Source: Actinokineospora spheciospongiae (GTDB lineage: Bacteria; Actinomycetota; Actinomycetes; Mycobacteriales; Pseudonocardiaceae). Taken from it: a DNA stretch of 54,561 nt. The DNA lies in contig NZ_AYXG01000056.1 in NCBI RefSeq assembly GCF_000564855.1, positions 1 through 54,561 of the forward strand, given 5' to 3'. Shown here one piece after another: positions 1 through 54,561 of the stretch (position 1 is the stretch's first letter; every line of letters starts with the position of its first letter). A program made the position numbers and the translations under genes. The notes beneath the pieces were generated by a model. The model did not search any database and had not been told where the DNA came from. It saw only the letters and a program-made list of their open reading frames with translations.

Positions 1-6
1 TGGAGC

Positions 7-54
7 ACATGATCGCCATAGGGGCCCCGGCCAAACACATCCACCCAGCCGGGC
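7..54 (+). repeat. Left copy of a 48-bp inverted repeat found at both window ends
   Basis: These 48 bases are the exact reverse complement of 54514..54561. Key sub-motifs are ATGATCGCCAT, the palindrome GGGGCCCC and ACATCCACCCAGCC. Looser similarity continues inward to a CCGGTC-containing stretch at about 70-75. The stretch up to the suhB stop at 134 holds no gene. The surrounding genes are core chromosome, so this is more likely a dispersed intergenic repeat at which an assembly broke than a replicon terminus. Confidence 0.85.
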
Positions 55-133
55 GCACCCACACAAAGACCGGGCCCTGAAACCCACGGCTGACCCGCGA
101 GCACGCAGCACGCCCCGCGTAGACACCCAGCCG

Positions 134-934
134 CTACTCGTACCCGCCGATCCCGCACTCCACCAGCGCCGCCCGCAACTCCCCCGCCACGGCAGGCGCG
201 CACGCGAACACCGCGTCCGCCCCCAGCTCAGGCGCCTCCCCCGGCAGCGACACCACCGCACCCGCCTCCTCCGCGACCAGCGCCCCCGCCGCCCAGTCCC
301 ACCGGGAGAGCCCGCGCTCGCAGTACCCGTCCACCCACCCCGCCGCGACCGCGCACAGGTCCAGCGACGCCGCCCCCGCCCGCCGGATGTCGCGCACCCG
401 GCCCAGCAGCCGGGCGACCACCGCGGCGTGGTCGCGGCGGCGCTGCGCCGAGTAGGAGAACCCGGTGGCGATCAGCGACACGTCGAGCCCCGCGGGTTCG
501 GAGACCCGCAGCCTGCGCCCGTCGAGCCAGGCGCCGTGCCCGCGGGCGGCGGTCCAGCGCCTGCCGCTGACCGGCTCCACGACCGCCCCGGCGACCGACA
601 CCCCGTCGACCTGTGCGGCCAGCGACACCGCGTACCAGGGGTAGCCGTAGAGGTAGTTCACCGTTCCGTCGATGGGGTCGACGACCCAGGTCAGGCCCGG
701 TCCGGCCGCCCCGCCGCCCTCCTCGCCCAGCACCGCGTCGCCCGGTCGCAGCTCGGCCAGCCGGGCCCGGACCAGGTCCTCGGCGGCCCGGTCGCCCGCG
801 GTGACCACGTCGGTGCGGGTGCTCTTGGTGTCGACGTCGCGGATCGCCGCGGCCCGCGTCGACTCGGCCAGCGCCGCGGCGGCCACGGCCACGGTCTCGG
901 CGATCTCGGCGAGGTCGCGTTCGGAGGTGCCCAC
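134..934 (-). CDS. suhB: Inositol monophosphatase family protein (SuhB-like)
   Basis: A metal-dependent phosphatase of the inositol monophosphatase family, expected to release phosphate from inositol-1-phosphate or a related sugar phosphate. The Mg-binding motifs are all present: GEEGG at residues 70-74, DPIDGT at 86-91 and WDWAAG at 212-217. The GTG at 934 gives 266 residues, the usual family length. The reading frame stays open to 1366, but that would run through the divergent ppgK gene, so the long version is rejected; another GTG lies at 976. It is divergent from ppgK across about 80 bp, as in M. tuberculosis (suhB/ppgK/sigA). The family is certain; the in vivo substrate is not. Confidence 0.9.
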   Translation of the reverse strand: MGTSERDLAEIAETVAVAAAALAESTRAAAIRDVDTKSTRTDVVTAGDRAAEDLVRARLAELRPGDAVLGEEGGGAAGPGLTWVVDPIDGTVNYLYGYPWYAVSLAAQVDGVSVAGAVVEPVSGRRWTAARGHGAWLDGRRLRVSEPAGLDVSLIATGFSYSAQRRRDHAAVVARLLGRVRDIRRAGAASLDLCAVAAGWVDGYCERGLSRWDWAAGALVAEEAGAVVSLPGEAPELGADAVFACAPAVAGELRAALVECGIGGYE

Positions 935-1016
935 CCGTCCATCCGACCACAGCCGGGACCGGACGGCTAATGTCACCGCTCGACGGCCACTGAATCGAAT
1001 TTGAAAGGAACCGGGG

Positions 1017-1778
<762 letters not shown>

Positions 1779-1818
1779 AACCGCCCCCTGAGCGGGTGCA
1801 CGAGCACATTTCGGGCTT

Positions 1819-1839
1819 GGCGTGTCCTCGGGACACGCC
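1819..1839. promoter_or_regulatory. 9-bp inverted repeat between ppgK and the sigA promoter
   Basis: GGCGTGTCC and GGACACGCC are perfect complements around a 3-nt spacer. The element sits 10 bp upstream of a TACAAT hexamer, where a -35 region would be. It could be the ppgK terminator hairpin (no T-run follows) or an operator over the sigA promoter. The sequence alone cannot tell these apart. Confidence 0.45.
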
Positions 1840-1848
1840 GCCCGTCGC

Positions 1849-1854
1849 TACAAT
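1849..1854 (+). promoter_or_regulatory. Candidate sigA -10 element (TACAAT)
   Basis: TACAAT matches the actinobacterial TAnnnT -10 consensus and lies about 110 bp before the sigA start. No convincing TTGACA-like -35 is present at 16-19 bp spacing; that place is taken by the 1819-1839 inverted repeat. The transcript would have a roughly 100-nt leader. Confidence 0.4.
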
Positions 1855-1965
1855 GGAACAGGCCCGCGGCTGAGAAGCCCACCGGGCACTCCCCCGAACT
1901 CCGGCAGTGACCAGGCGTTTCCACACTCGGACGCAGCCGTGATGGACAGTTGTGAAAGGGCGTAC

Positions 1966-3288
<1,323 letters not shown>

Positions 3289-3302
3289 ACCCGGGTCGAC
3301 CG

Positions 3303-3335
3303 GAAGAAGCCGCTCCCGATGGGGGCGGCTTCTTC
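3303..3335 (+). terminator. Hairpin terminator after sigA
   Basis: GAAGAAGCCGC and GCGGCTTCTTC form an 11-bp perfect stem with an 11-nt loop, starting 15 nt after the sigA stop codon. No T-run follows, as is common in high-GC actinobacteria. Confidence 0.75.
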
Positions 3336-3521
3336 GCGTGAAATGCCCCGTTCGGCCGATCAAGTCCAGGATGTGGTCGTCGGGGGCGTTCGCCCGTGGT
3401 GAACAGGATCTCAGATCATCGGGGATTCAGGTTCCGTTTGCCCGACGTAGGCCCAGCTCCAGGGCCTTTTTGGACCACGGTCGCGAGTAAAACCCGGGTT
3501 ACCGGCTTTAACTCTGGAAAC

Positions 3522-3548
3522 GGGAACACTGCCGGGGGCCCAAACGTC
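3522..3548 (+). promoter_or_regulatory. Candidate ECF-sigma promoter (GGGAAC-N17-CGTC)
   Basis: GGGAAC at 3522-3527 and CGTC at 3545-3548, 17 bp apart, match the GGAAC/CGTT-type consensus of SigE- and SigH-class ECF sigma factors. The spacing is the same as at the sigB promoter (24314-24340). The predicted transcript would have a leader of roughly 95 nt carrying the 3609-3630 hairpin. Confidence 0.5.
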
Positions 3549-3608
3549 TGTAAGAGTAGGAAGTGCGACCACGGCGGAGTTTCCGCCTCCGTGACCGCAG
3601 CCGATGAG

Positions 3609-3630
3609 GGCACCGGGTCCACCCGGTGCC
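3609..3630 (+). promoter_or_regulatory. Perfect 10-bp inverted repeat in the leader of the zinc-ribbon gene
   Basis: GGCACCGGGT and ACCCGGTGCC are separated by 2 nt and end 20 nt before the ATG, just upstream of the GGAGGGAG ribosome-binding site. As RNA it would be a strong hairpin; as DNA it is a two-fold symmetric operator-like site. Confidence 0.6.
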
Positions 3631-3650
3631 GGGACGGAGGGAGAACTCCC

Positions 3651-3836
3651 ATGACGACGACTACGACGCTCACCCGCCCCGAGCTGACCGCTGCCGACCG
3701 CTGCGACCGGTGCGGCGCGGCCGCTCAGGTTCGCGCCGTACTTTCCTCCGGAGGAGAGCTCCTGTTCTGCGGCCACCACGCTCGGGCGCACGAGGACCGT
3801 TTGCGCGAGCTGGCGGCTGAGCTCCAGAAGGGCTGA
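3651..3836 (+). CDS. Small zinc-ribbon protein (DUF7455 type)
   Basis: A 61-residue cytoplasmic protein. Cys18-x2-Cys21 and Cys40 with His42/His43 look like a metal site; the body reads as one zinc ribbon followed by a charged C-terminal helix. The ATG at 3651 is set by GGAGGGAG 8 nt upstream; the frame is open further 5' but without a ribosome site. I recognise it as the small conserved actinobacterial family usually found near sigA. Function is unknown. An ECF-type promoter and a leader hairpin suggest stress-dependent or post-transcriptional control, which is inference. Confidence 0.8.
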   Translation: MTTTTTLTRPELTAADRCDRCGAAAQVRAVLSSGGELLFCGHHARAHEDRLRELAAELQKG

Positions 3837-3852
3837 CAGTCGCGCCTGAACA

Positions 3853-3896
3853 CGACGAGGGCCGGTATCCCGCTGCGGGGTGCCGGCCCTCCTCGT
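3853..3896. terminator. Hairpin terminator between convergent genes
   Basis: GAGGGCCGG pairs with CCGGCCCTC, and the stem extends outward past one bulge. It lies 16 nt after the zinc-ribbon stop and also downstream of the convergent ROK regulator (stop at 3981), so it could serve both. Confidence 0.65.
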
Positions 3897-3980
3897 TGTC
3901 CGACCGACGAACCAGTGTCCCGGGGTCTCGAAGCGCCGCCGGGAGGCGTGTGGGCGAGCTGGGGCCCCGGACGCGGGGGT

Positions 3981-5153
3981 TCAGACCATGTCGAGGACCG
4001 GTTCGAAGGCGAGTTCGGCGGCGCCGATCAGCTTGACGTCCGAGCCCATTGCCGAGGTGAGGACGCGGGTTCCGCCCACTGCCCGGCTCACCAGGGAGCG
4101 GCGGCTGACCTCGGCGCCCACGGCGGAGATCAGCGTCGGGGGCAGGGCGGTGAACAGGTCGCCCAGGACGACCAGTTCCGGGCCGAACACGTTGACGATG
4201 TTGACCAGGCCGATGGTCAGGAACTCGCGGAAGTCGCCCAGGACGGCGGTGATCCGCTCGGGGGTGGTCAGGGAGCGCAGTTCGGCGACGACCGCGCCGC
4301 GCGGGGTGCCCTCCGGGAGCTTGAGGGCGCGGCACAGGGCCAGTTCGCCCACCTCGGTCTCCCAGCAGCCCCGGCTGCCGCAGTAGCAGGGGCGACCGCG
4401 CGGGTTGACCACCATGTGGCCGAGTTCGCCGACGTACCCGGCGGTGCCGCGCAGGGCCGAGCCGTCGGAGATGACGCCGCCGCCGACGCCCACGTCGGCG
4501 GAGACGTAGACGGCGTCGAGGGAGCCGCGGGCGGCGCCGCGGAGGTGTTCGGCGAGGGCGGCGATCTCCGCGTCGTTGGCGATGCGGATGGGGACCGAGA
4601 GGGCGCCGCCGAGGCGGTCGCCGAGGGGGACGTTGGTCCACTGGAGGTTCGGGGCCTCGTGGACGAAGCCGTCGGAGCGGCGGACGACGCCCGGGACCGA
4701 CACGCCGGCCCCGACCATCCGCACGCCCAGTTCGGCGGCGAGGACCTGGGTGGACTCGATGACGTGGGTGATGACCTCGTCCGGTTCGCTGGCGCGGCCG
4801 TGCAGGTTCCAACTGTTGCGGCCGAGCATCTCCCCGCCCAGGCCGACCAGGGCGATCGCCACCTGCTCCACCCGGATGTCGACCGCCACGACCACCGCCG
4901 CGTGCGCCTGCGGGAGGACCAGCAGCGACGGCCTGCCCGCGCCGGAGCGGGCCCGGGGCAGTCGTTCCTCGACCACCCCGGACTCCGCCAGCCCGTCGAC
5001 CAGTGCCTTGATGGTGCTGCGGTTGAGCCCCAGTTCCGTCGCCAGGGACGCCCGGGTGGTGGGGCCCGCCACGTGCAGCCTGCGCAGCAGCGCGGTCCGG
5101 TTGTGCCTGCGCACCTCGTCGGGACGGGCTCCCGCCGTGGGCGTGCTGGTCAC
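3981..5153 (-). CDS. ROK-family transcriptional regulator of the sugar ABC operon
   Basis: 390 residues. An N-terminal winged helix-turn-helix (about 13-70, RRHNRTALLRRLHVAG then TRASLATELGLNRSTIKALV) precedes a ROK sugar-binding domain. The ROK zinc motif CYCGSRGCWE lies near residue 252. The GTG at 5153 follows GGAAGGCAGG. It is the last gene of the ABC importer operon, 19 bp after the permease stop. ROK regulators of this arrangement (XylR-like) usually repress the adjacent sugar genes and release DNA on binding the sugar. The likely target is the 19-bp palindrome at 8663-8681. The sugar itself is not proven. Confidence 0.85.
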   Translation of the reverse strand: MTSTPTAGARPDEVRRHNRTALLRRLHVAGPTTRASLATELGLNRSTIKALVDGLAESGVVEERLPRARSGAGRPSLLVLPQAHAAVVVAVDIRVEQVAIALVGLGGEMLGRNSWNLHGRASEPDEVITHVIESTQVLAAELGVRMVGAGVSVPGVVRRSDGFVHEAPNLQWTNVPLGDRLGGALSVPIRIANDAEIAALAEHLRGAARGSLDAVYVSADVGVGGGVISDGSALRGTAGYVGELGHMVVNPRGRPCYCGSRGCWETEVGELALCRALKLPEGTPRGAVVAELRSLTTPERITAVLGDFREFLTIGLVNIVNVFGPELVVLGDLFTALPPTLISAVGAEVSRRSLVSRAVGGTRVLTSAMGSDVKLIGAAELAFEPVLDMV

Positions 5154-5172
5154 GTGCCTGCCTTCCGGTTGC

Positions 5173-6600
5173 CTACCTGGTGGAGACCGCCGCGCGCCTG
5201 CGCGAGAGGGCGTCGACGGTGGCCGCCAGCAACAGTACGAGGCCGGTGACGATGTTGACCACGGCGGCGGGCTGCTTGAGCAGGCCGAGGCCGTTCTCCA
5301 CGACCGCCAGCACCAGACCGCCGACCACCGCGTGGAACACCTTGCCCCGCCCGCCGAACAGCGACGTGCCGCCGATGACGGCCGCGCCGACCGCGAACAG
5401 CAGGGTGTTGAGGCCACCGGCCTGCGGGTCGACCGAGCCGACCTTCGACGAGTACACGATCGCACCCAGGGCCGCCAGGGAGGAGGTGACGACGAACACG
5501 CTGGCCCGGATCTTGCCCACGTTGATGCCCGCGCGCCGAGCCGCCTCGGCGTTGCCGCCGACGGCGTAGATGTGGCGGCCGTAGCGGGTGCGGTTGAGCA
5601 CGTAGGTGCCGATGACCAGCACCACGAGCACGATCGGCACCACGTACGGGACGCCCTCGATGACGACGGACTCGTTGGGCGAGCGGTTGAGCGTCAGCGC
5701 GAAGGTGGCCACCGCGGAGACGAGCGCGACCGCGCCGACCTTGGCCAGCACCAGCGGCGTCGGCATGGTGACCAGGCCGCGCTTGAGCCTGCTGAAGTGC
5801 TCGCCGAGCACGACCGCGGCGTAGCCGCCCGCCGCGACGACGAACAGGACCCAGCTGCCGAGCACGGGCAGGTTGCCGTTGGCGACGGAGAACAGCACCG
5901 GCTGGGTGCCGATGCCGAACACGCCGCCGTCGCCGATGAACTGGAGGATGACGCCCTGCCAGGTGATGAACAGCGCCAGGGTCACCACGAACGACGGCAT
6001 GCCGATCTTGGAGACCAGGAAGCCGGTGACCACGCCGATCGCGGTGCCGACGCAGATCGCGAGCAGCATCTCGATCCACGGGTTCGGCGCCGCGCCGATC
6101 ATGGCGATGACGATGGCGATGCCCGCCATGACCGCGCCCGCCCAGATGCGCATGAACAGTGCCAGGCCCGCGGCGACGACCAGGCCCGCGACGAACACGT
6201 AGAACACGGTGGAGCCCATGCCGCCGAGCAGGTTGCCCGAGCGCACGTAGTGCATGGCCATCACCGCCGCGGCCACACCGGAGGCGGTGCCCGCGGACAG
6301 GTCGATCTCGCCGAGCAGCAGGACGAACACCAGCCCCATGGCGATGATCATCTTGCCCGCGCCCTGGGCGAGCAGGTTCGCGGTGTTGTCCAGGGTGAGG
6401 AAGCTGTCGGACAGCACCCAGAACACCAGCACCATCACGGCCAGGCCGAGCACGGCGGGCAGCGAGCCCAGCTCGCCGCCGCGCAGCCGCGCGAAGTAGT
6501 CGCGCAGCGCCTCGCCGCTGGACTGGGTGGTGGTGTCGATGCCGAAGTCGGAGATGGCGCCGCCGGTGTCGGTCTTCTCGGTGGCTGGGGTTTCAGTCAT
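5173..6600 (-). CDS. xylH: Sugar ABC transporter permease (XylH/RbsC family)
   Basis: 475 residues, strongly hydrophobic after a hydrophilic N-terminal stretch of about 45 residues, with roughly ten or more predicted membrane segments. The EIDLSAGT motif and the conserved C-terminal loop YAVGGNAEAARRAGINV are hallmarks of the ribose/xylose-type branch of inner-membrane permeases, whose single gene makes a homodimer. The ATG at 6600 is 16 bp downstream of the ATPase gene. With the ATPase and lipoprotein genes upstream it forms a complete importer. The XylFGH name fits the actinobacterial layout with a single-domain ATPase and a ROK regulator; other pentoses or hexoses are possible. Confidence 0.87.
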   Translation of the reverse strand: MTETPATEKTDTGGAISDFGIDTTTQSSGEALRDYFARLRGGELGSLPAVLGLAVMVLVFWVLSDSFLTLDNTANLLAQGAGKMIIAMGLVFVLLLGEIDLSAGTASGVAAAVMAMHYVRSGNLLGGMGSTVFYVFVAGLVVAAGLALFMRIWAGAVMAGIAIVIAMIGAAPNPWIEMLLAICVGTAIGVVTGFLVSKIGMPSFVVTLALFITWQGVILQFIGDGGVFGIGTQPVLFSVANGNLPVLGSWVLFVVAAGGYAAVVLGEHFSRLKRGLVTMPTPLVLAKVGAVALVSAVATFALTLNRSPNESVVIEGVPYVVPIVLVVLVIGTYVLNRTRYGRHIYAVGGNAEAARRAGINVGKIRASVFVVTSSLAALGAIVYSSKVGSVDPQAGGLNTLLFAVGAAVIGGTSLFGGRGKVFHAVVGGLVLAVVENGLGLLKQPAAVVNIVTGLVLLLAATVDALSRRRAAVSTR

Positions 6601-6616
6601 TGGTGTGCCTCGGTGA

Positions 6617-7390
6617 TCAGACTGTCGCGGACTCGGGGCGGGCCAGCCCGAGGTCTCCGGATCGGCCCGCGGTGATCAGCTCGACGACCTGGCCGTGCGT
6701 GACGTCCCTGGTCGGCACCTGGGCGACCATGCGGCCCAGGTAGAGGGTGGCGATCCGGTCGGCCACCTCGAACACGTCGGCCATGTTGTGGCTGATCAGC
6801 ACCACACCCAGGCCCTGCTCGGCCAGCCTGCGCACCAGGTCGAGCACCTGCCGGGTCTGGGCGACGCCGAGCGCGGCGGTCGGCTCGTCGAGCAGCACGA
6901 CCTTGCTCTCCCACAGCACCGACTTGGCGATGGCCACGGTCTGCCGCTGCCCGCCCGACAGCGAGGAGACCGGGGTGCGCACCGACTTGACCGTGCGCAC
7001 CGACAGCGAGGCCAGGGTGTCGCGGGCGGCTTTCTCCATGCTGGCCTCGTCGAGCATCCAGGCGCTGCCGCGCTCGCGGCCGAGGAACATGTTCTGCACG
7101 ATGTCGAGGTTGTCGGCCAGCGCGAGGTCCTGGTAGACGACCTCGATGCCCAGGTCGGCGGCGTCGCGCGGGCCGTTGATCGTCACCGGCCTGCCGTTGA
7201 AGGACACCTGCCCGGAGTCGGTCGGGTGGATGCCCGCCACGCACTTGACCAGGGTCGACTTGCCCGCGCCGTTGTCGCCGACGAGCGCGGTGACCTCACC
7301 GGCGCGCACGGTGAAGTCCACGTCGTGCAGCACGTGGACGGGTCCGAAGCTCTTGTTGAGCCCGGTGATCTCCAGAATGGGTTCGCTCAT
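6617..7390 (-). CDS. xylG: Sugar ABC transporter ATP-binding protein (single-domain XylG type)
   Basis: 257 residues with Walker A GDNGAGKST (38-46), Q-loop near residue 87, signature LSGGQRQ (144-150), Walker B VVLLDEP (164-170) and the switch His in VVLISHNM. It is a single nucleotide-binding domain, unlike the tandem ~500-residue RbsA/XylG of enterobacteria, so it must dimerise. TAGGAG precedes the ATG. The 82-bp gap to the upstream binding-protein gene carries a large hairpin (7415-7462). It powers uptake through the permease at 5173-6600. Confidence 0.9.
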   Translation of the reverse strand: MSEPILEITGLNKSFGPVHVLHDVDFTVRAGEVTALVGDNGAGKSTLVKCVAGIHPTDSGQVSFNGRPVTINGPRDAADLGIEVVYQDLALADNLDIVQNMFLGRERGSAWMLDEASMEKAARDTLASLSVRTVKSVRTPVSSLSGGQRQTVAIAKSVLWESKVVLLDEPTAALGVAQTRQVLDLVRRLAEQGLGVVLISHNMADVFEVADRIATLYLGRMVAQVPTRDVTHGQVVELITAGRSGDLGLARPESATV

Positions 7391-7414
7391 GGCGCGATCT
7401 CCTACGGGGAAGGA

Positions 7415-7462
7415 CCGCCCCCGGCCCGGCGCGTGGGGGGAGACGCGCCGCGCCGGGGGCGG
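7415..7462 (-). promoter_or_regulatory. Long intercistronic stem-loop between binding-protein and ATPase genes
   Basis: Two 20-nt arms (7415-7434 and 7443-7462) pair with one mismatch around an 8-nt loop, 10 nt after the xylF stop. Such hairpins between solute-binding-protein and ATPase genes typically act as partial terminators or 3'-end stabilisers that raise binding-protein mRNA over the rest. The role here is inferred from position and structure. Confidence 0.75.
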
Positions 7463-7472
7463 AGGACTTCGG

Positions 7473-8597
7473 TCAGCTGATGCCGAGCTGCGAGCAGACC
7501 GGGGCGAGGTCGCCGCCGCAGATCTCCGACGCCTTCACGTAGCCCTGCGTCACGACCTCCTTGACGGTGTCCTTGGTGGTCAGCTTCGGCTCCAGCAGCA
7601 CCGACTTCACCTTGCGGTTGGCCTTGGTGTCGTCGCTGCTCTGCTTGGCCAGCGCGTCGGCGCCCGCGGTGTCGCCCTTGGCCAGCAGGGCGGCCAGGGA
7701 GGCGGTGTTCTCCGCCTCCTCCTTGATCGGCTTGAACACGGTCATGTACTGGTCGCCGCGCAGGATCGCCATCAGGCCGTCCGCGGTGGCGTCCTGGCCG
7801 GTCACCGGGACCTTGCCGTTGAGGCCGTTCTTGCGCAGCACGGTGATCACCGCACCGGCGAGGCCGTCGTTGGCGGCCACGACGCCGTCGACCTTGCCGC
7901 CGTTGCCGGTCAGGATCTGCTCGAAGGTGGTGCCGCCCTTCTGGTTGTCCCACCCGTCGATGGCCTGCTTCTGCACCAGCTTGAGCGTGCCCGCCTCGTA
8001 CAGCGGCTTGAGGACGTTCTGCTGGCCGTTGTAGAACAGGGTCGCGTTGTTGTCGGTCGGGGCGCCCTCGATCTCGATGACCTGCGCGCCCGGCTTGTCC
8101 TTGAGTGCGTCGGCCAGGCCCTGGCCCTGGAGTTCGCCGACCTTCACGTTGTCGAAGGACACGTAGTAGTCGGAGCTGCCGCCGAGGTTGAGGCGGTCGT
8201 AGTCGATGGTGGGGATGCCGCGGGCCTTGGCCTTGGCCGCCACCGCGGTGCCGACCTCGGAGTTGATCGAGGCGATGACCAGGACCTTGACGCCCTGGCT
8301 GATCATGCCGTCCGCGAGGGTGGTGAACTTCTGCACGTCGCCCTGGGCGTTCTGGATGTCGGGTTCGAGGCCCTTGGCCTTCATCGCCGCTTCCAGCATG
8401 GGCTTGTCGAAGCCCTCCCAGCGGGCGGACGTCGCGGTTTCCGGCAGGATCACGCCGACCGGGATGCCCGGGCCGCTGCTCGCGGTGTCGCTGGACCCGC
8501 CGGAAGCGGGCGGGGCGGCCTGGTTGGCCCCGCACGCCGTCAGGGTCAGGGCCGTACCCAGCCCCGCGGCCAGGAATGCCAGAGTCTTGCTGCGCAT
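7473..8597 (-). CDS. xylF: Sugar-binding lipoprotein of the ABC importer
   Basis: 374 residues. The N-terminal signal (MRSKTLAFLAAG...) ends in the lipobox LTAC, so the protein should be lipid-anchored outside the membrane. The remainder has the two-lobe periplasmic-binding fold of the ribose/xylose group (VGVILPETATSARWEGFDKP, a central QKAIDGWDNQ, and ITVLRKNGLNGKVPVTGQDA near the hinge). The ATG at 8597 is preceded by AAAGGGA; the upstream open extension overlaps the operator and is rejected. It is the first gene of the operon xylF-xylG-xylH-ROK. The exact sugar is unproven. Confidence 0.87.
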   Translation of the reverse strand: MRSKTLAFLAAGLGTALTLTACGANQAAPPASGGSSDTASSGPGIPVGVILPETATSARWEGFDKPMLEAAMKAKGLEPDIQNAQGDVQKFTTLADGMISQGVKVLVIASINSEVGTAVAAKAKARGIPTIDYDRLNLGGSSDYYVSFDNVKVGELQGQGLADALKDKPGAQVIEIEGAPTDNNATLFYNGQQNVLKPLYEAGTLKLVQKQAIDGWDNQKGGTTFEQILTGNGGKVDGVVAANDGLAGAVITVLRKNGLNGKVPVTGQDATADGLMAILRGDQYMTVFKPIKEEAENTASLAALLAKGDTAGADALAKQSSDDTKANRKVKSVLLEPKLTTKDTVKEVVTQGYVKASEICGGDLAPVCSQLGIS

Positions 8598-8662
8598 CAC
8601 GATGTCCCTTTCGATGCCGCTGGACGGTGCCGCCTGGACCCGGGGCGAGCTGACCGTTCCAA

Positions 8663-8681
8663 ATGTTGTGGGCCACAACAT
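8663..8681. promoter_or_regulatory. 19-bp perfect palindrome, likely ROK regulator operator
   Basis: ATGTTGTGG and CCACAACAT are exact complements around one base. The TTGT/ACAA half-sites resemble known ROK repressor operators. The site lies 66 bp upstream of the xylF start and overlaps a candidate -10 element, the expected place for repression by the operon's own ROK regulator (3981-5153). Confidence 0.75.
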
Positions 8682-8705
8682 ATGCCGTTCGACCGACGTC
8701 GGAAA
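8677..8705 (-). promoter_or_regulatory. Candidate promoter of the sugar importer operon
   Basis: On the minus strand TTTCCG (8705-8700) and TATGTT (8682-8677) are 17 bp apart, a weak -35 and a fair TAnnnT -10. The -10 overlaps one arm of the 19-bp palindrome, so bound repressor would occlude polymerase. Confidence 0.45.
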
Positions 8706-8922
8706 CCGGACTGACTCGATTCAGGTCCATTCGGTGGGACACGGTTTGGCAACGGAGTGGACATCTGCGCGCAATGCGTCCGGTCGGGTGCACGGATCGC
8801 GTCCGATCGGGCGCCGCGCGTAGGCGCGCACACCGGGGCATCCGCTCATCGGACCGCTCCCGCAGGTCACCGAGTCGATCCGGGGCGCGGGCGGTGTCCG
8901 CCGCGGGGGTCGAGCGGGGCCG

Positions 8923-10671
8923 CTACCAGGAGCGCAGGGTGGCGATGCGCTCTTCCAGTTGCTCCACGGTGGCCATCGCGGTGGGCGGGCCGCCGCAGGT
9001 GCGGCGCAGCTCGCCGTGGATCATGCCGTGCGGCTTGCCGGTGCGGTGGTGGGCCATGCCGACCAGGGCGTTGAGCTCCTTGCGCAGCGTCGCCAGGCGT
9101 TCCTGCACCGACTGCGGGCGGGCGACCGGGACCTCCCTGGGCTTGGCCGCCTCCTCCGCCGCCCTGCGCGAGCGGGCCTGGAGCTGGTCGTCCTGGCGCT
9201 GCTTGAGCAGGGCGCGGACCTGGTCGGGTTCGAGCAGGCCGGGCAGGCCGAGGTACTCCTGCTCCTCGTCGGAGCCGGAGAACGCCGAGGTGCCGAACGA
9301 GGAGCCGTCGAAGATGACCTGGTCCAGCTCCGCCGAGGCGCCCAGGGACGTGAACGCCTTCTCCTCCTCGCCCGGTTCGTCCTTGGTGCGGTTGGCGTCG
9401 GCGAGCAGGCCGTCGGCCCAGCCCTCCTCCTCCCGGTGCGGCTTGCCCAGGACGTGGTCGCGCTCGGCCTCCAGCTCGCTGGCCAGGTCGAGCAGCACCG
9501 GCACCGACGGCAGGAAGATGCTCGCGGTCTCCCCCGGGCGCCGGGCGCGCACGTAGCGGCCGATGGCCTGGGCGAAGAACAGCGGCGTCGAGGCGCTGGT
9601 GGCGTAGACGCCCACGGCCAGCCGGGGCACGTCGACGCCCTCGCTGACCATCCGGACCGCGACCAGCCAGCGGGCGGTGCCGTCGGAGAACTCCTGGATG
9701 CGGCCCGACGCCTTCGGGTCGTCGGAGAGCACCAGGGCCGGTTCCTCGCCGGTCATGGTGTGCAGGATCTTGGCGTAGGCCTTGGCGGTGACGTGGTCGG
9801 AGGCGATGACCAGCCCGCCAGCGTCCGGGATGCCGCCCTCGCGCAACTGGGTCAGCCGCACGTTCGCCGCGCCCAGCACCGACGGAATCCACTCCCCCGA
9901 CGGGTCCAGCGCCGTGCGCCAGGCCCGGGCGGTCTGCTCGGCGGTCAGCGGCTCGCCGAGGCGGGCGGAGAACTCCTCGCCCGCGCTGGTGCGCCAGCTC
10001 GCCTCGCCGGAGTAGGCCAGGAAGATCACCGGCCGGACCACGCCGTCGCGCAGCGCGTCGGAGTAGCCGTAGGTGTGGTCGGCCTTGGAGCGCTGGAAGC
10101 CCGCGCCGTCCGGCTCGTACTGGATGAACGGGATCGGCGAGTCGTCGGAGCGGAACGGGGTCCCGGTCAGCGCCAGCCGCCTGGTCGCCGGGGTGAACGC
10201 CTCGCGGACCGCGTCGCCCCAGCTCTTGGCGTCGCCGCCGTGGTGGATCTCGTCGAGGACCACCAGCGTCTTGCGCTGCTCGGTGCGCACCCGGTGCAGC
10301 GCGGGGTGCGCGGCGACCTGCGCGTAGGTGACCGCGACGCCCAGGTAGTCGCTGGAGGTCTGGCCCATCGAGTTGGTGAAGTTCGGGTCGATCGGGATGC
10401 CCGCCGCCGCGGCCGAGGCCGCCCACTGGTGCTTGAGGTGCTCGGTCGGGGCGACGACGGTGATCCGCTCGACCGTGCGGTCGGCGAGCAGCTCGGCGGC
10501 GACCCGCAGCCCGAAGACCGTCTTGCCCGCGCCCGGCGTCGCCACCGCGAGGAAGTCCTTGGGCCTGCGGGTGAGGTACATCGTCAGCGCGCGGCGCTGC
10601 CAGGCCCGCAGCGGTCGGGCGGGCGGGGTCCGCTGTTCCTGGGTGTCCGGTTCAACCTCGGCCCGGGTCAC
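8923..10671 (-). CDS. DEAD/DEAH-box superfamily 2 helicase
   Basis: 582 residues from the GTG at 10671, which follows AAGGAG at a slightly long spacing; an in-frame ATG at 10722 would add 17 residues. Motif I ATPGAGKT is at 44-51, motif II DEIH at 140-143, motif III LTGTPF follows, then a second RecA domain with VRMVSEGVDVP and QAIGRYVRARR (motifs V-VI). The domain order is that of Rad25/type III restriction-subunit-like helicases, but no nuclease or modification partner is adjacent. The C-terminal ~150 residues are charged, predicted helical and low in motifs. It is probably a DNA repair or nucleic-acid remodelling helicase; the exact role is unknown. Confidence 0.85.
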   Translation of the reverse strand: MTRAEVEPDTQEQRTPPARPLRAWQRRALTMYLTRRPKDFLAVATPGAGKTVFGLRVAAELLADRTVERITVVAPTEHLKHQWAASAAAAGIPIDPNFTNSMGQTSSDYLGVAVTYAQVAAHPALHRVRTEQRKTLVVLDEIHHGGDAKSWGDAVREAFTPATRRLALTGTPFRSDDSPIPFIQYEPDGAGFQRSKADHTYGYSDALRDGVVRPVIFLAYSGEASWRTSAGEEFSARLGEPLTAEQTARAWRTALDPSGEWIPSVLGAANVRLTQLREGGIPDAGGLVIASDHVTAKAYAKILHTMTGEEPALVLSDDPKASGRIQEFSDGTARWLVAVRMVSEGVDVPRLAVGVYATSASTPLFFAQAIGRYVRARRPGETASIFLPSVPVLLDLASELEAERDHVLGKPHREEEGWADGLLADANRTKDEPGEEEKAFTSLGASAELDQVIFDGSSFGTSAFSGSDEEQEYLGLPGLLEPDQVRALLKQRQDDQLQARSRRAAEEAAKPREVPVARPQSVQERLATLRKELNALVGMAHHRTGKPHGMIHGELRRTCGGPPTAMATVEQLEERIATLRSW

Positions 10672-10883
10672 GGGATGCCCCAGCTCCTTCCAGCCACTCG
10701 GCGCACATGCGAACGCCCTCAATCGGCTCGCGCCGGGCGGCGGTGCGCGGCGGTCGGTCCCGGTGTGAGGGCGTCCGTGAGACTACCCGGCCCCCGTCGG
10801 TGATCGCCGCCTGACGCGACACGCGGGTAACGATCGCCCGGGCCGTGCGGCCGGATCACCACTGATGAGCCATGCTGGGCGCG

Positions 10884-12038
10884 ATGAACCCGCTGTCCGG
10901 ACACCCGACCGGCCGCGACGGCGCGCCCCAGCGGCGCCGGGGACCGTGGCGGCTGGTCAAGCGCACCCTGGGCAAGGCGTGGGGCGGGAACATCTTCTCC
11001 GAGGCGGCGGAGTCGGCGTTCTGGCAGGTCCTGTCGCTGCCGCCGCTGCTGCTGGGACTGCTGGGCAGCCTCGGTTACGTGGCGGAGTGGTTCGGCCGCG
11101 ACGTCATCCAATCGGTGCAGGCCAGCATCATCGACATCTCCCGCACCGCGTTCAGCGGCAACGTGGTGACGCAGATCATCGAGCCCACGGTCAACGACAT
11201 CCTCACCGTCGGGCGCGGCGAGATCGTCTCGATCGGCTTCCTCATCTCGCTGTGGGCGGGCTCGTCGGCGATGTCGTCGTTCGTCGACGCGATCACCGTG
11301 GCGCACGACCAGTACGGGGTGCGCAACGAGGTGTGGCAGCGGATCTTCTCGCTGCTGATCTACATGGCCAGCCTGGTGCTGCTGATCGTGGGGCTGCCGG
11401 TGCTGGCGCTGGGACCGGACCTGTTGCCGAACCTGTTCCCGGTGTCCTGGCGGCCGACGATCGTCGCTTACCTGTCGTTCACCTACTACCCGGCGATCGG
11501 GCTGCTGATCGTGCTGGCGCTGGCCACGCTCTACAAGCTGGCCCTGCCGCGGAAGCTGCCCTGGCACCGCGGGGTCCCCGGCGCGCTGCTGGCGATGGTG
11601 TTCTTCATCTTCTCCAGCATCGGCCTGCGGTTCTACATCGGCGCCATCACCTCCACCGGCTACACCTACGGCGCGCTGGCCACCCCGATCGCGTTCCTGC
11701 TGTTCGCCTACTTCATCGGGCTCGCGGTGGTGATCGGCGCCTACTTCAACTCCGCCATCCAGGAGCTGTGGCCCGCGCGGATGACCCGGCGGGAGCGGCG
11801 GCGCTGGCAGCGGCTGGAACTGGAGCGGGCCGCCGGGCAGATCCACTCCGAGGAGAGCGCCCGGGCCTGGCACGACGAGGACCCGGACGCCCCGGCCGGG
11901 AACGGCACCCGGGGACCCGACTCAGTGGACGGGTCGGCCCAACCTCCCGCCGGCACTGTGGACGGACCGGAACCCTTGGGCACCAAGGAGAACGGGTTGC
12001 GCCGGGCGTCGCCCACCCGGGGTGAGCCCTCTCCCTGA
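10884..12038 (+). CDS. YihY/BrkB-family membrane protein
   Basis: 384 residues from the ATG at 10884. A CATGCT hexamer exactly 7 nt upstream suggests a leaderless mRNA; another ATG at 10872 lies inside that hexamer. About six hydrophobic segments (first near 30-55, last near 265-290) and the conserved start FWQVLSLPPLLLGLLGSLGY and ALATPIAFLLFAYF identify the YihY/BrkB family (old name RNase BN, since disproved). The C-terminal ~90 residues are charged and cytoplasmic. A YihY gene also lies between sigA and sigB in M. tuberculosis. Function is unknown. Confidence 0.85.
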   Translation: MNPLSGHPTGRDGAPQRRRGPWRLVKRTLGKAWGGNIFSEAAESAFWQVLSLPPLLLGLLGSLGYVAEWFGRDVIQSVQASIIDISRTAFSGNVVTQIIEPTVNDILTVGRGEIVSIGFLISLWAGSSAMSSFVDAITVAHDQYGVRNEVWQRIFSLLIYMASLVLLIVGLPVLALGPDLLPNLFPVSWRPTIVAYLSFTYYPAIGLLIVLALATLYKLALPRKLPWHRGVPGALLAMVFFIFSSIGLRFYIGAITSTGYTYGALATPIAFLLFAYFIGLAVVIGAYFNSAIQELWPARMTRRERRRWQRLELERAAGQIHSEESARAWHDEDPDAPAGNGTRGPDSVDGSAQPPAGTVDGPEPLGTKENGLRRASPTRGEPSP

Positions 12039-12158
12039 CGGAGTTCCCGGTGGACCGGAACGGCTCTCAGGTTCGGTGTGCCAGGCTGACGCCACCCCGC
12101 GCGGGCAGCGGTGCCACCGGGGTTTCACCGGGGTCACACCGAGGGGACACACACAGCC

Positions 12159-15100
12159 ATGTCCGTGCTGGCAAGACTGAGCCTGAGCAACCGGGGACTG
12201 GTGGGGTTGCTCAGCCTGCTGGTCATCGGGTTCGGCGTCATCGCCCTGCCGTCGCTGCGCCAACAGCTCTTCCCGTCCATCCAACTGCCCGCCGCGGTGG
12301 TCGTCGCGCCCTACCCGGGTGCCTCGCCCGACGTGGTCGACAGCGAGATCGCCGAGCCGATCGCGGCGGCGGCCCGGGGCATCCCCGGCGTCGAGCAGGT
12401 CACCACCCGCTCCGCCGAGGGCTCGGCGACGGTGCAGGTGCAGTTCGTCTACGGCACCGACCTGGACAACGGGGTCGCGCAGATCCAGCAGGCGGTCAAC
12501 CGGCTGCGCCCGCAGCTTCCGCAGGACGTGGAGCCGACCGTCGCGCAGGGCAGCACCGACGACATCCCGGTCGTCACGCTGGCCGCCACGGTGGGCGCCG
12601 ACGAGGCCGCCACGGCGGCCCGGCTGCGCGCGGAGGTGCTGCCCGGCCTGGAGGAGATCCCCGGTGTGCGGGAGGTGTCGCTGACCGGCGCCCGGGAGCA
12701 GACGGTCACCGTGACCCTCGACTACGCGAGGCTGGCCGCGGCCGGGGTGGAGCCGACGGCGTTGACCGCCGCCCTCGCCGCCGCGGGCCGCTCGACGCCC
12801 GCTGGAACCCTCAGCGAGGGCGACAACACGCTGTCGGTGCAGGTGGGCGGCCCGCTGGGGTCGGTGGACGACCTGCGCGCGCTGACCATCCCCGGCCGCG
12901 CGGGCCCGGTGCGGTTGGCCGACATCGCCACCGTCGAGCAGGGCCTGGCCGCCCCGACCGCGATCACCCGCACCGACGGGCAGGCCACCCTCGGCGTGTC
13001 GATGACCATGACCGCCGACGGCAACGCGGTGGACATCTCCCAGGCCGTGCGCGGCAAGCTCGACGAGCTGGGCCGTTCGGCGGACACGAAGCTCACCGTC
13101 GTCTCCGACCAGGGGCCGCAGGTGCGGAAGGCGATCAGCGGCCTGACCACCGAGGGGCTGCTGGGGCTGCTGTTCGCGGTGGTGGTGATCCTGCTGTTCC
13201 TGCTGTCGCTGCGCTCGACGCTGGTGACGGCGGTGTCGATCCCGCTGTCGGTGCTGGTGGCGCTGCTGGCGCTGTGGATCGGCGACCTGTCGCTGAACCT
13301 GCTGACGCTGGGCGCGCTGACCATCGCCATCGGCCGGGTCGTCGACGACTCGATCGTGGTGCTGGAGAACATCAAGCGGCACCTGGGTTACGGCGAACCC
13401 AAGCAGCGGGCGGTGCTCGACGGCACCCGGGAGGTGGCGGGCGCGGTGACCGCGTCGACGCTGACCACGGTGGCGGTGTTCCTGCCGATCGCGTTCGTCG
13501 GCGGCATCGCCGGTGAGCTGTTCGGGCCGTTCTCGATCACCGTGACGGTGGCGCTGCTGGCCTCGCTGGTCGTGTCGCTGACGGTGGTGCCGGTGGTGGC
13601 GTACTGGTTCCTCAAGCCGCCCGCGGTCCCCGCCGACGCCGCCGCGGCCGAGGCCGCCCGCGAGGCCGCGATCGCCAAGGAGCGCAGGAGCCCGCTGCAA
13701 CGCGCCTACGTCCCGGTGCTGCGGTTCGCCACCCGCAAGCGCGGGACGACGGTGCTGGTGGCCGTGCTGATCTTCATCGGCACGGGGGTGCTGGCCGGTC
13801 AGTTGACGACCAACTTCCTCGACCAGTCCGGCAACACGGCCCTGCGGCTGACCCAGGAGCTGCCGCCCGGCGCGAGCCTGGCCGCCCGCGACGAGGCGGC
13901 GCGCAAGCTGGAGACCGTGCTCGGTGAGGCCGAGGAGGTCGAGACCTACCAGGTGACCGTCGGCGGCGACCAGCAGTTCGCGGCCTTCGGGCTCGGTGGC
14001 ACCGGGGCCACCTCGGCCAACGCCACCGTCCGCGAGGGCACCGACCTGACCGCGTTGCAGGACCGGCTGACCGAGCGGCTGGCGGACGTGCCCGGCAGCG
14101 GCACGGTCAAGTTCGGCGCGGCGGCGGCCGGGTTCGCCTCCGACACCGTGCAGGTCGTCGTCACCGCCCCGGACGCGGCGTCGCTCAAGACCGCCGCGGA
14201 CGCCGTGCAGCGGGTCGTCTCGGAGACCCCGGGGCTGGCCGAGGTCAGCAACGACCTCGCGGTCAGCGCGCCCCGGGTGCAGGTGCTCGTCGACCAGCGG
14301 GCCGCCGCGGCGCGCGGGCTGAGCACGCAGACCGTCGCCCAGTTCGCCACCCAGGCGCTGCGCGGCACCCCGGTCGCGGAGTTGGCGATCGGCGGCACCC
14401 GGCAGCAGGTCGTGCTGCGCACCGGGACCGCGCCCGGTGACGTCGACGCGCTGCGCGCCCTCCCGCTGCCCGGCGCGGGCGGCGTGGTCACCCTGGGCGA
14501 GGTGGCGCAGGTGTCCACAGTCGACGGTCCGACCCAGGTCCGGCGCACCGGGGGCGAGCGCAGCACCACCGTCTCGGCCAAGGCCACCGGCGCCGACCTG
14601 GGCGCGGTCACCGCCGACCTGACCGCCCGGCTGGACGCGACCACCCTCACCGGGGGCGCGGAGTACGAGATCGGTGGCGTCAGCGCCGACCAGGCCTCGA
14701 CGTTCCAGGACCTCGGGCTGGCCATGCTGGCGGCCATCGCGATCGTCTTCATGATCATGGTGGCCACGTTCCGCAGCCTGGTGCAGCCGCTGATCCTGCT
14801 GGTGTCCATCCCGTTCGCCGCCACCGGCGCGATCGGCCTGCTGCTGGCCACCGGCACCCCGCTCGGTCTGCCGTCGCTGATCGGGATGCTGATGCTGGTG
14901 GGCATCGTGGTCACCAACGCGATCGTGCTGATCGACCTGGTCAACCAGTACCGGGCCGACGGCATGTCCGTCGTGGACGCGGTCGTGGAGGGCGGTCGCC
15001 GCAGGCTGCGGCCCATCCTGATGACCGCCGCGGCGACCATCTTCGCCCTGGTCCCGATGGCGCTGGGCGTCACCGGGGAGGGCGGGTTCATCGGCAAGCC

Positions 15101-15275
15101 GCTGGCCATCGTGGTCATCGGCGGGCTGATCAGCTCGACCGTGCTGACCCTGGTCCTGGTGCCGACCCTCTACACGGTGGTCGAGAACCTCAAGGAGCGC
15201 AGGCGGGCGAAGAAGTCCCCGCCGCCGCAGGCCCCGGCCGAACCGTCGCCGGAGCCCGCCACCAGCTCCGCCTGA
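12159..15275 (+). CDS. RND-type efflux transporter (HAE1/AcrB family)
   Basis: 1038 residues, the full length expected for an RND pump. The first membrane segment (GLVGLLSLLVIGFGVIALPS) is followed by a large extracytoplasmic porter loop, membrane segments 2-6 with a short helix containing REVAGAVTASTLTTVAVFLP, a second large loop, and segments 8-12 (LMLVGIVVTNAIVLIDLVNQ, RPILMTAAATIFALVPMALG). The ATG at 12159 has GAGGGGAC about 10 nt upstream. No membrane-fusion protein or outer-membrane partner is adjacent, as is usual for Gram-positive RND pumps. It is a proton-driven exporter by homology; the substrate is unknown. Confidence 0.88.
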   Translation: MSVLARLSLSNRGLVGLLSLLVIGFGVIALPSLRQQLFPSIQLPAAVVVAPYPGASPDVVDSEIAEPIAAAARGIPGVEQVTTRSAEGSATVQVQFVYGTDLDNGVAQIQQAVNRLRPQLPQDVEPTVAQGSTDDIPVVTLAATVGADEAATAARLRAEVLPGLEEIPGVREVSLTGAREQTVTVTLDYARLAAAGVEPTALTAALAAAGRSTPAGTLSEGDNTLSVQVGGPLGSVDDLRALTIPGRAGPVRLADIATVEQGLAAPTAITRTDGQATLGVSMTMTADGNAVDISQAVRGKLDELGRSADTKLTVVSDQGPQVRKAISGLTTEGLLGLLFAVVVILLFLLSLRSTLVTAVSIPLSVLVALLALWIGDLSLNLLTLGALTIAIGRVVDDSIVVLENIKRHLGYGEPKQRAVLDGTREVAGAVTASTLTTVAVFLPIAFVGGIAGELFGPFSITVTVALLASLVVSLTVVPVVAYWFLKPPAVPADAAAAEAAREAAIAKERRSPLQRAYVPVLRFATRKRGTTVLVAVLIFIGTGVLAGQLTTNFLDQSGNTALRLTQELPPGASLAARDEAARKLETVLGEAEEVETYQVTVGGDQQFAAFGLGGTGATSANATVREGTDLTALQDRLTERLADVPGSGTVKFGAAAAGFASDTVQVVVTAPDAASLKTAADAVQRVVSETPGLAEVSNDLAVSAPRVQVLVDQRAAAARGLSTQTVAQFATQALRGTPVAELAIGGTRQQVVLRTGTAPGDVDALRALPLPGAGGVVTLGEVAQVSTVDGPTQVRRTGGERSTTVSAKATGADLGAVTADLTARLDATTLTGGAEYEIGGVSADQASTFQDLGLAMLAAIAIVFMIMVATFRSLVQPLILLVSIPFAATGAIGLLLATGTPLGLPSLIGMLMLVGIVVTNAIVLIDLVNQYRADGMSVVDAVVEGGRRRLRPILMTAAATIFALVPMALGVTGEGGFIGKPLAIVVIGGLISSTVLTLVLVPTLYTVVENLKERRRAKKSPPPQAPAEPSPEPATSSA

Positions 15276-15282
15276 CCCCCGG

Positions 15283-15318
15283 ACGGCGAAGGGCCCCGCG
15301 CGCGGGGCCCTTCGCCGT
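15283..15318. terminator. 36-bp perfect palindromic terminator
   Basis: Two exact 18-nt arms meet at 15300/15301, starting 7 nt after the RND pump stop and lying between it and the convergent DUF3039 gene. It probably terminates both transcripts. Confidence 0.85.
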
Positions 15319-15371
15319 TCCTGCGGCCTTCCCACTCCAGGCGCAGCGGCCGCGGGAGGGGCGAACGCCGC

Positions 15372-15614
15372 TCAGTCCTTCATCTGCTCGTAGATCTTCT
15401 TGCAGTCGGGGCAGACCGGGGAACCGGGCTTGGGGCTCTTGGTCACCGGGAAGACCTCGCCGCACAGGGCCACGACCATGTTGCCCATGACCGCGCTCTC
15501 GGCGATCTTGTTCTTGCGGACGTAGTGGAACATCTTCGGCGTGTCGTCGCCGGTGGTCTCGGTGCCCTCCGGGCGGGTGTCGACCTCGGGGCGGGTCTGG
15601 GTGGGTGCGCTCAT
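15372..15614 (-). CDS. DUF3039 small zinc-binding protein
   Basis: 80 residues. His30, Cys51, Cys68 and Cys71 are spaced like a zinc site (HYVRKNKIAESAVMGN, ALCGEVF, CPDCKKI), matching the small actinobacterial DUF3039 family. The ATG at 15614 follows GGAG at proper spacing. Residues 1-25 are disordered and Pro/Thr-rich. It is divergent from the Spo0M-like gene, with only 68 bp between start codons. No function is known. Confidence 0.85.
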   Translation of the reverse strand: MSAPTQTRPEVDTRPEGTETTGDDTPKMFHYVRKNKIAESAVMGNMVVALCGEVFPVTKSPKPGSPVCPDCKKIYEQMKD

Positions 15615-15682
15615 GGCTCCATGATGCAACACCGCGCCGAAAACCCGCTCGGGCGGTGGCGTCGTGCGGCAGGATGCCGGGC

Positions 15683-16480
15683 ATGTTCCAGAAGGTGCTG
15701 GCCGGTTTCGGCTCCGGCGGGGCGAAGGTCGACGCCCGCCTCCTCGACCGCGCCGTCCGACCGGGCGGCGTCCTGCACGGCGAGGTGCTGCTCCTCGGCG
15801 GGCAGGTCGACCAGGAGGTCGACGCGCTCGGCGTCACCCTGCTGACCAGGGTGGAGACCGGCGACGACGGCGAGACCGCCGACCTGCCGGTGCAGACCGT
15901 GCGGCTGGCAGGCCACGAGGTGGTCCGGGCGGGCGCTCGGCTGCGGGTGCCGTTCGAGGTGCACCTGCCCTGGGAGACGCCGGTGACCACGGTGTTCGGC
16001 AAGCACCTGACCGGCATGGCGGTGGGCCTGCAGACCAACCTCGACCTGGCGGGCGCGGTGGTGGACCCGCAGGACGTGGACGCGGTGGCGGTCGAGCCGC
16101 TGCCCGCCCAGCACCGGGTCCTGGACGCGATGAGCAGGCTCGGCTTCACCTTCCGCGAGGCGGGCATGGAGCGCGACCGGCTCGACGGCGTCGACCAGCA
16201 GCTCCCGTTCTTCCAGGAGATCGTCTTCGGCCCCTCCCCCGCGTTCGAGCGCGTCTTCGACCGGGTGGTGGTGACGTTCCTGGCCCGGCCCGCCGACGTG
16301 CGGGTGGTGCTGGAGGTGACCAAGCGGGTGCGGGTGGCCAGGGGCGGTGGCCTGGGCAACCGCGGGCAGGCGTTCCTCGGCTCGTTCACCGTGGCCCACA
16401 CCGCGGTCGGGGCGAACTGGGAGCAGCAACTGGAGGGCTGGTTGCGGCAGGTCGCGGCCCCGCGCGGCATCTTCGACTGA
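15683..16480 (+). CDS. Spo0M-like sporulation-control family protein
   Basis: 265 residues starting MFQKVLAGFGSGGAKVDA, characteristic of Spo0M, an arrestin-like beta-sandwich protein that affects sporulation entry in Bacillus. Conserved blocks include GEVLLLGGQVDQEVDAL, LPWETPVT and the C-terminal ARGGGLGNRGQAFLGSF. The ATG at 15683 lacks a good Shine-Dalgarno but has CAGGAT 7 nt upstream, so it may be leaderless. Its role in actinomycetes is not established. The neighbour psuG follows in the same direction after 55 bp. Confidence 0.85.
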   Translation: MFQKVLAGFGSGGAKVDARLLDRAVRPGGVLHGEVLLLGGQVDQEVDALGVTLLTRVETGDDGETADLPVQTVRLAGHEVVRAGARLRVPFEVHLPWETPVTTVFGKHLTGMAVGLQTNLDLAGAVVDPQDVDAVAVEPLPAQHRVLDAMSRLGFTFREAGMERDRLDGVDQQLPFFQEIVFGPSPAFERVFDRVVVTFLARPADVRVVLEVTKRVRVARGGGLGNRGQAFLGSFTVAHTAVGANWEQQLEGWLRQVAAPRGIFD

Positions 16481-16535
16481 GCCCCGGCCGACCCCGGGCG
16501 CGCGGGCGGGCCCCGGCTGACGCATGATGCCCGGC

Positions 16536-17471
16536 GTGAGTGGAACCGAGCACCTGGTCCTGGCCGAAGAGGTCGCCGACGCGCTGGCCGAGGGTCGCGG
16601 CGTCGTCGCGCTGGAGAGCACCCTGCTGGCGCACGGGCTGCCCGCGTCGGTGAGCCTGGACGTCGGCAGGCGCCTGGAGGACGTGGTCCGGGCGGCCGGG
16701 GCGGTCCCGGCGACCATCGCCCTGCTCGACGGCCGGGCCAGGGTCGGCCTCGACGACGGGCGGTTGCAGCGGCTGTGCGCCGACGACTCCGGCCTGCGCA
16801 AGCTCTCCCGCCGCGACCTGGGCCCGGCGCTGGCCCTGGGTCGCGACGGGGCGACCACGGTGGCCGCGACCGCGACCCTGGCCGCCCAGGCGGGCATCGG
16901 CGTGTTCGCCACCGGCGGCCTCGGCGGCGTGCACCTGACCGTGCCGCGCGGCGCGGCGGCCTGGGACGTCTCCGCCGACCTCGACGTGCTGTCGGCGACC
17001 CCGGTGACCGTGGTGTGCTCCGGGGTGAAGTCGGTCCTCGACATCGCCGCGACGGTGGAGGTGCTGGAGACCCGGTCGATCCCGGTCCTGGGCTACCGCA
17101 CGGACTCCTTCCCCAGCTTCTACCTGCGGGTGTCCGCCTTCGAGGTGCCCTGGCGGGTGGATGACCCGGCGCAGGCCGCCGCCGTGATCGCCGCGCACCG
17201 CGACCACGTGCCCGGCGGCGCCGGGGTGCTGCTGGTGAACCCGATCCCGGCGGAGCACGAGCTGGACCGGGAGCTGCACGACCGGCTGCTGCTGGAGGGC
17301 ATGGACCTGCTGCGCGAGCGCGACGTCCGCGGCAAGGACGTCACCCCGGTGCTGCTCGACCACTTCCACCGCGGCAGCGGCGGCGCCAGCCTCACCGCCA
17401 ACATCGAACTGGTCGCCGACAACACCAGGGTGGCCGCCGAGGTCGCCGTGGAGCTGGCTCGGCCCCGGTAG
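16536..17471 (+). CDS. psuG: Pseudouridine-5'-phosphate glycosidase
   Basis: Cleaves the C-glycosidic bond of pseudouridine 5'-phosphate to uracil and ribose 5-phosphate. The family motifs ALESTLLAHGLP, KLSRRDL, GVFATGGLGGVH, VVCSGVKSVLD and the C-terminal TANIELVADNT are all present. The GTG at 16536 gives 311 residues; CATGAT lies exactly 7 nt upstream (leaderless pattern), though ATGs at 16524 and 16527 are alternatives. The partner kinase usually sits next to psuG; here the nearest PfkB kinase is at 20136-21026, beyond a convergent ABC operon. The stop is 3 bp from the convergent ABC ATPase stop. Confidence 0.87.
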   Translation: MSGTEHLVLAEEVADALAEGRGVVALESTLLAHGLPASVSLDVGRRLEDVVRAAGAVPATIALLDGRARVGLDDGRLQRLCADDSGLRKLSRRDLGPALALGRDGATTVAATATLAAQAGIGVFATGGLGGVHLTVPRGAAAWDVSADLDVLSATPVTVVCSGVKSVLDIAATVEVLETRSIPVLGYRTDSFPSFYLRVSAFEVPWRVDDPAQAAAVIAAHRDHVPGGAGVLLVNPIPAEHELDRELHDRLLLEGMDLLRERDVRGKDVTPVLLDHFHRGSGGASLTANIELVADNTRVAAEVAVELARPR

Positions 17472-17474
17472 GGC

Positions 17475-18425
17475 TCAGCCCCGGTAGATCCGCGCCACGA
17501 CGTCCTCGATGTCGGGTTCCTGCACGGACAGGTCGCGCAGCGGCACGATCCGGGCGAGCGCGGCGACCACCTCGCCCGCCGCCCGGCCGTCGAGGGTCAG
17601 CGTGACCCGGGTGCCGTCGGCCTCCACCGCCGTCACCGCGGCGCCCGGCACGGTCTGCCCGGCGGGCCAGGGCGCGTCGAGGTCGGCGACGATCGTGCGG
17701 CGGGAGCCGTGGCGGGTGTGCAGGGCGTCGAGGGTGCCGTCGTGCACGACCCGGCCGTGGTCGATCACCACCAGCCGCTCGCACAGCTTCTCGATGTCGG
17801 CGAGGTCGTGCGTGGTCAGCACGACGGTGGTGTCGCCGCGGCGGTCCAGCTCGGCCAGGAACCCGCGGACGGCCTGCTTGCTCAGCACGTCGAGGCCGAT
17901 GGTCGGCTCGTCGAGGAACAGCACCTCCGGGCCGTGCAGCAGCGCCGCGGTCAGCTCCCCGCGCATCCGCTGCCCGAGGGAGAGCTGGCGCACCGGGGTG
18001 CGGGTGAACCCGTCGAGGTCGAGCAGGTCCGAGCAGGTGCGCAGCCGGGCGGCGTGCTCGGCGGCGGGCACCCGGTAGATGTGGCGCAGCAGCTCGAAGG
18101 ACTCCCCCAGCGGCAGGTCCCACCAGAGCTGCGACCGCTGCCCGAAGACCACCCCGATCCGGCGGGCCAGCGTCGTGCGGTCGGCCACCGGGTCCAGCCC
18201 GCACACCCGCACGCGCCCGGCACTGGGGGTCAGCACACCGGTGAGCACCTTGAGCGTGGTCGACTTCCCCGCGCCGTTGGGCCCGATGTAGCCGATCAGC
18301 TCACCGCGCCCGACGACCAGGTCCACTCCGTCCACCGCGGACACGACGGTGCGCTCGCGGCGCAGCCGCCCCACCTTCGTGGTGACGGTGAAGTCCTTGC
18401 GCAGACCGGAAACCTCGATGATCAC
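17475..18425 (-). CDS. ABC-2 type exporter ATP-binding protein
   Basis: 316 residues. Walker A is GPNGAGKST, the signature is the degenerate LSLGQRM instead of LSGGQ, Walker B is VLFLDEP and the switch region TTHDLADIE. This layout and the ~80-residue C-terminal domain match the drug/polysaccharide-export type ATPases paired with DUF990-like permeases. The GTG at 18425 overlaps the upstream permease stop by 4 bp (GTGA), so translation is coupled. It energises the two permeases at 18422-19222 and 19215-20012. Cargo is unknown. Confidence 0.88.
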   Translation of the reverse strand: MIIEVSGLRKDFTVTTKVGRLRRERTVVSAVDGVDLVVGRGELIGYIGPNGAGKSTTLKVLTGVLTPSAGRVRVCGLDPVADRTTLARRIGVVFGQRSQLWWDLPLGESFELLRHIYRVPAAEHAARLRTCSDLLDLDGFTRTPVRQLSLGQRMRGELTAALLHGPEVLFLDEPTIGLDVLSKQAVRGFLAELDRRGDTTVVLTTHDLADIEKLCERLVVIDHGRVVHDGTLDALHTRHGSRRTIVADLDAPWPAGQTVPGAAVTAVEADGTRVTLTLDGRAAGEVVAALARIVPLRDLSVQEPDIEDVVARIYRG

Positions 18426-19222
18426 GATCCTGTGCTCCGGTAGTTGCGGACCCCCACGCGCCAGAACAGCGCGGCGAGGCAGGCGGCGACGAGCGCAACC
18501 ACCGGCGAGCACCAGCGCAGCCAGTCCGGCAGGCCGAGCGGGTCGGGGCGGTCGAGCAGGGCGAGGGCGGGCAGGTACGCCACGAACGCGAACCCCAGGG
18601 CGATGGCGAACAGGTCGCGGAACCAGCCGCCGAACATGGTGACCGGGTAGGAGGTGAAGTCGCGGCCGCCGTAGGTGAACGCGTTGGCGACCTCCCCGGA
18701 CTCGATCCACCAGAACGCCACGGTGGCCCCGGCGACGAACAGGCTGCCGAAGAAGACCCCGCCCACCAGCGGCGCGACCACCGCCAGCACGGCCGCGCCG
18801 AGGGTCCAGTGCACGCCCGCGACGGCCAGCGCGACGACGTAGAGCACGAGCCCCTGCACGACGCGGCCGACCCGGCGGAAGGCGAAGTTCACCGCCACGA
18901 GCTGCGCCAGCGTCGACAGCGGTCGCAGCAGCAGCGAGTCGAACTGCCCGCTGCGCACGTACTCGCGCAGCCGGTCGGCGGTGCCCACGGCCATGTCGGC
19001 CAGGGAGAACGACGCCGCCGACAGCGCCGCCATGAGCAGCACCGGCCCGCCGCCGAACCCGCCGAGCCCCCCGGTCACCGAGAACAGCACGAAGACCGTG
19101 GCGATGTCGAGGGCGTTGACCGCCATGCTGCCGAACAGGTCGATCAGGAACGAGGCGCGGTACTGCGCCTGGGAGCGGATCTGCGCCCGGACCACGTGCG
19201 CGTAGACGCGGGCGCTAGCCAC
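18422..19222 (-). CDS. ABC-2 type transporter permease (second of two)
   Basis: 266 residues with six predicted membrane segments, starting MASARVYAHVVRAQIRSQAQ. The conserved YVRSGQFDSLLLRPL and FWWIESGEVANAFTYGGRDF blocks are typical of the ABC-2 (DUF990) permease pair. The start overlaps the preceding permease by 8 bp and the end overlaps the ATPase by 4 bp, so the three genes form a tightly coupled operon for a heterodimeric exporter. Cargo is not predictable. Confidence 0.85.
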   Translation of the reverse strand: MASARVYAHVVRAQIRSQAQYRASFLIDLFGSMAVNALDIATVFVLFSVTGGLGGFGGGPVLLMAALSAASFSLADMAVGTADRLREYVRSGQFDSLLLRPLSTLAQLVAVNFAFRRVGRVVQGLVLYVVALAVAGVHWTLGAAVLAVVAPLVGGVFFGSLFVAGATVAFWWIESGEVANAFTYGGRDFTSYPVTMFGGWFRDLFAIALGFAFVAYLPALALLDRPDPLGLPDWLRWCSPVVALVAACLAALFWRVGVRNYRSTGS

Positions 19223-20012
19223 CCTGCACCACCAGCCTGCGCACCCCGCGCCGCTGCACCACCCGGCAGGCCCAGAGCAGCAGGAGAGCCCACGCGGCCT
19301 GACCGGCGAGCACCAGCAGCCCGTGCCCGAGCCCGCCGCGCTCGACCGCGATGTCGATCGAGGACTGCATCAGCACCGGGAACGGCGTGGCCACCCACAG
19401 CAGCGTCGAGAGCCACTCCGGCAGGACCGCCAGCGGGAAGTACAGGCCGCTGGCGAAGCCGGAGAAGAACACCCACACCATGTTCAGCCCGCGGATGTCG
19501 AGCAGCCAGAACGCGGTGAGGCCGATCAGGTAGCGGCAGGCGAAGCCGGTGACCACGGCCAGCACCAGCGACAGGAGCAGGACCGGGTACACCAGCGGGT
19601 CGTCCGGCACGTACAGCCCGAACGCGAACGCGCCCACCCCCAGCGGGACGGCGAGCCGGGTCAACACGGCGAAGCAGGCCCGGCCCAGGTCGGTCCACAG
19701 GTAGGTCCACAGTGGATCGATCGGGCGCAGCAGGTCTGCGACCACGTCCCCGGTGCGCACCCGCTCGGCCAGGTCCAGCGGCGTCCAACTGTTGACCGTG
19801 GCGAGCATCCCCTGCCCGAGCCAGACGTAGGTGACCAACTGCGAGCCGCTGTAGCCCGCCACCGAGCCCGCCTCCTCGGCGACCGAGAGCAGCAGGTAGC
19901 AGCGCAGGAAGCCGAACACGCTGTTGGTGAAGATCCCGGCGAAGGTGGCTTGGCGGTAGGTGGAGTAGCGGCGGAACCCGGCCGCGAGGAGGGCCAGCGG
20001 GGCGCGCGACAC
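19215..20012 (-). CDS. ABC-2 type transporter permease (first of two)
   Basis: 265 residues with six predicted membrane segments. The GTG at 20012 is set by GGAGGAGG 8 nt upstream; the frame is open further but runs into the divergent PfkB gene. It shares the YRQATFAGIFTNSVFGFLRC start and RVRTGDVVADLLRPIDP block with its partner, indicating paralogues that form a heterodimer. It is first in the three-gene exporter operon, divergent from the kinase gene at 20136. Confidence 0.85.
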   Translation of the reverse strand: MSRAPLALLAAGFRRYSTYRQATFAGIFTNSVFGFLRCYLLLSVAEEAGSVAGYSGSQLVTYVWLGQGMLATVNSWTPLDLAERVRTGDVVADLLRPIDPLWTYLWTDLGRACFAVLTRLAVPLGVGAFAFGLYVPDDPLVYPVLLLSLVLAVVTGFACRYLIGLTAFWLLDIRGLNMVWVFFSGFASGLYFPLAVLPEWLSTLLWVATPFPVLMQSSIDIAVERGGLGHGLLVLAGQAAWALLLLWACRVVQRRGVRRLVVQGG

Positions 20013-20135
20013 TGCCTGCCTCCTCCGGGGGTCGTGGCCGCGGACGGGGCGGCCGAAGGGGCTTTCTACCCTAGGGCGCCGGGTGCCCGCGACCCGGTTT
20101 CCGCACCGAGGCAGTTCGCACCGCTGGAGGACCGC

Positions 20136-21026
20136 ATGCCAGACGCCCCCGCCGTGGTCGTGGTCGGCGACGCCGCGCTGGACGTGCTCGCCCGCCACCG
20201 CGACCCGGTCGCGCACGGCGGCGACACCCGGGCCCGGGTGCGGATCACCCCCGGCGGGGCGGGCGCGAACACCGCCGCCTGGCTCGCGCGCGCCGGGGCG
20301 GCGACCACCCTGGTCGCCAGGGTCGGCGCGGACACCGCGGGGCAGCAGGTCCGGGCCGAGCTGGAGGCGGGAGGGGTGGCCTGCGCGTTCACGATCGACC
20401 CGACGGCGGCCACCGGCTGCGTGGTCGTGCTGGTCGACGGCGCCGGCCAGCGCAGCATGCTGCCCGACCGGGGCGCCAACGCCGGGCTGGTGGGCGCCGA
20501 CGCGCACCCGGCGGTGCTCGCCGCGGCGGACCACCTGCACCTGTCCGGGTACGTGCTGCTCGACGAGGCCTCGCGCCAGGGCGGCCTGGACGTGCTGGCG
20601 GCGGCGCGGGCGGCGGGGCTGAGCACCTCGGTGGACCCGCAGTCGGCCGGGTTGATCGAGGACCCGGCGGCGTTCCTGGACTGGGTGCGCGGCACCGACC
20701 TGCTGCTGCCCAACAACGACGAACTGCACGCCCTGACCGGCTCGCGCGACCCGTTGAGCGCGAGGTCGCTGCTCGAAGCGGTGGGCGCGGTGGCGGTCAC
20801 GGACGGGCCGCGGGGCGCGTGCTGGGTGTCGCCGGGGACGGTGGTGTCGGTCTCAGCGGAGGAGGCCACCTGCGTGGACTCGACCGGGGCCGGGGACGCG
20901 TTCGACGCGGGGCTGCTGGTGGCGTGGCTGTCCGGGGCGGGGCCGGAGGAGGCGCTGCGCGCGGGCGTCGCCGCGGGGAGCGCGGCCGTGGCCCGGGTGG
21001 GTGCACGGCCGGGCGCCCGCGGCTGA
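20136..21026 (+). CDS. PfkB-family carbohydrate/nucleoside kinase
   Basis: 296 residues. PfkB signature 1 (GGAGANTAAWLARAGA) and signature 2 (DSTGAGDAFDAG, with the catalytic Asp in GAGD) are both present. The ATG is set by GGAGG 5 nt upstream. PfkB enzymes phosphorylate ribose, adenosine, fructose phosphates or pseudouridine. With psuG 2.7 kb away a pseudouridine kinase role is attractive, but the intervening convergent exporter breaks the usual psuK-psuG pairing, so no symbol is given. Confidence 0.82.
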   Translation: MPDAPAVVVVGDAALDVLARHRDPVAHGGDTRARVRITPGGAGANTAAWLARAGAATTLVARVGADTAGQQVRAELEAGGVACAFTIDPTAATGCVVVLVDGAGQRSMLPDRGANAGLVGADAHPAVLAAADHLHLSGYVLLDEASRQGGLDVLAAARAAGLSTSVDPQSAGLIEDPAAFLDWVRGTDLLLPNNDELHALTGSRDPLSARSLLEAVGAVAVTDGPRGACWVSPGTVVSVSAEEATCVDSTGAGDAFDAGLLVAWLSGAGPEEALRAGVAAGSAAVARVGARPGARG

Positions 21027-21032
21027 TCAGCC
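21021..21032. other. Palindrome containing both stop codons of convergent genes
   Basis: GGCTGATCAGCC is a perfect 12-bp palindrome. TGA of the kinase (21024-21026) and TGA of the DUF3099 gene on the other strand (21029-21027) abut with no base between them. Confidence 0.85.
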
Positions 21033-21341
21033 CTCGATCACCTCGTGGTTCTTCGCCTCGATCGCGGTGGCCTCGCGCCGGTAGCGGTTGACCTTCTCCG
21101 CCTTGCGCGGCGGCCGGTCGTTGGCGATCAGCACCGCGATCCAGGGCAGCGGGACCGACAGCGCGACGAACCCCAGGGCCAACCACCAGGTGTGGTAGGT
21201 CAGCCCGGCCAGCAGCAGGCACGGGATGCGCAGGCTCATCATGATCATGTACTTGCGCTTGCGGGCCGCGAACTGGTCCTCGTACGACGGCTCGGCCTCG
21301 GTGATCAGAACCGGGGTGCCGCCACGGTCGGAGTCCTTCAC
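21027..21341 (-). CDS. DUF3099 membrane protein
   Basis: 104 residues. A charged N terminus (LITEAEPSYEDQFAARKRKY) leads into two membrane segments at about 34-52 and 55-72, then a charged tail. The LITEA...SYEDQFAARKRKY block is the DUF3099 hallmark of actinobacteria. The GTG at 21341 is chosen because GGAGG lies at ideal spacing; the open frame further upstream would overlap the divergent methyltransferase. Function is unknown. Confidence 0.85.
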   Translation of the reverse strand: MKDSDRGGTPVLITEAEPSYEDQFAARKRKYMIMMSLRIPCLLLAGLTYHTWWLALGFVALSVPLPWIAVLIANDRPPRKAEKVNRYRREATAIEAKNHEVIEG

Positions 21342-21468
21342 GACACCACCTCCTCGCTCATCGTAGAACGCGGTGGTAGTGGCACCGCATTCCCCAGCTT
21401 GCGCCATCCGGGTGGACATGGCCACGTGAGTCGAAGCGCATTCGGTGTCCCCCGGTAGAAAAGGAGCC

Positions 21469-22188
21469 ATGGCCCAGACCCGCCGGGAGAGCCCGCTCGC
21501 CCGGCTGCGGTACCGCGTCGCGGCCGCCAACCTCGCGCGCCACCTGCCCGGGGAGCCGTGCCGGGTGCTGGACGTGGCGGGCGGCGCGGGCGGCGACGCG
21601 CTGCCGCTGGCCGCGCTCGGCCACGAGGTGACCCTGGTCGACCCGGCGGGTGCCCTGCTGGAGTGCGCCCGCACCCACGCCGAGGGCCTGCCCGGCCGGG
21701 TGCACGTGGTGCAGGCGCACGCCGAGGACGTGCCGCACCTGTTCACCGCCGCCGCCTTCGACGTCGTGCTCTGCCACGGCCTGCTGCACCACGTCGACGA
21801 CCGGGTGGCGCTGCTGCGCGCGGTGACCGCCCCGCTGCGCCCCGGCGGCCTGCTGTCGGTCGTCGGCCCCAACCCGGCCGCCGACCCGCTCGTCGCCGCC
21901 GCGGGCGAGGGCGACCTCGACCGCGCGCTCGCCCTCGCCGGTTCCGGCCGGGTCTGGGTGCAGGAGGTGCGGGCCGCGCTGCCCGCCTGCACCGCGGACG
22001 ACGTCCGCGCGGACCTCACCGCGCTGGGCGCCGAGCCGATCGCGCACTACGGCATCCGCTGCGTCGCCGACCTGGTGGCGCCCCCGGTCGACCCGGACGC
22101 GCTGGAGGTCCTGGAGCTGGCCCTCGCCGACCGGATGCCCTACCCGCTGCTCGCCCGCTTCTTCCACCTGCTCGCCCGCCGGGGCTGA
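21469..22188 (+). CDS. SAM-dependent methyltransferase (class I)
   Basis: 239 residues. Motif I is LDVAGGAGGDAL near residues 36-47, motif II VTLVDPA, followed by DVVLCHGLLHHVDD and LRPGGLLSVV (motifs IV-VI), typical of the UbiE/CmoM-like class. The ATG at 21469 is fixed by AAAGGAG 6 nt upstream. Substrate is unknown. It is followed after 27 bp by another methyltransferase gene that is then coupled to dtd, so a translation/tRNA link is possible but unproven. Confidence 0.83.
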   Translation: MAQTRRESPLARLRYRVAAANLARHLPGEPCRVLDVAGGAGGDALPLAALGHEVTLVDPAGALLECARTHAEGLPGRVHVVQAHAEDVPHLFTAAAFDVVLCHGLLHHVDDRVALLRAVTAPLRPGGLLSVVGPNPAADPLVAAAGEGDLDRALALAGSGRVWVQEVRAALPACTADDVRADLTALGAEPIAHYGIRCVADLVAPPVDPDALEVLELALADRMPYPLLARFFHLLARRG

Positions 22189-22215
22189 TCGGACCGGGCG
22201 TGCGAACATGCCCCG

Positions 22216-23721
22216 GTGTCCACCCAGCTCCCGGTCATGACCGACGACTTCTGCCTGCGCCTCGCCGACTCGCTGCGCGGGGCCGACTACGACGGCGACG
22301 GGGTGGTGGCCGCGCTCGGTGAGCAGGCGCACGCCGCCCTGGGCCGCAACGAACCCGAGCCCGCCCGCCGCGCCACCCGCGGCGGCTCCCCGGTGGAGAC
22401 GCTGATCCGGCTGTTCCTCGTCGGCGACGCCGAGCCGCGCGAGCGCGTCGCGGCGGCCCTGACCGGCCTCGACCTGGACGAGGCCGCCGCCACCGGCCTG
22501 CTGCGCGTCGACGGCGGCACCGTGCGCGCCGGGCTGGACCTGCGCCCGCACGCCGACGAGGACGGCTCCTGGTGGGTGCTCGCCGACCTCGACTCCGACC
22601 AGCTCGGCGGCCCGGTCGGCACCGACCACGTGCTCGGCATCGGGCACGCCTCGCTCAGCCTGGCCAGGGCCACCACCCGCCGCCCGGTCGGCACCGTGCT
22701 CGACCTGGGCACCGGCTGCGGCGTGCAGGCGCTGCACGCGAGCAGGCACGCGGGTGCCATCACCGCCACCGACCTGTCCTCCCGCGCGCTGGCGCTGGCC
22801 TCGGCGACCTTCCGGCTCAACGGGCTCAAGGTGGAGACGCTGCGCGGGTCGTGGTTCGAGCCGGTCGAGGGCCGCGGGTTCGACCAGGTGGTGTGCAACC
22901 CGCCGTTCGTGGTCGGCCCGCCCCGGGTGGACTACGTCTACCGCGACTCCGGGCTCGCGGGCGACGACGCCAGCGCGCTGGTGGTGCGCGGGGTGCCGAA
23001 GGTGCTCAACCCCGGCGGCACCGGGCAGTTCCTGGCCTCCTGGCTGCACCGGCGCGGCGAGGACTGGGCCGACCGGGTGACGTCCTGGCTGCCCGACGAG
23101 GGCGTGGACGCCTGGTTCGTGCAGCGCGACGTCGCCGAGCCCGCGCTCTACGTCGGTACCTGGCTGCGCGACGCGGGCATCGACCCCCGCTCGGCGGAGG
23201 GTTCGGCCAAGGCCGCGGCGTGGCTGGACTGGTTCGACGAGAACGGCGTGTCCGGCGTCGGCTTCGGCTTCGTGACGCTGCGCGCCACCGACAGCGACAC
23301 CGAGGTGGCCTGCGAGGACCTGCGCCACCACTACGACGACCCGCTGGGCGAGGAGGCGGGCCGCTGGTTGGACCGGGTGGCCTGGCTGCGCGCGCACGCC
23401 TCCGCCGAGGCCCTGCTGGCCGCGACCTACGTGGTGGCGCCGACGGTGGTGCTGGAGCGGGTCGCCGAGCCGGGCGACGACGGCTGGCGCGAGGTGGTCC
23501 GCAGGCTGCACCGCACCGACGGGCCGGGCTGGCAGCAGGAGACCGACGAGCTGGTGACCGCGCTGCTGGCGGGCTGCCGGGGCGCGCTGCCGATGGGTGA
23601 GCTGCTGGCGCTGCTGGCCGCCGGGCACGGGGTGCCCGCCGGGGAGGTCGTGGCCGCGGCGGTCCCGGTGGTGGCCGACCTGGTCACGCACGGGATGCTG
23701 CTGCCGGTGGAACTGGCGTGA
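22216..23721 (+). CDS. N-methyltransferase of the NPPF (HemK/RlmG-like) class with N- and C-terminal extensions
   Basis: 501 residues. A Rossmann methyltransferase core has motif I LDLGTGCGVQAL near 159-170 and the substrate-amide motif NPPF at about 229-232. That motif marks enzymes methylating exocyclic amines of nucleobases or glutamine side chains. An N-terminal ~140-residue helical domain and a long C-terminal region surround the core, the layout of a widespread actinobacterial family with unassigned substrate. The GTG at 22216 has no clear Shine-Dalgarno. The stop overlaps the dtd start by 4 bp. Confidence 0.8.
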   Translation: MSTQLPVMTDDFCLRLADSLRGADYDGDGVVAALGEQAHAALGRNEPEPARRATRGGSPVETLIRLFLVGDAEPRERVAAALTGLDLDEAAATGLLRVDGGTVRAGLDLRPHADEDGSWWVLADLDSDQLGGPVGTDHVLGIGHASLSLARATTRRPVGTVLDLGTGCGVQALHASRHAGAITATDLSSRALALASATFRLNGLKVETLRGSWFEPVEGRGFDQVVCNPPFVVGPPRVDYVYRDSGLAGDDASALVVRGVPKVLNPGGTGQFLASWLHRRGEDWADRVTSWLPDEGVDAWFVQRDVAEPALYVGTWLRDAGIDPRSAEGSAKAAAWLDWFDENGVSGVGFGFVTLRATDSDTEVACEDLRHHYDDPLGEEAGRWLDRVAWLRAHASAEALLAATYVVAPTVVLERVAEPGDDGWREVVRRLHRTDGPGWQQETDELVTALLAGCRGALPMGELLALLAAGHGVPAGEVVAAAVPVVADLVTHGMLLPVELA

Positions 23722-24143
23722 GGGCGGTCGTGGCCCGCGTCACCCGGGCGTCGGTCGTGGTCGACGGCGAGACCGTCGGCGCGATCGACGAACCGGGGCT
23801 GCTGGTCCTGCTCGGGGTGCACGTGGAGGACACCGCGGCGCAGGCCGCGACCATGGCGCGCAAGCTCCACGAGCTGCGGCTGCTCCGGGACGAGAAGTCG
23901 TGCGCCGACACCGGGGCACCACTGCTGGTGGTGAGCCAATTCACACTCTACGGCGATGCCCGCAAGGGCCGCCGCCCGTCGTGGACCGCCGCCGCCCGAC
24001 CGGAGGTCGCCGAACCGCTCGTGGCCGCCACCGTGGCCGACCTCCTGGCCCGCGGCGCCCGGGTGCGGACCGGTCGGTTCGGCGCCGCGATGGCGGTCGA
24101 GAGTGTCAACGACGGCCCCTTCACCGTGGTCCTGGACATCTAG
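23718..24143 (+). CDS. dtd: D-aminoacyl-tRNA deacylase
   Basis: 141 residues, the normal Dtd length. Hydrolyses D-aminoacyl-tRNAs and glycyl-tRNA(Ala), acting as a proofreading factor. The catalytic SQFTLYGD motif is at 73-80 and the C-terminal chiral-selection motif reads NDGPFT (more commonly NxGPVT). The GTG start overlaps the stop of the preceding methyltransferase by 4 bp (GTGA), so the two are co-translated. Confidence 0.93.
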   Translation: MRAVVARVTRASVVVDGETVGAIDEPGLLVLLGVHVEDTAAQAATMARKLHELRLLRDEKSCADTGAPLLVVSQFTLYGDARKGRRPSWTAAARPEVAEPLVAATVADLLARGARVRTGRFGAAMAVESVNDGPFTVVLDI

Positions 24144-24313
24144 AGGCACCCGCGCGCACCCCGAACCGTCTGCGGTGGACGGTGGCGCTCGGCGGGTGAC
24201 CGAAGTCCCTGTTCGTCCCCCCGAATCCCGGGTACCCCCCGGGTTCTCAGCCAAAGCTCAGGCAAACCTGAGCAACCGCGCAGGTCGACGTGGCGTCATC
24301 CATGTGGGAGAGC

Positions 24314-24340
24314 GGGAACGAATCCGGTCCCCACGGCGTT
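24314..24340 (+). promoter_or_regulatory. ECF-sigma promoter of sigB (GGGAAC-N17-CGTT)
   Basis: GGGAAC at 24314-24319 and CGTT at 24337-24340 are separated by 17 bp, an excellent match to the SigE/SigH-type consensus. The ATG of sigB is 39 bp downstream. In M. tuberculosis sigB is transcribed by SigE and SigH, so this arrangement fits known biology. Confidence 0.75.
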
Positions 24341-24379
24341 TCCACAGACAGAACCACCGCGACAGGGGGAGGGAGCACC

Positions 24380-25354
24380 ATGACGGTCCCGCAGCAGCGC
24401 GAGTCCGAGCAGCTCACCTACGAAGCCGACCTCGACGCCCAAGGGCCCGCCGCCGACCTCGTCCGGGTGTACCTCAACGGAATCGGCCGCACGGCACTGC
24501 TCACCGCGGCGCAGGAGGTGGAGCTGGCCAAGCGCATCGAGGCGGGGGTCTTCGCGCAGCACATGCTCGACACCGCGCCCGCGCTGTCCCCCGCGCGCCG
24601 CGCCGAGCTGCGCGCGCTGGTGGCCGACGGCCTCTCCGCCAAGAACCACCTGCTCGAGGCGAACCTGCGGCTGGTCGTGTCGCTGGCCAAGCGCTACACC
24701 GGCCGGGGGATGCCGCTGCTCGACCTGATCCAGGAGGGCAACCTCGGGCTCATCCGCGCGGTCGAGAAGTTCGACTACACCAAGGGTTTCAAGTTCTCCA
24801 CCTACGCCACGTGGTGGATTCGCCAGGCCATCACCCGCGGCATGGCCGACCAGGGCCGCACCATCCGGCTCCCGGTCCACCTGGTCGAGCAGGTCAACAA
24901 GCTCGCCAGGATCAAGCGCGACCTGCACCAGTCCCTTGGCCGTGAGGCCACCAAGGACGAGCTGGCCAAGGAAGCGGGCCTGACCCCGGAGAAGGTCGCC
25001 GACCTGCTCGACCACGCCCGCGACCCGGTGAGCCTGGACATGCCGGTGGGTGCCGAGGAGGACGCCCCGCTGGGCGACTTCATCCAGGACGGCGAGGCCA
25101 CCGACGCCGAGAGCGCGGTCATCTCCGGCCTGCTGCAGGACGACATGCGCCGCGTGCTGGCCACCCTGGACGACCGCGAGCAGTCCGTCATCCGCCTGCG
25201 CTACGGCCTCGACGACGGCCAGCCGCGCACCCTCGACCAGATCGGCAAGAGCTTCGGCCTCTCCCGCGAGCGGGTCCGCCAGATCGAGCGCGAGGTCATG
25301 TCCAAGCTCCGCCAGGGCGAGCGCGCCGAGAAGCTGCGCGCCTACGCCAGCTAG
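24380..25354 (+). CDS. sigB: Stress/principal-like sigma factor SigB (group 2)
   Basis: 324 residues, shorter than SigA because it lacks the long acidic N terminus. [20 protein letters not shown] begins region 1.2; region 2 is at about 110-165 ([34 protein letters not shown]); region 4.2 has [18 protein letters not shown]. It closely resembles M. tuberculosis SigB as remembered. The ATG follows a GGGGGAGGGAG ribosome site. It is transcribed from an ECF-type promoter, so it should be switched on by envelope or oxidative stress sigma factors, then recognise SigA-like promoters. Confidence 0.95.
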
Positions 25355-25393
25355 TCCCACCCGATCGGCCCAGCCGATCCCATCCAGACCCCC

Positions 25394-25427
25394 GGATCAG
25401 GCCGGTCCCCGCGGACCGGCCTGATCC
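25394..25427 (+). terminator. Terminator after sigB
   Basis: A perfect 15-bp stem with a CCGC tetraloop, beginning 40 nt after the sigB stop. The arms contain GGATCAGGCCGGTCC and its complement. Confidence 0.85.
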
Positions 25428-25484
25428 CATCGGGGGGACTTCTCGAAAACGAGCAACCTTCGCCGGTGCCGCACCGTCTTGGTG

Positions 25485-25548
25485 TGTGGGTCACCCGAAC
25501 AGCAGCGTTGACATGTGACCCCGGTCACGGGAACCTGGGTGACCCACA
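25485..25548. repeat. 12-bp inverted repeat bracketing a CRP-like site
   Basis: TGTGGGTCACCC (25485-25496) and GGGTGACCCACA (25537-25548) are exact complements 40 bp apart. The CRP-like palindrome at 25514-25529 lies between them, slightly to the right of centre. Each arm contains GGTCACC or GGTGACC, a variant of the same GTGAC/GTCAC core. Confidence 0.7.
25514..25529. promoter_or_regulatory. CRP-like binding site (TGTGA-N6-TCACG)
   Basis: TGTGA, six bases, then TCACG matches the site recognised by actinobacterial CRP/GlxR-type regulators (TGTGA-N6-TCACA). The inner GTGACC-CC-GGTCAC is a perfect palindrome. It lies 222 bp upstream of the class I fumarase, a plausible carbon-flux target. Confidence 0.6.
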
Positions 25549-25750
25549 AACTTGGCGGACCGGAGAACCCGGCACCCGCCCGCGACGGGAGGTCGGGACG
25601 GCCGGGGGCCGCCCCGGCCTTCCGGCATTCGGGGGTCTTTCCCGACGACCGGTGTGGCGGCGGTTACGCGGGGTCCGGATCACAGGGAGCCCGCGCGGGG
25701 GCGGGGGTAGGTTCCTTGGCACATCTCGCGCGCAAGGGAGCCCGCTCATC

Positions 25751-27412
25751 GTGACCGCCACCACGAACTTCGAGTACACCGACGTCCTGCCGCTCGCGCC
25801 CGACACCACCACCGAGTACCGGCTCGTCAGCCCGGACGGGGTCAGCGTCGTCGAGGCCGCCGGGCGCCGGTTCCTCCAGGTCGAGCCGGAGGCGCTGACC
25901 CTGCTCGCCAAGGAGGCGATCAAGGACATCCAGCACCTGCTGCGCACCAGCCACCTCGCCCAGCTCCGCGCGATCGTCGACGACCCCGAGGCCAGCGGCA
26001 ACGACCGGTTCGTGGCCATGGACCTGCTGCGCAACGCGTGCATCGCCGCGGGCGGCGTGCTGCCGATGTGCCAGGACACCGGCACCGCGATCGTCATGGG
26101 CAAGCGCAGCGAGAACGTGCTGACCGGAGGCACCGACGAGCAGGCGCTCTCCCGGGGCATCTTCGAGGCCTACCAGGAGCTGAACCTGCGGTACTCGCAG
26201 ATGGCCCCGGTCACCTTCTGGGACGAGAAGAACACCGGCAGCAACCTGCCCGCCCAGATCGACATCCACACCAAGCCGGGCACCGACCCCAGCTACGAGT
26301 TCCTGTTCATGGCCAAGGGCGGCGGCTCGGCGAACAAGACCTTCCTCTACCAGGAGACCAAGGCCGTCCTGAACCCGACGCGGCTGGCGAAGTTCCTCGA
26401 CGAGAAGCTGCGCTCCCTGGGCACCGCCGCCTGCCCGCCGTACCACCTGGCGATCGTCGTCGGCGGCCTCAGCGCCGAGCAGAACCTCAAGACGGCGAAG
26501 CTGGCGTCGGCCCGCTACCTGGACAACCTGCCCACCGAGGGCTCCGCCCTGGGCCACGCCTTCCGGGACGTGGACCTGGAGCGGCAGGTGCTGGACATGA
26601 CCCGGCAGTTCGGCATCGGCGCCCAGTTCGGCGGCAAGTACTTCTGCCACGACGTGCGTGTGATCCGGTTGCCCCGGCACGGCGCTTCCTGCCCGGTCGG
26701 GCTCGCGGTGTCCTGCTCGGCCGACCGGCAGGCCAAGGCGAAGATCACCCCGGACGGGGTGTTCCTGGAGGCGCTGGAGCGCGACCCGGCCCAGTTCCTC
26801 CCGGAGGTGCACGGCGAGGAGCTGTCCGACGAGGTGGTCCAGGTCGACCTGACCCGGCCCATGTCGGAGATCCGCGAGCTGCTGACGACGCTGCCGGTGA
26901 AGACGCGGCTGTCGCTGACCGGTCCGCTGGTGGTGGCCCGCGACATCGCCCACGCCAAGATCAAGGAGCGCCTGGACGCGGGCGAGGGGATGCCGCAGTA
27001 CCTCAAGGACCACCCGGTCTACTACGCCGGTCCGGCCAAGACCCCCGAGGGCTACGCCTCCGGTTCCTTCGGGCCGACCACCGCCGGGCGGATGGACTCC
27101 TACGTCGAGCAGTTCCAGGCCGCGGGCGGGTCGATGGTCATGCTGGCCAAGGGGAACCGCTCCAAGCAGGTGACCGACGCCTGCCAGGCGCACGGCGGCT
27201 TCTACCTGGGTTCCATCGGCGGCCCGGCCGCGCGGCTGGCGCAGGACTGCATCCGCAAGGTCGACGTGCTGGAGTACGCCGAGCTGGGCATGGAGGCGGT
27301 GTGGAAGATCGAGGTGGAGGACTTCCCGGCCTTCATCGTGGTGGACGACAAGGGCAACGACTTCTTCGCGGGCACCTCCGCGCCGACGCTGCAGATCTCG
27401 TTCCGCCGCTGA
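25751..27412 (+). CDS. fumA: Class I fumarate hydratase (Fe-S, single chain)
   Basis: 553 residues. Interconverts fumarate and malate in the TCA cycle using a [4Fe-4S] cluster. Cluster-region motifs are [11 protein letters not shown] near residues 114-124 and [10 protein letters not shown] with [17 protein letters not shown] around 298-325. The C-terminal beta domain contains [20 protein letters not shown] and [17 protein letters not shown]. The GTG at 25751 is chosen by similarity to family starts and a GGGAGCC nearby; the frame is open further 5'. Class I enzymes are oxygen-sensitive, yet many aerobic actinomycetes carry one. A CRP-like site and nested repeats upstream suggest catabolite-type control. 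Confidence 0.93.
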
Positions 27413-27428
27413 CGTCCTGAGTGGACAC

Positions 27429-27466
27429 CCGAGGGGGTCGCGCCTTGACGGGCGCGACCCCCTCGG
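27429..27466 (+). terminator. Terminator after fumarase
   Basis: A perfect 16-bp stem (left arm begins CCGAGGGGGTCG) with a 6-nt loop, starting 17 nt after the fumarase stop and followed by TGTTTG. Confidence 0.85.
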
Positions 27467-27546
27467 TGTTTGATCGTCGCCGTCGCGTGTCCCAGGGGCG
27501 TCTCGCTCGGGGCATGGAGGCAGTGATCCGATCCTTGGGGGATCAG

Positions 27547-27927
27547 ATGGCAATCCAGTTCAACCACACCATCGTGCACGCCGTCGACCGGGAGAAGTCC
27601 GCGCGCTTCTTCACCGACATGTTCGCCCTGCCCGACCCGGTCGAGTTCGGCCCGTTCCTGGCCGTGCGCCTCGCCAACGGCTGCACGCTCGACTTCGCCC
27701 AGTCACCGGGTGAGGTCGCCCCGCAGCACTACGCCTTCCTCGTCTCCGAGGAGGAGTTCGACCACGTCCACGGCCGGATCACCGAGCTGGGCCTGGACCA
27801 CTGGGCCGATCCCCGGCAGCAGGGCGTGAACCGGATCAACCACAACGACGGCGGTCGCGGCGTCTACTTCCTCGACCCCAGCGGCCACTACCTCGAGGCC
27901 ATCACCGTCCCCTACGGCGGTTGGTGA
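27547..27927 (+). CDS. VOC-superfamily protein (glyoxalase/bleomycin-resistance fold)
   Basis: 126 residues, one paired beta-alpha-beta-beta-beta unit. His8 (FNHTIVHAVDREKSARFF) and Glu119 in DPSGHYLEAITVPY are in positions used for metal binding in VOC enzymes. The ATG at 27547 has GGGGGA upstream. The substrate cannot be predicted; possibilities include a small dioxygenase, isomerase or antibiotic-binding protein. The stop lies 10 bp from the convergent lipoprotein gene, and a small inverted repeat (GGTGAC/GTCACC, 27923-27942) spans both stops. Confidence 0.82.
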   Translation: MAIQFNHTIVHAVDREKSARFFTDMFALPDPVEFGPFLAVRLANGCTLDFAQSPGEVAPQHYAFLVSEEEFDHVHGRITELGLDHWADPRQQGVNRINHNDGGRGVYFLDPSGHYLEAITVPYGGW

Positions 27928-27937
27928 CCCCGGACCG

Positions 27938-28480
27938 TCACCCGGTGGCTTCGACCACCACGGTCCGGGCGCCCAGCGGCGCCGACAGCGCGACGGTGAC
28001 CACCTCCTCGGTGAGCACCTGCGTGCAGATCGGCCCGTCCACCGGGCCGCCCTGCGGGGCGGTCCTCGGCGCCAGCAGCACCCGGACCTCGTCCGCCGAC
28101 TCCAGTGCCGTGCCGTCGACCCCGGCGCAGCCATCCCTGGCCACCCCGACCACGCGCAGTCCCAGACCGTCCTCGGCGACCCACGCCCGCCGTTGCCGGT
28201 ACTCCGCGGGCAGCGCCCGGGTGTCCAACCGGTCGGCGGGCAGCTCGGTGTAGCCCGGCGGGGCGTCGGTCGCGGTCGGCGGCACGACCGCGACCGACGG
28301 CGCGGGCCTGCCGGTCGGCTTGTCGATCGACGGGACGACGGGCACCACGGTCTGCGCCAGCGGACCCGCCGGGAGCACCGTCGCCTCACCGGCGGTCCCA
28401 GCGGTCCCGGCGGCCCCGCAGGCCGCGAGCAGCGCCAGCGCGGAACCCGCAACCAGCGCCGACAGCAGTCTTCGTGTCAT
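27938..28480 (-). CDS. Putative lipoprotein A, paralogue of the next gene
   Basis: 180 residues with a signal sequence ending in lipobox LAAC (Cys21). A Thr/Pro-rich linker follows to about residue 85, then a ~95-residue beta-rich domain with two Cys (DGCAGVDG and GPICTQV) that probably form a disulphide. The last block, VTVALSAPLGARTVVVEATG, aligns with LTVELAQPLGERPVVLKN of the neighbour. Last gene of the minus-strand cluster behind the carotenoid oxygenase. No known family recognised. Confidence 0.8.
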   Translation of the reverse strand: MTRRLLSALVAGSALALLAACGAAGTAGTAGEATVLPAGPLAQTVVPVVPSIDKPTGRPAPSVAVVPPTATDAPPGYTELPADRLDTRALPAEYRQRRAWVAEDGLGLRVVGVARDGCAGVDGTALESADEVRVLLAPRTAPQGGPVDGPICTQVLTEEVVTVALSAPLGARTVVVEATG

Positions 28481-28572
28481 ACCCGGAAGACGGACCCACC
28501 GGCCGTTCCGGTTGCACGGAGGTGCCCCGGTCGGCGGGGCAACACCGACCGGGGCACCGGGGAAGGGGTCCG

Positions 28573-29058
28573 TCAGCCCTTGCGCTGTTCGTTCTTGAGC
28601 ACCACCGGGCGCTCGCCCAGCGGCTGCGCCAGTTCGACGGTCAGCTTCGGGTAGCGCAGGTCCATCGTGCACATCTGCGCCTCGGCGGGCGTGGTCTCCA
28701 CGAGGGTGATCGCGACCTTGCTCTCGGACTGCTCGGTGATCTCCGCGCTCGCCTTGCCGCAGCCGCCCTCCTGGGCCACGACGCCGAGGGTGGACCCGTT
28801 GTCCAGCGTCCACACCATCACCGGGTAGTTCTCCTGCAACCCGGTGGTGTCCACCTGCGCGGTGGCCACCTGCACACCGCCCTCCGGGGGCGTTCGGGCG
28901 GGCTGCCGGTCGGGTTCGGCGTCCGGTGCCTGGGTCGCGGTGGCGGGCGGGGGCGCGGGCGCGGGTTCCGCCGGGCTCGTGCCGGAGCCGCAAGCGGACA
29001 GCGCGGCCAGCAGAACGCCCGCTCCGACAATGGTCTTGAGGGTGTGGAGGCGTTTCAT
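28573..29058 (-). CDS. Putative lipoprotein B
   Basis: 161 residues; MKRLHTLKTIVGAGVLLAAL then lipobox LSAC. A Pro/Ala-rich linker precedes a small domain with two Cys (EGGCGKAS and AQMCTMDL) and the block LTVELAQPLGERPVVL, which aligns with lipoprotein A. The pair therefore arose by tandem duplication. It lies 44 bp after the HxlR-type regulator gene and 92 bp before lipoprotein A. Function unknown; presumably anchored on the outer face of the membrane. Confidence 0.8.
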   Translation of the reverse strand: MKRLHTLKTIVGAGVLLAALSACGSGTSPAEPAPAPPPATATQAPDAEPDRQPARTPPEGGVQVATAQVDTTGLQENYPVMVWTLDNGSTLGVVAQEGGCGKASAEITEQSESKVAITLVETTPAEAQMCTMDLRYPKLTVELAQPLGERPVVLKNEQRKG

Positions 29059-29102
29059 GCCCAGGGGACGGAGGTCGCCGGGGCCGGGGTTGCACGGGTT
29101 CG

Positions 29103-30041
29103 TCAGACGACCGACATCTGTTTGCCGCTCAGCGGCCGCGAACAGGCCGAACACAGCAGCAGCACGGAGAACGGGTGGTCCGAGGCGCGGTGCCGGAAGA
29201 CGACCGCGGGACCCTCCGGGGCCAGGAACCAGCGCTGGCCCCACTCGATCGCCGACATGACCACCGGGAAGAACGCCCGGCCCTTGTCGGTCAGCCGGTA
29301 GTCGTGCCGGTCGGCGCGGTCGGCGTCGCCGAAGGCCTCCAGCACCCCCAGCGCGCGGAAGGCGCGCAGCCGGTCGGCGATGACCGTGGCGGGGGCGCCG
29401 AGCCTGCGCTGGAACTCCGAGAACCGGTGCGCGCCGAGGTAGGCCGCACCGAGCATCGCCGCCGACCAGCGGTTGCCGATCAGCGCCCGGCTCTCCGGGA
29501 AGAACCCCGGTCCCAGGTTCGCCGAGCCGCTGGAGCGCCTGCGCATGGTGGTGTTCGGCGCCGACCGGGGCCACGAGCCGCTCGGCCCGAACGCGCCGGT
29601 CACCTCCCGCGGCGTCACCACGTCGCCGCACTCGCGGCAGGCCATCAGCGGGTCGAACAGGTTGCCGCAGGTCAGGTGGCGCATCCGGGGCAGGTGCTCG
29701 GGGTGACCGCCCGCCCAGCGCACCTCCCAGGCCCAGATGGTGACCAGCACCGGCCACAGCGCCGCCCCGCGCGGGGTCAGGTGGTACTCGCACCGCGGCG
29801 GGTCCCGGTCGTACTCGACCGGGTCGAGGATGCCCAGCTCCGACATCCGGCGCAGCCGCGAGGTCAGCACCGCCTCGGGGATCGGCAGCAGTTCCCGCCA
29901 CCGCTCGGGGCGGCGCACGCCGTCCTGCATGGCGTGCCGCAGGATCAGCAGCGTCCACTCGTCGGCGGCCACGCCGATGGCGAAGGCGATGGCGTTGTCG
30001 CCGCCCGCGCCCAGTCGGCTCGGGCGGTCCGGTGGGTGCAT
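29103..30041 (-). CDS. Double HxlR-type winged-helix regulator
   Basis: 312 residues containing two HxlR winged-helix domains in tandem (about 15-125 and 185-295). Each has the FAIGVAADEWTLLILRHAM or LIGNRWSAAMLGAAYLGAHR first helix and a wing ending in YHLTPRGAALWPVL or YRLTDKGRAFFPVV. Each domain is followed by a CxxC-bearing tail (CRECGDVV, CSACSRPL) that could bind metal. Normal HxlR proteins are ~110 residues and dimerise; this one would be a built-in dimer. The ATG at 30041 overlaps the oxygenase TGA by 1 nt, so it is translationally coupled and probably regulates that operon or the divergent thiolase. Confidence 0.85.
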   Translation of the reverse strand: MHPPDRPSRLGAGGDNAIAFAIGVAADEWTLLILRHAMQDGVRRPERWRELLPIPEAVLTSRLRRMSELGILDPVEYDRDPPRCEYHLTPRGAALWPVLVTIWAWEVRWAGGHPEHLPRMRHLTCGNLFDPLMACRECGDVVTPREVTGAFGPSGSWPRSAPNTTMRRRSSGSANLGPGFFPESRALIGNRWSAAMLGAAYLGAHRFSEFQRRLGAPATVIADRLRAFRALGVLEAFGDADRADRHDYRLTDKGRAFFPVVMSAIEWGQRWFLAPEGPAVVFRHRASDHPFSVLLLCSACSRPLSGKQMSVV

Positions 30042-31576
30042 CACGGGGAGGACAGCCCCACGGCCGCCGCCGGGTCCTCGGCGGTGCGCCAGCCGGGGAG
30101 CTGCGCGCCCGCCGCCCAGGTGCTGTGCGTGCCGCTGGAGACCCGCTCGGGCAGCCGGACCCTGGCCACCGGCCCGTCGCCGACCCGGGTGGCGTCGAAG
30201 ACCAGGCACTCGGAGCGGTCCTCGGCCACGTCGGTCGTCATGGTGATCACGTAGCCGTCGTCCTCACCGCGCGAACCCACCCTGGGGGCCACCGCGGTCT
30301 CGCTGCCGAACACCCCGTCGCCGTAGCGGTAGCGCTCCTGCGCGCCGGTCAACAGGTCGTGCTTGACGAAACCGTCGAACAGGAACCAGCCGGGAACCCC
30401 GGTGGAGGCGTAGGTGTAGCGGTAGGGGCGGCCCGCGTGGCCCGCGTTGACCATGCCGAACTCGGTGATCGAGTCGGTGAGCCGCTCTTCGGTGGTCCGC
30501 CCCGTCACCAGGTTCAGCCGCCAGCGGTGCAGCCGGGTCTGCAAGCCGTCGAGGGAGAGCATCCGGAACATCTTCGCGTAGGACTGCTCACCGGGGAACA
30601 CGCTGCCGCGCCCCTCCGGGTCGGACTGGAAGAAGCCGTCCAGCACGATCTCGTCGCCGTCCTCGTAGGCGTTGACGAAGTGCAGCACGAACGTCGACTC
30701 CGCCTCGAACCACCGGATGTCACCGCTACCCGCCCGCCTGGGGAGCACCCCCAGGCGCATCGGCATGTCCCGGTGGAACCGGGCGGAGTGCACGCCCCGG
30801 GCGAGGAGTTCCGGCTTCCAGAACAGGGGGCAGTCGTTGAGGATCGCGTAGTTCTCGGTGAAGGCCATGTCGTGCGGCAGCCGGGGGCCGGGCAGCTCGA
30901 CGTCGGTGTAGTGCACGAGCTCGTTGTCGGGGCTGATGACGCCGTAGTGCATGTACGGCGCTTCCGTGCCGTAGTTGAAGAACAGCAGCTCACCGCTCAC
31001 CGGGTCGACCTTGGGGTGCGCGGACACGCCCTCGGCGGGGAACGCCCCGCCCCAGTCGACCTTGCCGACGGTGTCGAGGGTGAGCGGGTCCAGCCGGTAG
31101 AGGTCGCCGCACTGGTAGAAGCTGGTGAGCGCGACACCCGCGTGCACGACCACGTCGGTGCTGGAGGCGTCCTTCATCCGACCGCGGGCACCCCACCCGT
31201 CCCGGCGCAGCGCGTCCTCCGGGCGCTCGGCCACCCCGGCCCACAGCGACTTGCCCGCGTCCTGCTCGGCGAGGAACCCGTCGGTGCGCACGAACCTGTT
31301 GCGGTAGAAGGCTTTGCCGTCGCGGAAACCGACCACGTGCACCATCGAGTCACCGTCGAACGGGTGATAGTTGGTCAGCGCCGGGTGCACCGGGTTCTCG
31401 GTGTTGCGCAGGTACACCCCGTCGAGGTCGGCGGGCAACTCCCCGATGACCTCGCACTCGCCCACCGCCCGCTCCACCGACTGCGGGCGCCACGGCCCGC
31501 TGCGGTAGGGGTGGTCGTCGTCGTCGGGCAGCGTGCTCAGCACCCGGCCCAGGATCTCCACGTCCACGCCTGCCAT
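30041..31576 (-). CDS. Carotenoid cleavage oxygenase (RPE65 family)
   Basis: 511 residues, full length for the family of non-haem iron enzymes that split carotenoids, stilbenes or related alkenes with O2. All four iron-binding His are visible: His187 (SAHPKVDP), His235 (LPHDMAFT), His299 (VLHFVNAYEDGD) and His484 (GTHSTW). AAGGAGG sets the ATG. It heads a cluster with a coupled double HxlR regulator and two lipoproteins, and is divergent from a thiolase-fold gene across 93 bp. No carotenoid biosynthesis gene is in the window, so the substrate could be imported or made elsewhere. Confidence 0.9.
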   Translation of the reverse strand: MAGVDVEILGRVLSTLPDDDDHPYRSGPWRPQSVERAVGECEVIGELPADLDGVYLRNTENPVHPALTNYHPFDGDSMVHVVGFRDGKAFYRNRFVRTDGFLAEQDAGKSLWAGVAERPEDALRRDGWGARGRMKDASSTDVVVHAGVALTSFYQCGDLYRLDPLTLDTVGKVDWGGAFPAEGVSAHPKVDPVSGELLFFNYGTEAPYMHYGVISPDNELVHYTDVELPGPRLPHDMAFTENYAILNDCPLFWKPELLARGVHSARFHRDMPMRLGVLPRRAGSGDIRWFEAESTFVLHFVNAYEDGDEIVLDGFFQSDPEGRGSVFPGEQSYAKMFRMLSLDGLQTRLHRWRLNLVTGRTTEERLTDSITEFGMVNAGHAGRPYRYTYASTGVPGWFLFDGFVKHDLLTGAQERYRYGDGVFGSETAVAPRVGSRGEDDGYVITMTTDVAEDRSECLVFDATRVGDGPVARVRLPERVSSGTHSTWAAGAQLPGWRTAEDPAAAVGLSSP

Positions 31577-31591
31577 GTGCCGACCGCCTCC

Positions 31592-31621
31592 TTGCCCCCA
31601 CCGGGAAATCGAGGCTACAAC
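31592..31621 (+). promoter_or_regulatory. Candidate SigA-type promoter of the thiolase-like gene
   Basis: TTGCCC (31592-31597) and TACAAC (31616-31621) are 18 bp apart, with the start codon 48 bp downstream. The divergent oxygenase starts only 15 bp away on the other strand, so regulators binding here could affect both. Confidence 0.5.
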
Positions 31622-31669
31622 TGGCGAAGTTCCCAGGCCAGCCCCGGGGAACGAGGGGGTGTCGACGGC

Positions 31670-32848
31670 ATGGGCGACGAGGTCTACCTGCTCGACTACG
31701 TCCGGACGCCGCTGGGCCGCGGCCGACCGGGCGGCGGGCTGCACCGGCTGAGCCCGTTGGACCTGGTCAGCGGCCTGCTGCGGGCACTGGCCGCGCGCAC
31801 CCCGGCGCTGGACCCCGGCCGGGTCGACGACGTGCTGCTCGGCTGCGCCGCCCAGGTCGGCGAGCAGGGCGGCAACCCGGCGCGGACCGCGACGCTGCTG
31901 GCGGGCTGGGGCGACCGGGTGCCCGGCGCGACTGTGAACCGCTCCTCGGTCTCCGGCCTGGACGCGGTCGCCCAGGCCGCGGCCAGAATCCGCGCGGGCG
32001 AGGCCGACCTGGTGGTCGCCGGTGGTGTGGAGAGCCCGTCGCGGGTCGCGCCGCGCGCCGACCGCGCCCCGCAGTGGGACGACGCGGAGCTGGTGCGGCG
32101 CACCGGGGCCGTGCACCCGGGGGTGGCCGCCGACCTGACCGCCACCCTCGACGGCTTCACCCGCGACGACCTCGACGCCTACGCCGCGGCCTCGCACCGC
32201 AGGGCGGCGGCGACCACCACCCCGTCCCTGGTCCCGTTCGCCGGGCTGGCCCGGGACGAACTGGTCGACGGCGCCACCTCGGCCGCGGTCCTGGCCCGCC
32301 TGCCGCCCGCGTACGCCGCGCTGGGCGCGAACGGCCAGGACGCGCTCGCCCTCGCCGGGCGCGGCGGACCGGTGTCGGTCGACCACGTGCACACCGCGGC
32401 CACCTCGGCGGCCCCCGCCGACGGAGCGGCGCTGCTGCTGCTCGGCAGCGCCCGGGCAGCGCACGCCCTTGGCCGGGCACCCCGGGCGCGGGTGGTCGGC
32501 TCGGCACTGGTGGCGGGCGACCCGGCGACCACGCCGTTCACCGGACCGGCGGCGATGGCCGAGGTCCTGCGCCGCACCCGGTTCCCCCCGGACCGGATGG
32601 CGGTGCTGGCCCTCGCCGAGGTGTTCGCCGCCCCGTGCCTGCGGGTGCGGCGGGACTTCGACGCGGGCCCCGACCGGCTCAACCCGGCGGGCGGCGAGCT
32701 GGCCACCGGGCACGCGGCGGGCGCGGCCGGGGCGATCGTGCTGGGCGGGCTGCTGGAGTCGCTGGAACGCGCGGGCGGGCGGCTCGGCGTCGCCGGGATC
32801 GGTGGCGGCGCGGGCCTCGGCGCGGCTGTCCTGCTCGACCGCGGCTGA
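31670..32848 (+). CDS. Thiolase-fold protein lacking catalytic cysteines (probable pseudo-enzyme)
   Basis: 392 residues with the full acetyl-CoA acetyltransferase length and layout. In active thiolases the nucleophile sits in VNRxCxSGL; here it reads VNRSSVSGL, so Cys is Ser93. NEAFA is AEVFA (Asn to Ala316), and the second catalytic Cys in CxGGG is Gly (GIGGGAG, about residue 376). His348 of GHxxG is kept (GHAAG). Three of four catalytic residues are thus lost while the frame is intact and codon use is normal, so this is a conserved altered protein rather than decay. It is divergent from the carotenoid oxygenase. Ordinary thiolase activity is unlikely. Confidence 0.8.
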   Translation: MGDEVYLLDYVRTPLGRGRPGGGLHRLSPLDLVSGLLRALAARTPALDPGRVDDVLLGCAAQVGEQGGNPARTATLLAGWGDRVPGATVNRSSVSGLDAVAQAAARIRAGEADLVVAGGVESPSRVAPRADRAPQWDDAELVRRTGAVHPGVAADLTATLDGFTRDDLDAYAAASHRRAAATTTPSLVPFAGLARDELVDGATSAAVLARLPPAYAALGANGQDALALAGRGGPVSVDHVHTAATSAAPADGAALLLLGSARAAHALGRAPRARVVGSALVAGDPATTPFTGPAAMAEVLRRTRFPPDRMAVLALAEVFAAPCLRVRRDFDAGPDRLNPAGGELATGHAAGAAGAIVLGGLLESLERAGGRLGVAGIGGGAGLGAAVLLDRG

Positions 32849-32982
32849 CCGCATCGCGGACCCCACTCCCACCCAGTGGGAAGGCGGCGGTCTGTCCACT
32901 CATCCACGCGCAGTGTGACGGCTGTCCCACTCGGCTTCGGTGACAAATTCTCAGATCATCCGCCGAAATGCTTGTCCTCGGG

Positions 32983-33012
32983 TTGCGACGTTGGGGAATA
33001 ACGCACTAGCGT
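32983..33012 (+). promoter_or_regulatory. Candidate promoter of the secreted protein gene
   Basis: TTGCGA and TAGCGT are separated by 18 bp, a plausible SigA-type promoter about 90 bp before the GTG at 33099. A small hairpin CGGTTC-CCCC-GAACCG follows in the leader. Confidence 0.45.
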
Positions 33013-33098
33013 CGATTTCAGTAGCCCCGGTTCCCCCGAACCGCCGGAACTACTGGGATTCACTTGTTTGTCCATCTCAACGATGAGAGGAACTGCCA

Positions 33099-33701
33099 GT
33101 GACGACAGCCATGGCTAGCAGGACGAAGCGTGCGGTGACCGGTGGCGGAGTGGTGGCTGCTCTCGCCGCGCTCGCGCTGTTCCTGTTCGGCTCGGGCAAC
33201 GCCCTCGCCGCGGACAAAACACTCACCTTCTCCGGCGAGTTCCCGCTGATCGGCAAGCAGCAGGTCTCGACCGTGGTGCACGTGGACATCCCCGCGACGG
33301 CCACCCCCGGCCAGACCGTGTCGGTGCCGTTCAGCATCGATGTGGACGCGGGCGCCTCCGCCTCCGACGGCCTCCGCCTGGTCGGGGCCACCAAGATCTC
33401 CGGCAACATCAAGGCCGCGAGCGTCGTGACCCTCAGCGACGGCCAGTCCGTCTCCATCCCGGTCGAGCTGCCCATCGCCGAGACCCCGGTCCCGGCCACC
33501 GGTTCGCTGACCTTCACCGCCGAGGGCTCGGTGGACTTCACCGTCCCGACCGGTGTCGCCGCCGGTGACGCCACGGTGAGCGTCGACCCGGCCGCGGTGT
33601 CGCACATCGTGACCGACAGCTCGCTGGGTGAGTTCGACGTGAACCTGTCGCTCGACCCGACCGACCAGGACACCACCCTGGGCACCACCACCGTTGGCTG
33701 A
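33099..33701 (+). CDS. Secreted beta-rich protein (possibly DUF6801-like)
   Basis: 200 residues. A signal peptide (charged start, hydrophobic VVAALAALALFLFGSG) ends at ALA-AD around residue 38. The mature part is Val/Thr/Asp-rich with alternating beta pattern and no Cys, beginning KTLTFSGEFPLIGKQQV, similar to actinobacterial secreted DUF6801-type domains, though this is from memory. GAGAGGAACTG precedes the GTG. Probably an exported surface or matrix protein; no enzyme motif. It has its own promoter and a strong terminator, so it is monocistronic. Confidence 0.72.
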   Translation: MTTAMASRTKRAVTGGGVVAALAALALFLFGSGNALAADKTLTFSGEFPLIGKQQVSTVVHVDIPATATPGQTVSVPFSIDVDAGASASDGLRLVGATKISGNIKAASVVTLSDGQSVSIPVELPIAETPVPATGSLTFTAEGSVDFTVPTGVAAGDATVSVDPAAVSHIVTDSSLGEFDVNLSLDPTDQDTTLGTTTVG

Positions 33702-33777
33702 CCCCCGGGTTGTCGAGGGACACGGGATTCAGCGATACGGGGTTTGAGCACGAGAGTATGTGAGTGATTCCGACGGG

Positions 33778-33809
33778 AGCGGCGGACATGGGAAACCATG
33801 TCCGCCGCT
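33778..33809. terminator. Terminator with GNRA-type tetraloop
   Basis: A perfect 14-bp stem (AGCGGCGGACATGG and its complement) closed by a GAAA tetraloop and followed by TTTCG. It lies between the secreted protein gene and the convergent acetyltransferase gene. Confidence 0.9.
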
Positions 33810-33934
33810 TTCGTCTGCCGAGCGGCGGATATCCCTACGCGGATTCCACCGATATTCCCGAACGCATTGTGGATCTCGGGGTTGCGATCTCGGGATGGTC
33901 CTCGGGTCGCGATCTCGATCGCATCTCGGGCGGA

Positions 33935-36900
33935 TCAGCCCCAGCCCCCACCGGCGGCGTCGGGAATGGCGAGCAGCCTGCGCGGACCGGTGTCGTGCCG
34001 CGAGGGCGGCGGCCCCACGGTGAACCGACCACCGGTGACGAACGCCCCAGCGGCCGAGACGAGGATCGGCTCCACCGCGGCCGCCCGCACCTCCGGGACG
34101 TCCTCGGCCAAGGCGGCCACCCGCAGCACGAGCCGCTCCAGCGCGGCCAGGTCAGCGGGCTCCCCGCCGCCGTACCCGGCCAGCAGCGGCGCCGCCCTGG
34201 GCGCGCGCACCAGCGCGGCGGCGTCGGAGTCGGTCATCGGCACCGCCCGGTGCGCCCGGTCCCCGAGCAGGTCGCTGACCATCCCGGACAGCCCGAAGGA
34301 GACCAGGGTGCCGAAGGAGGGGTCGTCCTGCAGCCCGACGGTGCAGGAGTTGCCCTTGGGCGCCATGCGCTGCACGTAGACGCCGTCCTCGCCGGAGACG
34401 GCGCGCAGGTCGGCGTACGCGGCGCGGATGGCGTCGGCGCTGGTGAGGTCCAGCCGCACCCCCACCAGGTCGGCCCGGTGCCGGAACCGGCGGCTCGCGG
34501 TCTTGAGCGCGACCGGCAGCCCCAGCTCCACCCCCACCGCCACGGCCGCCTCGGCGTCGTCGACGATCCGGAACGGCACCATGTCGATGCCGTAGCAGGC
34601 CAGCAGCCGCACCACCTGGTCGTCGGTCAGCTCCACGACACCCCCGCCCCCACCGGCCAGCGCCTCGGCGACGACGGCCACCGCCCCGGCCCGGTCGATC
34701 CCCTCCGGCCGGGTGAACGTCCCAGCGGGTGACAGCCGCCAGCGCGCGTACGCGGTGGCCCGCGCCAGCGCCAGCGCCGCCCGCTCCGGACTGGGGTAGG
34801 AGGGCACCGAACCCCGCCCCGGGGCGCCGTCGGGCCCGGGCACCACCAGCTCCGCCGGGATGCCCTCGGCGGCCAGGAACGTGCTGACGATCGGCTTGCC
34901 CGCCGCCTCGGCCGACTCGGCCACGGCCTCCCGCAGTGCCCGCGCGTAGGCGGTGCCCGGGATGGCCAGCGGCGGCACGAACACCACGATCAGCGCGTCC
35001 ACGTCGGACCGCAGCAGCGCGTCGGCCACCGCCGAGGCGAACACGTCCGGACCGGCCTGCGCCCCCACGTCCACCGGGTCCCCGGCCAGGGTCAACCCCT
35101 GCCCCACCGCGGCGTCAGCGGCCAGCAGCCCGATCGCCGAGGAGTTGCCGACCACCGCCACCCGGTCCCCCGGCGGCAGCGGCTGGTGGGCCAGCACCAG
35201 GGCGGTGTCGAACAGTTGCGCGATCGACTCGACCCGGATCACCCCGGCCTGCTCGAACAGCGCCTGCACGCTGTTCTCGTCCACCGCGACCCCGGTGGCG
35301 GACAGCGCGGGCAGCACCCCGCGGGCCCCGGACTTCACCGCCACCACCGGCTTGGTGCGGCTGAGCCGCCGCGCCAGCCGGGCGAACTTGCGCGGGTTGC
35401 CGAAGGTCTCCAGGTACAGCAGCACCACGTCGGTCGCGCTGTCGGTCTGCCAGTACTGCAACAGGTCGTTGCCGGACACGTCGGCCCGGTTGCCCGCCGA
35501 GACGAATGTGGACAGCCCCAGCCCGCGCGCGGCCGCGTCGGCGAGGATGGCGGTCCCCAGGGCACCGGACTGGCAGAAGAACCCGGTCCGCCCCGGCCCC
35601 GGCAGCGTCGGCGCCAGCGTCGCGTTGAGCCGCACCGCCGGGTCCAGGTTCACCACCCCGAGCGCGTTCGGCCCCACGACGCGCATCCCGTGCGCCCTGG
35701 CCTCCTCGGCCAGCCGCCGCTCCGCCCCGCGCCCGTCCGGTCCGGTCTCGCCGAACCCGGAGGTCACCACCATCAGCGTCTTCACGCCCTTGGCCAGGCA
35801 CCCGTCCATCACCTCGTCGACGCTGGCCGCGGGCACGGTGACCACGGCCAGGTCGACCGGGTCGGGGATGTCCAGCACGGAGGGGTAGGCGCGCACCCCG
35901 CGCACCGAGCGGTGCTCGGCGTTGACCGGGAACACCGGCCCGGCGAAGTCGGCGGCCAGCAGGTTCCCCAGCACCGCCCACCCGATCTTGGTGGGGTCGG
36001 TGGACGCGCCGATGACCGCCACCGACCGCGGGTGCAGCAGGTTGTGCACGCTGCGCGCCTCGGCGGCCTGCTCCCGCGAGTGCGCCACCTCCACCGAGGC
36101 CTCGGTCGGGTCGATGTCGAACTCCAGGTGCAGCACCCCCTCGTCGAACGCCCGGCTCACCACGTACCCCGCGTCGCGGAACACCCGCACCATCTGCGCG
36201 TTGTCCGACAACACCTCGGCGACGAACTTGTCCAACCCGCGCTCCCTGGCCGCGGCGGCCAGGTGCTCCAGCAGGATCGACCCGAGCCCCCGCCCCTGGT
36301 GGTCGTCCTCGACGACGAACGCCACCTCCGCGGAGTTCCCGTCCGGCAGCCCCTCGTACCGCCCGACGGCGATGATCTCGTCACCGAGCAGCGCGATGAA
36401 CGCGACCCGGCTGTGGTGGTTGACGGTGCTGAAGCGCTTGAGGTCGCGGTCGGGGATGCGCGGGTACGGCCCGAAGTAGCGCAGGTACCGGGTCCGCTGC
36501 GACAACCGCCCGTGGAACGCCCGCAGCACCTCGGCATCACTGGGCACGATCGGTCGCAGGTGGACGGTCCCCCCATCCGACAACACCACATCGGCCTCCC
36601 ACCGACGCGGGTAGTCGTACGGGTCGTCCACCACTACCCCACCCGTGCCCGCTCCCGAACCCGATCCGGAGCCCGCACTCACCGCTGCGCCACCGCCCAC
36701 CCCCGTCCCGGCACCCGCGCTCACCCCACCACCCGCACCCACCCCGGCGCCCAAGCTCGCCTCGGCGCCCGCGCCCACCCCGACAGCCGCGCCCACCCCG
36801 CTGCTCGCACCTGGCCCAGCAACCGCGCCCGCCCCGGTACTCGCACCTGGCCCGGCAACCGCGCCGGCACTCGCACCTGGCCCGGCAACCGCGCCCGCGC

Positions 36901-37210
36901 CAGCATCCGCGCTCACCCCACCACCACCCGTACCCATCCCGGCGCCCGAAGTCACCCCGGCACCTGCTTTCGCCCCGGTGCCCGGAGCGGCGCCCGGGCT
37001 TAGGCCCGCGTTCCCTGCAGAGCCGGGATCGGCACCCGAGCCCGCACCCACGGGCACACCGGTGCTGGGGTCGGTGCCCGGGCCCATGCCCGCGTTTCCC
37101 GCGAAGCCGGGATCGGCACCCGAGCCCGCGCCCACGGGCGCACCGGTGCCGGGGTCGGTGCCCGAAGCCGGGGTCGTACTTCTGTCCGCGTCCTGGCCGG
37201 CGTCCGCCAT
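33935..37210 (-). CDS. Pat-type lysine acetyltransferase: GNAT domain fused to an inactive NDP-forming CoA-ligase domain
   Basis: 1091 residues. Residues 1-205 are a Gly/Ala-rich low-complexity tail. A GNAT domain follows (about 215-370; acetyl-CoA loop DDHQGRGLG near 303). A CoA-binding Rossmann domain starts about 388 (SVAVIGASTDPTKIGWAVLG), then the ligase domain and a C-terminal ATP-grasp domain (about 860-1060). The catalytic His motif SHTG of ADP-forming acetyl-CoA synthetases reads SATG here (Ala codon at 35297-35299), so acyl-CoA synthesis should be lost, as in E. coli PatZ. It probably acetylates acetyl-CoA synthetase and other lysines. It starts 1 nt after the acuC deacetylase stop. 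Confidence 0.88.
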   Translation of the reverse strand: MADAGQDADRSTTPASGTDPGTGAPVGAGSGADPGFAGNAGMGPGTDPSTGVPVGAGSGADPGSAGNAGLSPGAAPGTGAKAGAGVTSGAGMGTGGGGVSADAGAGAVAGPGASAGAVAGPGASTGAGAVAGPGASSGVGAAVGVGAGAEASLGAGVGAGGGVSAGAGTGVGGGAAVSAGSGSGSGAGTGGVVVDDPYDYPRRWEADVVLSDGGTVHLRPIVPSDAEVLRAFHGRLSQRTRYLRYFGPYPRIPDRDLKRFSTVNHHSRVAFIALLGDEIIAVGRYEGLPDGNSAEVAFVVEDDHQGRGLGSILLEHLAAAARERGLDKFVAEVLSDNAQMVRVFRDAGYVVSRAFDEGVLHLEFDIDPTEASVEVAHSREQAAEARSVHNLLHPRSVAVIGASTDPTKIGWAVLGNLLAADFAGPVFPVNAEHRSVRGVRAYPSVLDIPDPVDLAVVTVPAASVDEVMDGCLAKGVKTLMVVTSGFGETGPDGRGAERRLAEEARAHGMRVVGPNALGVVNLDPAVRLNATLAPTLPGPGRTGFFCQSGALGTAILADAAARGLGLSTFVSAGNRADVSGNDLLQYWQTDSATDVVLLYLETFGNPRKFARLARRLSRTKPVVAVKSGARGVLPALSATGVAVDENSVQALFEQAGVIRVESIAQLFDTALVLAHQPLPPGDRVAVVGNSSAIGLLAADAAVGQGLTLAGDPVDVGAQAGPDVFASAVADALLRSDVDALIVVFVPPLAIPGTAYARALREAVAESAEAAGKPIVSTFLAAEGIPAELVVPGPDGAPGRGSVPSYPSPERAALALARATAYARWRLSPAGTFTRPEGIDRAGAVAVVAEALAGGGGGVVELTDDQVVRLLACYGIDMVPFRIVDDAEAAVAVGVELGLPVALKTASRRFRHRADLVGVRLDLTSADAIRAAYADLRAVSGEDGVYVQRMAPKGNSCTVGLQDDPSFGTLVSFGLSGMVSDLLGDRAHRAVPMTDSDAAALVRAPRAAPLLAGYGGGEPADLAALERLVLRVAALAEDVPEVRAAAVEPILVSAAGAFVTGGRFTVGPPPSRHDTGPRRLLAIPDAAGGGWG
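36805..36900. repeat. Three-copy 30/36-bp tandem repeat encoding AGAVAGPGAS units
   Basis: TCGCACCTGGCCCGGCAACC recurs at 36805 (one mismatch), 36841 and 36871, giving spacings of 36 and 30 bp, all multiples of three. It codes for repeated AVAGPGAS-type blocks in the acetyltransferase N-terminal tail. Confidence 0.8.
37021..37164. repeat. 84-bp-period tandem repeat in the acetyltransferase N terminus
   Basis: 60-bp copies at 37021-37080 and 37105-37164 differ at about three positions and lie 84 bp (28 codons) apart. The protein repeat reads TDPxTGxPVGAGSGADPG. The period keeps the frame intact. Confidence 0.85.
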
Positions 37211-37211
37211 G

Positions 37212-38390
37212 TCAGTCCCTAGGGTCGTCCGGGTCGAGGCCGTGCAGCGGGAAGATCGCCCGGCGCACGTCGCGGATGGCCGCGTCCACCGGCGTCTCCA
37301 ACGCCCCGTCCCACGGGGCGAAGGCGGTGTCGGTGCCCTCCCCCATGGCCAACGGCAGGTCGGCGTTGGGCGCGACCCGCCGCACGGTGTCGAGCCACTC
37401 GGTGGGCACCCGCGTCGCCGGGTCGAGGTCCCGGTCGAGCACGGTCGCCAACAGGTGGGTCCACGACCGGGGTACCACGCGCAGCAGCTGGTAACCCCCG
37501 CCGCCGGTGGCCAACCAGCGCCCACCCGCGTGTTCCTCGGCGAGCGCCCGCAGCGCCCGGTAGGTGGCCCGGTGCCCGTCCACCGACAGCGACAGGTCGG
37601 CCAGCGGGTCCTCCTCGTGGGTGTCCACCCCGCACTGGGTGACCAGGACCTGCGGCTTGAACGCCCCGAGCAGCGAAGGCACCACGGCGTGGAAGGCCCG
37701 CTGCCAGTCCGGATCACGGGTGCGCGGCGGCAGCGGCACGTTCACCGCGCTGCCCTGCGCCGACCGCGAGCCCAGTTCGGTGACGAACCCGGTCCCCGGC
37801 CACAGCGTCGCCGGGTGCTGGTGCAGCGAGATCGTCAGCACCCTGGGGTCGTCGTAGAACGCCGCCTGCACACCGTCCCCGTGGTGCACGTCCACGTCGA
37901 TGTAGGCGACGCGGTCGAACCCGTTGTCCAGCAGCCAGGAGATCGCCACCGCGCAGTCGTTGTACACGCAAAACCCGGCCGCCCGGTCCCGCATGGCGTG
38001 GTGCAGCCCACCGGCGATGCTCACCGCCCGCAGGCTCTCCCCCGCCGCGATCCGCTGCGCCGCCAACAGCGTCCCCCCCACCACCAACGAGGAAGCGGCG
38101 TGCATCCGGTCGAACACGGGGTTGTCCGCGGTCCCCAACCCGTGCCCGACGTCCCACGACGCCATCGGCGCCTCCCGCACAGCGGCGACGTAGGCCACCT
38201 CGTGCACGCGTTCCAGGTCGGCGTCGCTCGCGGCCTCCGGCACGTGCAGCTCCACCCCGTCGAGCACCCCGAGCGCCCGGGCCAACCGCATGGTCAGCTC
38301 CAGCCGGATGGGGTTGAACGGGTGGTCGCCGCCCAGGTCGTAGTCGAGCAGCGCGGCATCCCAGACGACAGTGGCGGCTCCATCACCCAT
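37212..38390 (-). CDS. acuC: AcuC-type lysine deacetylase (histone-deacetylase family)
   Basis: 392 residues. Zn-dependent deacylase with all class I/II deacetylase motifs: HH at 130-131, GFCVYNDCA (139-147), DVDVHHGDGV (165-174; Asp167 and His169 as zinc ligands), GVDTHEEDPL for the second Asp ligand, and GGGGY near residue 302. A TAGGGT hexamer sits 6 nt before the ATG with no Shine-Dalgarno, pointing to a leaderless mRNA. The stop is 1 nt before the acetyltransferase start, so writer and eraser of lysine acetylation are made from one message. Confidence 0.93.
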   Translation of the reverse strand: MGDGAATVVWDAALLDYDLGGDHPFNPIRLELTMRLARALGVLDGVELHVPEAASDADLERVHEVAYVAAVREAPMASWDVGHGLGTADNPVFDRMHAASSLVVGGTLLAAQRIAAGESLRAVSIAGGLHHAMRDRAAGFCVYNDCAVAISWLLDNGFDRVAYIDVDVHHGDGVQAAFYDDPRVLTISLHQHPATLWPGTGFVTELGSRSAQGSAVNVPLPPRTRDPDWQRAFHAVVPSLLGAFKPQVLVTQCGVDTHEEDPLADLSLSVDGHRATYRALRALAEEHAGGRWLATGGGGYQLLRVVPRSWTHLLATVLDRDLDPATRVPTEWLDTVRRVAPNADLPLAMGEGTDTAFAPWDGALETPVDAAIRDVRRAIFPLHGLDPDDPRD

Positions 38391-38673
38391 GCCAGCACCC
38401 TAGTGGCCCACCCACCCCCCGGAGCCGTGAGTGCTCCGCGCCACTGACCACCGCCCTGCGGCCCAGCCCTCACGACCACAGCGATCCAGCTCCGAAGCCC
38501 CGCGCCTGACGCACAGCAAGCAGGGCACCTCGGTGGCCCGAGCCCAGCGGGCTGTAACCCAGTGGCTGCACCCCAGTGACTCGACCTCAGTGGCTTGCCC
38601 ACCGAGCAGGCACCTCGGCACCCAGCCGCACGGGACCGGCACCCTGGCAACTCAGGCCCGGCCGCCGGACAGG
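38391..38673. other. Intergenic region upstream of acuC
   Basis: 283 bp between two minus-strand genes. It contains the -10-like TAGGGT (38402-38397, minus) next to the acuC start. Between 38560 and 38600 three short imperfect copies of CAGTGGCT-like sequence occur at 15-16-bp spacing. No credible gene was found. Confidence 0.5.
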
Positions 38674-39540
38674 TCAGTGGCCGGGTTCGTCTCCCGTCGC
38701 GGCGGGGCGGGTCGGGTCCGCCGACCAGGCCGACCACGAGCCCGCGTACAGCGCGGCGGGCGCCTGCGGCCCGGTCACCCCGGCCACCTCCAGCGCCAGC
38801 ACCACCGACGACGCCGTCACCCCCGACCCGCAGTAGGCGCCGACCTGACCGCCCGGCACGACCCCGAGCCCGGCGAACCGCGCGGCCAGCGCCTCGGGCG
38901 CCAACCACCGACCGTCCGGCCCCACGTGCCCGGCGAATGGGGCGTTGACCGCTCCCGGCACGTGCCCGGCCCTGGGGTCGACCGGCTCGACGTCACCCCG
39001 GTAGCGCTCCGGTGCCCGCGCGTCGAGCAGCACCCCGGTCCCGGCGAGCGCGGCGGCGCCGTCCGCGTCGAGCACCGGCATCCCACCCGGACGCACCACG
39101 ACATCCCCCGGGTCGGGCGTCGGCACCGCCGTGCTGACCGCCCCGCCCCCGGCCACCCAGGCCGCGTACCCGCCGTCGAGGACGGCCACGTCCACGTGGC
39201 CCGCCCACCGCAGCAGCCACCAGGCCCGGGCGGCGACCGACCCGTTGTCGGCGTCGTAGACCACCACCGGCCGGTCCGCGCCGACCCCCGCCGCGCGCAG
39301 CACGCGTTGCAGATCGGCGGGGTCCGGCAGCGGGTGCCTGCCCCCGGCCCCCGGCGGGGAGGCCAGCTCGGTGTCCAGGTCGACGAAGACCGCCCCGGGG
39401 ACGTGCCCGGCGTCGTACTCCTCACGCCCAGGCGGACCCCCGAGCCGCCAGCGGACGTCCAGCAGGACCGGCGGGAGGGGTCCGACCAGCGAAGTGGCGA
39501 GGTCGGCGGCGGACACGAGCGGACTGGTGAAGGTACCCAC
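38674..39540 (-). CDS. Thiosulfate/3-mercaptopyruvate sulfurtransferase (two rhodanese domains)
   Basis: 288 residues from the GTG at 39540, which has CAGGAT 7 nt upstream (leaderless pattern); an ATG 9 nt earlier at 39549 is the alternative. Two rhodanese domains are present: an inactive N-terminal one (YDAGHVPGAVFVDLDTEL) and a catalytic C-terminal one with active-site loop CGSGVTA (Cys about 237). The loop with Gly-Ser-Gly is typical of mercaptopyruvate sulfurtransferase rather than classical rhodanese (CRxGxx). It moves sulfane sulfur to cyanide or thiols. It is divergent from ideR. Confidence 0.88.
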   Translation of the reverse strand: MGTFTSPLVSAADLATSLVGPLPPVLLDVRWRLGGPPGREEYDAGHVPGAVFVDLDTELASPPGAGGRHPLPDPADLQRVLRAAGVGADRPVVVYDADNGSVAARAWWLLRWAGHVDVAVLDGGYAAWVAGGGAVSTAVPTPDPGDVVVRPGGMPVLDADGAAALAGTGVLLDARAPERYRGDVEPVDPRAGHVPGAVNAPFAGHVGPDGRWLAPEALAARFAGLGVVPGGQVGAYCGSGVTASSVVLALEVAGVTGPQAPAALYAGSWSAWSADPTRPAATGDEPGH

Positions 39541-39654
39541 GCCGCCCATCCTGCCGAAGCCACCCCACCGGGGCCGAGCCGGTCACCCACCGCGACGGGC
39601 ACGCTGCTCCGGAGGGGGGAGCGGCTAACATGGTGGTGACGAAGGGGAACCGAC

Positions 39655-40350
39655 GTGAACGATCTCATCGACACCACCGAGATGTACCTCCGCACCATCT
39701 ACGAACTCGAAGAGGAGGGCGTCGTCCCCCTGCGCGCCCGGATCGCCGAACGCCTCGGGCAGAGCGGTCCGACCGTGAGCCAGACCGTCGGCCGGATGGA
39801 GCGCGACGGGCTCCTCGTGGTCGCCGGGGACCGGCACCTGGAGCTGACCGACCACGGCCGCTCCCTGGCCGTCGCGGTCATGCGCAAGCACCGGCTCGCC
39901 GAGCGCCTCCTGGTCGACGTGATCGGCCTGGAGTGGGAGCACGTGCACAGCGAGGCGTGCCGGTGGGAGCACGTGATGAGCGAGGCGGTCGAGCGCAAGC
40001 TGGTGCGCCTGCTCGGCAACCCCACCACCTCCCCGTACGGCAACCCCATCCCCGGGCTGGACAAGCTCGGCGACGGGGAGCCCGCACCGCCGGTCGAGGC
40101 GGGTCTGGTCCGCATCGACGAGGTGGCCAGGCGCGGCGGCGGCCAGGTGGAGATCCGCCGGATCGCCGAGCACGTGCAACTGGACCCGGACCTGATGGCC
40201 GACCTCAAGTCCGTCGGCATCCTGCCCGGCAACGTGGTCGACGTCGGCCCGTCCAAGGGTGACGGCAACTCGATCGAGGTGACCGGCGCGGGCAACTCCG
40301 CGGAGCTGGCGCCCGCAGTCCTGCACGCGGTCCTGGTCCGCGCGAGGTGA
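39655..40350 (+). CDS. ideR: Iron-dependent repressor (IdeR/DtxR family)
   Basis: 231 residues. An N-terminal winged helix (1-73), a metal-binding dimerisation domain and a C-terminal SH3-like domain (about 150-231). All metal ligands are present at the canonical positions: Met10, His79, Glu83, His98, Cys102, Glu105, His106. AGGGGA precedes the GTG at 39655. Represses iron uptake and activates storage genes when Fe(II) is bound. Location downstream of sigB matches M. tuberculosis, though 14 kb of other genes intervene here. The stop overlaps galK by 4 bp. Confidence 0.95.
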   Translation: MNDLIDTTEMYLRTIYELEEEGVVPLRARIAERLGQSGPTVSQTVGRMERDGLLVVAGDRHLELTDHGRSLAVAVMRKHRLAERLLVDVIGLEWEHVHSEACRWEHVMSEAVERKLVRLLGNPTTSPYGNPIPGLDKLGDGEPAPPVEAGLVRIDEVARRGGGQVEIRRIAEHVQLDPDLMADLKSVGILPGNVVDVGPSKGDGNSIEVTGAGNSAELAPAVLHAVLVRAR

Positions 40351-41525
40351 GCCCGGTCGATCGAGCCGCCGAGCGGTTCCGGCGGCTCCTCGACCAGCCC
40401 CCGGACGGGGTGTGGTCGGCCCCCGGTCGGGTCAACCTCATCGGGGAGCACACCGACTACAACGACGGCCTCGTGCTGCCGTTCGCCCTGCCGCACCGGG
40501 TGGCGGTCGCCGCGTCCGCGCGCGCGGACGGCAGGCTCACCATGATCACCGTCGGAGACGACGGCGTGCCGCAGCGCGCCCGCCCCGCCGCGGTGTCCGA
40601 TCTGGAACCCGGCTCGGTGACCGGCTGGGCGGCCTTCCCGTCCGGCGTGGCCTGGGCGCTGCGCGAGGCCGGTGTCGCCGAGGGCGGTGCCGACCTGGTC
40701 ATCTCCGGTGACGTCCCGGCCGGGGCGGGACTGTCCTCGTCGCACGCGTTGCAGTGCGCGGTCGCCCTGGCCCTGCTGGGGCTGGCGGGGGTGGTTCCGG
40801 ACGAGGACTCCTCCCCCACCCTGGCCGAGGTCGCCCGGTGGGTGCAGCGCTCGGAGAACGACTTCGTCGGCGCCCCCACCGGCCTGCTCGACCAGACCGC
40901 CTCGCTGTGCTGCGTGGCCGCGCACGCGCTGTTCCTCGACGTCCGCTCCGGCGCCCGCGAGCAGGTCCCGTTCGACGCGTCCGCCGCGGACCTGGAGGTC
41001 CTGGTGATCGACACCAGGACCAAGCACTCGCTGGCCGACTCCGCCTACGGCGAGCGCAGGCGCGGTTGCGAGCGCGCCGCCGCCCTGCTCGGCGTGCCCG
41101 CCCTGCGCGACGTGCCCGCGGCGGGCCTGGCCGAGACGCTGGCGGCGTTGCCGGAGGACCTGCGGCCGCTGGTGCGGCACGTGGTCACCGAGAACGAACG
41201 GGTGCTGACCGTGGTGACCGCGCTGCGGGCGGGCGCGCTGGCCGACATCGGTCCCCACCTGACCGCCTCGCACACCAGCCTCCGCGACGACTACCGGGTC
41301 TCCTGCCGCGAACTCGACGTGGCGGTGGAGGCGGCTGTCGGCGCGGGCGCGCTGGGGGCCAGGATGACCGGCGGTGGCTTCGGCGGCTCCGCGATCGCGC
41401 TGGTGCCCCTGGACCGCTCTGACGCGGTGCGCGAGGCGGTGTCGACCGCCTACGACCGCGCGGGCCTGGGCGCGCCGCGGATGTTCACGGCCGTGCCGTC
41501 CGCGGGCGCGCGCCGCGACGCGTGA
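40347..41525 (+). CDS. galK: Galactokinase
   Basis: 392 residues. Phosphorylates galactose to galactose-1-phosphate (Leloir pathway). The family signature GRVNLIGEHTDYNDG is at 27-41, the GHMP ATP-binding loop GAGLSSSHA at about 126-134, and the C-terminal MTGGGFGGSAIAL near 330. The GTG overlaps the ideR stop by 4 bp (GTGA), so it is co-translated with an iron regulator, an unusual pairing. galE follows after 91 bp; galT is not in the window. Confidence 0.92.
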   Translation: MSPVDRAAERFRRLLDQPPDGVWSAPGRVNLIGEHTDYNDGLVLPFALPHRVAVAASARADGRLTMITVGDDGVPQRARPAAVSDLEPGSVTGWAAFPSGVAWALREAGVAEGGADLVISGDVPAGAGLSSSHALQCAVALALLGLAGVVPDEDSSPTLAEVARWVQRSENDFVGAPTGLLDQTASLCCVAAHALFLDVRSGAREQVPFDASAADLEVLVIDTRTKHSLADSAYGERRRGCERAAALLGVPALRDVPAAGLAETLAALPEDLRPLVRHVVTENERVLTVVTALRAGALADIGPHLTASHTSLRDDYRVSCRELDVAVEAAVGAGALGARMTGGGFGGSAIALVPLDRSDAVREAVSTAYDRAGLGAPRMFTAVPSAGARRDA

Positions 41526-41616
41526 CATCCGCTCGGCCCCGGGCACGAGCCGGAGGACGCGGGGCACCCGCGGATGAGAGATCCCGAACAACAGACGAAC
41601 GAAGGCGAGGAACACG

Positions 41617-42573
41617 GTGAAGCTGCTCGTGACGGGTGGGGCCGGGTACGTCGGCAGCGTGTGCGCGGCCCGACTGGTCGAGACCGGCCACGACGTGGTC
41701 GTGGTGGACGACCTGTCGACCGGCCACGAGGACGCGGTGCCCGAGGGTGCCCGGTTCGTCCGCGCCGACATCGGCGAGGCGGCGGGCGACCTGCTGGCCG
41801 AGGGGTACGACGGTGTGCTGCACTTCGCGGCGAAGTCACTGGTCGGCGAGTCCATGGTGGACCCGGCGAAGTACTGGAACGGCAACGTGCTCACCTCCTT
41901 GAAGCTGCTGGCGGCCATGCGCGAGCACGGCACGCCCCGGTTGGTCTTCTCCTCCACGGCGGCCACCTACGGCGAGCCGGAGCAGGTGCCGATCCTGGAG
42001 ACGGCACCCACCCGCCCGACCAACACCTACGGCGCCACCAAGCTGGCCATCGACCACGCGATCACCTCCTACGCCAAGGCGCACGGCCTGGCCGCGGTGA
42101 GCCTGCGGTACTTCAACGTCGCGGGCGCCTACGGCGGCTTCGGCGAGCGGCACACCACCGAGACCCACCTCATCCCGATCGTGTTGCAGGTCGCCATGGG
42201 CACCCGGGACAAGATCTCGATCTACGGCGAGGACTACCCCACCGCCGACGGCACCTGCGTGCGCGACTACATCCACGTGCTCGACCTGGCCGCCGCGCAC
42301 CTGCTCGCGCTGGAGCACGCGGTCAAGGGCGAGCACCAGGTCTTCAACCTGGGCACCGGCACCGGCTTCTCCAACCGGCAGGTCGTGCAGACCTGCCGCG
42401 AGGTCACCGGCCACCCGATCCCCGCCGAGTTCGCCGCCCGCCGCGCGGGCGACCCGGCCGTCCTGGTCGCCTCCGCCGACGCCGCCGCCGAGGTGCTCGG
42501 CTGGTCCCCGGAGCGCGCCGACCTCACCACCATCATCAGCGACGCCTGGGAGTTCACCCGGGCCCGCGGCTGA
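41617..42573 (+). CDS. galE: UDP-glucose 4-epimerase
   Basis: 318 residues of the extended short-chain dehydrogenase fold. NAD-binding GGAGYVG is at 7-13, SSTAATYG (Ser/Thr proton relay) at 112-119 and the catalytic Tyr138-x3-Lys142. [20 protein letters not shown]-like residues before the C-terminal sugar domain are conserved in GalE. GAGGAA lies upstream of the GTG. Interconverts UDP-glucose and UDP-galactose for Leloir metabolism and wall polysaccharides. It is downstream of galK in the same direction. Confidence 0.93.
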
Positions 42574-42579
42574 CCGCCC

Positions 42580-42615
42580 CCGGTCGGGGCCACCGGGTGC
42601 GGTGGCCCCGACCGG
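42580..42615. terminator. Terminator after galE
   Basis: A 15-bp perfect stem with a 6-nt loop, 6 nt after the galE stop and between it and the convergent DUF4192 gene (stop at 42648), so possibly bidirectional. Confidence 0.85.
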
Positions 42616-42647
42616 TCCGGCCGCGGCGCGCCGGTGCCGACCGGTCA

Positions 42648-43640
42648 TCAGCCGATCGACCGGGTGATCATGTCGCGGAATTCGTCCGGCGGCAGGGCCC
42701 GTTCCAGGCAGGCGCGCATGAGCGCGGCGAGGTTGTTGTCCGCGTCGGCCGCGTTCGCGAGCTCGAGTGCCATCTGGGCGAGGGCGCCGTCTCCGCGCAG
42801 GTAGGCGTGCACGGCCAGCAGGCAGGCGGGAACCGACCGGTGCGGGTCGGGGAGCATCCGGACCAGGCGCGTCCACAGGCGTTCGGCCACCCCGGCGCGT
42901 TCGGTGAGGGCGATGGTCAGGCAGTGGCCCCGGATGTCCGCATCGGACAGCGCGATCGCCAGCCCGGCGACCAGGTCGTCGTCGAGCTCGGGTTCCGGTG
43001 CGGGCGGGTCGCTCGCACCGGCGGCGAACATCTCCGAGATGGTCTCGTCGATCAGCGACGGGTCGGGCGGCGTGGTGGCGGACCGGATGAGCGCCGCGCG
43101 GCGGGCCAGGTCGACCCGGGGGTCCGGGGTCAGGGTGTCGGCGAGCGACTGCCGGTCGGGGTAGCGCACGGCGCCCGCCACGGTCATCGCCACGGCCAGG
43201 GCCGAGGTGTCCGGGTCGACGACCGTCCCGGTGCAGGCGCAGTCCGCGTAGCACCACCACGGTTGGCCCTCGACCGTCGCCGGGGCCCACAGGGCGTGCG
43301 GGACGGTGACGGAGGCGGCCTCCAGGTTGACCACCACGCGCCGCACCAGGTCCTTGTGCGCCAGGCGTTCACCGCCCACCAGCACGAGGAACGCGGCGGA
43401 CGCGGAGTGGCCGGTGGTGATCTCGGTGAGGTGTCTGGCCATCCCCCCGTAGTCCTCGGGCACCGGGATGTCGGCCCGGATCACGGTGCCGATGGCGGCG
43501 TCGCCCCCGCCGCGGCGCTCGACGACCGTGATCAGGACGAGCGAGTCGACCGGGTGGAAGCCGAGGAGGTTCGGCACGGCGGCCACGAGGTCGCCGCCGT
43601 CGTGCAGGGCCAGGGTTGTGCGCAGTGGCGTCGGTGTCAT
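42648..43640 (-). CDS. DUF4192 domain protein
   Basis: 330 residues covering one full DUF4192 domain. The N-terminal DLVAAVPNLLGFHPVDSLVL block is the family hallmark, followed by WWCYADCACTGTVVDP and a C-terminal helical half with LTIALTERAGVAERLWTRLV. Cytoplasmic, no signal or membrane segment. Widely conserved in actinobacteria but without known function. It is monocistronic, between convergent galE and the M23 peptidase gene. Confidence 0.85.
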   Translation of the reverse strand: MTPTPLRTTLALHDGGDLVAAVPNLLGFHPVDSLVLITVVERRGGGDAAIGTVIRADIPVPEDYGGMARHLTEITTGHSASAAFLVLVGGERLAHKDLVRRVVVNLEAASVTVPHALWAPATVEGQPWWCYADCACTGTVVDPDTSALAVAMTVAGAVRYPDRQSLADTLTPDPRVDLARRAALIRSATTPPDPSLIDETISEMFAAGASDPPAPEPELDDDLVAGLAIALSDADIRGHCLTIALTERAGVAERLWTRLVRMLPDPHRSVPACLLAVHAYLRGDGALAQMALELANAADADNNLAALMRACLERALPPDEFRDMITRSIG

Positions 43641-43717
43641 GGGTCCACAGTGCGACCGCGGCCGTGGCGGCCGAAAGGGGTTCTTCCCGCCTGTGGATGA
43701 ATTTGACCCATGTGGAC

Positions 43718-43766
43718 AGGAAGGCCCGACGGGGCCGCCGGATCAGCGGACTTGTCGGGCCTTCCT
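43718..43766 (-). terminator. Hairpin downstream of the M23 peptidase gene
   Basis: AGGAAGGCCCGAC and GTCGGGCCTTCCT pair perfectly over 13 bp with a 23-nt loop. It starts 47 nt after the peptidase stop on the minus strand. Confidence 0.7.
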
Positions 43767-43813
43767 GCTAACCTCCGTCGGCCGGGCCGACTGTCCTCTG
43801 TAGAGTGAAGAAC

Positions 43814-44668
43814 CTAGCCGCAGTGCTCGAAAGCGCTGGTGTAGGTCGACGAACCCGCGGACCCGCCCCACTTCACGCACTTGGCCGCGGCCGACTTGGT
43901 GACCGGTCCGGCGTAGTAGGCGAACGACCCGGAGTCCGTGGTCCGGGTGCCGCCCTGGACCTCCAGGAAGGCGGACACCGACGACGCCGAGCCGATCGAG
44001 GTGGACTTGATCGTGGCGACGCAGTTGCTGCCGGTGGAGGCGTTGTACATCAGGTAGACGCGGCCCGCGGTGCCCAGCGCGGCGGAGTCGATCTGGCTGA
44101 ACGCGCTGCCGCAGACCTCCTCGGCGGTGTACGGGTTGGAGCTGCCGGAGCACCTGTTGTTGCTCGTGTAGTTCTTCGTGCCCCAGTAGAGCGCGGTGGC
44201 ACCGTTGAACACAGCTCGCTGGGCGACGCCGTTGAGCAGTTCCTCGAAGTGCAGGTGCGCCCCGGTCGACCCGCCGGTGTTGCCGACGTTGCCGATCTGG
44301 GCGCCCTGGGCGACGCTCTGGCCCACCGAGACGCGCTGCGCGGAGAGGTGGGCGTACCGGGTGCGCCAGCCGGAGCCGTGGTCGATCTCGATCCACCGGC
44401 CGTAGCTGGTGCTGCCCTCGTTGGCGACCCGCGACACGGTGCCGCCCGCGGCGGCGACCACCGGGTCCCCGTCGTCGTTGGTCCGGTTGAAGTCGACCGC
44501 GTTCGCCGGGCTGTGGTTGGTGCGGGTCTGCCCCGACCACACCTGGTTGCACGGGAACGGTAGCTGGAACGAAGGCGCCGCGGACGCGACACCGGCCCCG
44601 ACGACGAGCACACCCGCAGTCACGACGGCGGTGCCCACCAGGGTCATGAGCTTCCGTACCTTACCCAT
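43814..44668 (-). CDS. Secreted M23 (LytM-type) peptidoglycan endopeptidase
   Basis: 284 residues. The signal peptide (1-31, cleavage after ASA) leads to a M23 catalytic domain with zinc ligands His52 and Asp59 in HSPANAVDF and His140 in HLHFEE, plus catalytic His138. The C-terminal ~120 residues are a Cys-containing beta domain, possibly for wall binding. The ATG at 44668 follows GGAGGTGGAG. Cuts peptide cross-links during wall growth or lysis. A 7-bp inverted repeat lies in its leader (44692-44714). Confidence 0.9.
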   Translation of the reverse strand: MGKVRKLMTLVGTAVVTAGVLVVGAGVASAAPSFQLPFPCNQVWSGQTRTNHSPANAVDFNRTNDDGDPVVAAAGGTVSRVANEGSTSYGRWIEIDHGSGWRTRYAHLSAQRVSVGQSVAQGAQIGNVGNTGGSTGAHLHFEELLNGVAQRAVFNGATALYWGTKNYTSNNRCSGSSNPYTAEEVCGSAFSQIDSAALGTAGRVYLMYNASTGSNCVATIKSTSIGSASSVSAFLEVQGGTRTTDSGSFAYYAGPVTKSAAAKCVKWGGSAGSSTYTSAFEHCG

Positions 44669-44691
44669 CTCCACCTCCGCAAACGTCGATT

Positions 44692-44714
44692 CGGAGCGAT
44701 ACGACCACGCTCCG
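44692..44714 (-). promoter_or_regulatory. Inverted repeat in the leader of the M23 peptidase gene
   Basis: CGGAGCG and CGCTCCG (7 bp) flank a 9-nt spacer, 23-45 nt before the peptidase start. This may be an RNA hairpin or an operator; nothing decides between them. Confidence 0.4.
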
Positions 44715-44842
44715 TGCGCAGACCCAAAGCCTTTCCCACCGATTAAGGGGTGAGGGTTTGGCGAACAAGGGGGTGTCCGGGTGACCCGCGGCCGCAGGCG
44801 ATCCGGGGACGGGTGCCGGGTCCGGTGGGTAGCCTCCCCGGC

Positions 44843-46399
44843 GTGGAGACTCGCGTGGAAGCCCCGATCGTCGCCGTGACCGTCTACCCCGGACAGGCCA
44901 GGGTGACCAGGCGCGGCAGGGTGGCGGTGGAGCCCGGGGAGCACCGGGCGCGGGTCGGCGGGCTGCCGCTGGGCCTGCACCCCGACTCGGTCCGGGTCAG
45001 CGGCCGCGGCCCGGCGACCGTGCTGGGAGTGGACGTGCGCCACGAGCACAACGCCCGCACCCCGGACGGTGCCCTGGCCGAGCTGGAGGCCGGCCGCGAC
45101 GCCCTGCGCGCCCGCCTGCACGAGCTCGGCGACCAGGACACCGTCCTCGGCGCCCGGGTCGACCTGCTGACGGCCTTGGGCACGCGCACCGGCAGCACGT
45201 TCGCCCAGGCCCTGGCGAAGGGCGAGACCGAGCCCGCCAGGGTGGCCGAGGTGGGCGACGCGCTCGCGGGCCAACTGACCGCCGTGCTGCGCGAGCGGCG
45301 CGCCCTCACCGAGACCCGGCAGCGCGTGCAGGCCGAGCACGACGAGGCGCAGCGGCGGATCGCCGACCGCGGCCGCGAACGCGCCCCGGACCGCCGGGTC
45401 GTCGAGGTCGAGCTGGGGGCCGACCAGGCGGGCGAGGTGGAGCTGGAAGTCTCGTACCTGGTCGACGCGGCGGGGTGGGAATCGCGCTACGACGTGCGGC
45501 TGACCGGCGGCACCCTGCGGCTGACCTGGTACGGGCTCGTCACCCAGCACAGCGGCGAGGACTGGCCGGAGTGCGAGCTGCGGCTCTCGACCGCGCGCCC
45601 GGCGACCACCGTCGAGGTCCCGGAGCTGGCACCGTGGTACCTCGACGTACCGCGCCCGCCCGCACCGAGGATGGCCGCCCAGGCGAATTACGGCGCGGCC
45701 ATGCCGATGGCCGCGGCGCCCGGTGGCGCGGTCCCCGCCCCGAAGGCGATGACCGAGGCGGTGGCCGCGGTCGAGCACAGCACCGCGTCGACCACCTACC
45801 GCCCGTCGCGACCGGTCGCGGTGCCCTCGGACGGCGGCGCCCACCGCACGACCGTGGCCGCGGTGGACCTGCCCGCGGCGGTCGACCACGTGACGGTCCC
45901 GCTGCGCGGTCCCGAGGCCTACCTGCGCGCCACCGTGGTCAACACCTCCGAGCACGCACTGCGGCCGGGCCGGGCGTCGATCTTCCACGACAGCGAGTTC
46001 GTCGGGGTGACCGACCTGGCGCCGTGGGCGCCGGGCGAGGAGATCGAGCTGACCCTGGGCATCGACGACCGGGTGCGGGTGGAGCGCGAGCTGGTCCGGC
46101 GCGCGGCGGGCAAGGCGGTGATGGGCGGGACGCGCAGGCAGGAGGTGTCCTACCGGATCAGGGTGGGCAACTACGGTCCGCACCCCGCCCGGGTCACCGT
46201 GATCGACCAGCTCCCGGTCTCCCGCGTCGAATCGGCGGTCGTGCGGGACGTGGCCCTGCACCCGCAGCCCGCCGAGACCACGGAGCTGGGCGAGGTGACC
46301 TGGCGCATGGAGCTGCCGCCGGGTCAGACCGGTGAGATCTCCTTCGGGTTCCGCGTGGACATCGCCAAGGGCGTGACCATCACCGGCTGGCGCGACTGA
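44843..46399 (+). CDS. DUF4139-domain protein (mucoidy inhibitor MuiA-like)
   Basis: 518 residues. An N-terminal DUF4140 domain (VTVYPGQARVTRRGRVAVEP) is followed by a coiled coil (about 75-175), a DUF4139 beta domain and the C-terminal ITVIDQLPVS-like block. No signal peptide, so it appears cytoplasmic, although some relatives are exported. The GTG at 44843 has TAGCCT 7 nt upstream and no Shine-Dalgarno (leaderless). A Met/Ala-rich stretch near residue 275-300 interrupts the beta domain. Function unknown. Confidence 0.83.
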   Translation: METRVEAPIVAVTVYPGQARVTRRGRVAVEPGEHRARVGGLPLGLHPDSVRVSGRGPATVLGVDVRHEHNARTPDGALAELEAGRDALRARLHELGDQDTVLGARVDLLTALGTRTGSTFAQALAKGETEPARVAEVGDALAGQLTAVLRERRALTETRQRVQAEHDEAQRRIADRGRERAPDRRVVEVELGADQAGEVELEVSYLVDAAGWESRYDVRLTGGTLRLTWYGLVTQHSGEDWPECELRLSTARPATTVEVPELAPWYLDVPRPPAPRMAAQANYGAAMPMAAAPGGAVPAPKAMTEAVAAVEHSTASTTYRPSRPVAVPSDGGAHRTTVAAVDLPAAVDHVTVPLRGPEAYLRATVVNTSEHALRPGRASIFHDSEFVGVTDLAPWAPGEEIELTLGIDDRVRVERELVRRAAGKAVMGGTRRQEVSYRIRVGNYGPHPARVTVIDQLPVSRVESAVVRDVALHPQPAETTELGEVTWRMELPPGQTGEISFGFRVDIAKGVTITGWRD

Positions 46400-46488
46400 C
46401 GGAGGACCCGCAACGGTCGTCCACCCGCTGCGATCGGGCCTGTGGACAACTTCCCCGGCCCGACCCGGCTCGGTGGCAAACTGGCCCC

Positions 46489-48537
46489 ATGACCGACGCC
46501 GACACCACCAACGACCCCCACCTCTGGCTCGAGGACGTCACCGGCGAGCAGGCCCTGGCCTGGGTGCGGGAGCGCAACGCCGAAGCCGTCGCCGCGCTGA
46601 CCGGCGGCGAGCGGTTCGAGACGACCAGGCGCCGGCTGCGCGAGGTCCTCGACGCCGACGACCGGATCGCCTACCCCCGCCGCCGCGGGGAGCACCTCTA
46701 CAACTTCTGGCAGGACGCGGCGCACCCGCGCGGGCTGTGGCGGCGGACCACCCTGGAGGAGTACCGCGGCGGCGACCCGGAGTGGACGGTGCTGCTGGAC
46801 GTGGACGCGCTCGCCGAGGCCGAGGGCGAGAACTGGGTGTGGGCGGGCGCAGCGGTGCTGCGGCCCGACTTCCGGCTGGCACTGGTGGAGCTGTCGCGCG
46901 GCGGGGCGGACGCGGCGGTGGTCCGCGAGTTCGACGTCGAGGCGCGCGAGTTCGTCGCCGACGGGTTCACCCTGCCCGAGGCCAAGTCCCGGGTGGGCTG
47001 GATCGACGCGGACACCGTGTACGTCGGCACCGACTTCGGCGACGGCTCGATGACCGCCAGCGGGTACCCCCGGGTCATCAAGTCCTGGCGGCGCGGCACC
47101 CCGCTGGAGGAGGCGGAGACCGTCTTCGAGGGCAAGCCGGACGACGTCAGCGCCTTCGCCTACCACGACAGCACCCCCGGCTTCGAACGCGACTTCGTCG
47201 GCAGGCACCCGGACTTCTTCAGCAGCGAGGAGTTCCTGCGCGCCCCGGACGGCACGCTGACCAGGATCGACGTGCCGGACGACGCGAGCACCGACGTGCA
47301 CCGACAGTGGCTGCTCGTGTCGCTGCGCTCGGACTGGGAGGTCAACGGCACGACCTACCCGACCGGCGCCCTGCTCGCGGCCGACTTCGACGCCTACCTC
47401 GCGGGCTCCCGCGAGCTGACCGTGCTGTTCGAGCCGGACGCGCGCACCTCGCTCAGCGGGTACGCCTGGACCCGCAACCACCTGATCCTCAACGAGTTGT
47501 CCGACGTCAAGACCAGGCTGGAGGTGCTCACCCCCGGCGCGGACGGCTGGGCGCGCGAGTCCCTGCCCGGGGCGCCGGAGCTGGGTTCGGCCGACGTGCT
47601 GGACACCGACCCGGACAACTCCGACGAGTACCTGCTCAACGTCAGCGGCTACCTCCAGCCGTCCACGCTGATGCGCGGCGAGATCGGCGGGGAGGTCGAG
47701 GTGCTGCGGCGCGCCCCGGCGTTCTTCGACACCGACGGCCTCACCGTCGAGCAGCACTTCGCCACCTCGGACGACGGGACGAAGGTCCCGTACTTCGTGG
47801 TGCGCGGTGAGCAGCCCGGCGGACCCACGCTGCTCTACGGCTACGGCGGTTTCGAGGTCTCGCTGACCCCCGGCTACTCCGGCGGCCTGGGCCGGGCCTG
47901 GCTGGAGCAGGGCGGCACCTACGTGGTGGCCAACATCCGGGGCGGCGGTGAGTACGGGCCCGCCTGGCACCGGGCCGCGCTGCGGGAGAACCGGCCGCGC
48001 GCCTACGAGGACATGGCGGCGGTGGCGAAGGACCTGGTCGCCCGCGGCATCACCACCCCGGACCGGCTGGGCATGCAGGGCGGCAGCAACGGTGGCCTGC
48101 TCGCGGGTGTGATGCTGACCCGCTACCCGGAGCTGTTCGGCGCGATCGTCAGCCAGGTGCCGCTGCTCGACCTGCGCCGCTACCACCTGCTGCTGGCGGG
48201 CGCGTCCTGGATGGCGGAGTGGGGCGACCCGGACGACCCCGCCGACTGGGCCTACCTGCAGGGCTACTCGCCCTACCACAACGTCCACAGTGGAATGAAG
48301 TACCCGCCGGTGTTCTTCGTGACCTCGACCCGCGACGACCGGGTGCACCCCGGGCACGCTCGCAAGATGGCCGCGCGGATGCGGGAACTGGGCTTCGAGC
48401 CGAAGTACTACGAGAACATCGAGGGCGGCCACGGCGCGGCGGCCGACAACGCGCAGCGCGCCTTCATGTCCGCGATCGTCTACGAGTTCCTGCTGCGGAC
48501 GTTGGCGCCGGAAGGGGGTGTCGGTGCCGCTGGGTAG
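46489..48537 (+). CDS. Prolyl oligopeptidase family serine peptidase (S9)
   Basis: 682 residues. An N-terminal beta-propeller (about 20-400) gates a C-terminal alpha/beta-hydrolase domain. The nucleophile is in GGSNGG (Ser533); the Asp is probably in TSTRDDRVHPGH and the His in EGGHGAAAD near residue 650. The propeller start DPHLWLED and VVANIRGGGEYGPAWH are standard for S9A enzymes. Cleaves short proline-containing peptides in the cytoplasm. No Shine-Dalgarno; CAAACT 6 nt upstream suggests a leaderless start. Confidence 0.9.
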   Translation: MTDADTTNDPHLWLEDVTGEQALAWVRERNAEAVAALTGGERFETTRRRLREVLDADDRIAYPRRRGEHLYNFWQDAAHPRGLWRRTTLEEYRGGDPEWTVLLDVDALAEAEGENWVWAGAAVLRPDFRLALVELSRGGADAAVVREFDVEAREFVADGFTLPEAKSRVGWIDADTVYVGTDFGDGSMTASGYPRVIKSWRRGTPLEEAETVFEGKPDDVSAFAYHDSTPGFERDFVGRHPDFFSSEEFLRAPDGTLTRIDVPDDASTDVHRQWLLVSLRSDWEVNGTTYPTGALLAADFDAYLAGSRELTVLFEPDARTSLSGYAWTRNHLILNELSDVKTRLEVLTPGADGWARESLPGAPELGSADVLDTDPDNSDEYLLNVSGYLQPSTLMRGEIGGEVEVLRRAPAFFDTDGLTVEQHFATSDDGTKVPYFVVRGEQPGGPTLLYGYGGFEVSLTPGYSGGLGRAWLEQGGTYVVANIRGGGEYGPAWHRAALRENRPRAYEDMAAVAKDLVARGITTPDRLGMQGGSNGGLLAGVMLTRYPELFGAIVSQVPLLDLRRYHLLLAGASWMAEWGDPDDPADWAYLQGYSPYHNVHSGMKYPPVFFVTSTRDDRVHPGHARKMAARMRELGFEPKYYENIEGGHGAAADNAQRAFMSAIVYEFLLRTLAPEGGVGAAG

Positions 48538-48547
48538 TGTCTGAGCG

Positions 48548-51500
48548 GTGATGGCGCTGCACTGCCTCGCCACAGACGCGGGCGACGTGGCGCTGTGGGC
48601 CGAGGACTCCGAACTGCCCGCACGACGGCCCGGCCGGGCCTCCCGGACCGCGGACGCCCACCCGTTCGCCGTGCCCGCGGAGGAGCTGGCCAAGCGGCTC
48701 GGCTTCGCCTTGGCCGCCGGGGTGGTCCGCGCCGCCCCGGCGACCGAAGCCGCGGAAGCCACCCGGGGTGCCGGGGGGCTTCCGGCGGCTGGTGGGTCCG
48801 GCCGGGCCGCCGGGGTGGTCTCGGCGGCTGACGGTCTCGGTGGCACCGGCGGTTCGGGGCCCGAGTCGCGCGAGGCTGTCGGCGGCGAGCCGGGTACTGG
48901 GGCACGCGGGATCGCCGGGGGCGAGCCGGGGAACGAGTCACCCGGGGTTGCGAGGGACGAGCCGGAGGCTGGGTCCTCCGGGACTGTCGGAAACGGTCCC
49001 GGGAACGGCCCACCTGGCGCTGACGGGGGCACGTCGGAGGCCCGGACATCCGGAGCCGTCAGCGGCGAGCCGGAAGCCGGGACACCCCGGACCGTCGAAG
49101 ACGGCCACGGGAACGAGCCACCTGGCGCTGACGGGGACACGTCGGGAGACGAGCCACCCGGAGTCGTCGGCGGCAAGCCGGGTGCCGGGACATTAGGAGC
49201 TGTCGGAGACGGTCCGGGGAACGGATCGCCCGGAGCTGGCAGAGGCGAGTCGGGGGGTGGGGCATCGGCGGCTGTTGAGGGTGAGCCGGAGGGTGAGTCG
49301 TCCGGGGATGTCAGCCGTGAGTCGGGAGATGGATCATCCGGAGTTGCTGCGGGTGGGCGGCGCGGGGCTGTTGGGGACGGGTCGGCGTCGGGGGAGGTCG
49401 GAGCTTTCGCGACTTCCCTTGTGCCCGGGGCATCCGCAGTGGCCGGGGATGCCCCGGGGGCTGGGGCACCTCGAACCGGTGGGCGGGCACCGGGAGCCGA
49501 GGGAGTCCGGGCGGTCGAGGCGGCTGCGGCGGTCGCGCTGACCGGGATCAAGCCGGGGGCCGGTGTCGGTGGGCCGGGGGCCGGTGTCCGTGGGCTGGCG
49601 TCCGTGGGCCGTGCGGCGGGGGCCGGTGTCGGTGGGCCGGTTGCGGTGGCGCGGGTGGTGCGGGTGTTGTTGCCGTCCCATCCGTCGGCGCCGGTGGCTT
49701 CGCCGGAGTTGGTGCGGCATCCGTTGGGTGCGGGGGCCGCGCCCCGGGGGGCGGTGCGGTTGGCGCCGTGGTTGGTGCCCGCGTTGGTGGTGCCCGCGGC
49801 GGTGGCGGCGGGGGCGTTGGACGGGGAGGACGTGCGGCCGGGTGCGGCGGTGCGGTTCCTCGGGCGGGTCGCCGCGCTGGCGGAGGACCTGGTGTCCCGG
49901 GGGCGGGTGCTGCCCGCCATCGCCGCTGAGGGGGCGGGGCCCGCGGCGCGGTGGCGGCCCGCGTTGTCGGGGGCGGACTCGGCTCGGTACGCGCGGCTGG
50001 GTGAGGCGTTGCCGCCCGCGTTGCGGGCCGAGCAGGTCGATCCGGGGCTGCTGGAGGGGCGGATCGGGGAGGAGGTGTTGCGCGGCCTGCTCGACGGGAT
50101 GGTCGACGCGATGGTGCGGGCCCGGTTGGTGGGGGTGCGGTTGGCGCCGAACGGGCGCTTCGCCGCCGCCGACGAGGCGGCCGGGGCGTTGCTGCGCGGG
50201 CTCGTCGGGGACCCGTCGCTGGTCGCGGCGCCGGAGCGGGTGCGGCGGCTGACCGGGGTGTTGGGCACGTGGGCGGCGGGCGCCGAGCACAACGGGCCGG
50301 TGCGGGCGTGTTTCCGGTTGCGCCCGCCCGAGGACACCGAGGAACACTGGCGGCTGGAGTTCCTGCTCCAGGCCGCCGACGACCCGAGCGTGCTGGTGCC
50401 CGCCGCGCGGATCTGGCACGGCGATCGGGGCGGGGTGCTGCGCCGGTGGGTGGCCCGCCCGCAGGAGGTGCTGCTCACCGACCTGGGCCGCGCGGCCCGG
50501 GTGCTGCCCGCGCTCGACGCCGCGTTGCGGGAGCGGCACCCGGTGGGGCTGGACCTCGACACCGCGGGCGCCCACGACTTCCTGACCCGGGCGGCGGCGC
50601 TGGACCAGGCGGGGTTCGGTGTGCTGGTGCCGACGTGGTGGAAGCCGTCCTCCGGGGTCGGCCTCAAGCTGACCACGACCAGCCGGGGCACCGCGGGCGC
50701 GGTGAGCCGCACCAGCGTGCTGGGCCGCGACGAGCTGGTGGACTACCGGTGGGACGTGGCGCTGGGCGAGCTGACGTTGACCGAGGAGGAGTTGCGCGAG
50801 CTGGCCGAGGCGAAGGTGCCGCTGGTCAAGGTGCGCGGCCAGTGGGCGCAGGTCGACCGCCGCAGGCTCGCCGCGGGGCTGGCGTTCCTGGAGAGGGCGG
50901 GCTCCGGGCGGATGTCGGTGGGCGAGGTGCTGGAGGTGGCCGGGCTGCCCGCCGACGACGAGACCTTCGGGGTGCCGGTGGTCGGGATCGGCGGCAGCGG
51001 CTGGGTGTCGGACCTGCTGGCCGGGCGGGTGGAGAACGCGCTGGAGCCGCTCGACCCGCCGCCCGGGTTCGGGGCGGTGCTGCGGCCGTACCAGCGGCGC
51101 GGGCTGGCGTGGCTGGCGTTCCTGGACGGCCTCGGGCTGGGTGCCTGCCTGGCCGACGACATGGGCCTGGGCAAGACCGTGCAGCTATTGGCCCTGGAAG
51201 CGCTCAAGCGCCACGGCGAGCGGCGGCCGCCGACCCTGTTGATCTGCCCCATGTCGTTGGTGGGGACCTGGTTGCGCGAGGCCCAGCGGTTCACCCCGGA
51301 CCTGCGCGTGCACGTCCACCACGGCGCCGACCGGGCCACCGGCGAGGACCTGGCCGGGGCACTGGGAGGCGCCGACCTGGTGATCACCACCTACGCCCTG
51401 GCGACCAGGGACGCCGCCGAGTTGGCCGAGCTGACCTGGGACCGGATCGTGCTCGACGAGGCGCAGAACATCAAGAACAGCGCCGCCCGGCAGTCGCAGG

Positions 51501-52504
51501 CGGTGCGGGGGCTGCCCGCGCGGCACCGGGTCGCGCTGACCGGCACGCCGGTGGAGAACCGGCTCGCGGAGCTGTGGTCGGTGATGGACTTCGCCAACCC
51601 GGGTCTGCTCGGGCCGCTGAGCAGGTTCCGCGCCCGGTACGCGGTGCCGGTGGAGCGGCACGGCGACGAGGACGCCGCCGCCCGGCTGCGGCGGATCACC
51701 CGGCCGTTCGTGCTGCGCCGGGTGAAGACCGATCCGGCCGTGATCGACGACCTGCCGGACAAGCTGGAGATGAAGCAGCTCTGCACGCTCACCGCGGAGC
51801 AGGCCTCGCTCTACCGGGCCGTGGTCGACGACATGCTGGAGAAGGTCGCCGAGAGCGACGGGATTCAGCGCAAGGGTCTGGTGCTGGCCACCATGACCAA
51901 GCTCAAGCAGGTTTGCAACCACCCGGCGCAGTTCCTCGGCGACGGTTCCCGGGTCGCCGGGCGCTCTGGGAAGCTGGCGCGGCTGGAGGAGATCCTGGAG
52001 CAGGTGCTCGCCGACGGGGACCGGGCGCTGTGCTTCACCCAGTTCGCCGCGTTCGGCGGGATGCTGGTGCCGCACCTGGCCGCCCGGTTCGACACCGAGA
52101 TCGCGTTCCTGCACGGCGGCACCCCGAAGAAGCAGCGCGACCGCATGGTGGAGCGCTTCCAATCCGGCGACGGCCCGTCGGTGGTGCTGCTGTCGCTCAA
52201 GGCGGGCGGCACCGGGCTGACGCTCACGGCGGCGAACCACGTGGTGCACCTGGACCGGTGGTGGAACCCGGCGGTCGAGGACCAGGCCACCGACCGCGCG
52301 TACCGCATCGGGCAGGGGCGGGCGGTGCAGGTGCGCAAGTTCGTCTGCGTGGGCACGCTGGAGGAGCGCGTCGACACCATGATCGAGCAGAAGAAGGCCC
52401 TGGCGCAGCTCGTCGTGGGCGCGGGCGAGGGCTGGCTGGGTGACCTGTCGACCGACGAGCTGCGCGAGCTGGTCACCCTGTCGGGGGAGGCCGTCGGTGA
52501 GTGA
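48548..52504 (+). CDS. SNF2/RapA-type helicase with a minisatellite-encoded insert
   Basis: 1318 residues. The start is GTG at 48548 (ATG next at 48551), with TAGTGT 7 nt upstream, so probably leaderless. Residues 113-268 are about thirteen 12-residue Gly/Glu/Pro repeats. The conserved N-terminal domain resumes near residue 375 (VARVVRVLLPSHPSAPVASP). The SNF2 ATPase has DDMGLGKT about residue 870, DEAQN about 971 and the second RecA lobe ending ATDRAYRIGQGRAVQV near 1250. It is a chromatin/RNA-polymerase-remodeller-like ATPase of unknown bacterial role. The stop overlaps the SWIM gene by 8 bp. Confidence 0.9.
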   Translation: MMALHCLATDAGDVALWAEDSELPARRPGRASRTADAHPFAVPAEELAKRLGFALAAGVVRAAPATEAAEATRGAGGLPAAGGSGRAAGVVSAADGLGGTGGSGPESREAVGGEPGTGARGIAGGEPGNESPGVARDEPEAGSSGTVGNGPGNGPPGADGGTSEARTSGAVSGEPEAGTPRTVEDGHGNEPPGADGDTSGDEPPGVVGGKPGAGTLGAVGDGPGNGSPGAGRGESGGGASAAVEGEPEGESSGDVSRESGDGSSGVAAGGRRGAVGDGSASGEVGAFATSLVPGASAVAGDAPGAGAPRTGGRAPGAEGVRAVEAAAAVALTGIKPGAGVGGPGAGVRGLASVGRAAGAGVGGPVAVARVVRVLLPSHPSAPVASPELVRHPLGAGAAPRGAVRLAPWLVPALVVPAAVAAGALDGEDVRPGAAVRFLGRVAALAEDLVSRGRVLPAIAAEGAGPAARWRPALSGADSARYARLGEALPPALRAEQVDPGLLEGRIGEEVLRGLLDGMVDAMVRARLVGVRLAPNGRFAAADEAAGALLRGLVGDPSLVAAPERVRRLTGVLGTWAAGAEHNGPVRACFRLRPPEDTEEHWRLEFLLQAADDPSVLVPAARIWHGDRGGVLRRWVARPQEVLLTDLGRAARVLPALDAALRERHPVGLDLDTAGAHDFLTRAAALDQAGFGVLVPTWWKPSSGVGLKLTTTSRGTAGAVSRTSVLGRDELVDYRWDVALGELTLTEEELRELAEAKVPLVKVRGQWAQVDRRRLAAGLAFLERAGSGRMSVGEVLEVAGLPADDETFGVPVVGIGGSGWVSDLLAGRVENALEPLDPPPGFGAVLRPYQRRGLAWLAFLDGLGLGACLADDMGLGKTVQLLALEALKRHGERRPPTLLICPMSLVGTWLREAQRFTPDLRVHVHHGADRATGEDLAGALGGADLVITTYALATRDAAELAELTWDRIVLDEAQNIKNSAARQSQAVRGLPARHRVALTGTPVENRLAELWSVMDFANPGLLGPLSRFRARYAVPVERHGDEDAAARLRRITRPFVLRRVKTDPAVIDDLPDKLEMKQLCTLTAEQASLYRAVVDDMLEKVAESDGIQRKGLVLATMTKLKQVCNHPAQFLGDGSRVAGRSGKLARLEEILEQVLADGDRALCFTQFAAFGGMLVPHLAARFDTEIAFLHGGTPKKQRDRMVERFQSGDGPSVVLLSLKAGGTGLTLTAANHVVHLDRWWNPAVEDQATDRAYRIGQGRAVQVRKFVCVGTLEERVDTMIEQKKALAQLVVGAGEGWLGDLSTDELRELVTLSGEAVGE
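48884..49351 (+). repeat. Nested 36-bp / 108-bp minisatellite inside the SNF2 gene
   Basis: Thirteen degenerate 36-bp units encode 12-residue repeats close to GEPGxGxPGxVG. A higher-order 108-bp period is visible: related triplets begin at 48992, 49100 and 49208, each opening with GACGG or AACGG followed by GGGAACG. The frame is preserved throughout. Confidence 0.85.
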
Positions 52505-53324
52505 CGACGAGTGGTGGCGCGACGCCCCGGCCAAGCCCGTCATCCGGGTCGAGGACGGGGTCCGCGCCCGCAGCCTGCGCGGGGAGATCGCGCGGTCGTG
52601 GTGGTCGCGGCGGTTCCTGTCGGTGCTGGAGTCGCTGGGGCTCAGCGGGCGGTTGGACCGGGGCAAGCGCTACGCCCGGCAGGGGCAGGTGCTGAGCCTG
52701 TCGCTGTCCAAGAGCATCGTGGTGGGGCAGGTGCAGGGCACCCGGCCGGAGCCCTACCGGGTGCGGATCGTGGCGCGCGCGTTCACCGACGAGCAGTGGG
52801 AGCAGGTGGAGCAAGCGCTTGCGGGGCAGGCGGTGTTCCTGGCGAAGCTCCTCGCGGGCGACATGCCCGACGACATCGAGGCCGTCTTCGACGGGGTGGG
52901 CCTGCGCCTGTTCCCGGACGACCGGCAGGACCTGTCGATGGACTGCACGTGCCCGGACTGGCAGGTGCCGTGCAAGCACCTCGCCGCCGCCTGCTACCTG
53001 CTCGCGGAGTCGTTCGACACCGACCCGTTCGAGATCCTGGCCTGGCGCGGACGGGGCAGGCAGGAACTGCTGGACAACCTGCGCGGGCTGCGCGAGCGCT
53101 CCGGACCGGCACCGGCGGAGGAACGCGAACCGCCGTTGTCGGAACTGCTGGAGGAGTTCTGGGGACCGCCCACCACTCCCCCGGCCCCGGTGGCGCAGCC
53201 CGCCGTGGCCGCGCCCGACGCATTGCTGGACCAGTTGGACGCGCTGCCGGTGATCGTGCGCGGCAAACCGTTGGTGGAACTGTTGCGCCCGGCGTACCGG
53301 GCCATGGTGGAGGAGTCGGAGTGA
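52497..53324 (+). CDS. SWIM zinc-finger protein
   Basis: 275 residues. The SWIM motif CTCPDWQVPCKH (Cys-x-Cys-x6-Cys-x-His) lies about 149-160, inside a helical protein with aromatic-rich N terminus (DDEWWRDAPAKP) and charged C terminus. SWIM domains bind DNA or protein and are often linked to SNF2 ATPases. The GTG at 52497 overlaps the SNF2 stop by 8 bp, and its stop overlaps the next gene by 4 bp, so the three products are probably made in fixed ratio and may form a complex. Confidence 0.9.
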   Translation: MSDDEWWRDAPAKPVIRVEDGVRARSLRGEIARSWWSRRFLSVLESLGLSGRLDRGKRYARQGQVLSLSLSKSIVVGQVQGTRPEPYRVRIVARAFTDEQWEQVEQALAGQAVFLAKLLAGDMPDDIEAVFDGVGLRLFPDDRQDLSMDCTCPDWQVPCKHLAAACYLLAESFDTDPFEILAWRGRGRQELLDNLRGLRERSGPAPAEEREPPLSELLEEFWGPPTTPPAPVAQPAVAAPDALLDQLDALPVIVRGKPLVELLRPAYRAMVEESE

Positions 53325-54358
53325 GTGCACGGCTGGATCGCCGGGTCGCGGCGATCGCCGAGGAACTGGTGCGGCACAAGAAGGTCGTGACACCACTGGA
53401 CGTGGTGGCGGGCCTGGGCTGGCTCAGCGGCCGGGTGGTGCAGTCCTGGGAGCTGGGGAAGACACCGAGCCTGGACGCGGTCGCGGCGGTACCCGCCGAA
53501 CGCCTGGCCGAGGCGGCTTCCTGCCTGGCGAAGTGGGCGTCGGACCGGGGTCTTCTCCAGTCCGAGGTGGAATACCTGTCCGGCACGCGCGATCGGCGCG
53601 CTTTGCGTTTCACCGCATCGGGTGACGCGGCGGTGGAACGGCTGTTCACGACACAATGGACTGATCCGACCCTGTCGGCGGAGAGGCGGGCCCGGGTCAC
53701 AGCGCAGAAGGCGCCGGAACTCATGGTCCTGGTGGCGGAGCGGCCGTGGTACTGCTCGCAGTGCCGGGAAACCGGGGAGTTCCACTTCGTCGAGGACGAA
53801 CTGCCGGTGTGCCTGGACTGCGCGGACTTCGGGCACCTGGTGTTCCTCCCATCGGGGGACGCGGCGCTGACCCGGCGGGCGCGGAAGGGCAGCGGGCTGG
53901 CCGCGGTGGTGGCCCGGTGGAACCGGTCGCGGAAGCGGTACGAGCGACGGGGGCTGCTGGTGGAGCGGGCCGCGTTGGAAGCGGCCGAGGCTTCGTGCCT
54001 GGTCGACGAGGAGGCGCGCGAGCGGCGGCGGGTGCGTGACCGGGAACGGCGGGCCGTGCAGGACGTGGAGTTCCAGGCCGCGTTCGCCGAGCGGATCGGG
54101 GAGTTGTTCCCGGCGTTGGCGGTCGAGCGGGCGCGGGCGATCGCCGAGCACGCGGGAACGCGGAGCAGCGGGCGGGTGGGGCGGTCGGCGGCGGGGCGGG
54201 CGCTGGACGAACACGCCGTGACGCTGGCCGTGGTGGCGGCGATCCGGCACGAGGAGACGGAGTACGACTCGATGCTGATGGCAGGGGTGGCCCGGGCGGA
54301 GGCGCGGGAGCGGATTCGGGAGGAGATCGACCGGGTGTTGGCGTTGTGGCGGGGCTAG
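53321..54358 (+). CDS. DUF2293 domain protein with four-cysteine zinc site
   Basis: 345 residues. A central block WYCSQCRETGEF...CLDCADFGH (two CxxC pairs, about 143-170) looks like a zinc ribbon. The C-terminal half, rich in Arg/Glu and predicted helical, includes FGHLVFLPSGDAALTRRARK and FAERIGELFPALAVERARAI of the DUF2293 family. The GTG at 53321 overlaps the SWIM stop by 4 bp and follows GGAGGAG. It is the third gene of the SNF2-SWIM operon. Function unknown; nucleic-acid binding is likely. Confidence 0.83.
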   Translation: MSARLDRRVAAIAEELVRHKKVVTPLDVVAGLGWLSGRVVQSWELGKTPSLDAVAAVPAERLAEAASCLAKWASDRGLLQSEVEYLSGTRDRRALRFTASGDAAVERLFTTQWTDPTLSAERRARVTAQKAPELMVLVAERPWYCSQCRETGEFHFVEDELPVCLDCADFGHLVFLPSGDAALTRRARKGSGLAAVVARWNRSRKRYERRGLLVERAALEAAEASCLVDEEARERRRVRDRERRAVQDVEFQAAFAERIGELFPALAVERARAIAEHAGTRSSGRVGRSAAGRALDEHAVTLAVVAAIRHEETEYDSMLMAGVARAEARERIREEIDRVLALWRG

Positions 54359-54513
54359 GCTCGGTCGCCTGCCTTCCGGATCGGCCACGGGCGGGGTGTG
54401 TGGCGGTTTCGCGACCAGGGCGGGGCTTGCGGGCCGGTCGTTTTGCTGGGGTGTCTGAGTGGACGATGTCCTCAGCAGCGCTCCGGTTCAAGCGCCGGTC
54501 GTTTCGGTGGTGT
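54359..54513. other. Intergenic tail with a repeated GCCGGTCGTTT motif
   Basis: No gene. GCCGGTCGTTT occurs at 54433-54443 and 54494-54504, 61 bp apart, with looser similarity continuing on the 3' side. The second copy runs directly into the 48-bp terminal repeat. The region therefore looks like part of a dispersed repeat family. Confidence 0.6.
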
Positions 54514-54561
54514 GCCCGGCTGGGTGGATGTGTTTGGCCGGGGCCCCTATGGCGATCATGT
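54514..54561 (-). repeat. Right copy of the 48-bp inverted repeat
   Basis: Exact reverse complement of 7..54. It begins GCCCGGCTGGGTGG and ends at the last base of the window with GGCGATCATGT. See the left copy. Confidence 0.85.

Follow-up and report, generated by a model that had tools for sequence, protein, structure and literature searches.

A dispersed and probably mobile hairpin element supplies both ends of a 54.5-kb Actinokineospora contig

REP sequences and REPINs are the closest described systems to the repeat considered here. In the parts of two papers that describe them (PMC3116915; PMC3733652), they are short inverted hairpin doublets that are multicopy, intergenic, located mainly between convergent and co-directional genes, and non-autonomous. 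As far as those descriptions go, the Actinokineospora element resembles them in being a multicopy intergenic inverted doublet that folds into one hairpin. The window (the whole stretch analysed, 54,561 bp) is the entire contig C56 of a 262-contig draft Actinokineospora genome (G000). The best explanation of its ends is that each is part of a separate copy of a non-autonomous hairpin element that is dispersed, has spread through Actinokineospora and is mobile, a reading with a probability of about 0.66.

An earlier note, made from the letters of the window, had described a 48-bp perfect inverted repeat, and positions 7-54 are indeed the exact reverse complement of positions 54514-54561 (at this base composition, two specified positions would match over 48 bases by chance with a probability of approximately 1e-25). 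The smaller features that it listed are also present: a related motif, CCGGTCGTTT, is repeated inside the right end (at 54434 and 54495), a similar stretch, GACCGGGC, lies inside the left copy (at 68), and both GGGGCCCC and ATGGCGATCAT fall within the 48-bp repeat. GGGGCCCC has one further occurrence in the window, at 3961; in the repeat, alignment columns place it at the end of the outer stem and the start of the conserved CCCCTAY bulge (21-28, reverse strand, in copy 1; 54540-54547, forward strand, in copy 2). Both repeat copies are in gene-free DNA, as the note had it, and lie 3' of genes. A predicted inositol monophosphatase-family gene (134-934, reverse strand; PF00459, E-value: 4e-61) has its 3' end toward copy 1, and a predicted gene for a DUF2293 protein (53321-54358, forward strand; PF10056, E-value: 2e-24) has its 3' end toward copy 2. 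Flank comparison identifies a degenerate tail with one GCCCGGTCTTTGTG unit between copy 1 and the gene end (55-133, reverse strand) and two tail units, GCCGGTCGTTT, outside copy 2 (54433-54443 and 54494-54504, forward strand). Many of the 33 flanks listed for this genome contain tail units on the outer side of arm 1, each roughly 60-66 bp in length.

The 48-mer is only one third of a longer palindrome of about 146 bp; the complete element and the 48-mer have their outer end in common. Copy 1 (1-54, reverse strand) comprises arm 1 (7-54) and six bases of the centre (1-6), the contig ending within the element, and it matches 48 of the 146 positions of complete copies (on C43, C75, C182 and other contigs). 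Copy 2 (54514-54561, forward strand) is the same arm of the complete copies, and here the contig ends where the centre starts. Because both window ends are the same, bulge-bearing arm, they come from two separate elements, not from opposite termini of a single 54.5-kb element.

The repeat had been interpreted in the earlier note as a dispersed intergenic sequence at which the assembly broke, and both copy counts and contig-end positions support this interpretation. A genome-wide search with mismatches returned many copies and excluded the possibility that only two exist in the genome. When up to 3 mismatches were allowed, the 18-mer ATGATCGCCATAGGGGCC was found at 57 places, compared to 1 for the reversed control; one 2-mismatch place among the 57 (on C211) and most of the ten 3-mismatch places look unrelated by eye. 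In 22 of 27 cases, an exact copy of this arm 18-mer is no more than about 40 bases from a contig end, which indicates that the repeat broke the assembly; for the 19-mer of the other arm, the same is true of 16 of 22 exact copies. The hairpin family fragments draft genomes.

The complete element is an imperfect palindrome with an outer stem, a conserved GGGGCCCCTAY bulge, a second stem and a terminal hairpin. In Actinokineospora it measures approximately 130-150 bp, with arms of approximately 45-60 bp. Folding of six copies gave energies between -94.7 and -113.7 kcal/mol in every case (z from -8.8 to -12.4). The GGG and CCCCT columns do not vary in a 28-copy alignment (A1), GGGG and CCC are nearly invariant over six genera, and the outermost bases vary between genera while the internal bulge is conserved. 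The stems evolve by compensatory mutation: 96.6% of alignment cells are paired, changes on both sides occur in 94 cells (28 in shuffles), and 18 of 22 outer-stem pairs show double changes in a set of 30 sequences covering six genera. Compensatory changes are also a product of palindrome correction during replication.

Sequence searches recovered relatives in only 2 of 15 congeners, and the spread was at first taken to be limited to these. This view was dropped when structure models exposed the limit of sequence searching: with such a model, 15 of the 16 Actinokineospora genomes contain the family, each with between 15 and 150 scored matches (about 100 copies in several genomes of the genus), and members are also present in five other genera of the same bacterial family. 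Ordinary sequence search largely misses the family because the stems drift while the shape and bulge stay. In A. bangkokensis, 98 of the 100 places listed are complete elements. The matches listed from a contig scan include Sphingomonas and others, which were followed as far as the control for long hairpins.

Copies sit 3' of genes. Of 97 elements in A. bangkokensis, 60 lie between convergent genes and 1 between divergent genes, as compared with 8 and 61, respectively, of 144 control gaps. In a sample from one complete genome that was not picked for its elements, gaps of at least 60 bp contain elements in 6/50 convergent, 6/201 tandem and 0/96 divergent cases. The tandem gaps of G002 hold elements in both orientations relative to transcription (12 vs 24), and a strand-specific RNA element was rejected for this reason. 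When paired elements are left out, 24 of 32 elements in tandem gaps (19/26 in G002 and 5/6 in G007) have the bulge arm directed away from the 3' end of the upstream gene. The replication-strand check that the earlier note had proposed showed no bias (53 vs 46) in one complete congener, with the origin assumed at coordinate 0 as GC skew was too weak to place it. No TTTT occurs within 12 bases past the arm in any of 25 arm-2 flanks of G000. Given its position at gene 3' ends, the family may shape transcription and recombination.

The note's further guess, that the repeat is a small mobile one, is favoured by two-hairpin units and by gene-carrying repeats with hairpin ends; none of the observations points toward its other guess, a nucleoid-protein site. 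Two-hairpin units recur at four sites that are not linked, and their borders are sharp (likeness averages 0.86 within the unit and 0.43 beyond it); for this reason the family looks mobile. No target-site duplication was seen in flanks read by eye, and no clean empty site was found; two G000 elements are absent from the matching G002 gap, which is too diverged to define a junction. Part of the family has been inherited in place, as elements occur at sites shared between species, and gene conversion could thus explain the likeness of copies within a genome. Overall, the family probably spreads as a small mobile element.

A mobiliser was sought in Actinokineospora. The Y1 transposase domain PF01797 (Y1_Tnp) had no match in 14 of 16 genomes, including G000 (a draft), G002, G003 and G007. 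It is present in G006 and G014, both carriers of the hairpin family, and neither Y1 gene has a hairpin of the same type in the 3.4 kb surrounding it. RAYT was rejected as the mobiliser on both grounds. Clustering of 828 locus proteins revealed no gene that stood out near the hairpins; the 25 largest clusters, judged by eye, contained only seemingly common paralogue families.

Outside the genus, hairpins of the same architecture bound or adjoin DUF222-HNH repeats in three other genera (G069, G022 and G034). These repeats are about 1.55 kb in G069, where they end at hairpins, and 1.44 kb in G034, where they start at a hairpin. G069 holds more than 27 DUF222 genes; 27 were scored, and the sample amounts to 25 distinct loci (20 plus 5 earlier; L438 duplicates L445). 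In one subfamily of 12 loci (approximately 85-92% identity), the left hairpin is present at 11 and the right hairpin at 6, the latter including L401, which is visible in the sequence but missed by the motif; L463 has a left hairpin at each of its ends. No hairpin of at least 90 nt was present at L445 or in the other subfamily (12 loci). DUF222 loci drawn family-wide have a long hairpin in 3/27 cases and one of the same type in 1/27, and DUF222 was accordingly rejected as a general hairpin partner. Long hairpins as such are not rare, since 4 of 21 unrelated control loci contain five of them (none in the window). Within Actinokineospora, DUF222 has no match in 14 of 16 genomes, the window's genome included (0 matches), and no hairpin lies near the three DUF222 genes that G003 and G006 carry. 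As the gene was not found in the window's genome, DUF222-HNH is only a candidate mobiliser. It is conceivable, if rather unlikely, that the nucleases of this multicopy actinobacterial family mobilise a new class of hairpin-ended transposable elements, in which case they would read the folded hairpin together with its GGGGNCCCCTA bulge, and the gene-carrying units as well as the hairpin-only Actinokineospora copies would be moved by them. The hairpin-bounded repeats give a concrete, testable clue to what the members of this large protein family of unknown function do.

A mechanism consistent with mobility can be proposed. The element would spread as a folded strand or hairpin, with an enzyme recognizing its shape and bulge. 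Copies would persist 3' of genes because this location is tolerated, and a hairpin of such stability, when placed between convergent genes, may in addition stop read-through coming from either side. The DUF222-HNH nuclease encoded between or beside the hairpins is the candidate mobiliser in other genera; in the window's genome, where no mobiliser was identified, the mobiliser may have been lost. A pure tolerance model does not predict the orientation lean in tandem gaps.

The principal competitor is a host element under selection that would block transcription from both directions at the 3' ends of genes, be homogenised by gene conversion and not move. Placement between convergent genes, rarity at promoters and extreme hairpin stability all suit such a barrier, as do elements at sites common to different species, where identity between site pairs (0.69-0.76 in 4/5) is below the likeness within a genome, as gene conversion would give. 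This explanation is nevertheless considerably less probable than a mobile element, given the two-hairpin units and hairpin-ended gene-carrying repeats with sharp borders at unlinked sites and the lack of four-T runs in the G000 arm-2 flanks; moreover, REPs, which are regarded as mobile, are placed alike according to the relevant part of PMC3733652.

The remaining explanations are much weaker. A structured RNA gene or cis-regulatory RNA would account for the strong covariation, but palindrome correction would do the same, and the two directions in the tandem gaps of G002 speak against it. No Rfam family reached its gathering score over the element at 13 loci (two tRNA matches lie outside it), and under permissive settings every match fell far short of its cut-off, including one to a microRNA precursor model of plant type at the G093 hairpin (33 bits; cut-off 90); an RNA is thus improbable. 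Marginally less probable again is a REPIN/REP family moved by RAYT or another IS200/IS605-type Y1 transposase. The inverted doublet folding to one hairpin, its multicopy intergenic nature and 3' placement, and the Y1 gene of two carriers agree with it; the general lack of PF01797 in the genus, the lack of a hairpin of the same type around the two Y1 genes, arms of 45-60 rather than 20-40 bp and the missing GTAG at the hairpin foot do not. Finally, a perfect inverted repeat at both contig ends is what a 54.5-kb transposon, plasmid or linear replicon with terminal inverted repeats would show, but many other contigs end in the same repeat, complete copies lie inside others and it is the same arm of the longer palindrome that occurs at both ends, making this reading negligible.

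The mobile hairpin element differs from REPINs and REP sequences in its longer units, in its conserved motif (the bulge) and in the absence of a detectable Y1 transposase from most congeners. The GTAG/CGTC tag that marks the foot of REP hairpins is lacking, and RTAG occurs only inside the bulge complement. Like MITEs, the element is small, non-coding, multicopy and gene-free and has terminal inverted repeats. Unlike MITEs, it varies in its outermost bases from genus to genus and keeps an internal bulge. No target-site duplication was seen in flanks read by eye, and no related full-length transposon was found at the Actinokineospora loci examined; the gene-carrying hairpin-ended repeats of G069, G034 and G022 may be candidates for an autonomous partner sharing the ends. 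Intrinsic terminators differ in the T run, which the G000 arm-2 flanks lack. REP13E12/DUF222-HNH repeats are bounded or adjoined by hairpins of the same architecture in those three genomes, whereas the Actinokineospora copies are gene-free and most genomes of the genus have no DUF222 match. A possible likeness in another direction is to the attC sites of integrons, which are imperfect palindromes with unpaired bases and a variable top that are recognized by their shape.

The 48-bp inverted repeat reported in the earlier note at the ends of the window is exact, positions 7-54 and 54514-54561 being reverse complements of each other. The window is the complete contig C56 of a draft genome (262 contigs, 7.53 Mb) of the genus Actinokineospora, family Pseudonocardiaceae. 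The same note took the repeat for a dispersed sequence at which the assembly had broken, and both parts of this explanation hold. An 18-mer from the arm occurs at 57 places with up to three mismatches (27 are exact, and 8, 12 and 10 have one, two and three mismatches, respectively, although one two-mismatch row and most three-mismatch rows appear unrelated), compared to a single place for the reversed control. Contig ends hold 22 of the 27 exact places, and 16 of 22 exact places of a 19-mer from the other arm. Full copies within contigs are imperfect palindromes of 146 bp whose centre, approximately 55 bases long, contains a further hairpin. Both window ends are arm 1 (the bulge-bearing arm), the contig terminating within the element centre, and the outer end of the element is the exact outer limit of the 48-mer. 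The GCCGGTCGTTT motifs previously noticed near the window ends are part of degenerate direct repeats (roughly 60-66 bp) that lie outside the arms and flank those of many copies in this genome, as judged by eye. In contig C43 of this genome (locus L094:1740-2400), a low-complexity, CCCGGCCCGGCTCGG-like stretch of approximately 700 bp adjoins a complete element; the matching gap of A. bangkokensis is without it.

All six copies folded gave energies of -94.7 to -113.7 kcal/mol (z-scores of -8.8 to -12.4). In an alignment of 28 copies (26 distinct) from three species, 96.6% of structure cells are paired. Two-sided changes affect 94 cells, versus 28 for shuffles and no more than 10 for slid controls, and they occur in 14 pairs versus 11.0 in shuffles (14 is reached in 6 of 500). 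Further pair types are not above shuffles (26 versus 27.4), and the second stem shows no variation in nine of its ten pairs. GGG and CCCCT are invariant columns of this alignment; they make up the last part of the outer stem and a bulge on one side, and a single base may or may not separate the two. The stems diverge widely in an alignment of 30 sequences drawn from six genera, yet 18 of the 22 outer-stem pairs have undergone double changes with pairing maintained, while GGGG and CCC are nearly invariant; the second stem is absent from the consensus structure and present in single folds. Covariation alone is no proof of an RNA because correction of palindromes during replication yields an equal signal. 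Among 14 elements of the complete genome G014 (loci L478-L516), the outer stem (TTGGGTGGTTCGCCTTGATT) is nearly identical in most copies, while the inner stem and top vary.

By sequence search, the element is found in only three of 16 congeners: the window's genome, A. bangkokensis (120 places) and A. pegani. Among the 100 A. bangkokensis places listed, 98 are complete elements, the exceptions being C6:118945 and C28:132410. A first structure model added genome G003. A second, to which 12 of the 16 Actinokineospora genomes contributed no sequence, matched 15 of the 16 (all except G012), with 15 to 150 scored matches each; at most 150 candidates were scored per genome, and a place may be matched on both strands, the 136 matches of G014 representing 99 places. 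The first model had been run under strict filters on 60 genomes, with no more than 52 candidates from each. Beyond the genus, members recognized by eye after a model or scanner match come from five other genera (G069, G034, G022, G093 and G106). Also noticed were a near-perfect 95-bp palindrome with GATCATGCGCC arms in Quadrisphaera granulorum (L187:5553-5647) and, in several Sphingomonas species (L171, L178 and L196, among the matches listed), CGATCATGYG and CRCATGATCGYC within matches of approximately 80-86 bases, possibly a conserved gene.

Using gene positions from a simple purpose-written caller, 97 A. bangkokensis elements (excluding five at locus edges) lie in 60 convergent, 36 co-directional and 1 divergent gaps, whereas the element-free gaps of these loci comprise 8 that are convergent, 75 that are tandem and 61 that are divergent (Fisher test, p = 3e-22 for convergent and 1e-15 for divergent). 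Because these loci had been picked for containing an element, the count was repeated on 800 kb spaced evenly along the complete G014 genome. Among gaps of at least 60 bp, 6 of the 50 between convergent genes, 6 of the 201 between tandem genes and none of the 96 between divergent genes contain the element (p = 0.003 and 0.04); of 15 scanner hits in this sample, one was a false positive within a gene and two were at stretch edges. Convergent, tandem and divergent placements number 20, 12 and 3 of 35 in G003 (plus one edge) and 8, 6 and 1 of 15 in A. pegani (plus one edge). All placements are convergent or tandem for the 8 elements of the window's genome (6 and 2, respectively) and the 10 of G069 (2 and 8). 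Both element directions occur in tandem gaps, with one favoured in 24 of 32 unpaired elements (A. bangkokensis and A. pegani).

Inverted pairs of elements are common, and eight element sequences are each found twice, letter-identical, at different sites. Four A. bangkokensis pairs at unlinked sites (L291, L311, L315 and L328) have a common unit consisting of a hairpin, roughly 330 bp and a hairpin of a different type. In 25-column windows, mean likeness is 0.86 inside the units (16 of 24 windows at or above 0.85, minimum 0.54); outside them it is 0.43 (maximum 0.64), and the borders are no more than approximately 25 bp from the outer hairpin ends. Some sites are common to different species. 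Five site pairs were compared. Both flanks are shared in three of them, with element identities of 0.71 (L295/L354), 0.69 (L306/L360) and 0.76 (L106/L296); L149/L282, in which L149 is a diverged copy, shares one flank (0.50), and L294/L355 is a partly rearranged site (0.70). The nearest own-genome copies of these elements reach 0.84-1.00 (L149 excluded). Some members of the family have therefore long occupied their sites and are overwritten, either by new copies or through gene conversion. Near an A. bangkokensis contig end with three hairpins, two reading frames (L318:1540-2320) may be pieces of an IS transposase.

A possible engine of the element is the DUF222-HNH nuclease gene. In other genera, hairpins of this kind bound repeats that carry it. 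Two inverted hairpins enclose such a gene in G022, and G034 has two copies with 93% likeness over 1.45 kb, each running from the hairpin to the gene's stop codon. In one 12-copy G069 subfamily, a left hairpin of similar architecture is present in 11 copies and a right hairpin in six; five copies have both, four of these measuring 1,548-1,559 bp, and a left hairpin stands at each end of one copy. Four G069 loci have the right hairpin with no DUF222 match within the stretch examined. Hairpins may instead have become established next to DUF222 genes, at their ends, and afterwards been carried along. Against DUF222 as a general partner are a second G069 subfamily without any hairpin of at least 90 nt (L450, L451, L454-L462 and L464), the presence of this hairpin type near only 1 of 27 DUF222 loci drawn family-wide, and the failure to find DUF222 in 14 of 16 congeners, including the window's genome; in the remaining two, none lies beside hairpins. 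The 12 loci of the second subfamily are approximately 85-90% identical over up to 2 kb. A long hairpin of 150 nt near a DUF222 gene in genome G103 (L439:2663-2812) lacks the GGGGNCCCC motif. The consulted portion of one publication counts REP13E12/HNH/DUF222 among mycobacterial repetitive elements (PMC10589994).

No description of the hairpin element was found in the consulted portions of the literature searched, which included PMC6273641, PMC10589994, PMC3733652 and PMC3116915 and mostly did not cover subscription journals. The element behaves like a REPIN or MITE, except that no REP tags were seen in it and no RAYT transposase (PF01797) was found in the window's genome. According to the portion of PMC3733652 consulted, REPs favour convergent and co-directional gaps, as the hairpin element does.
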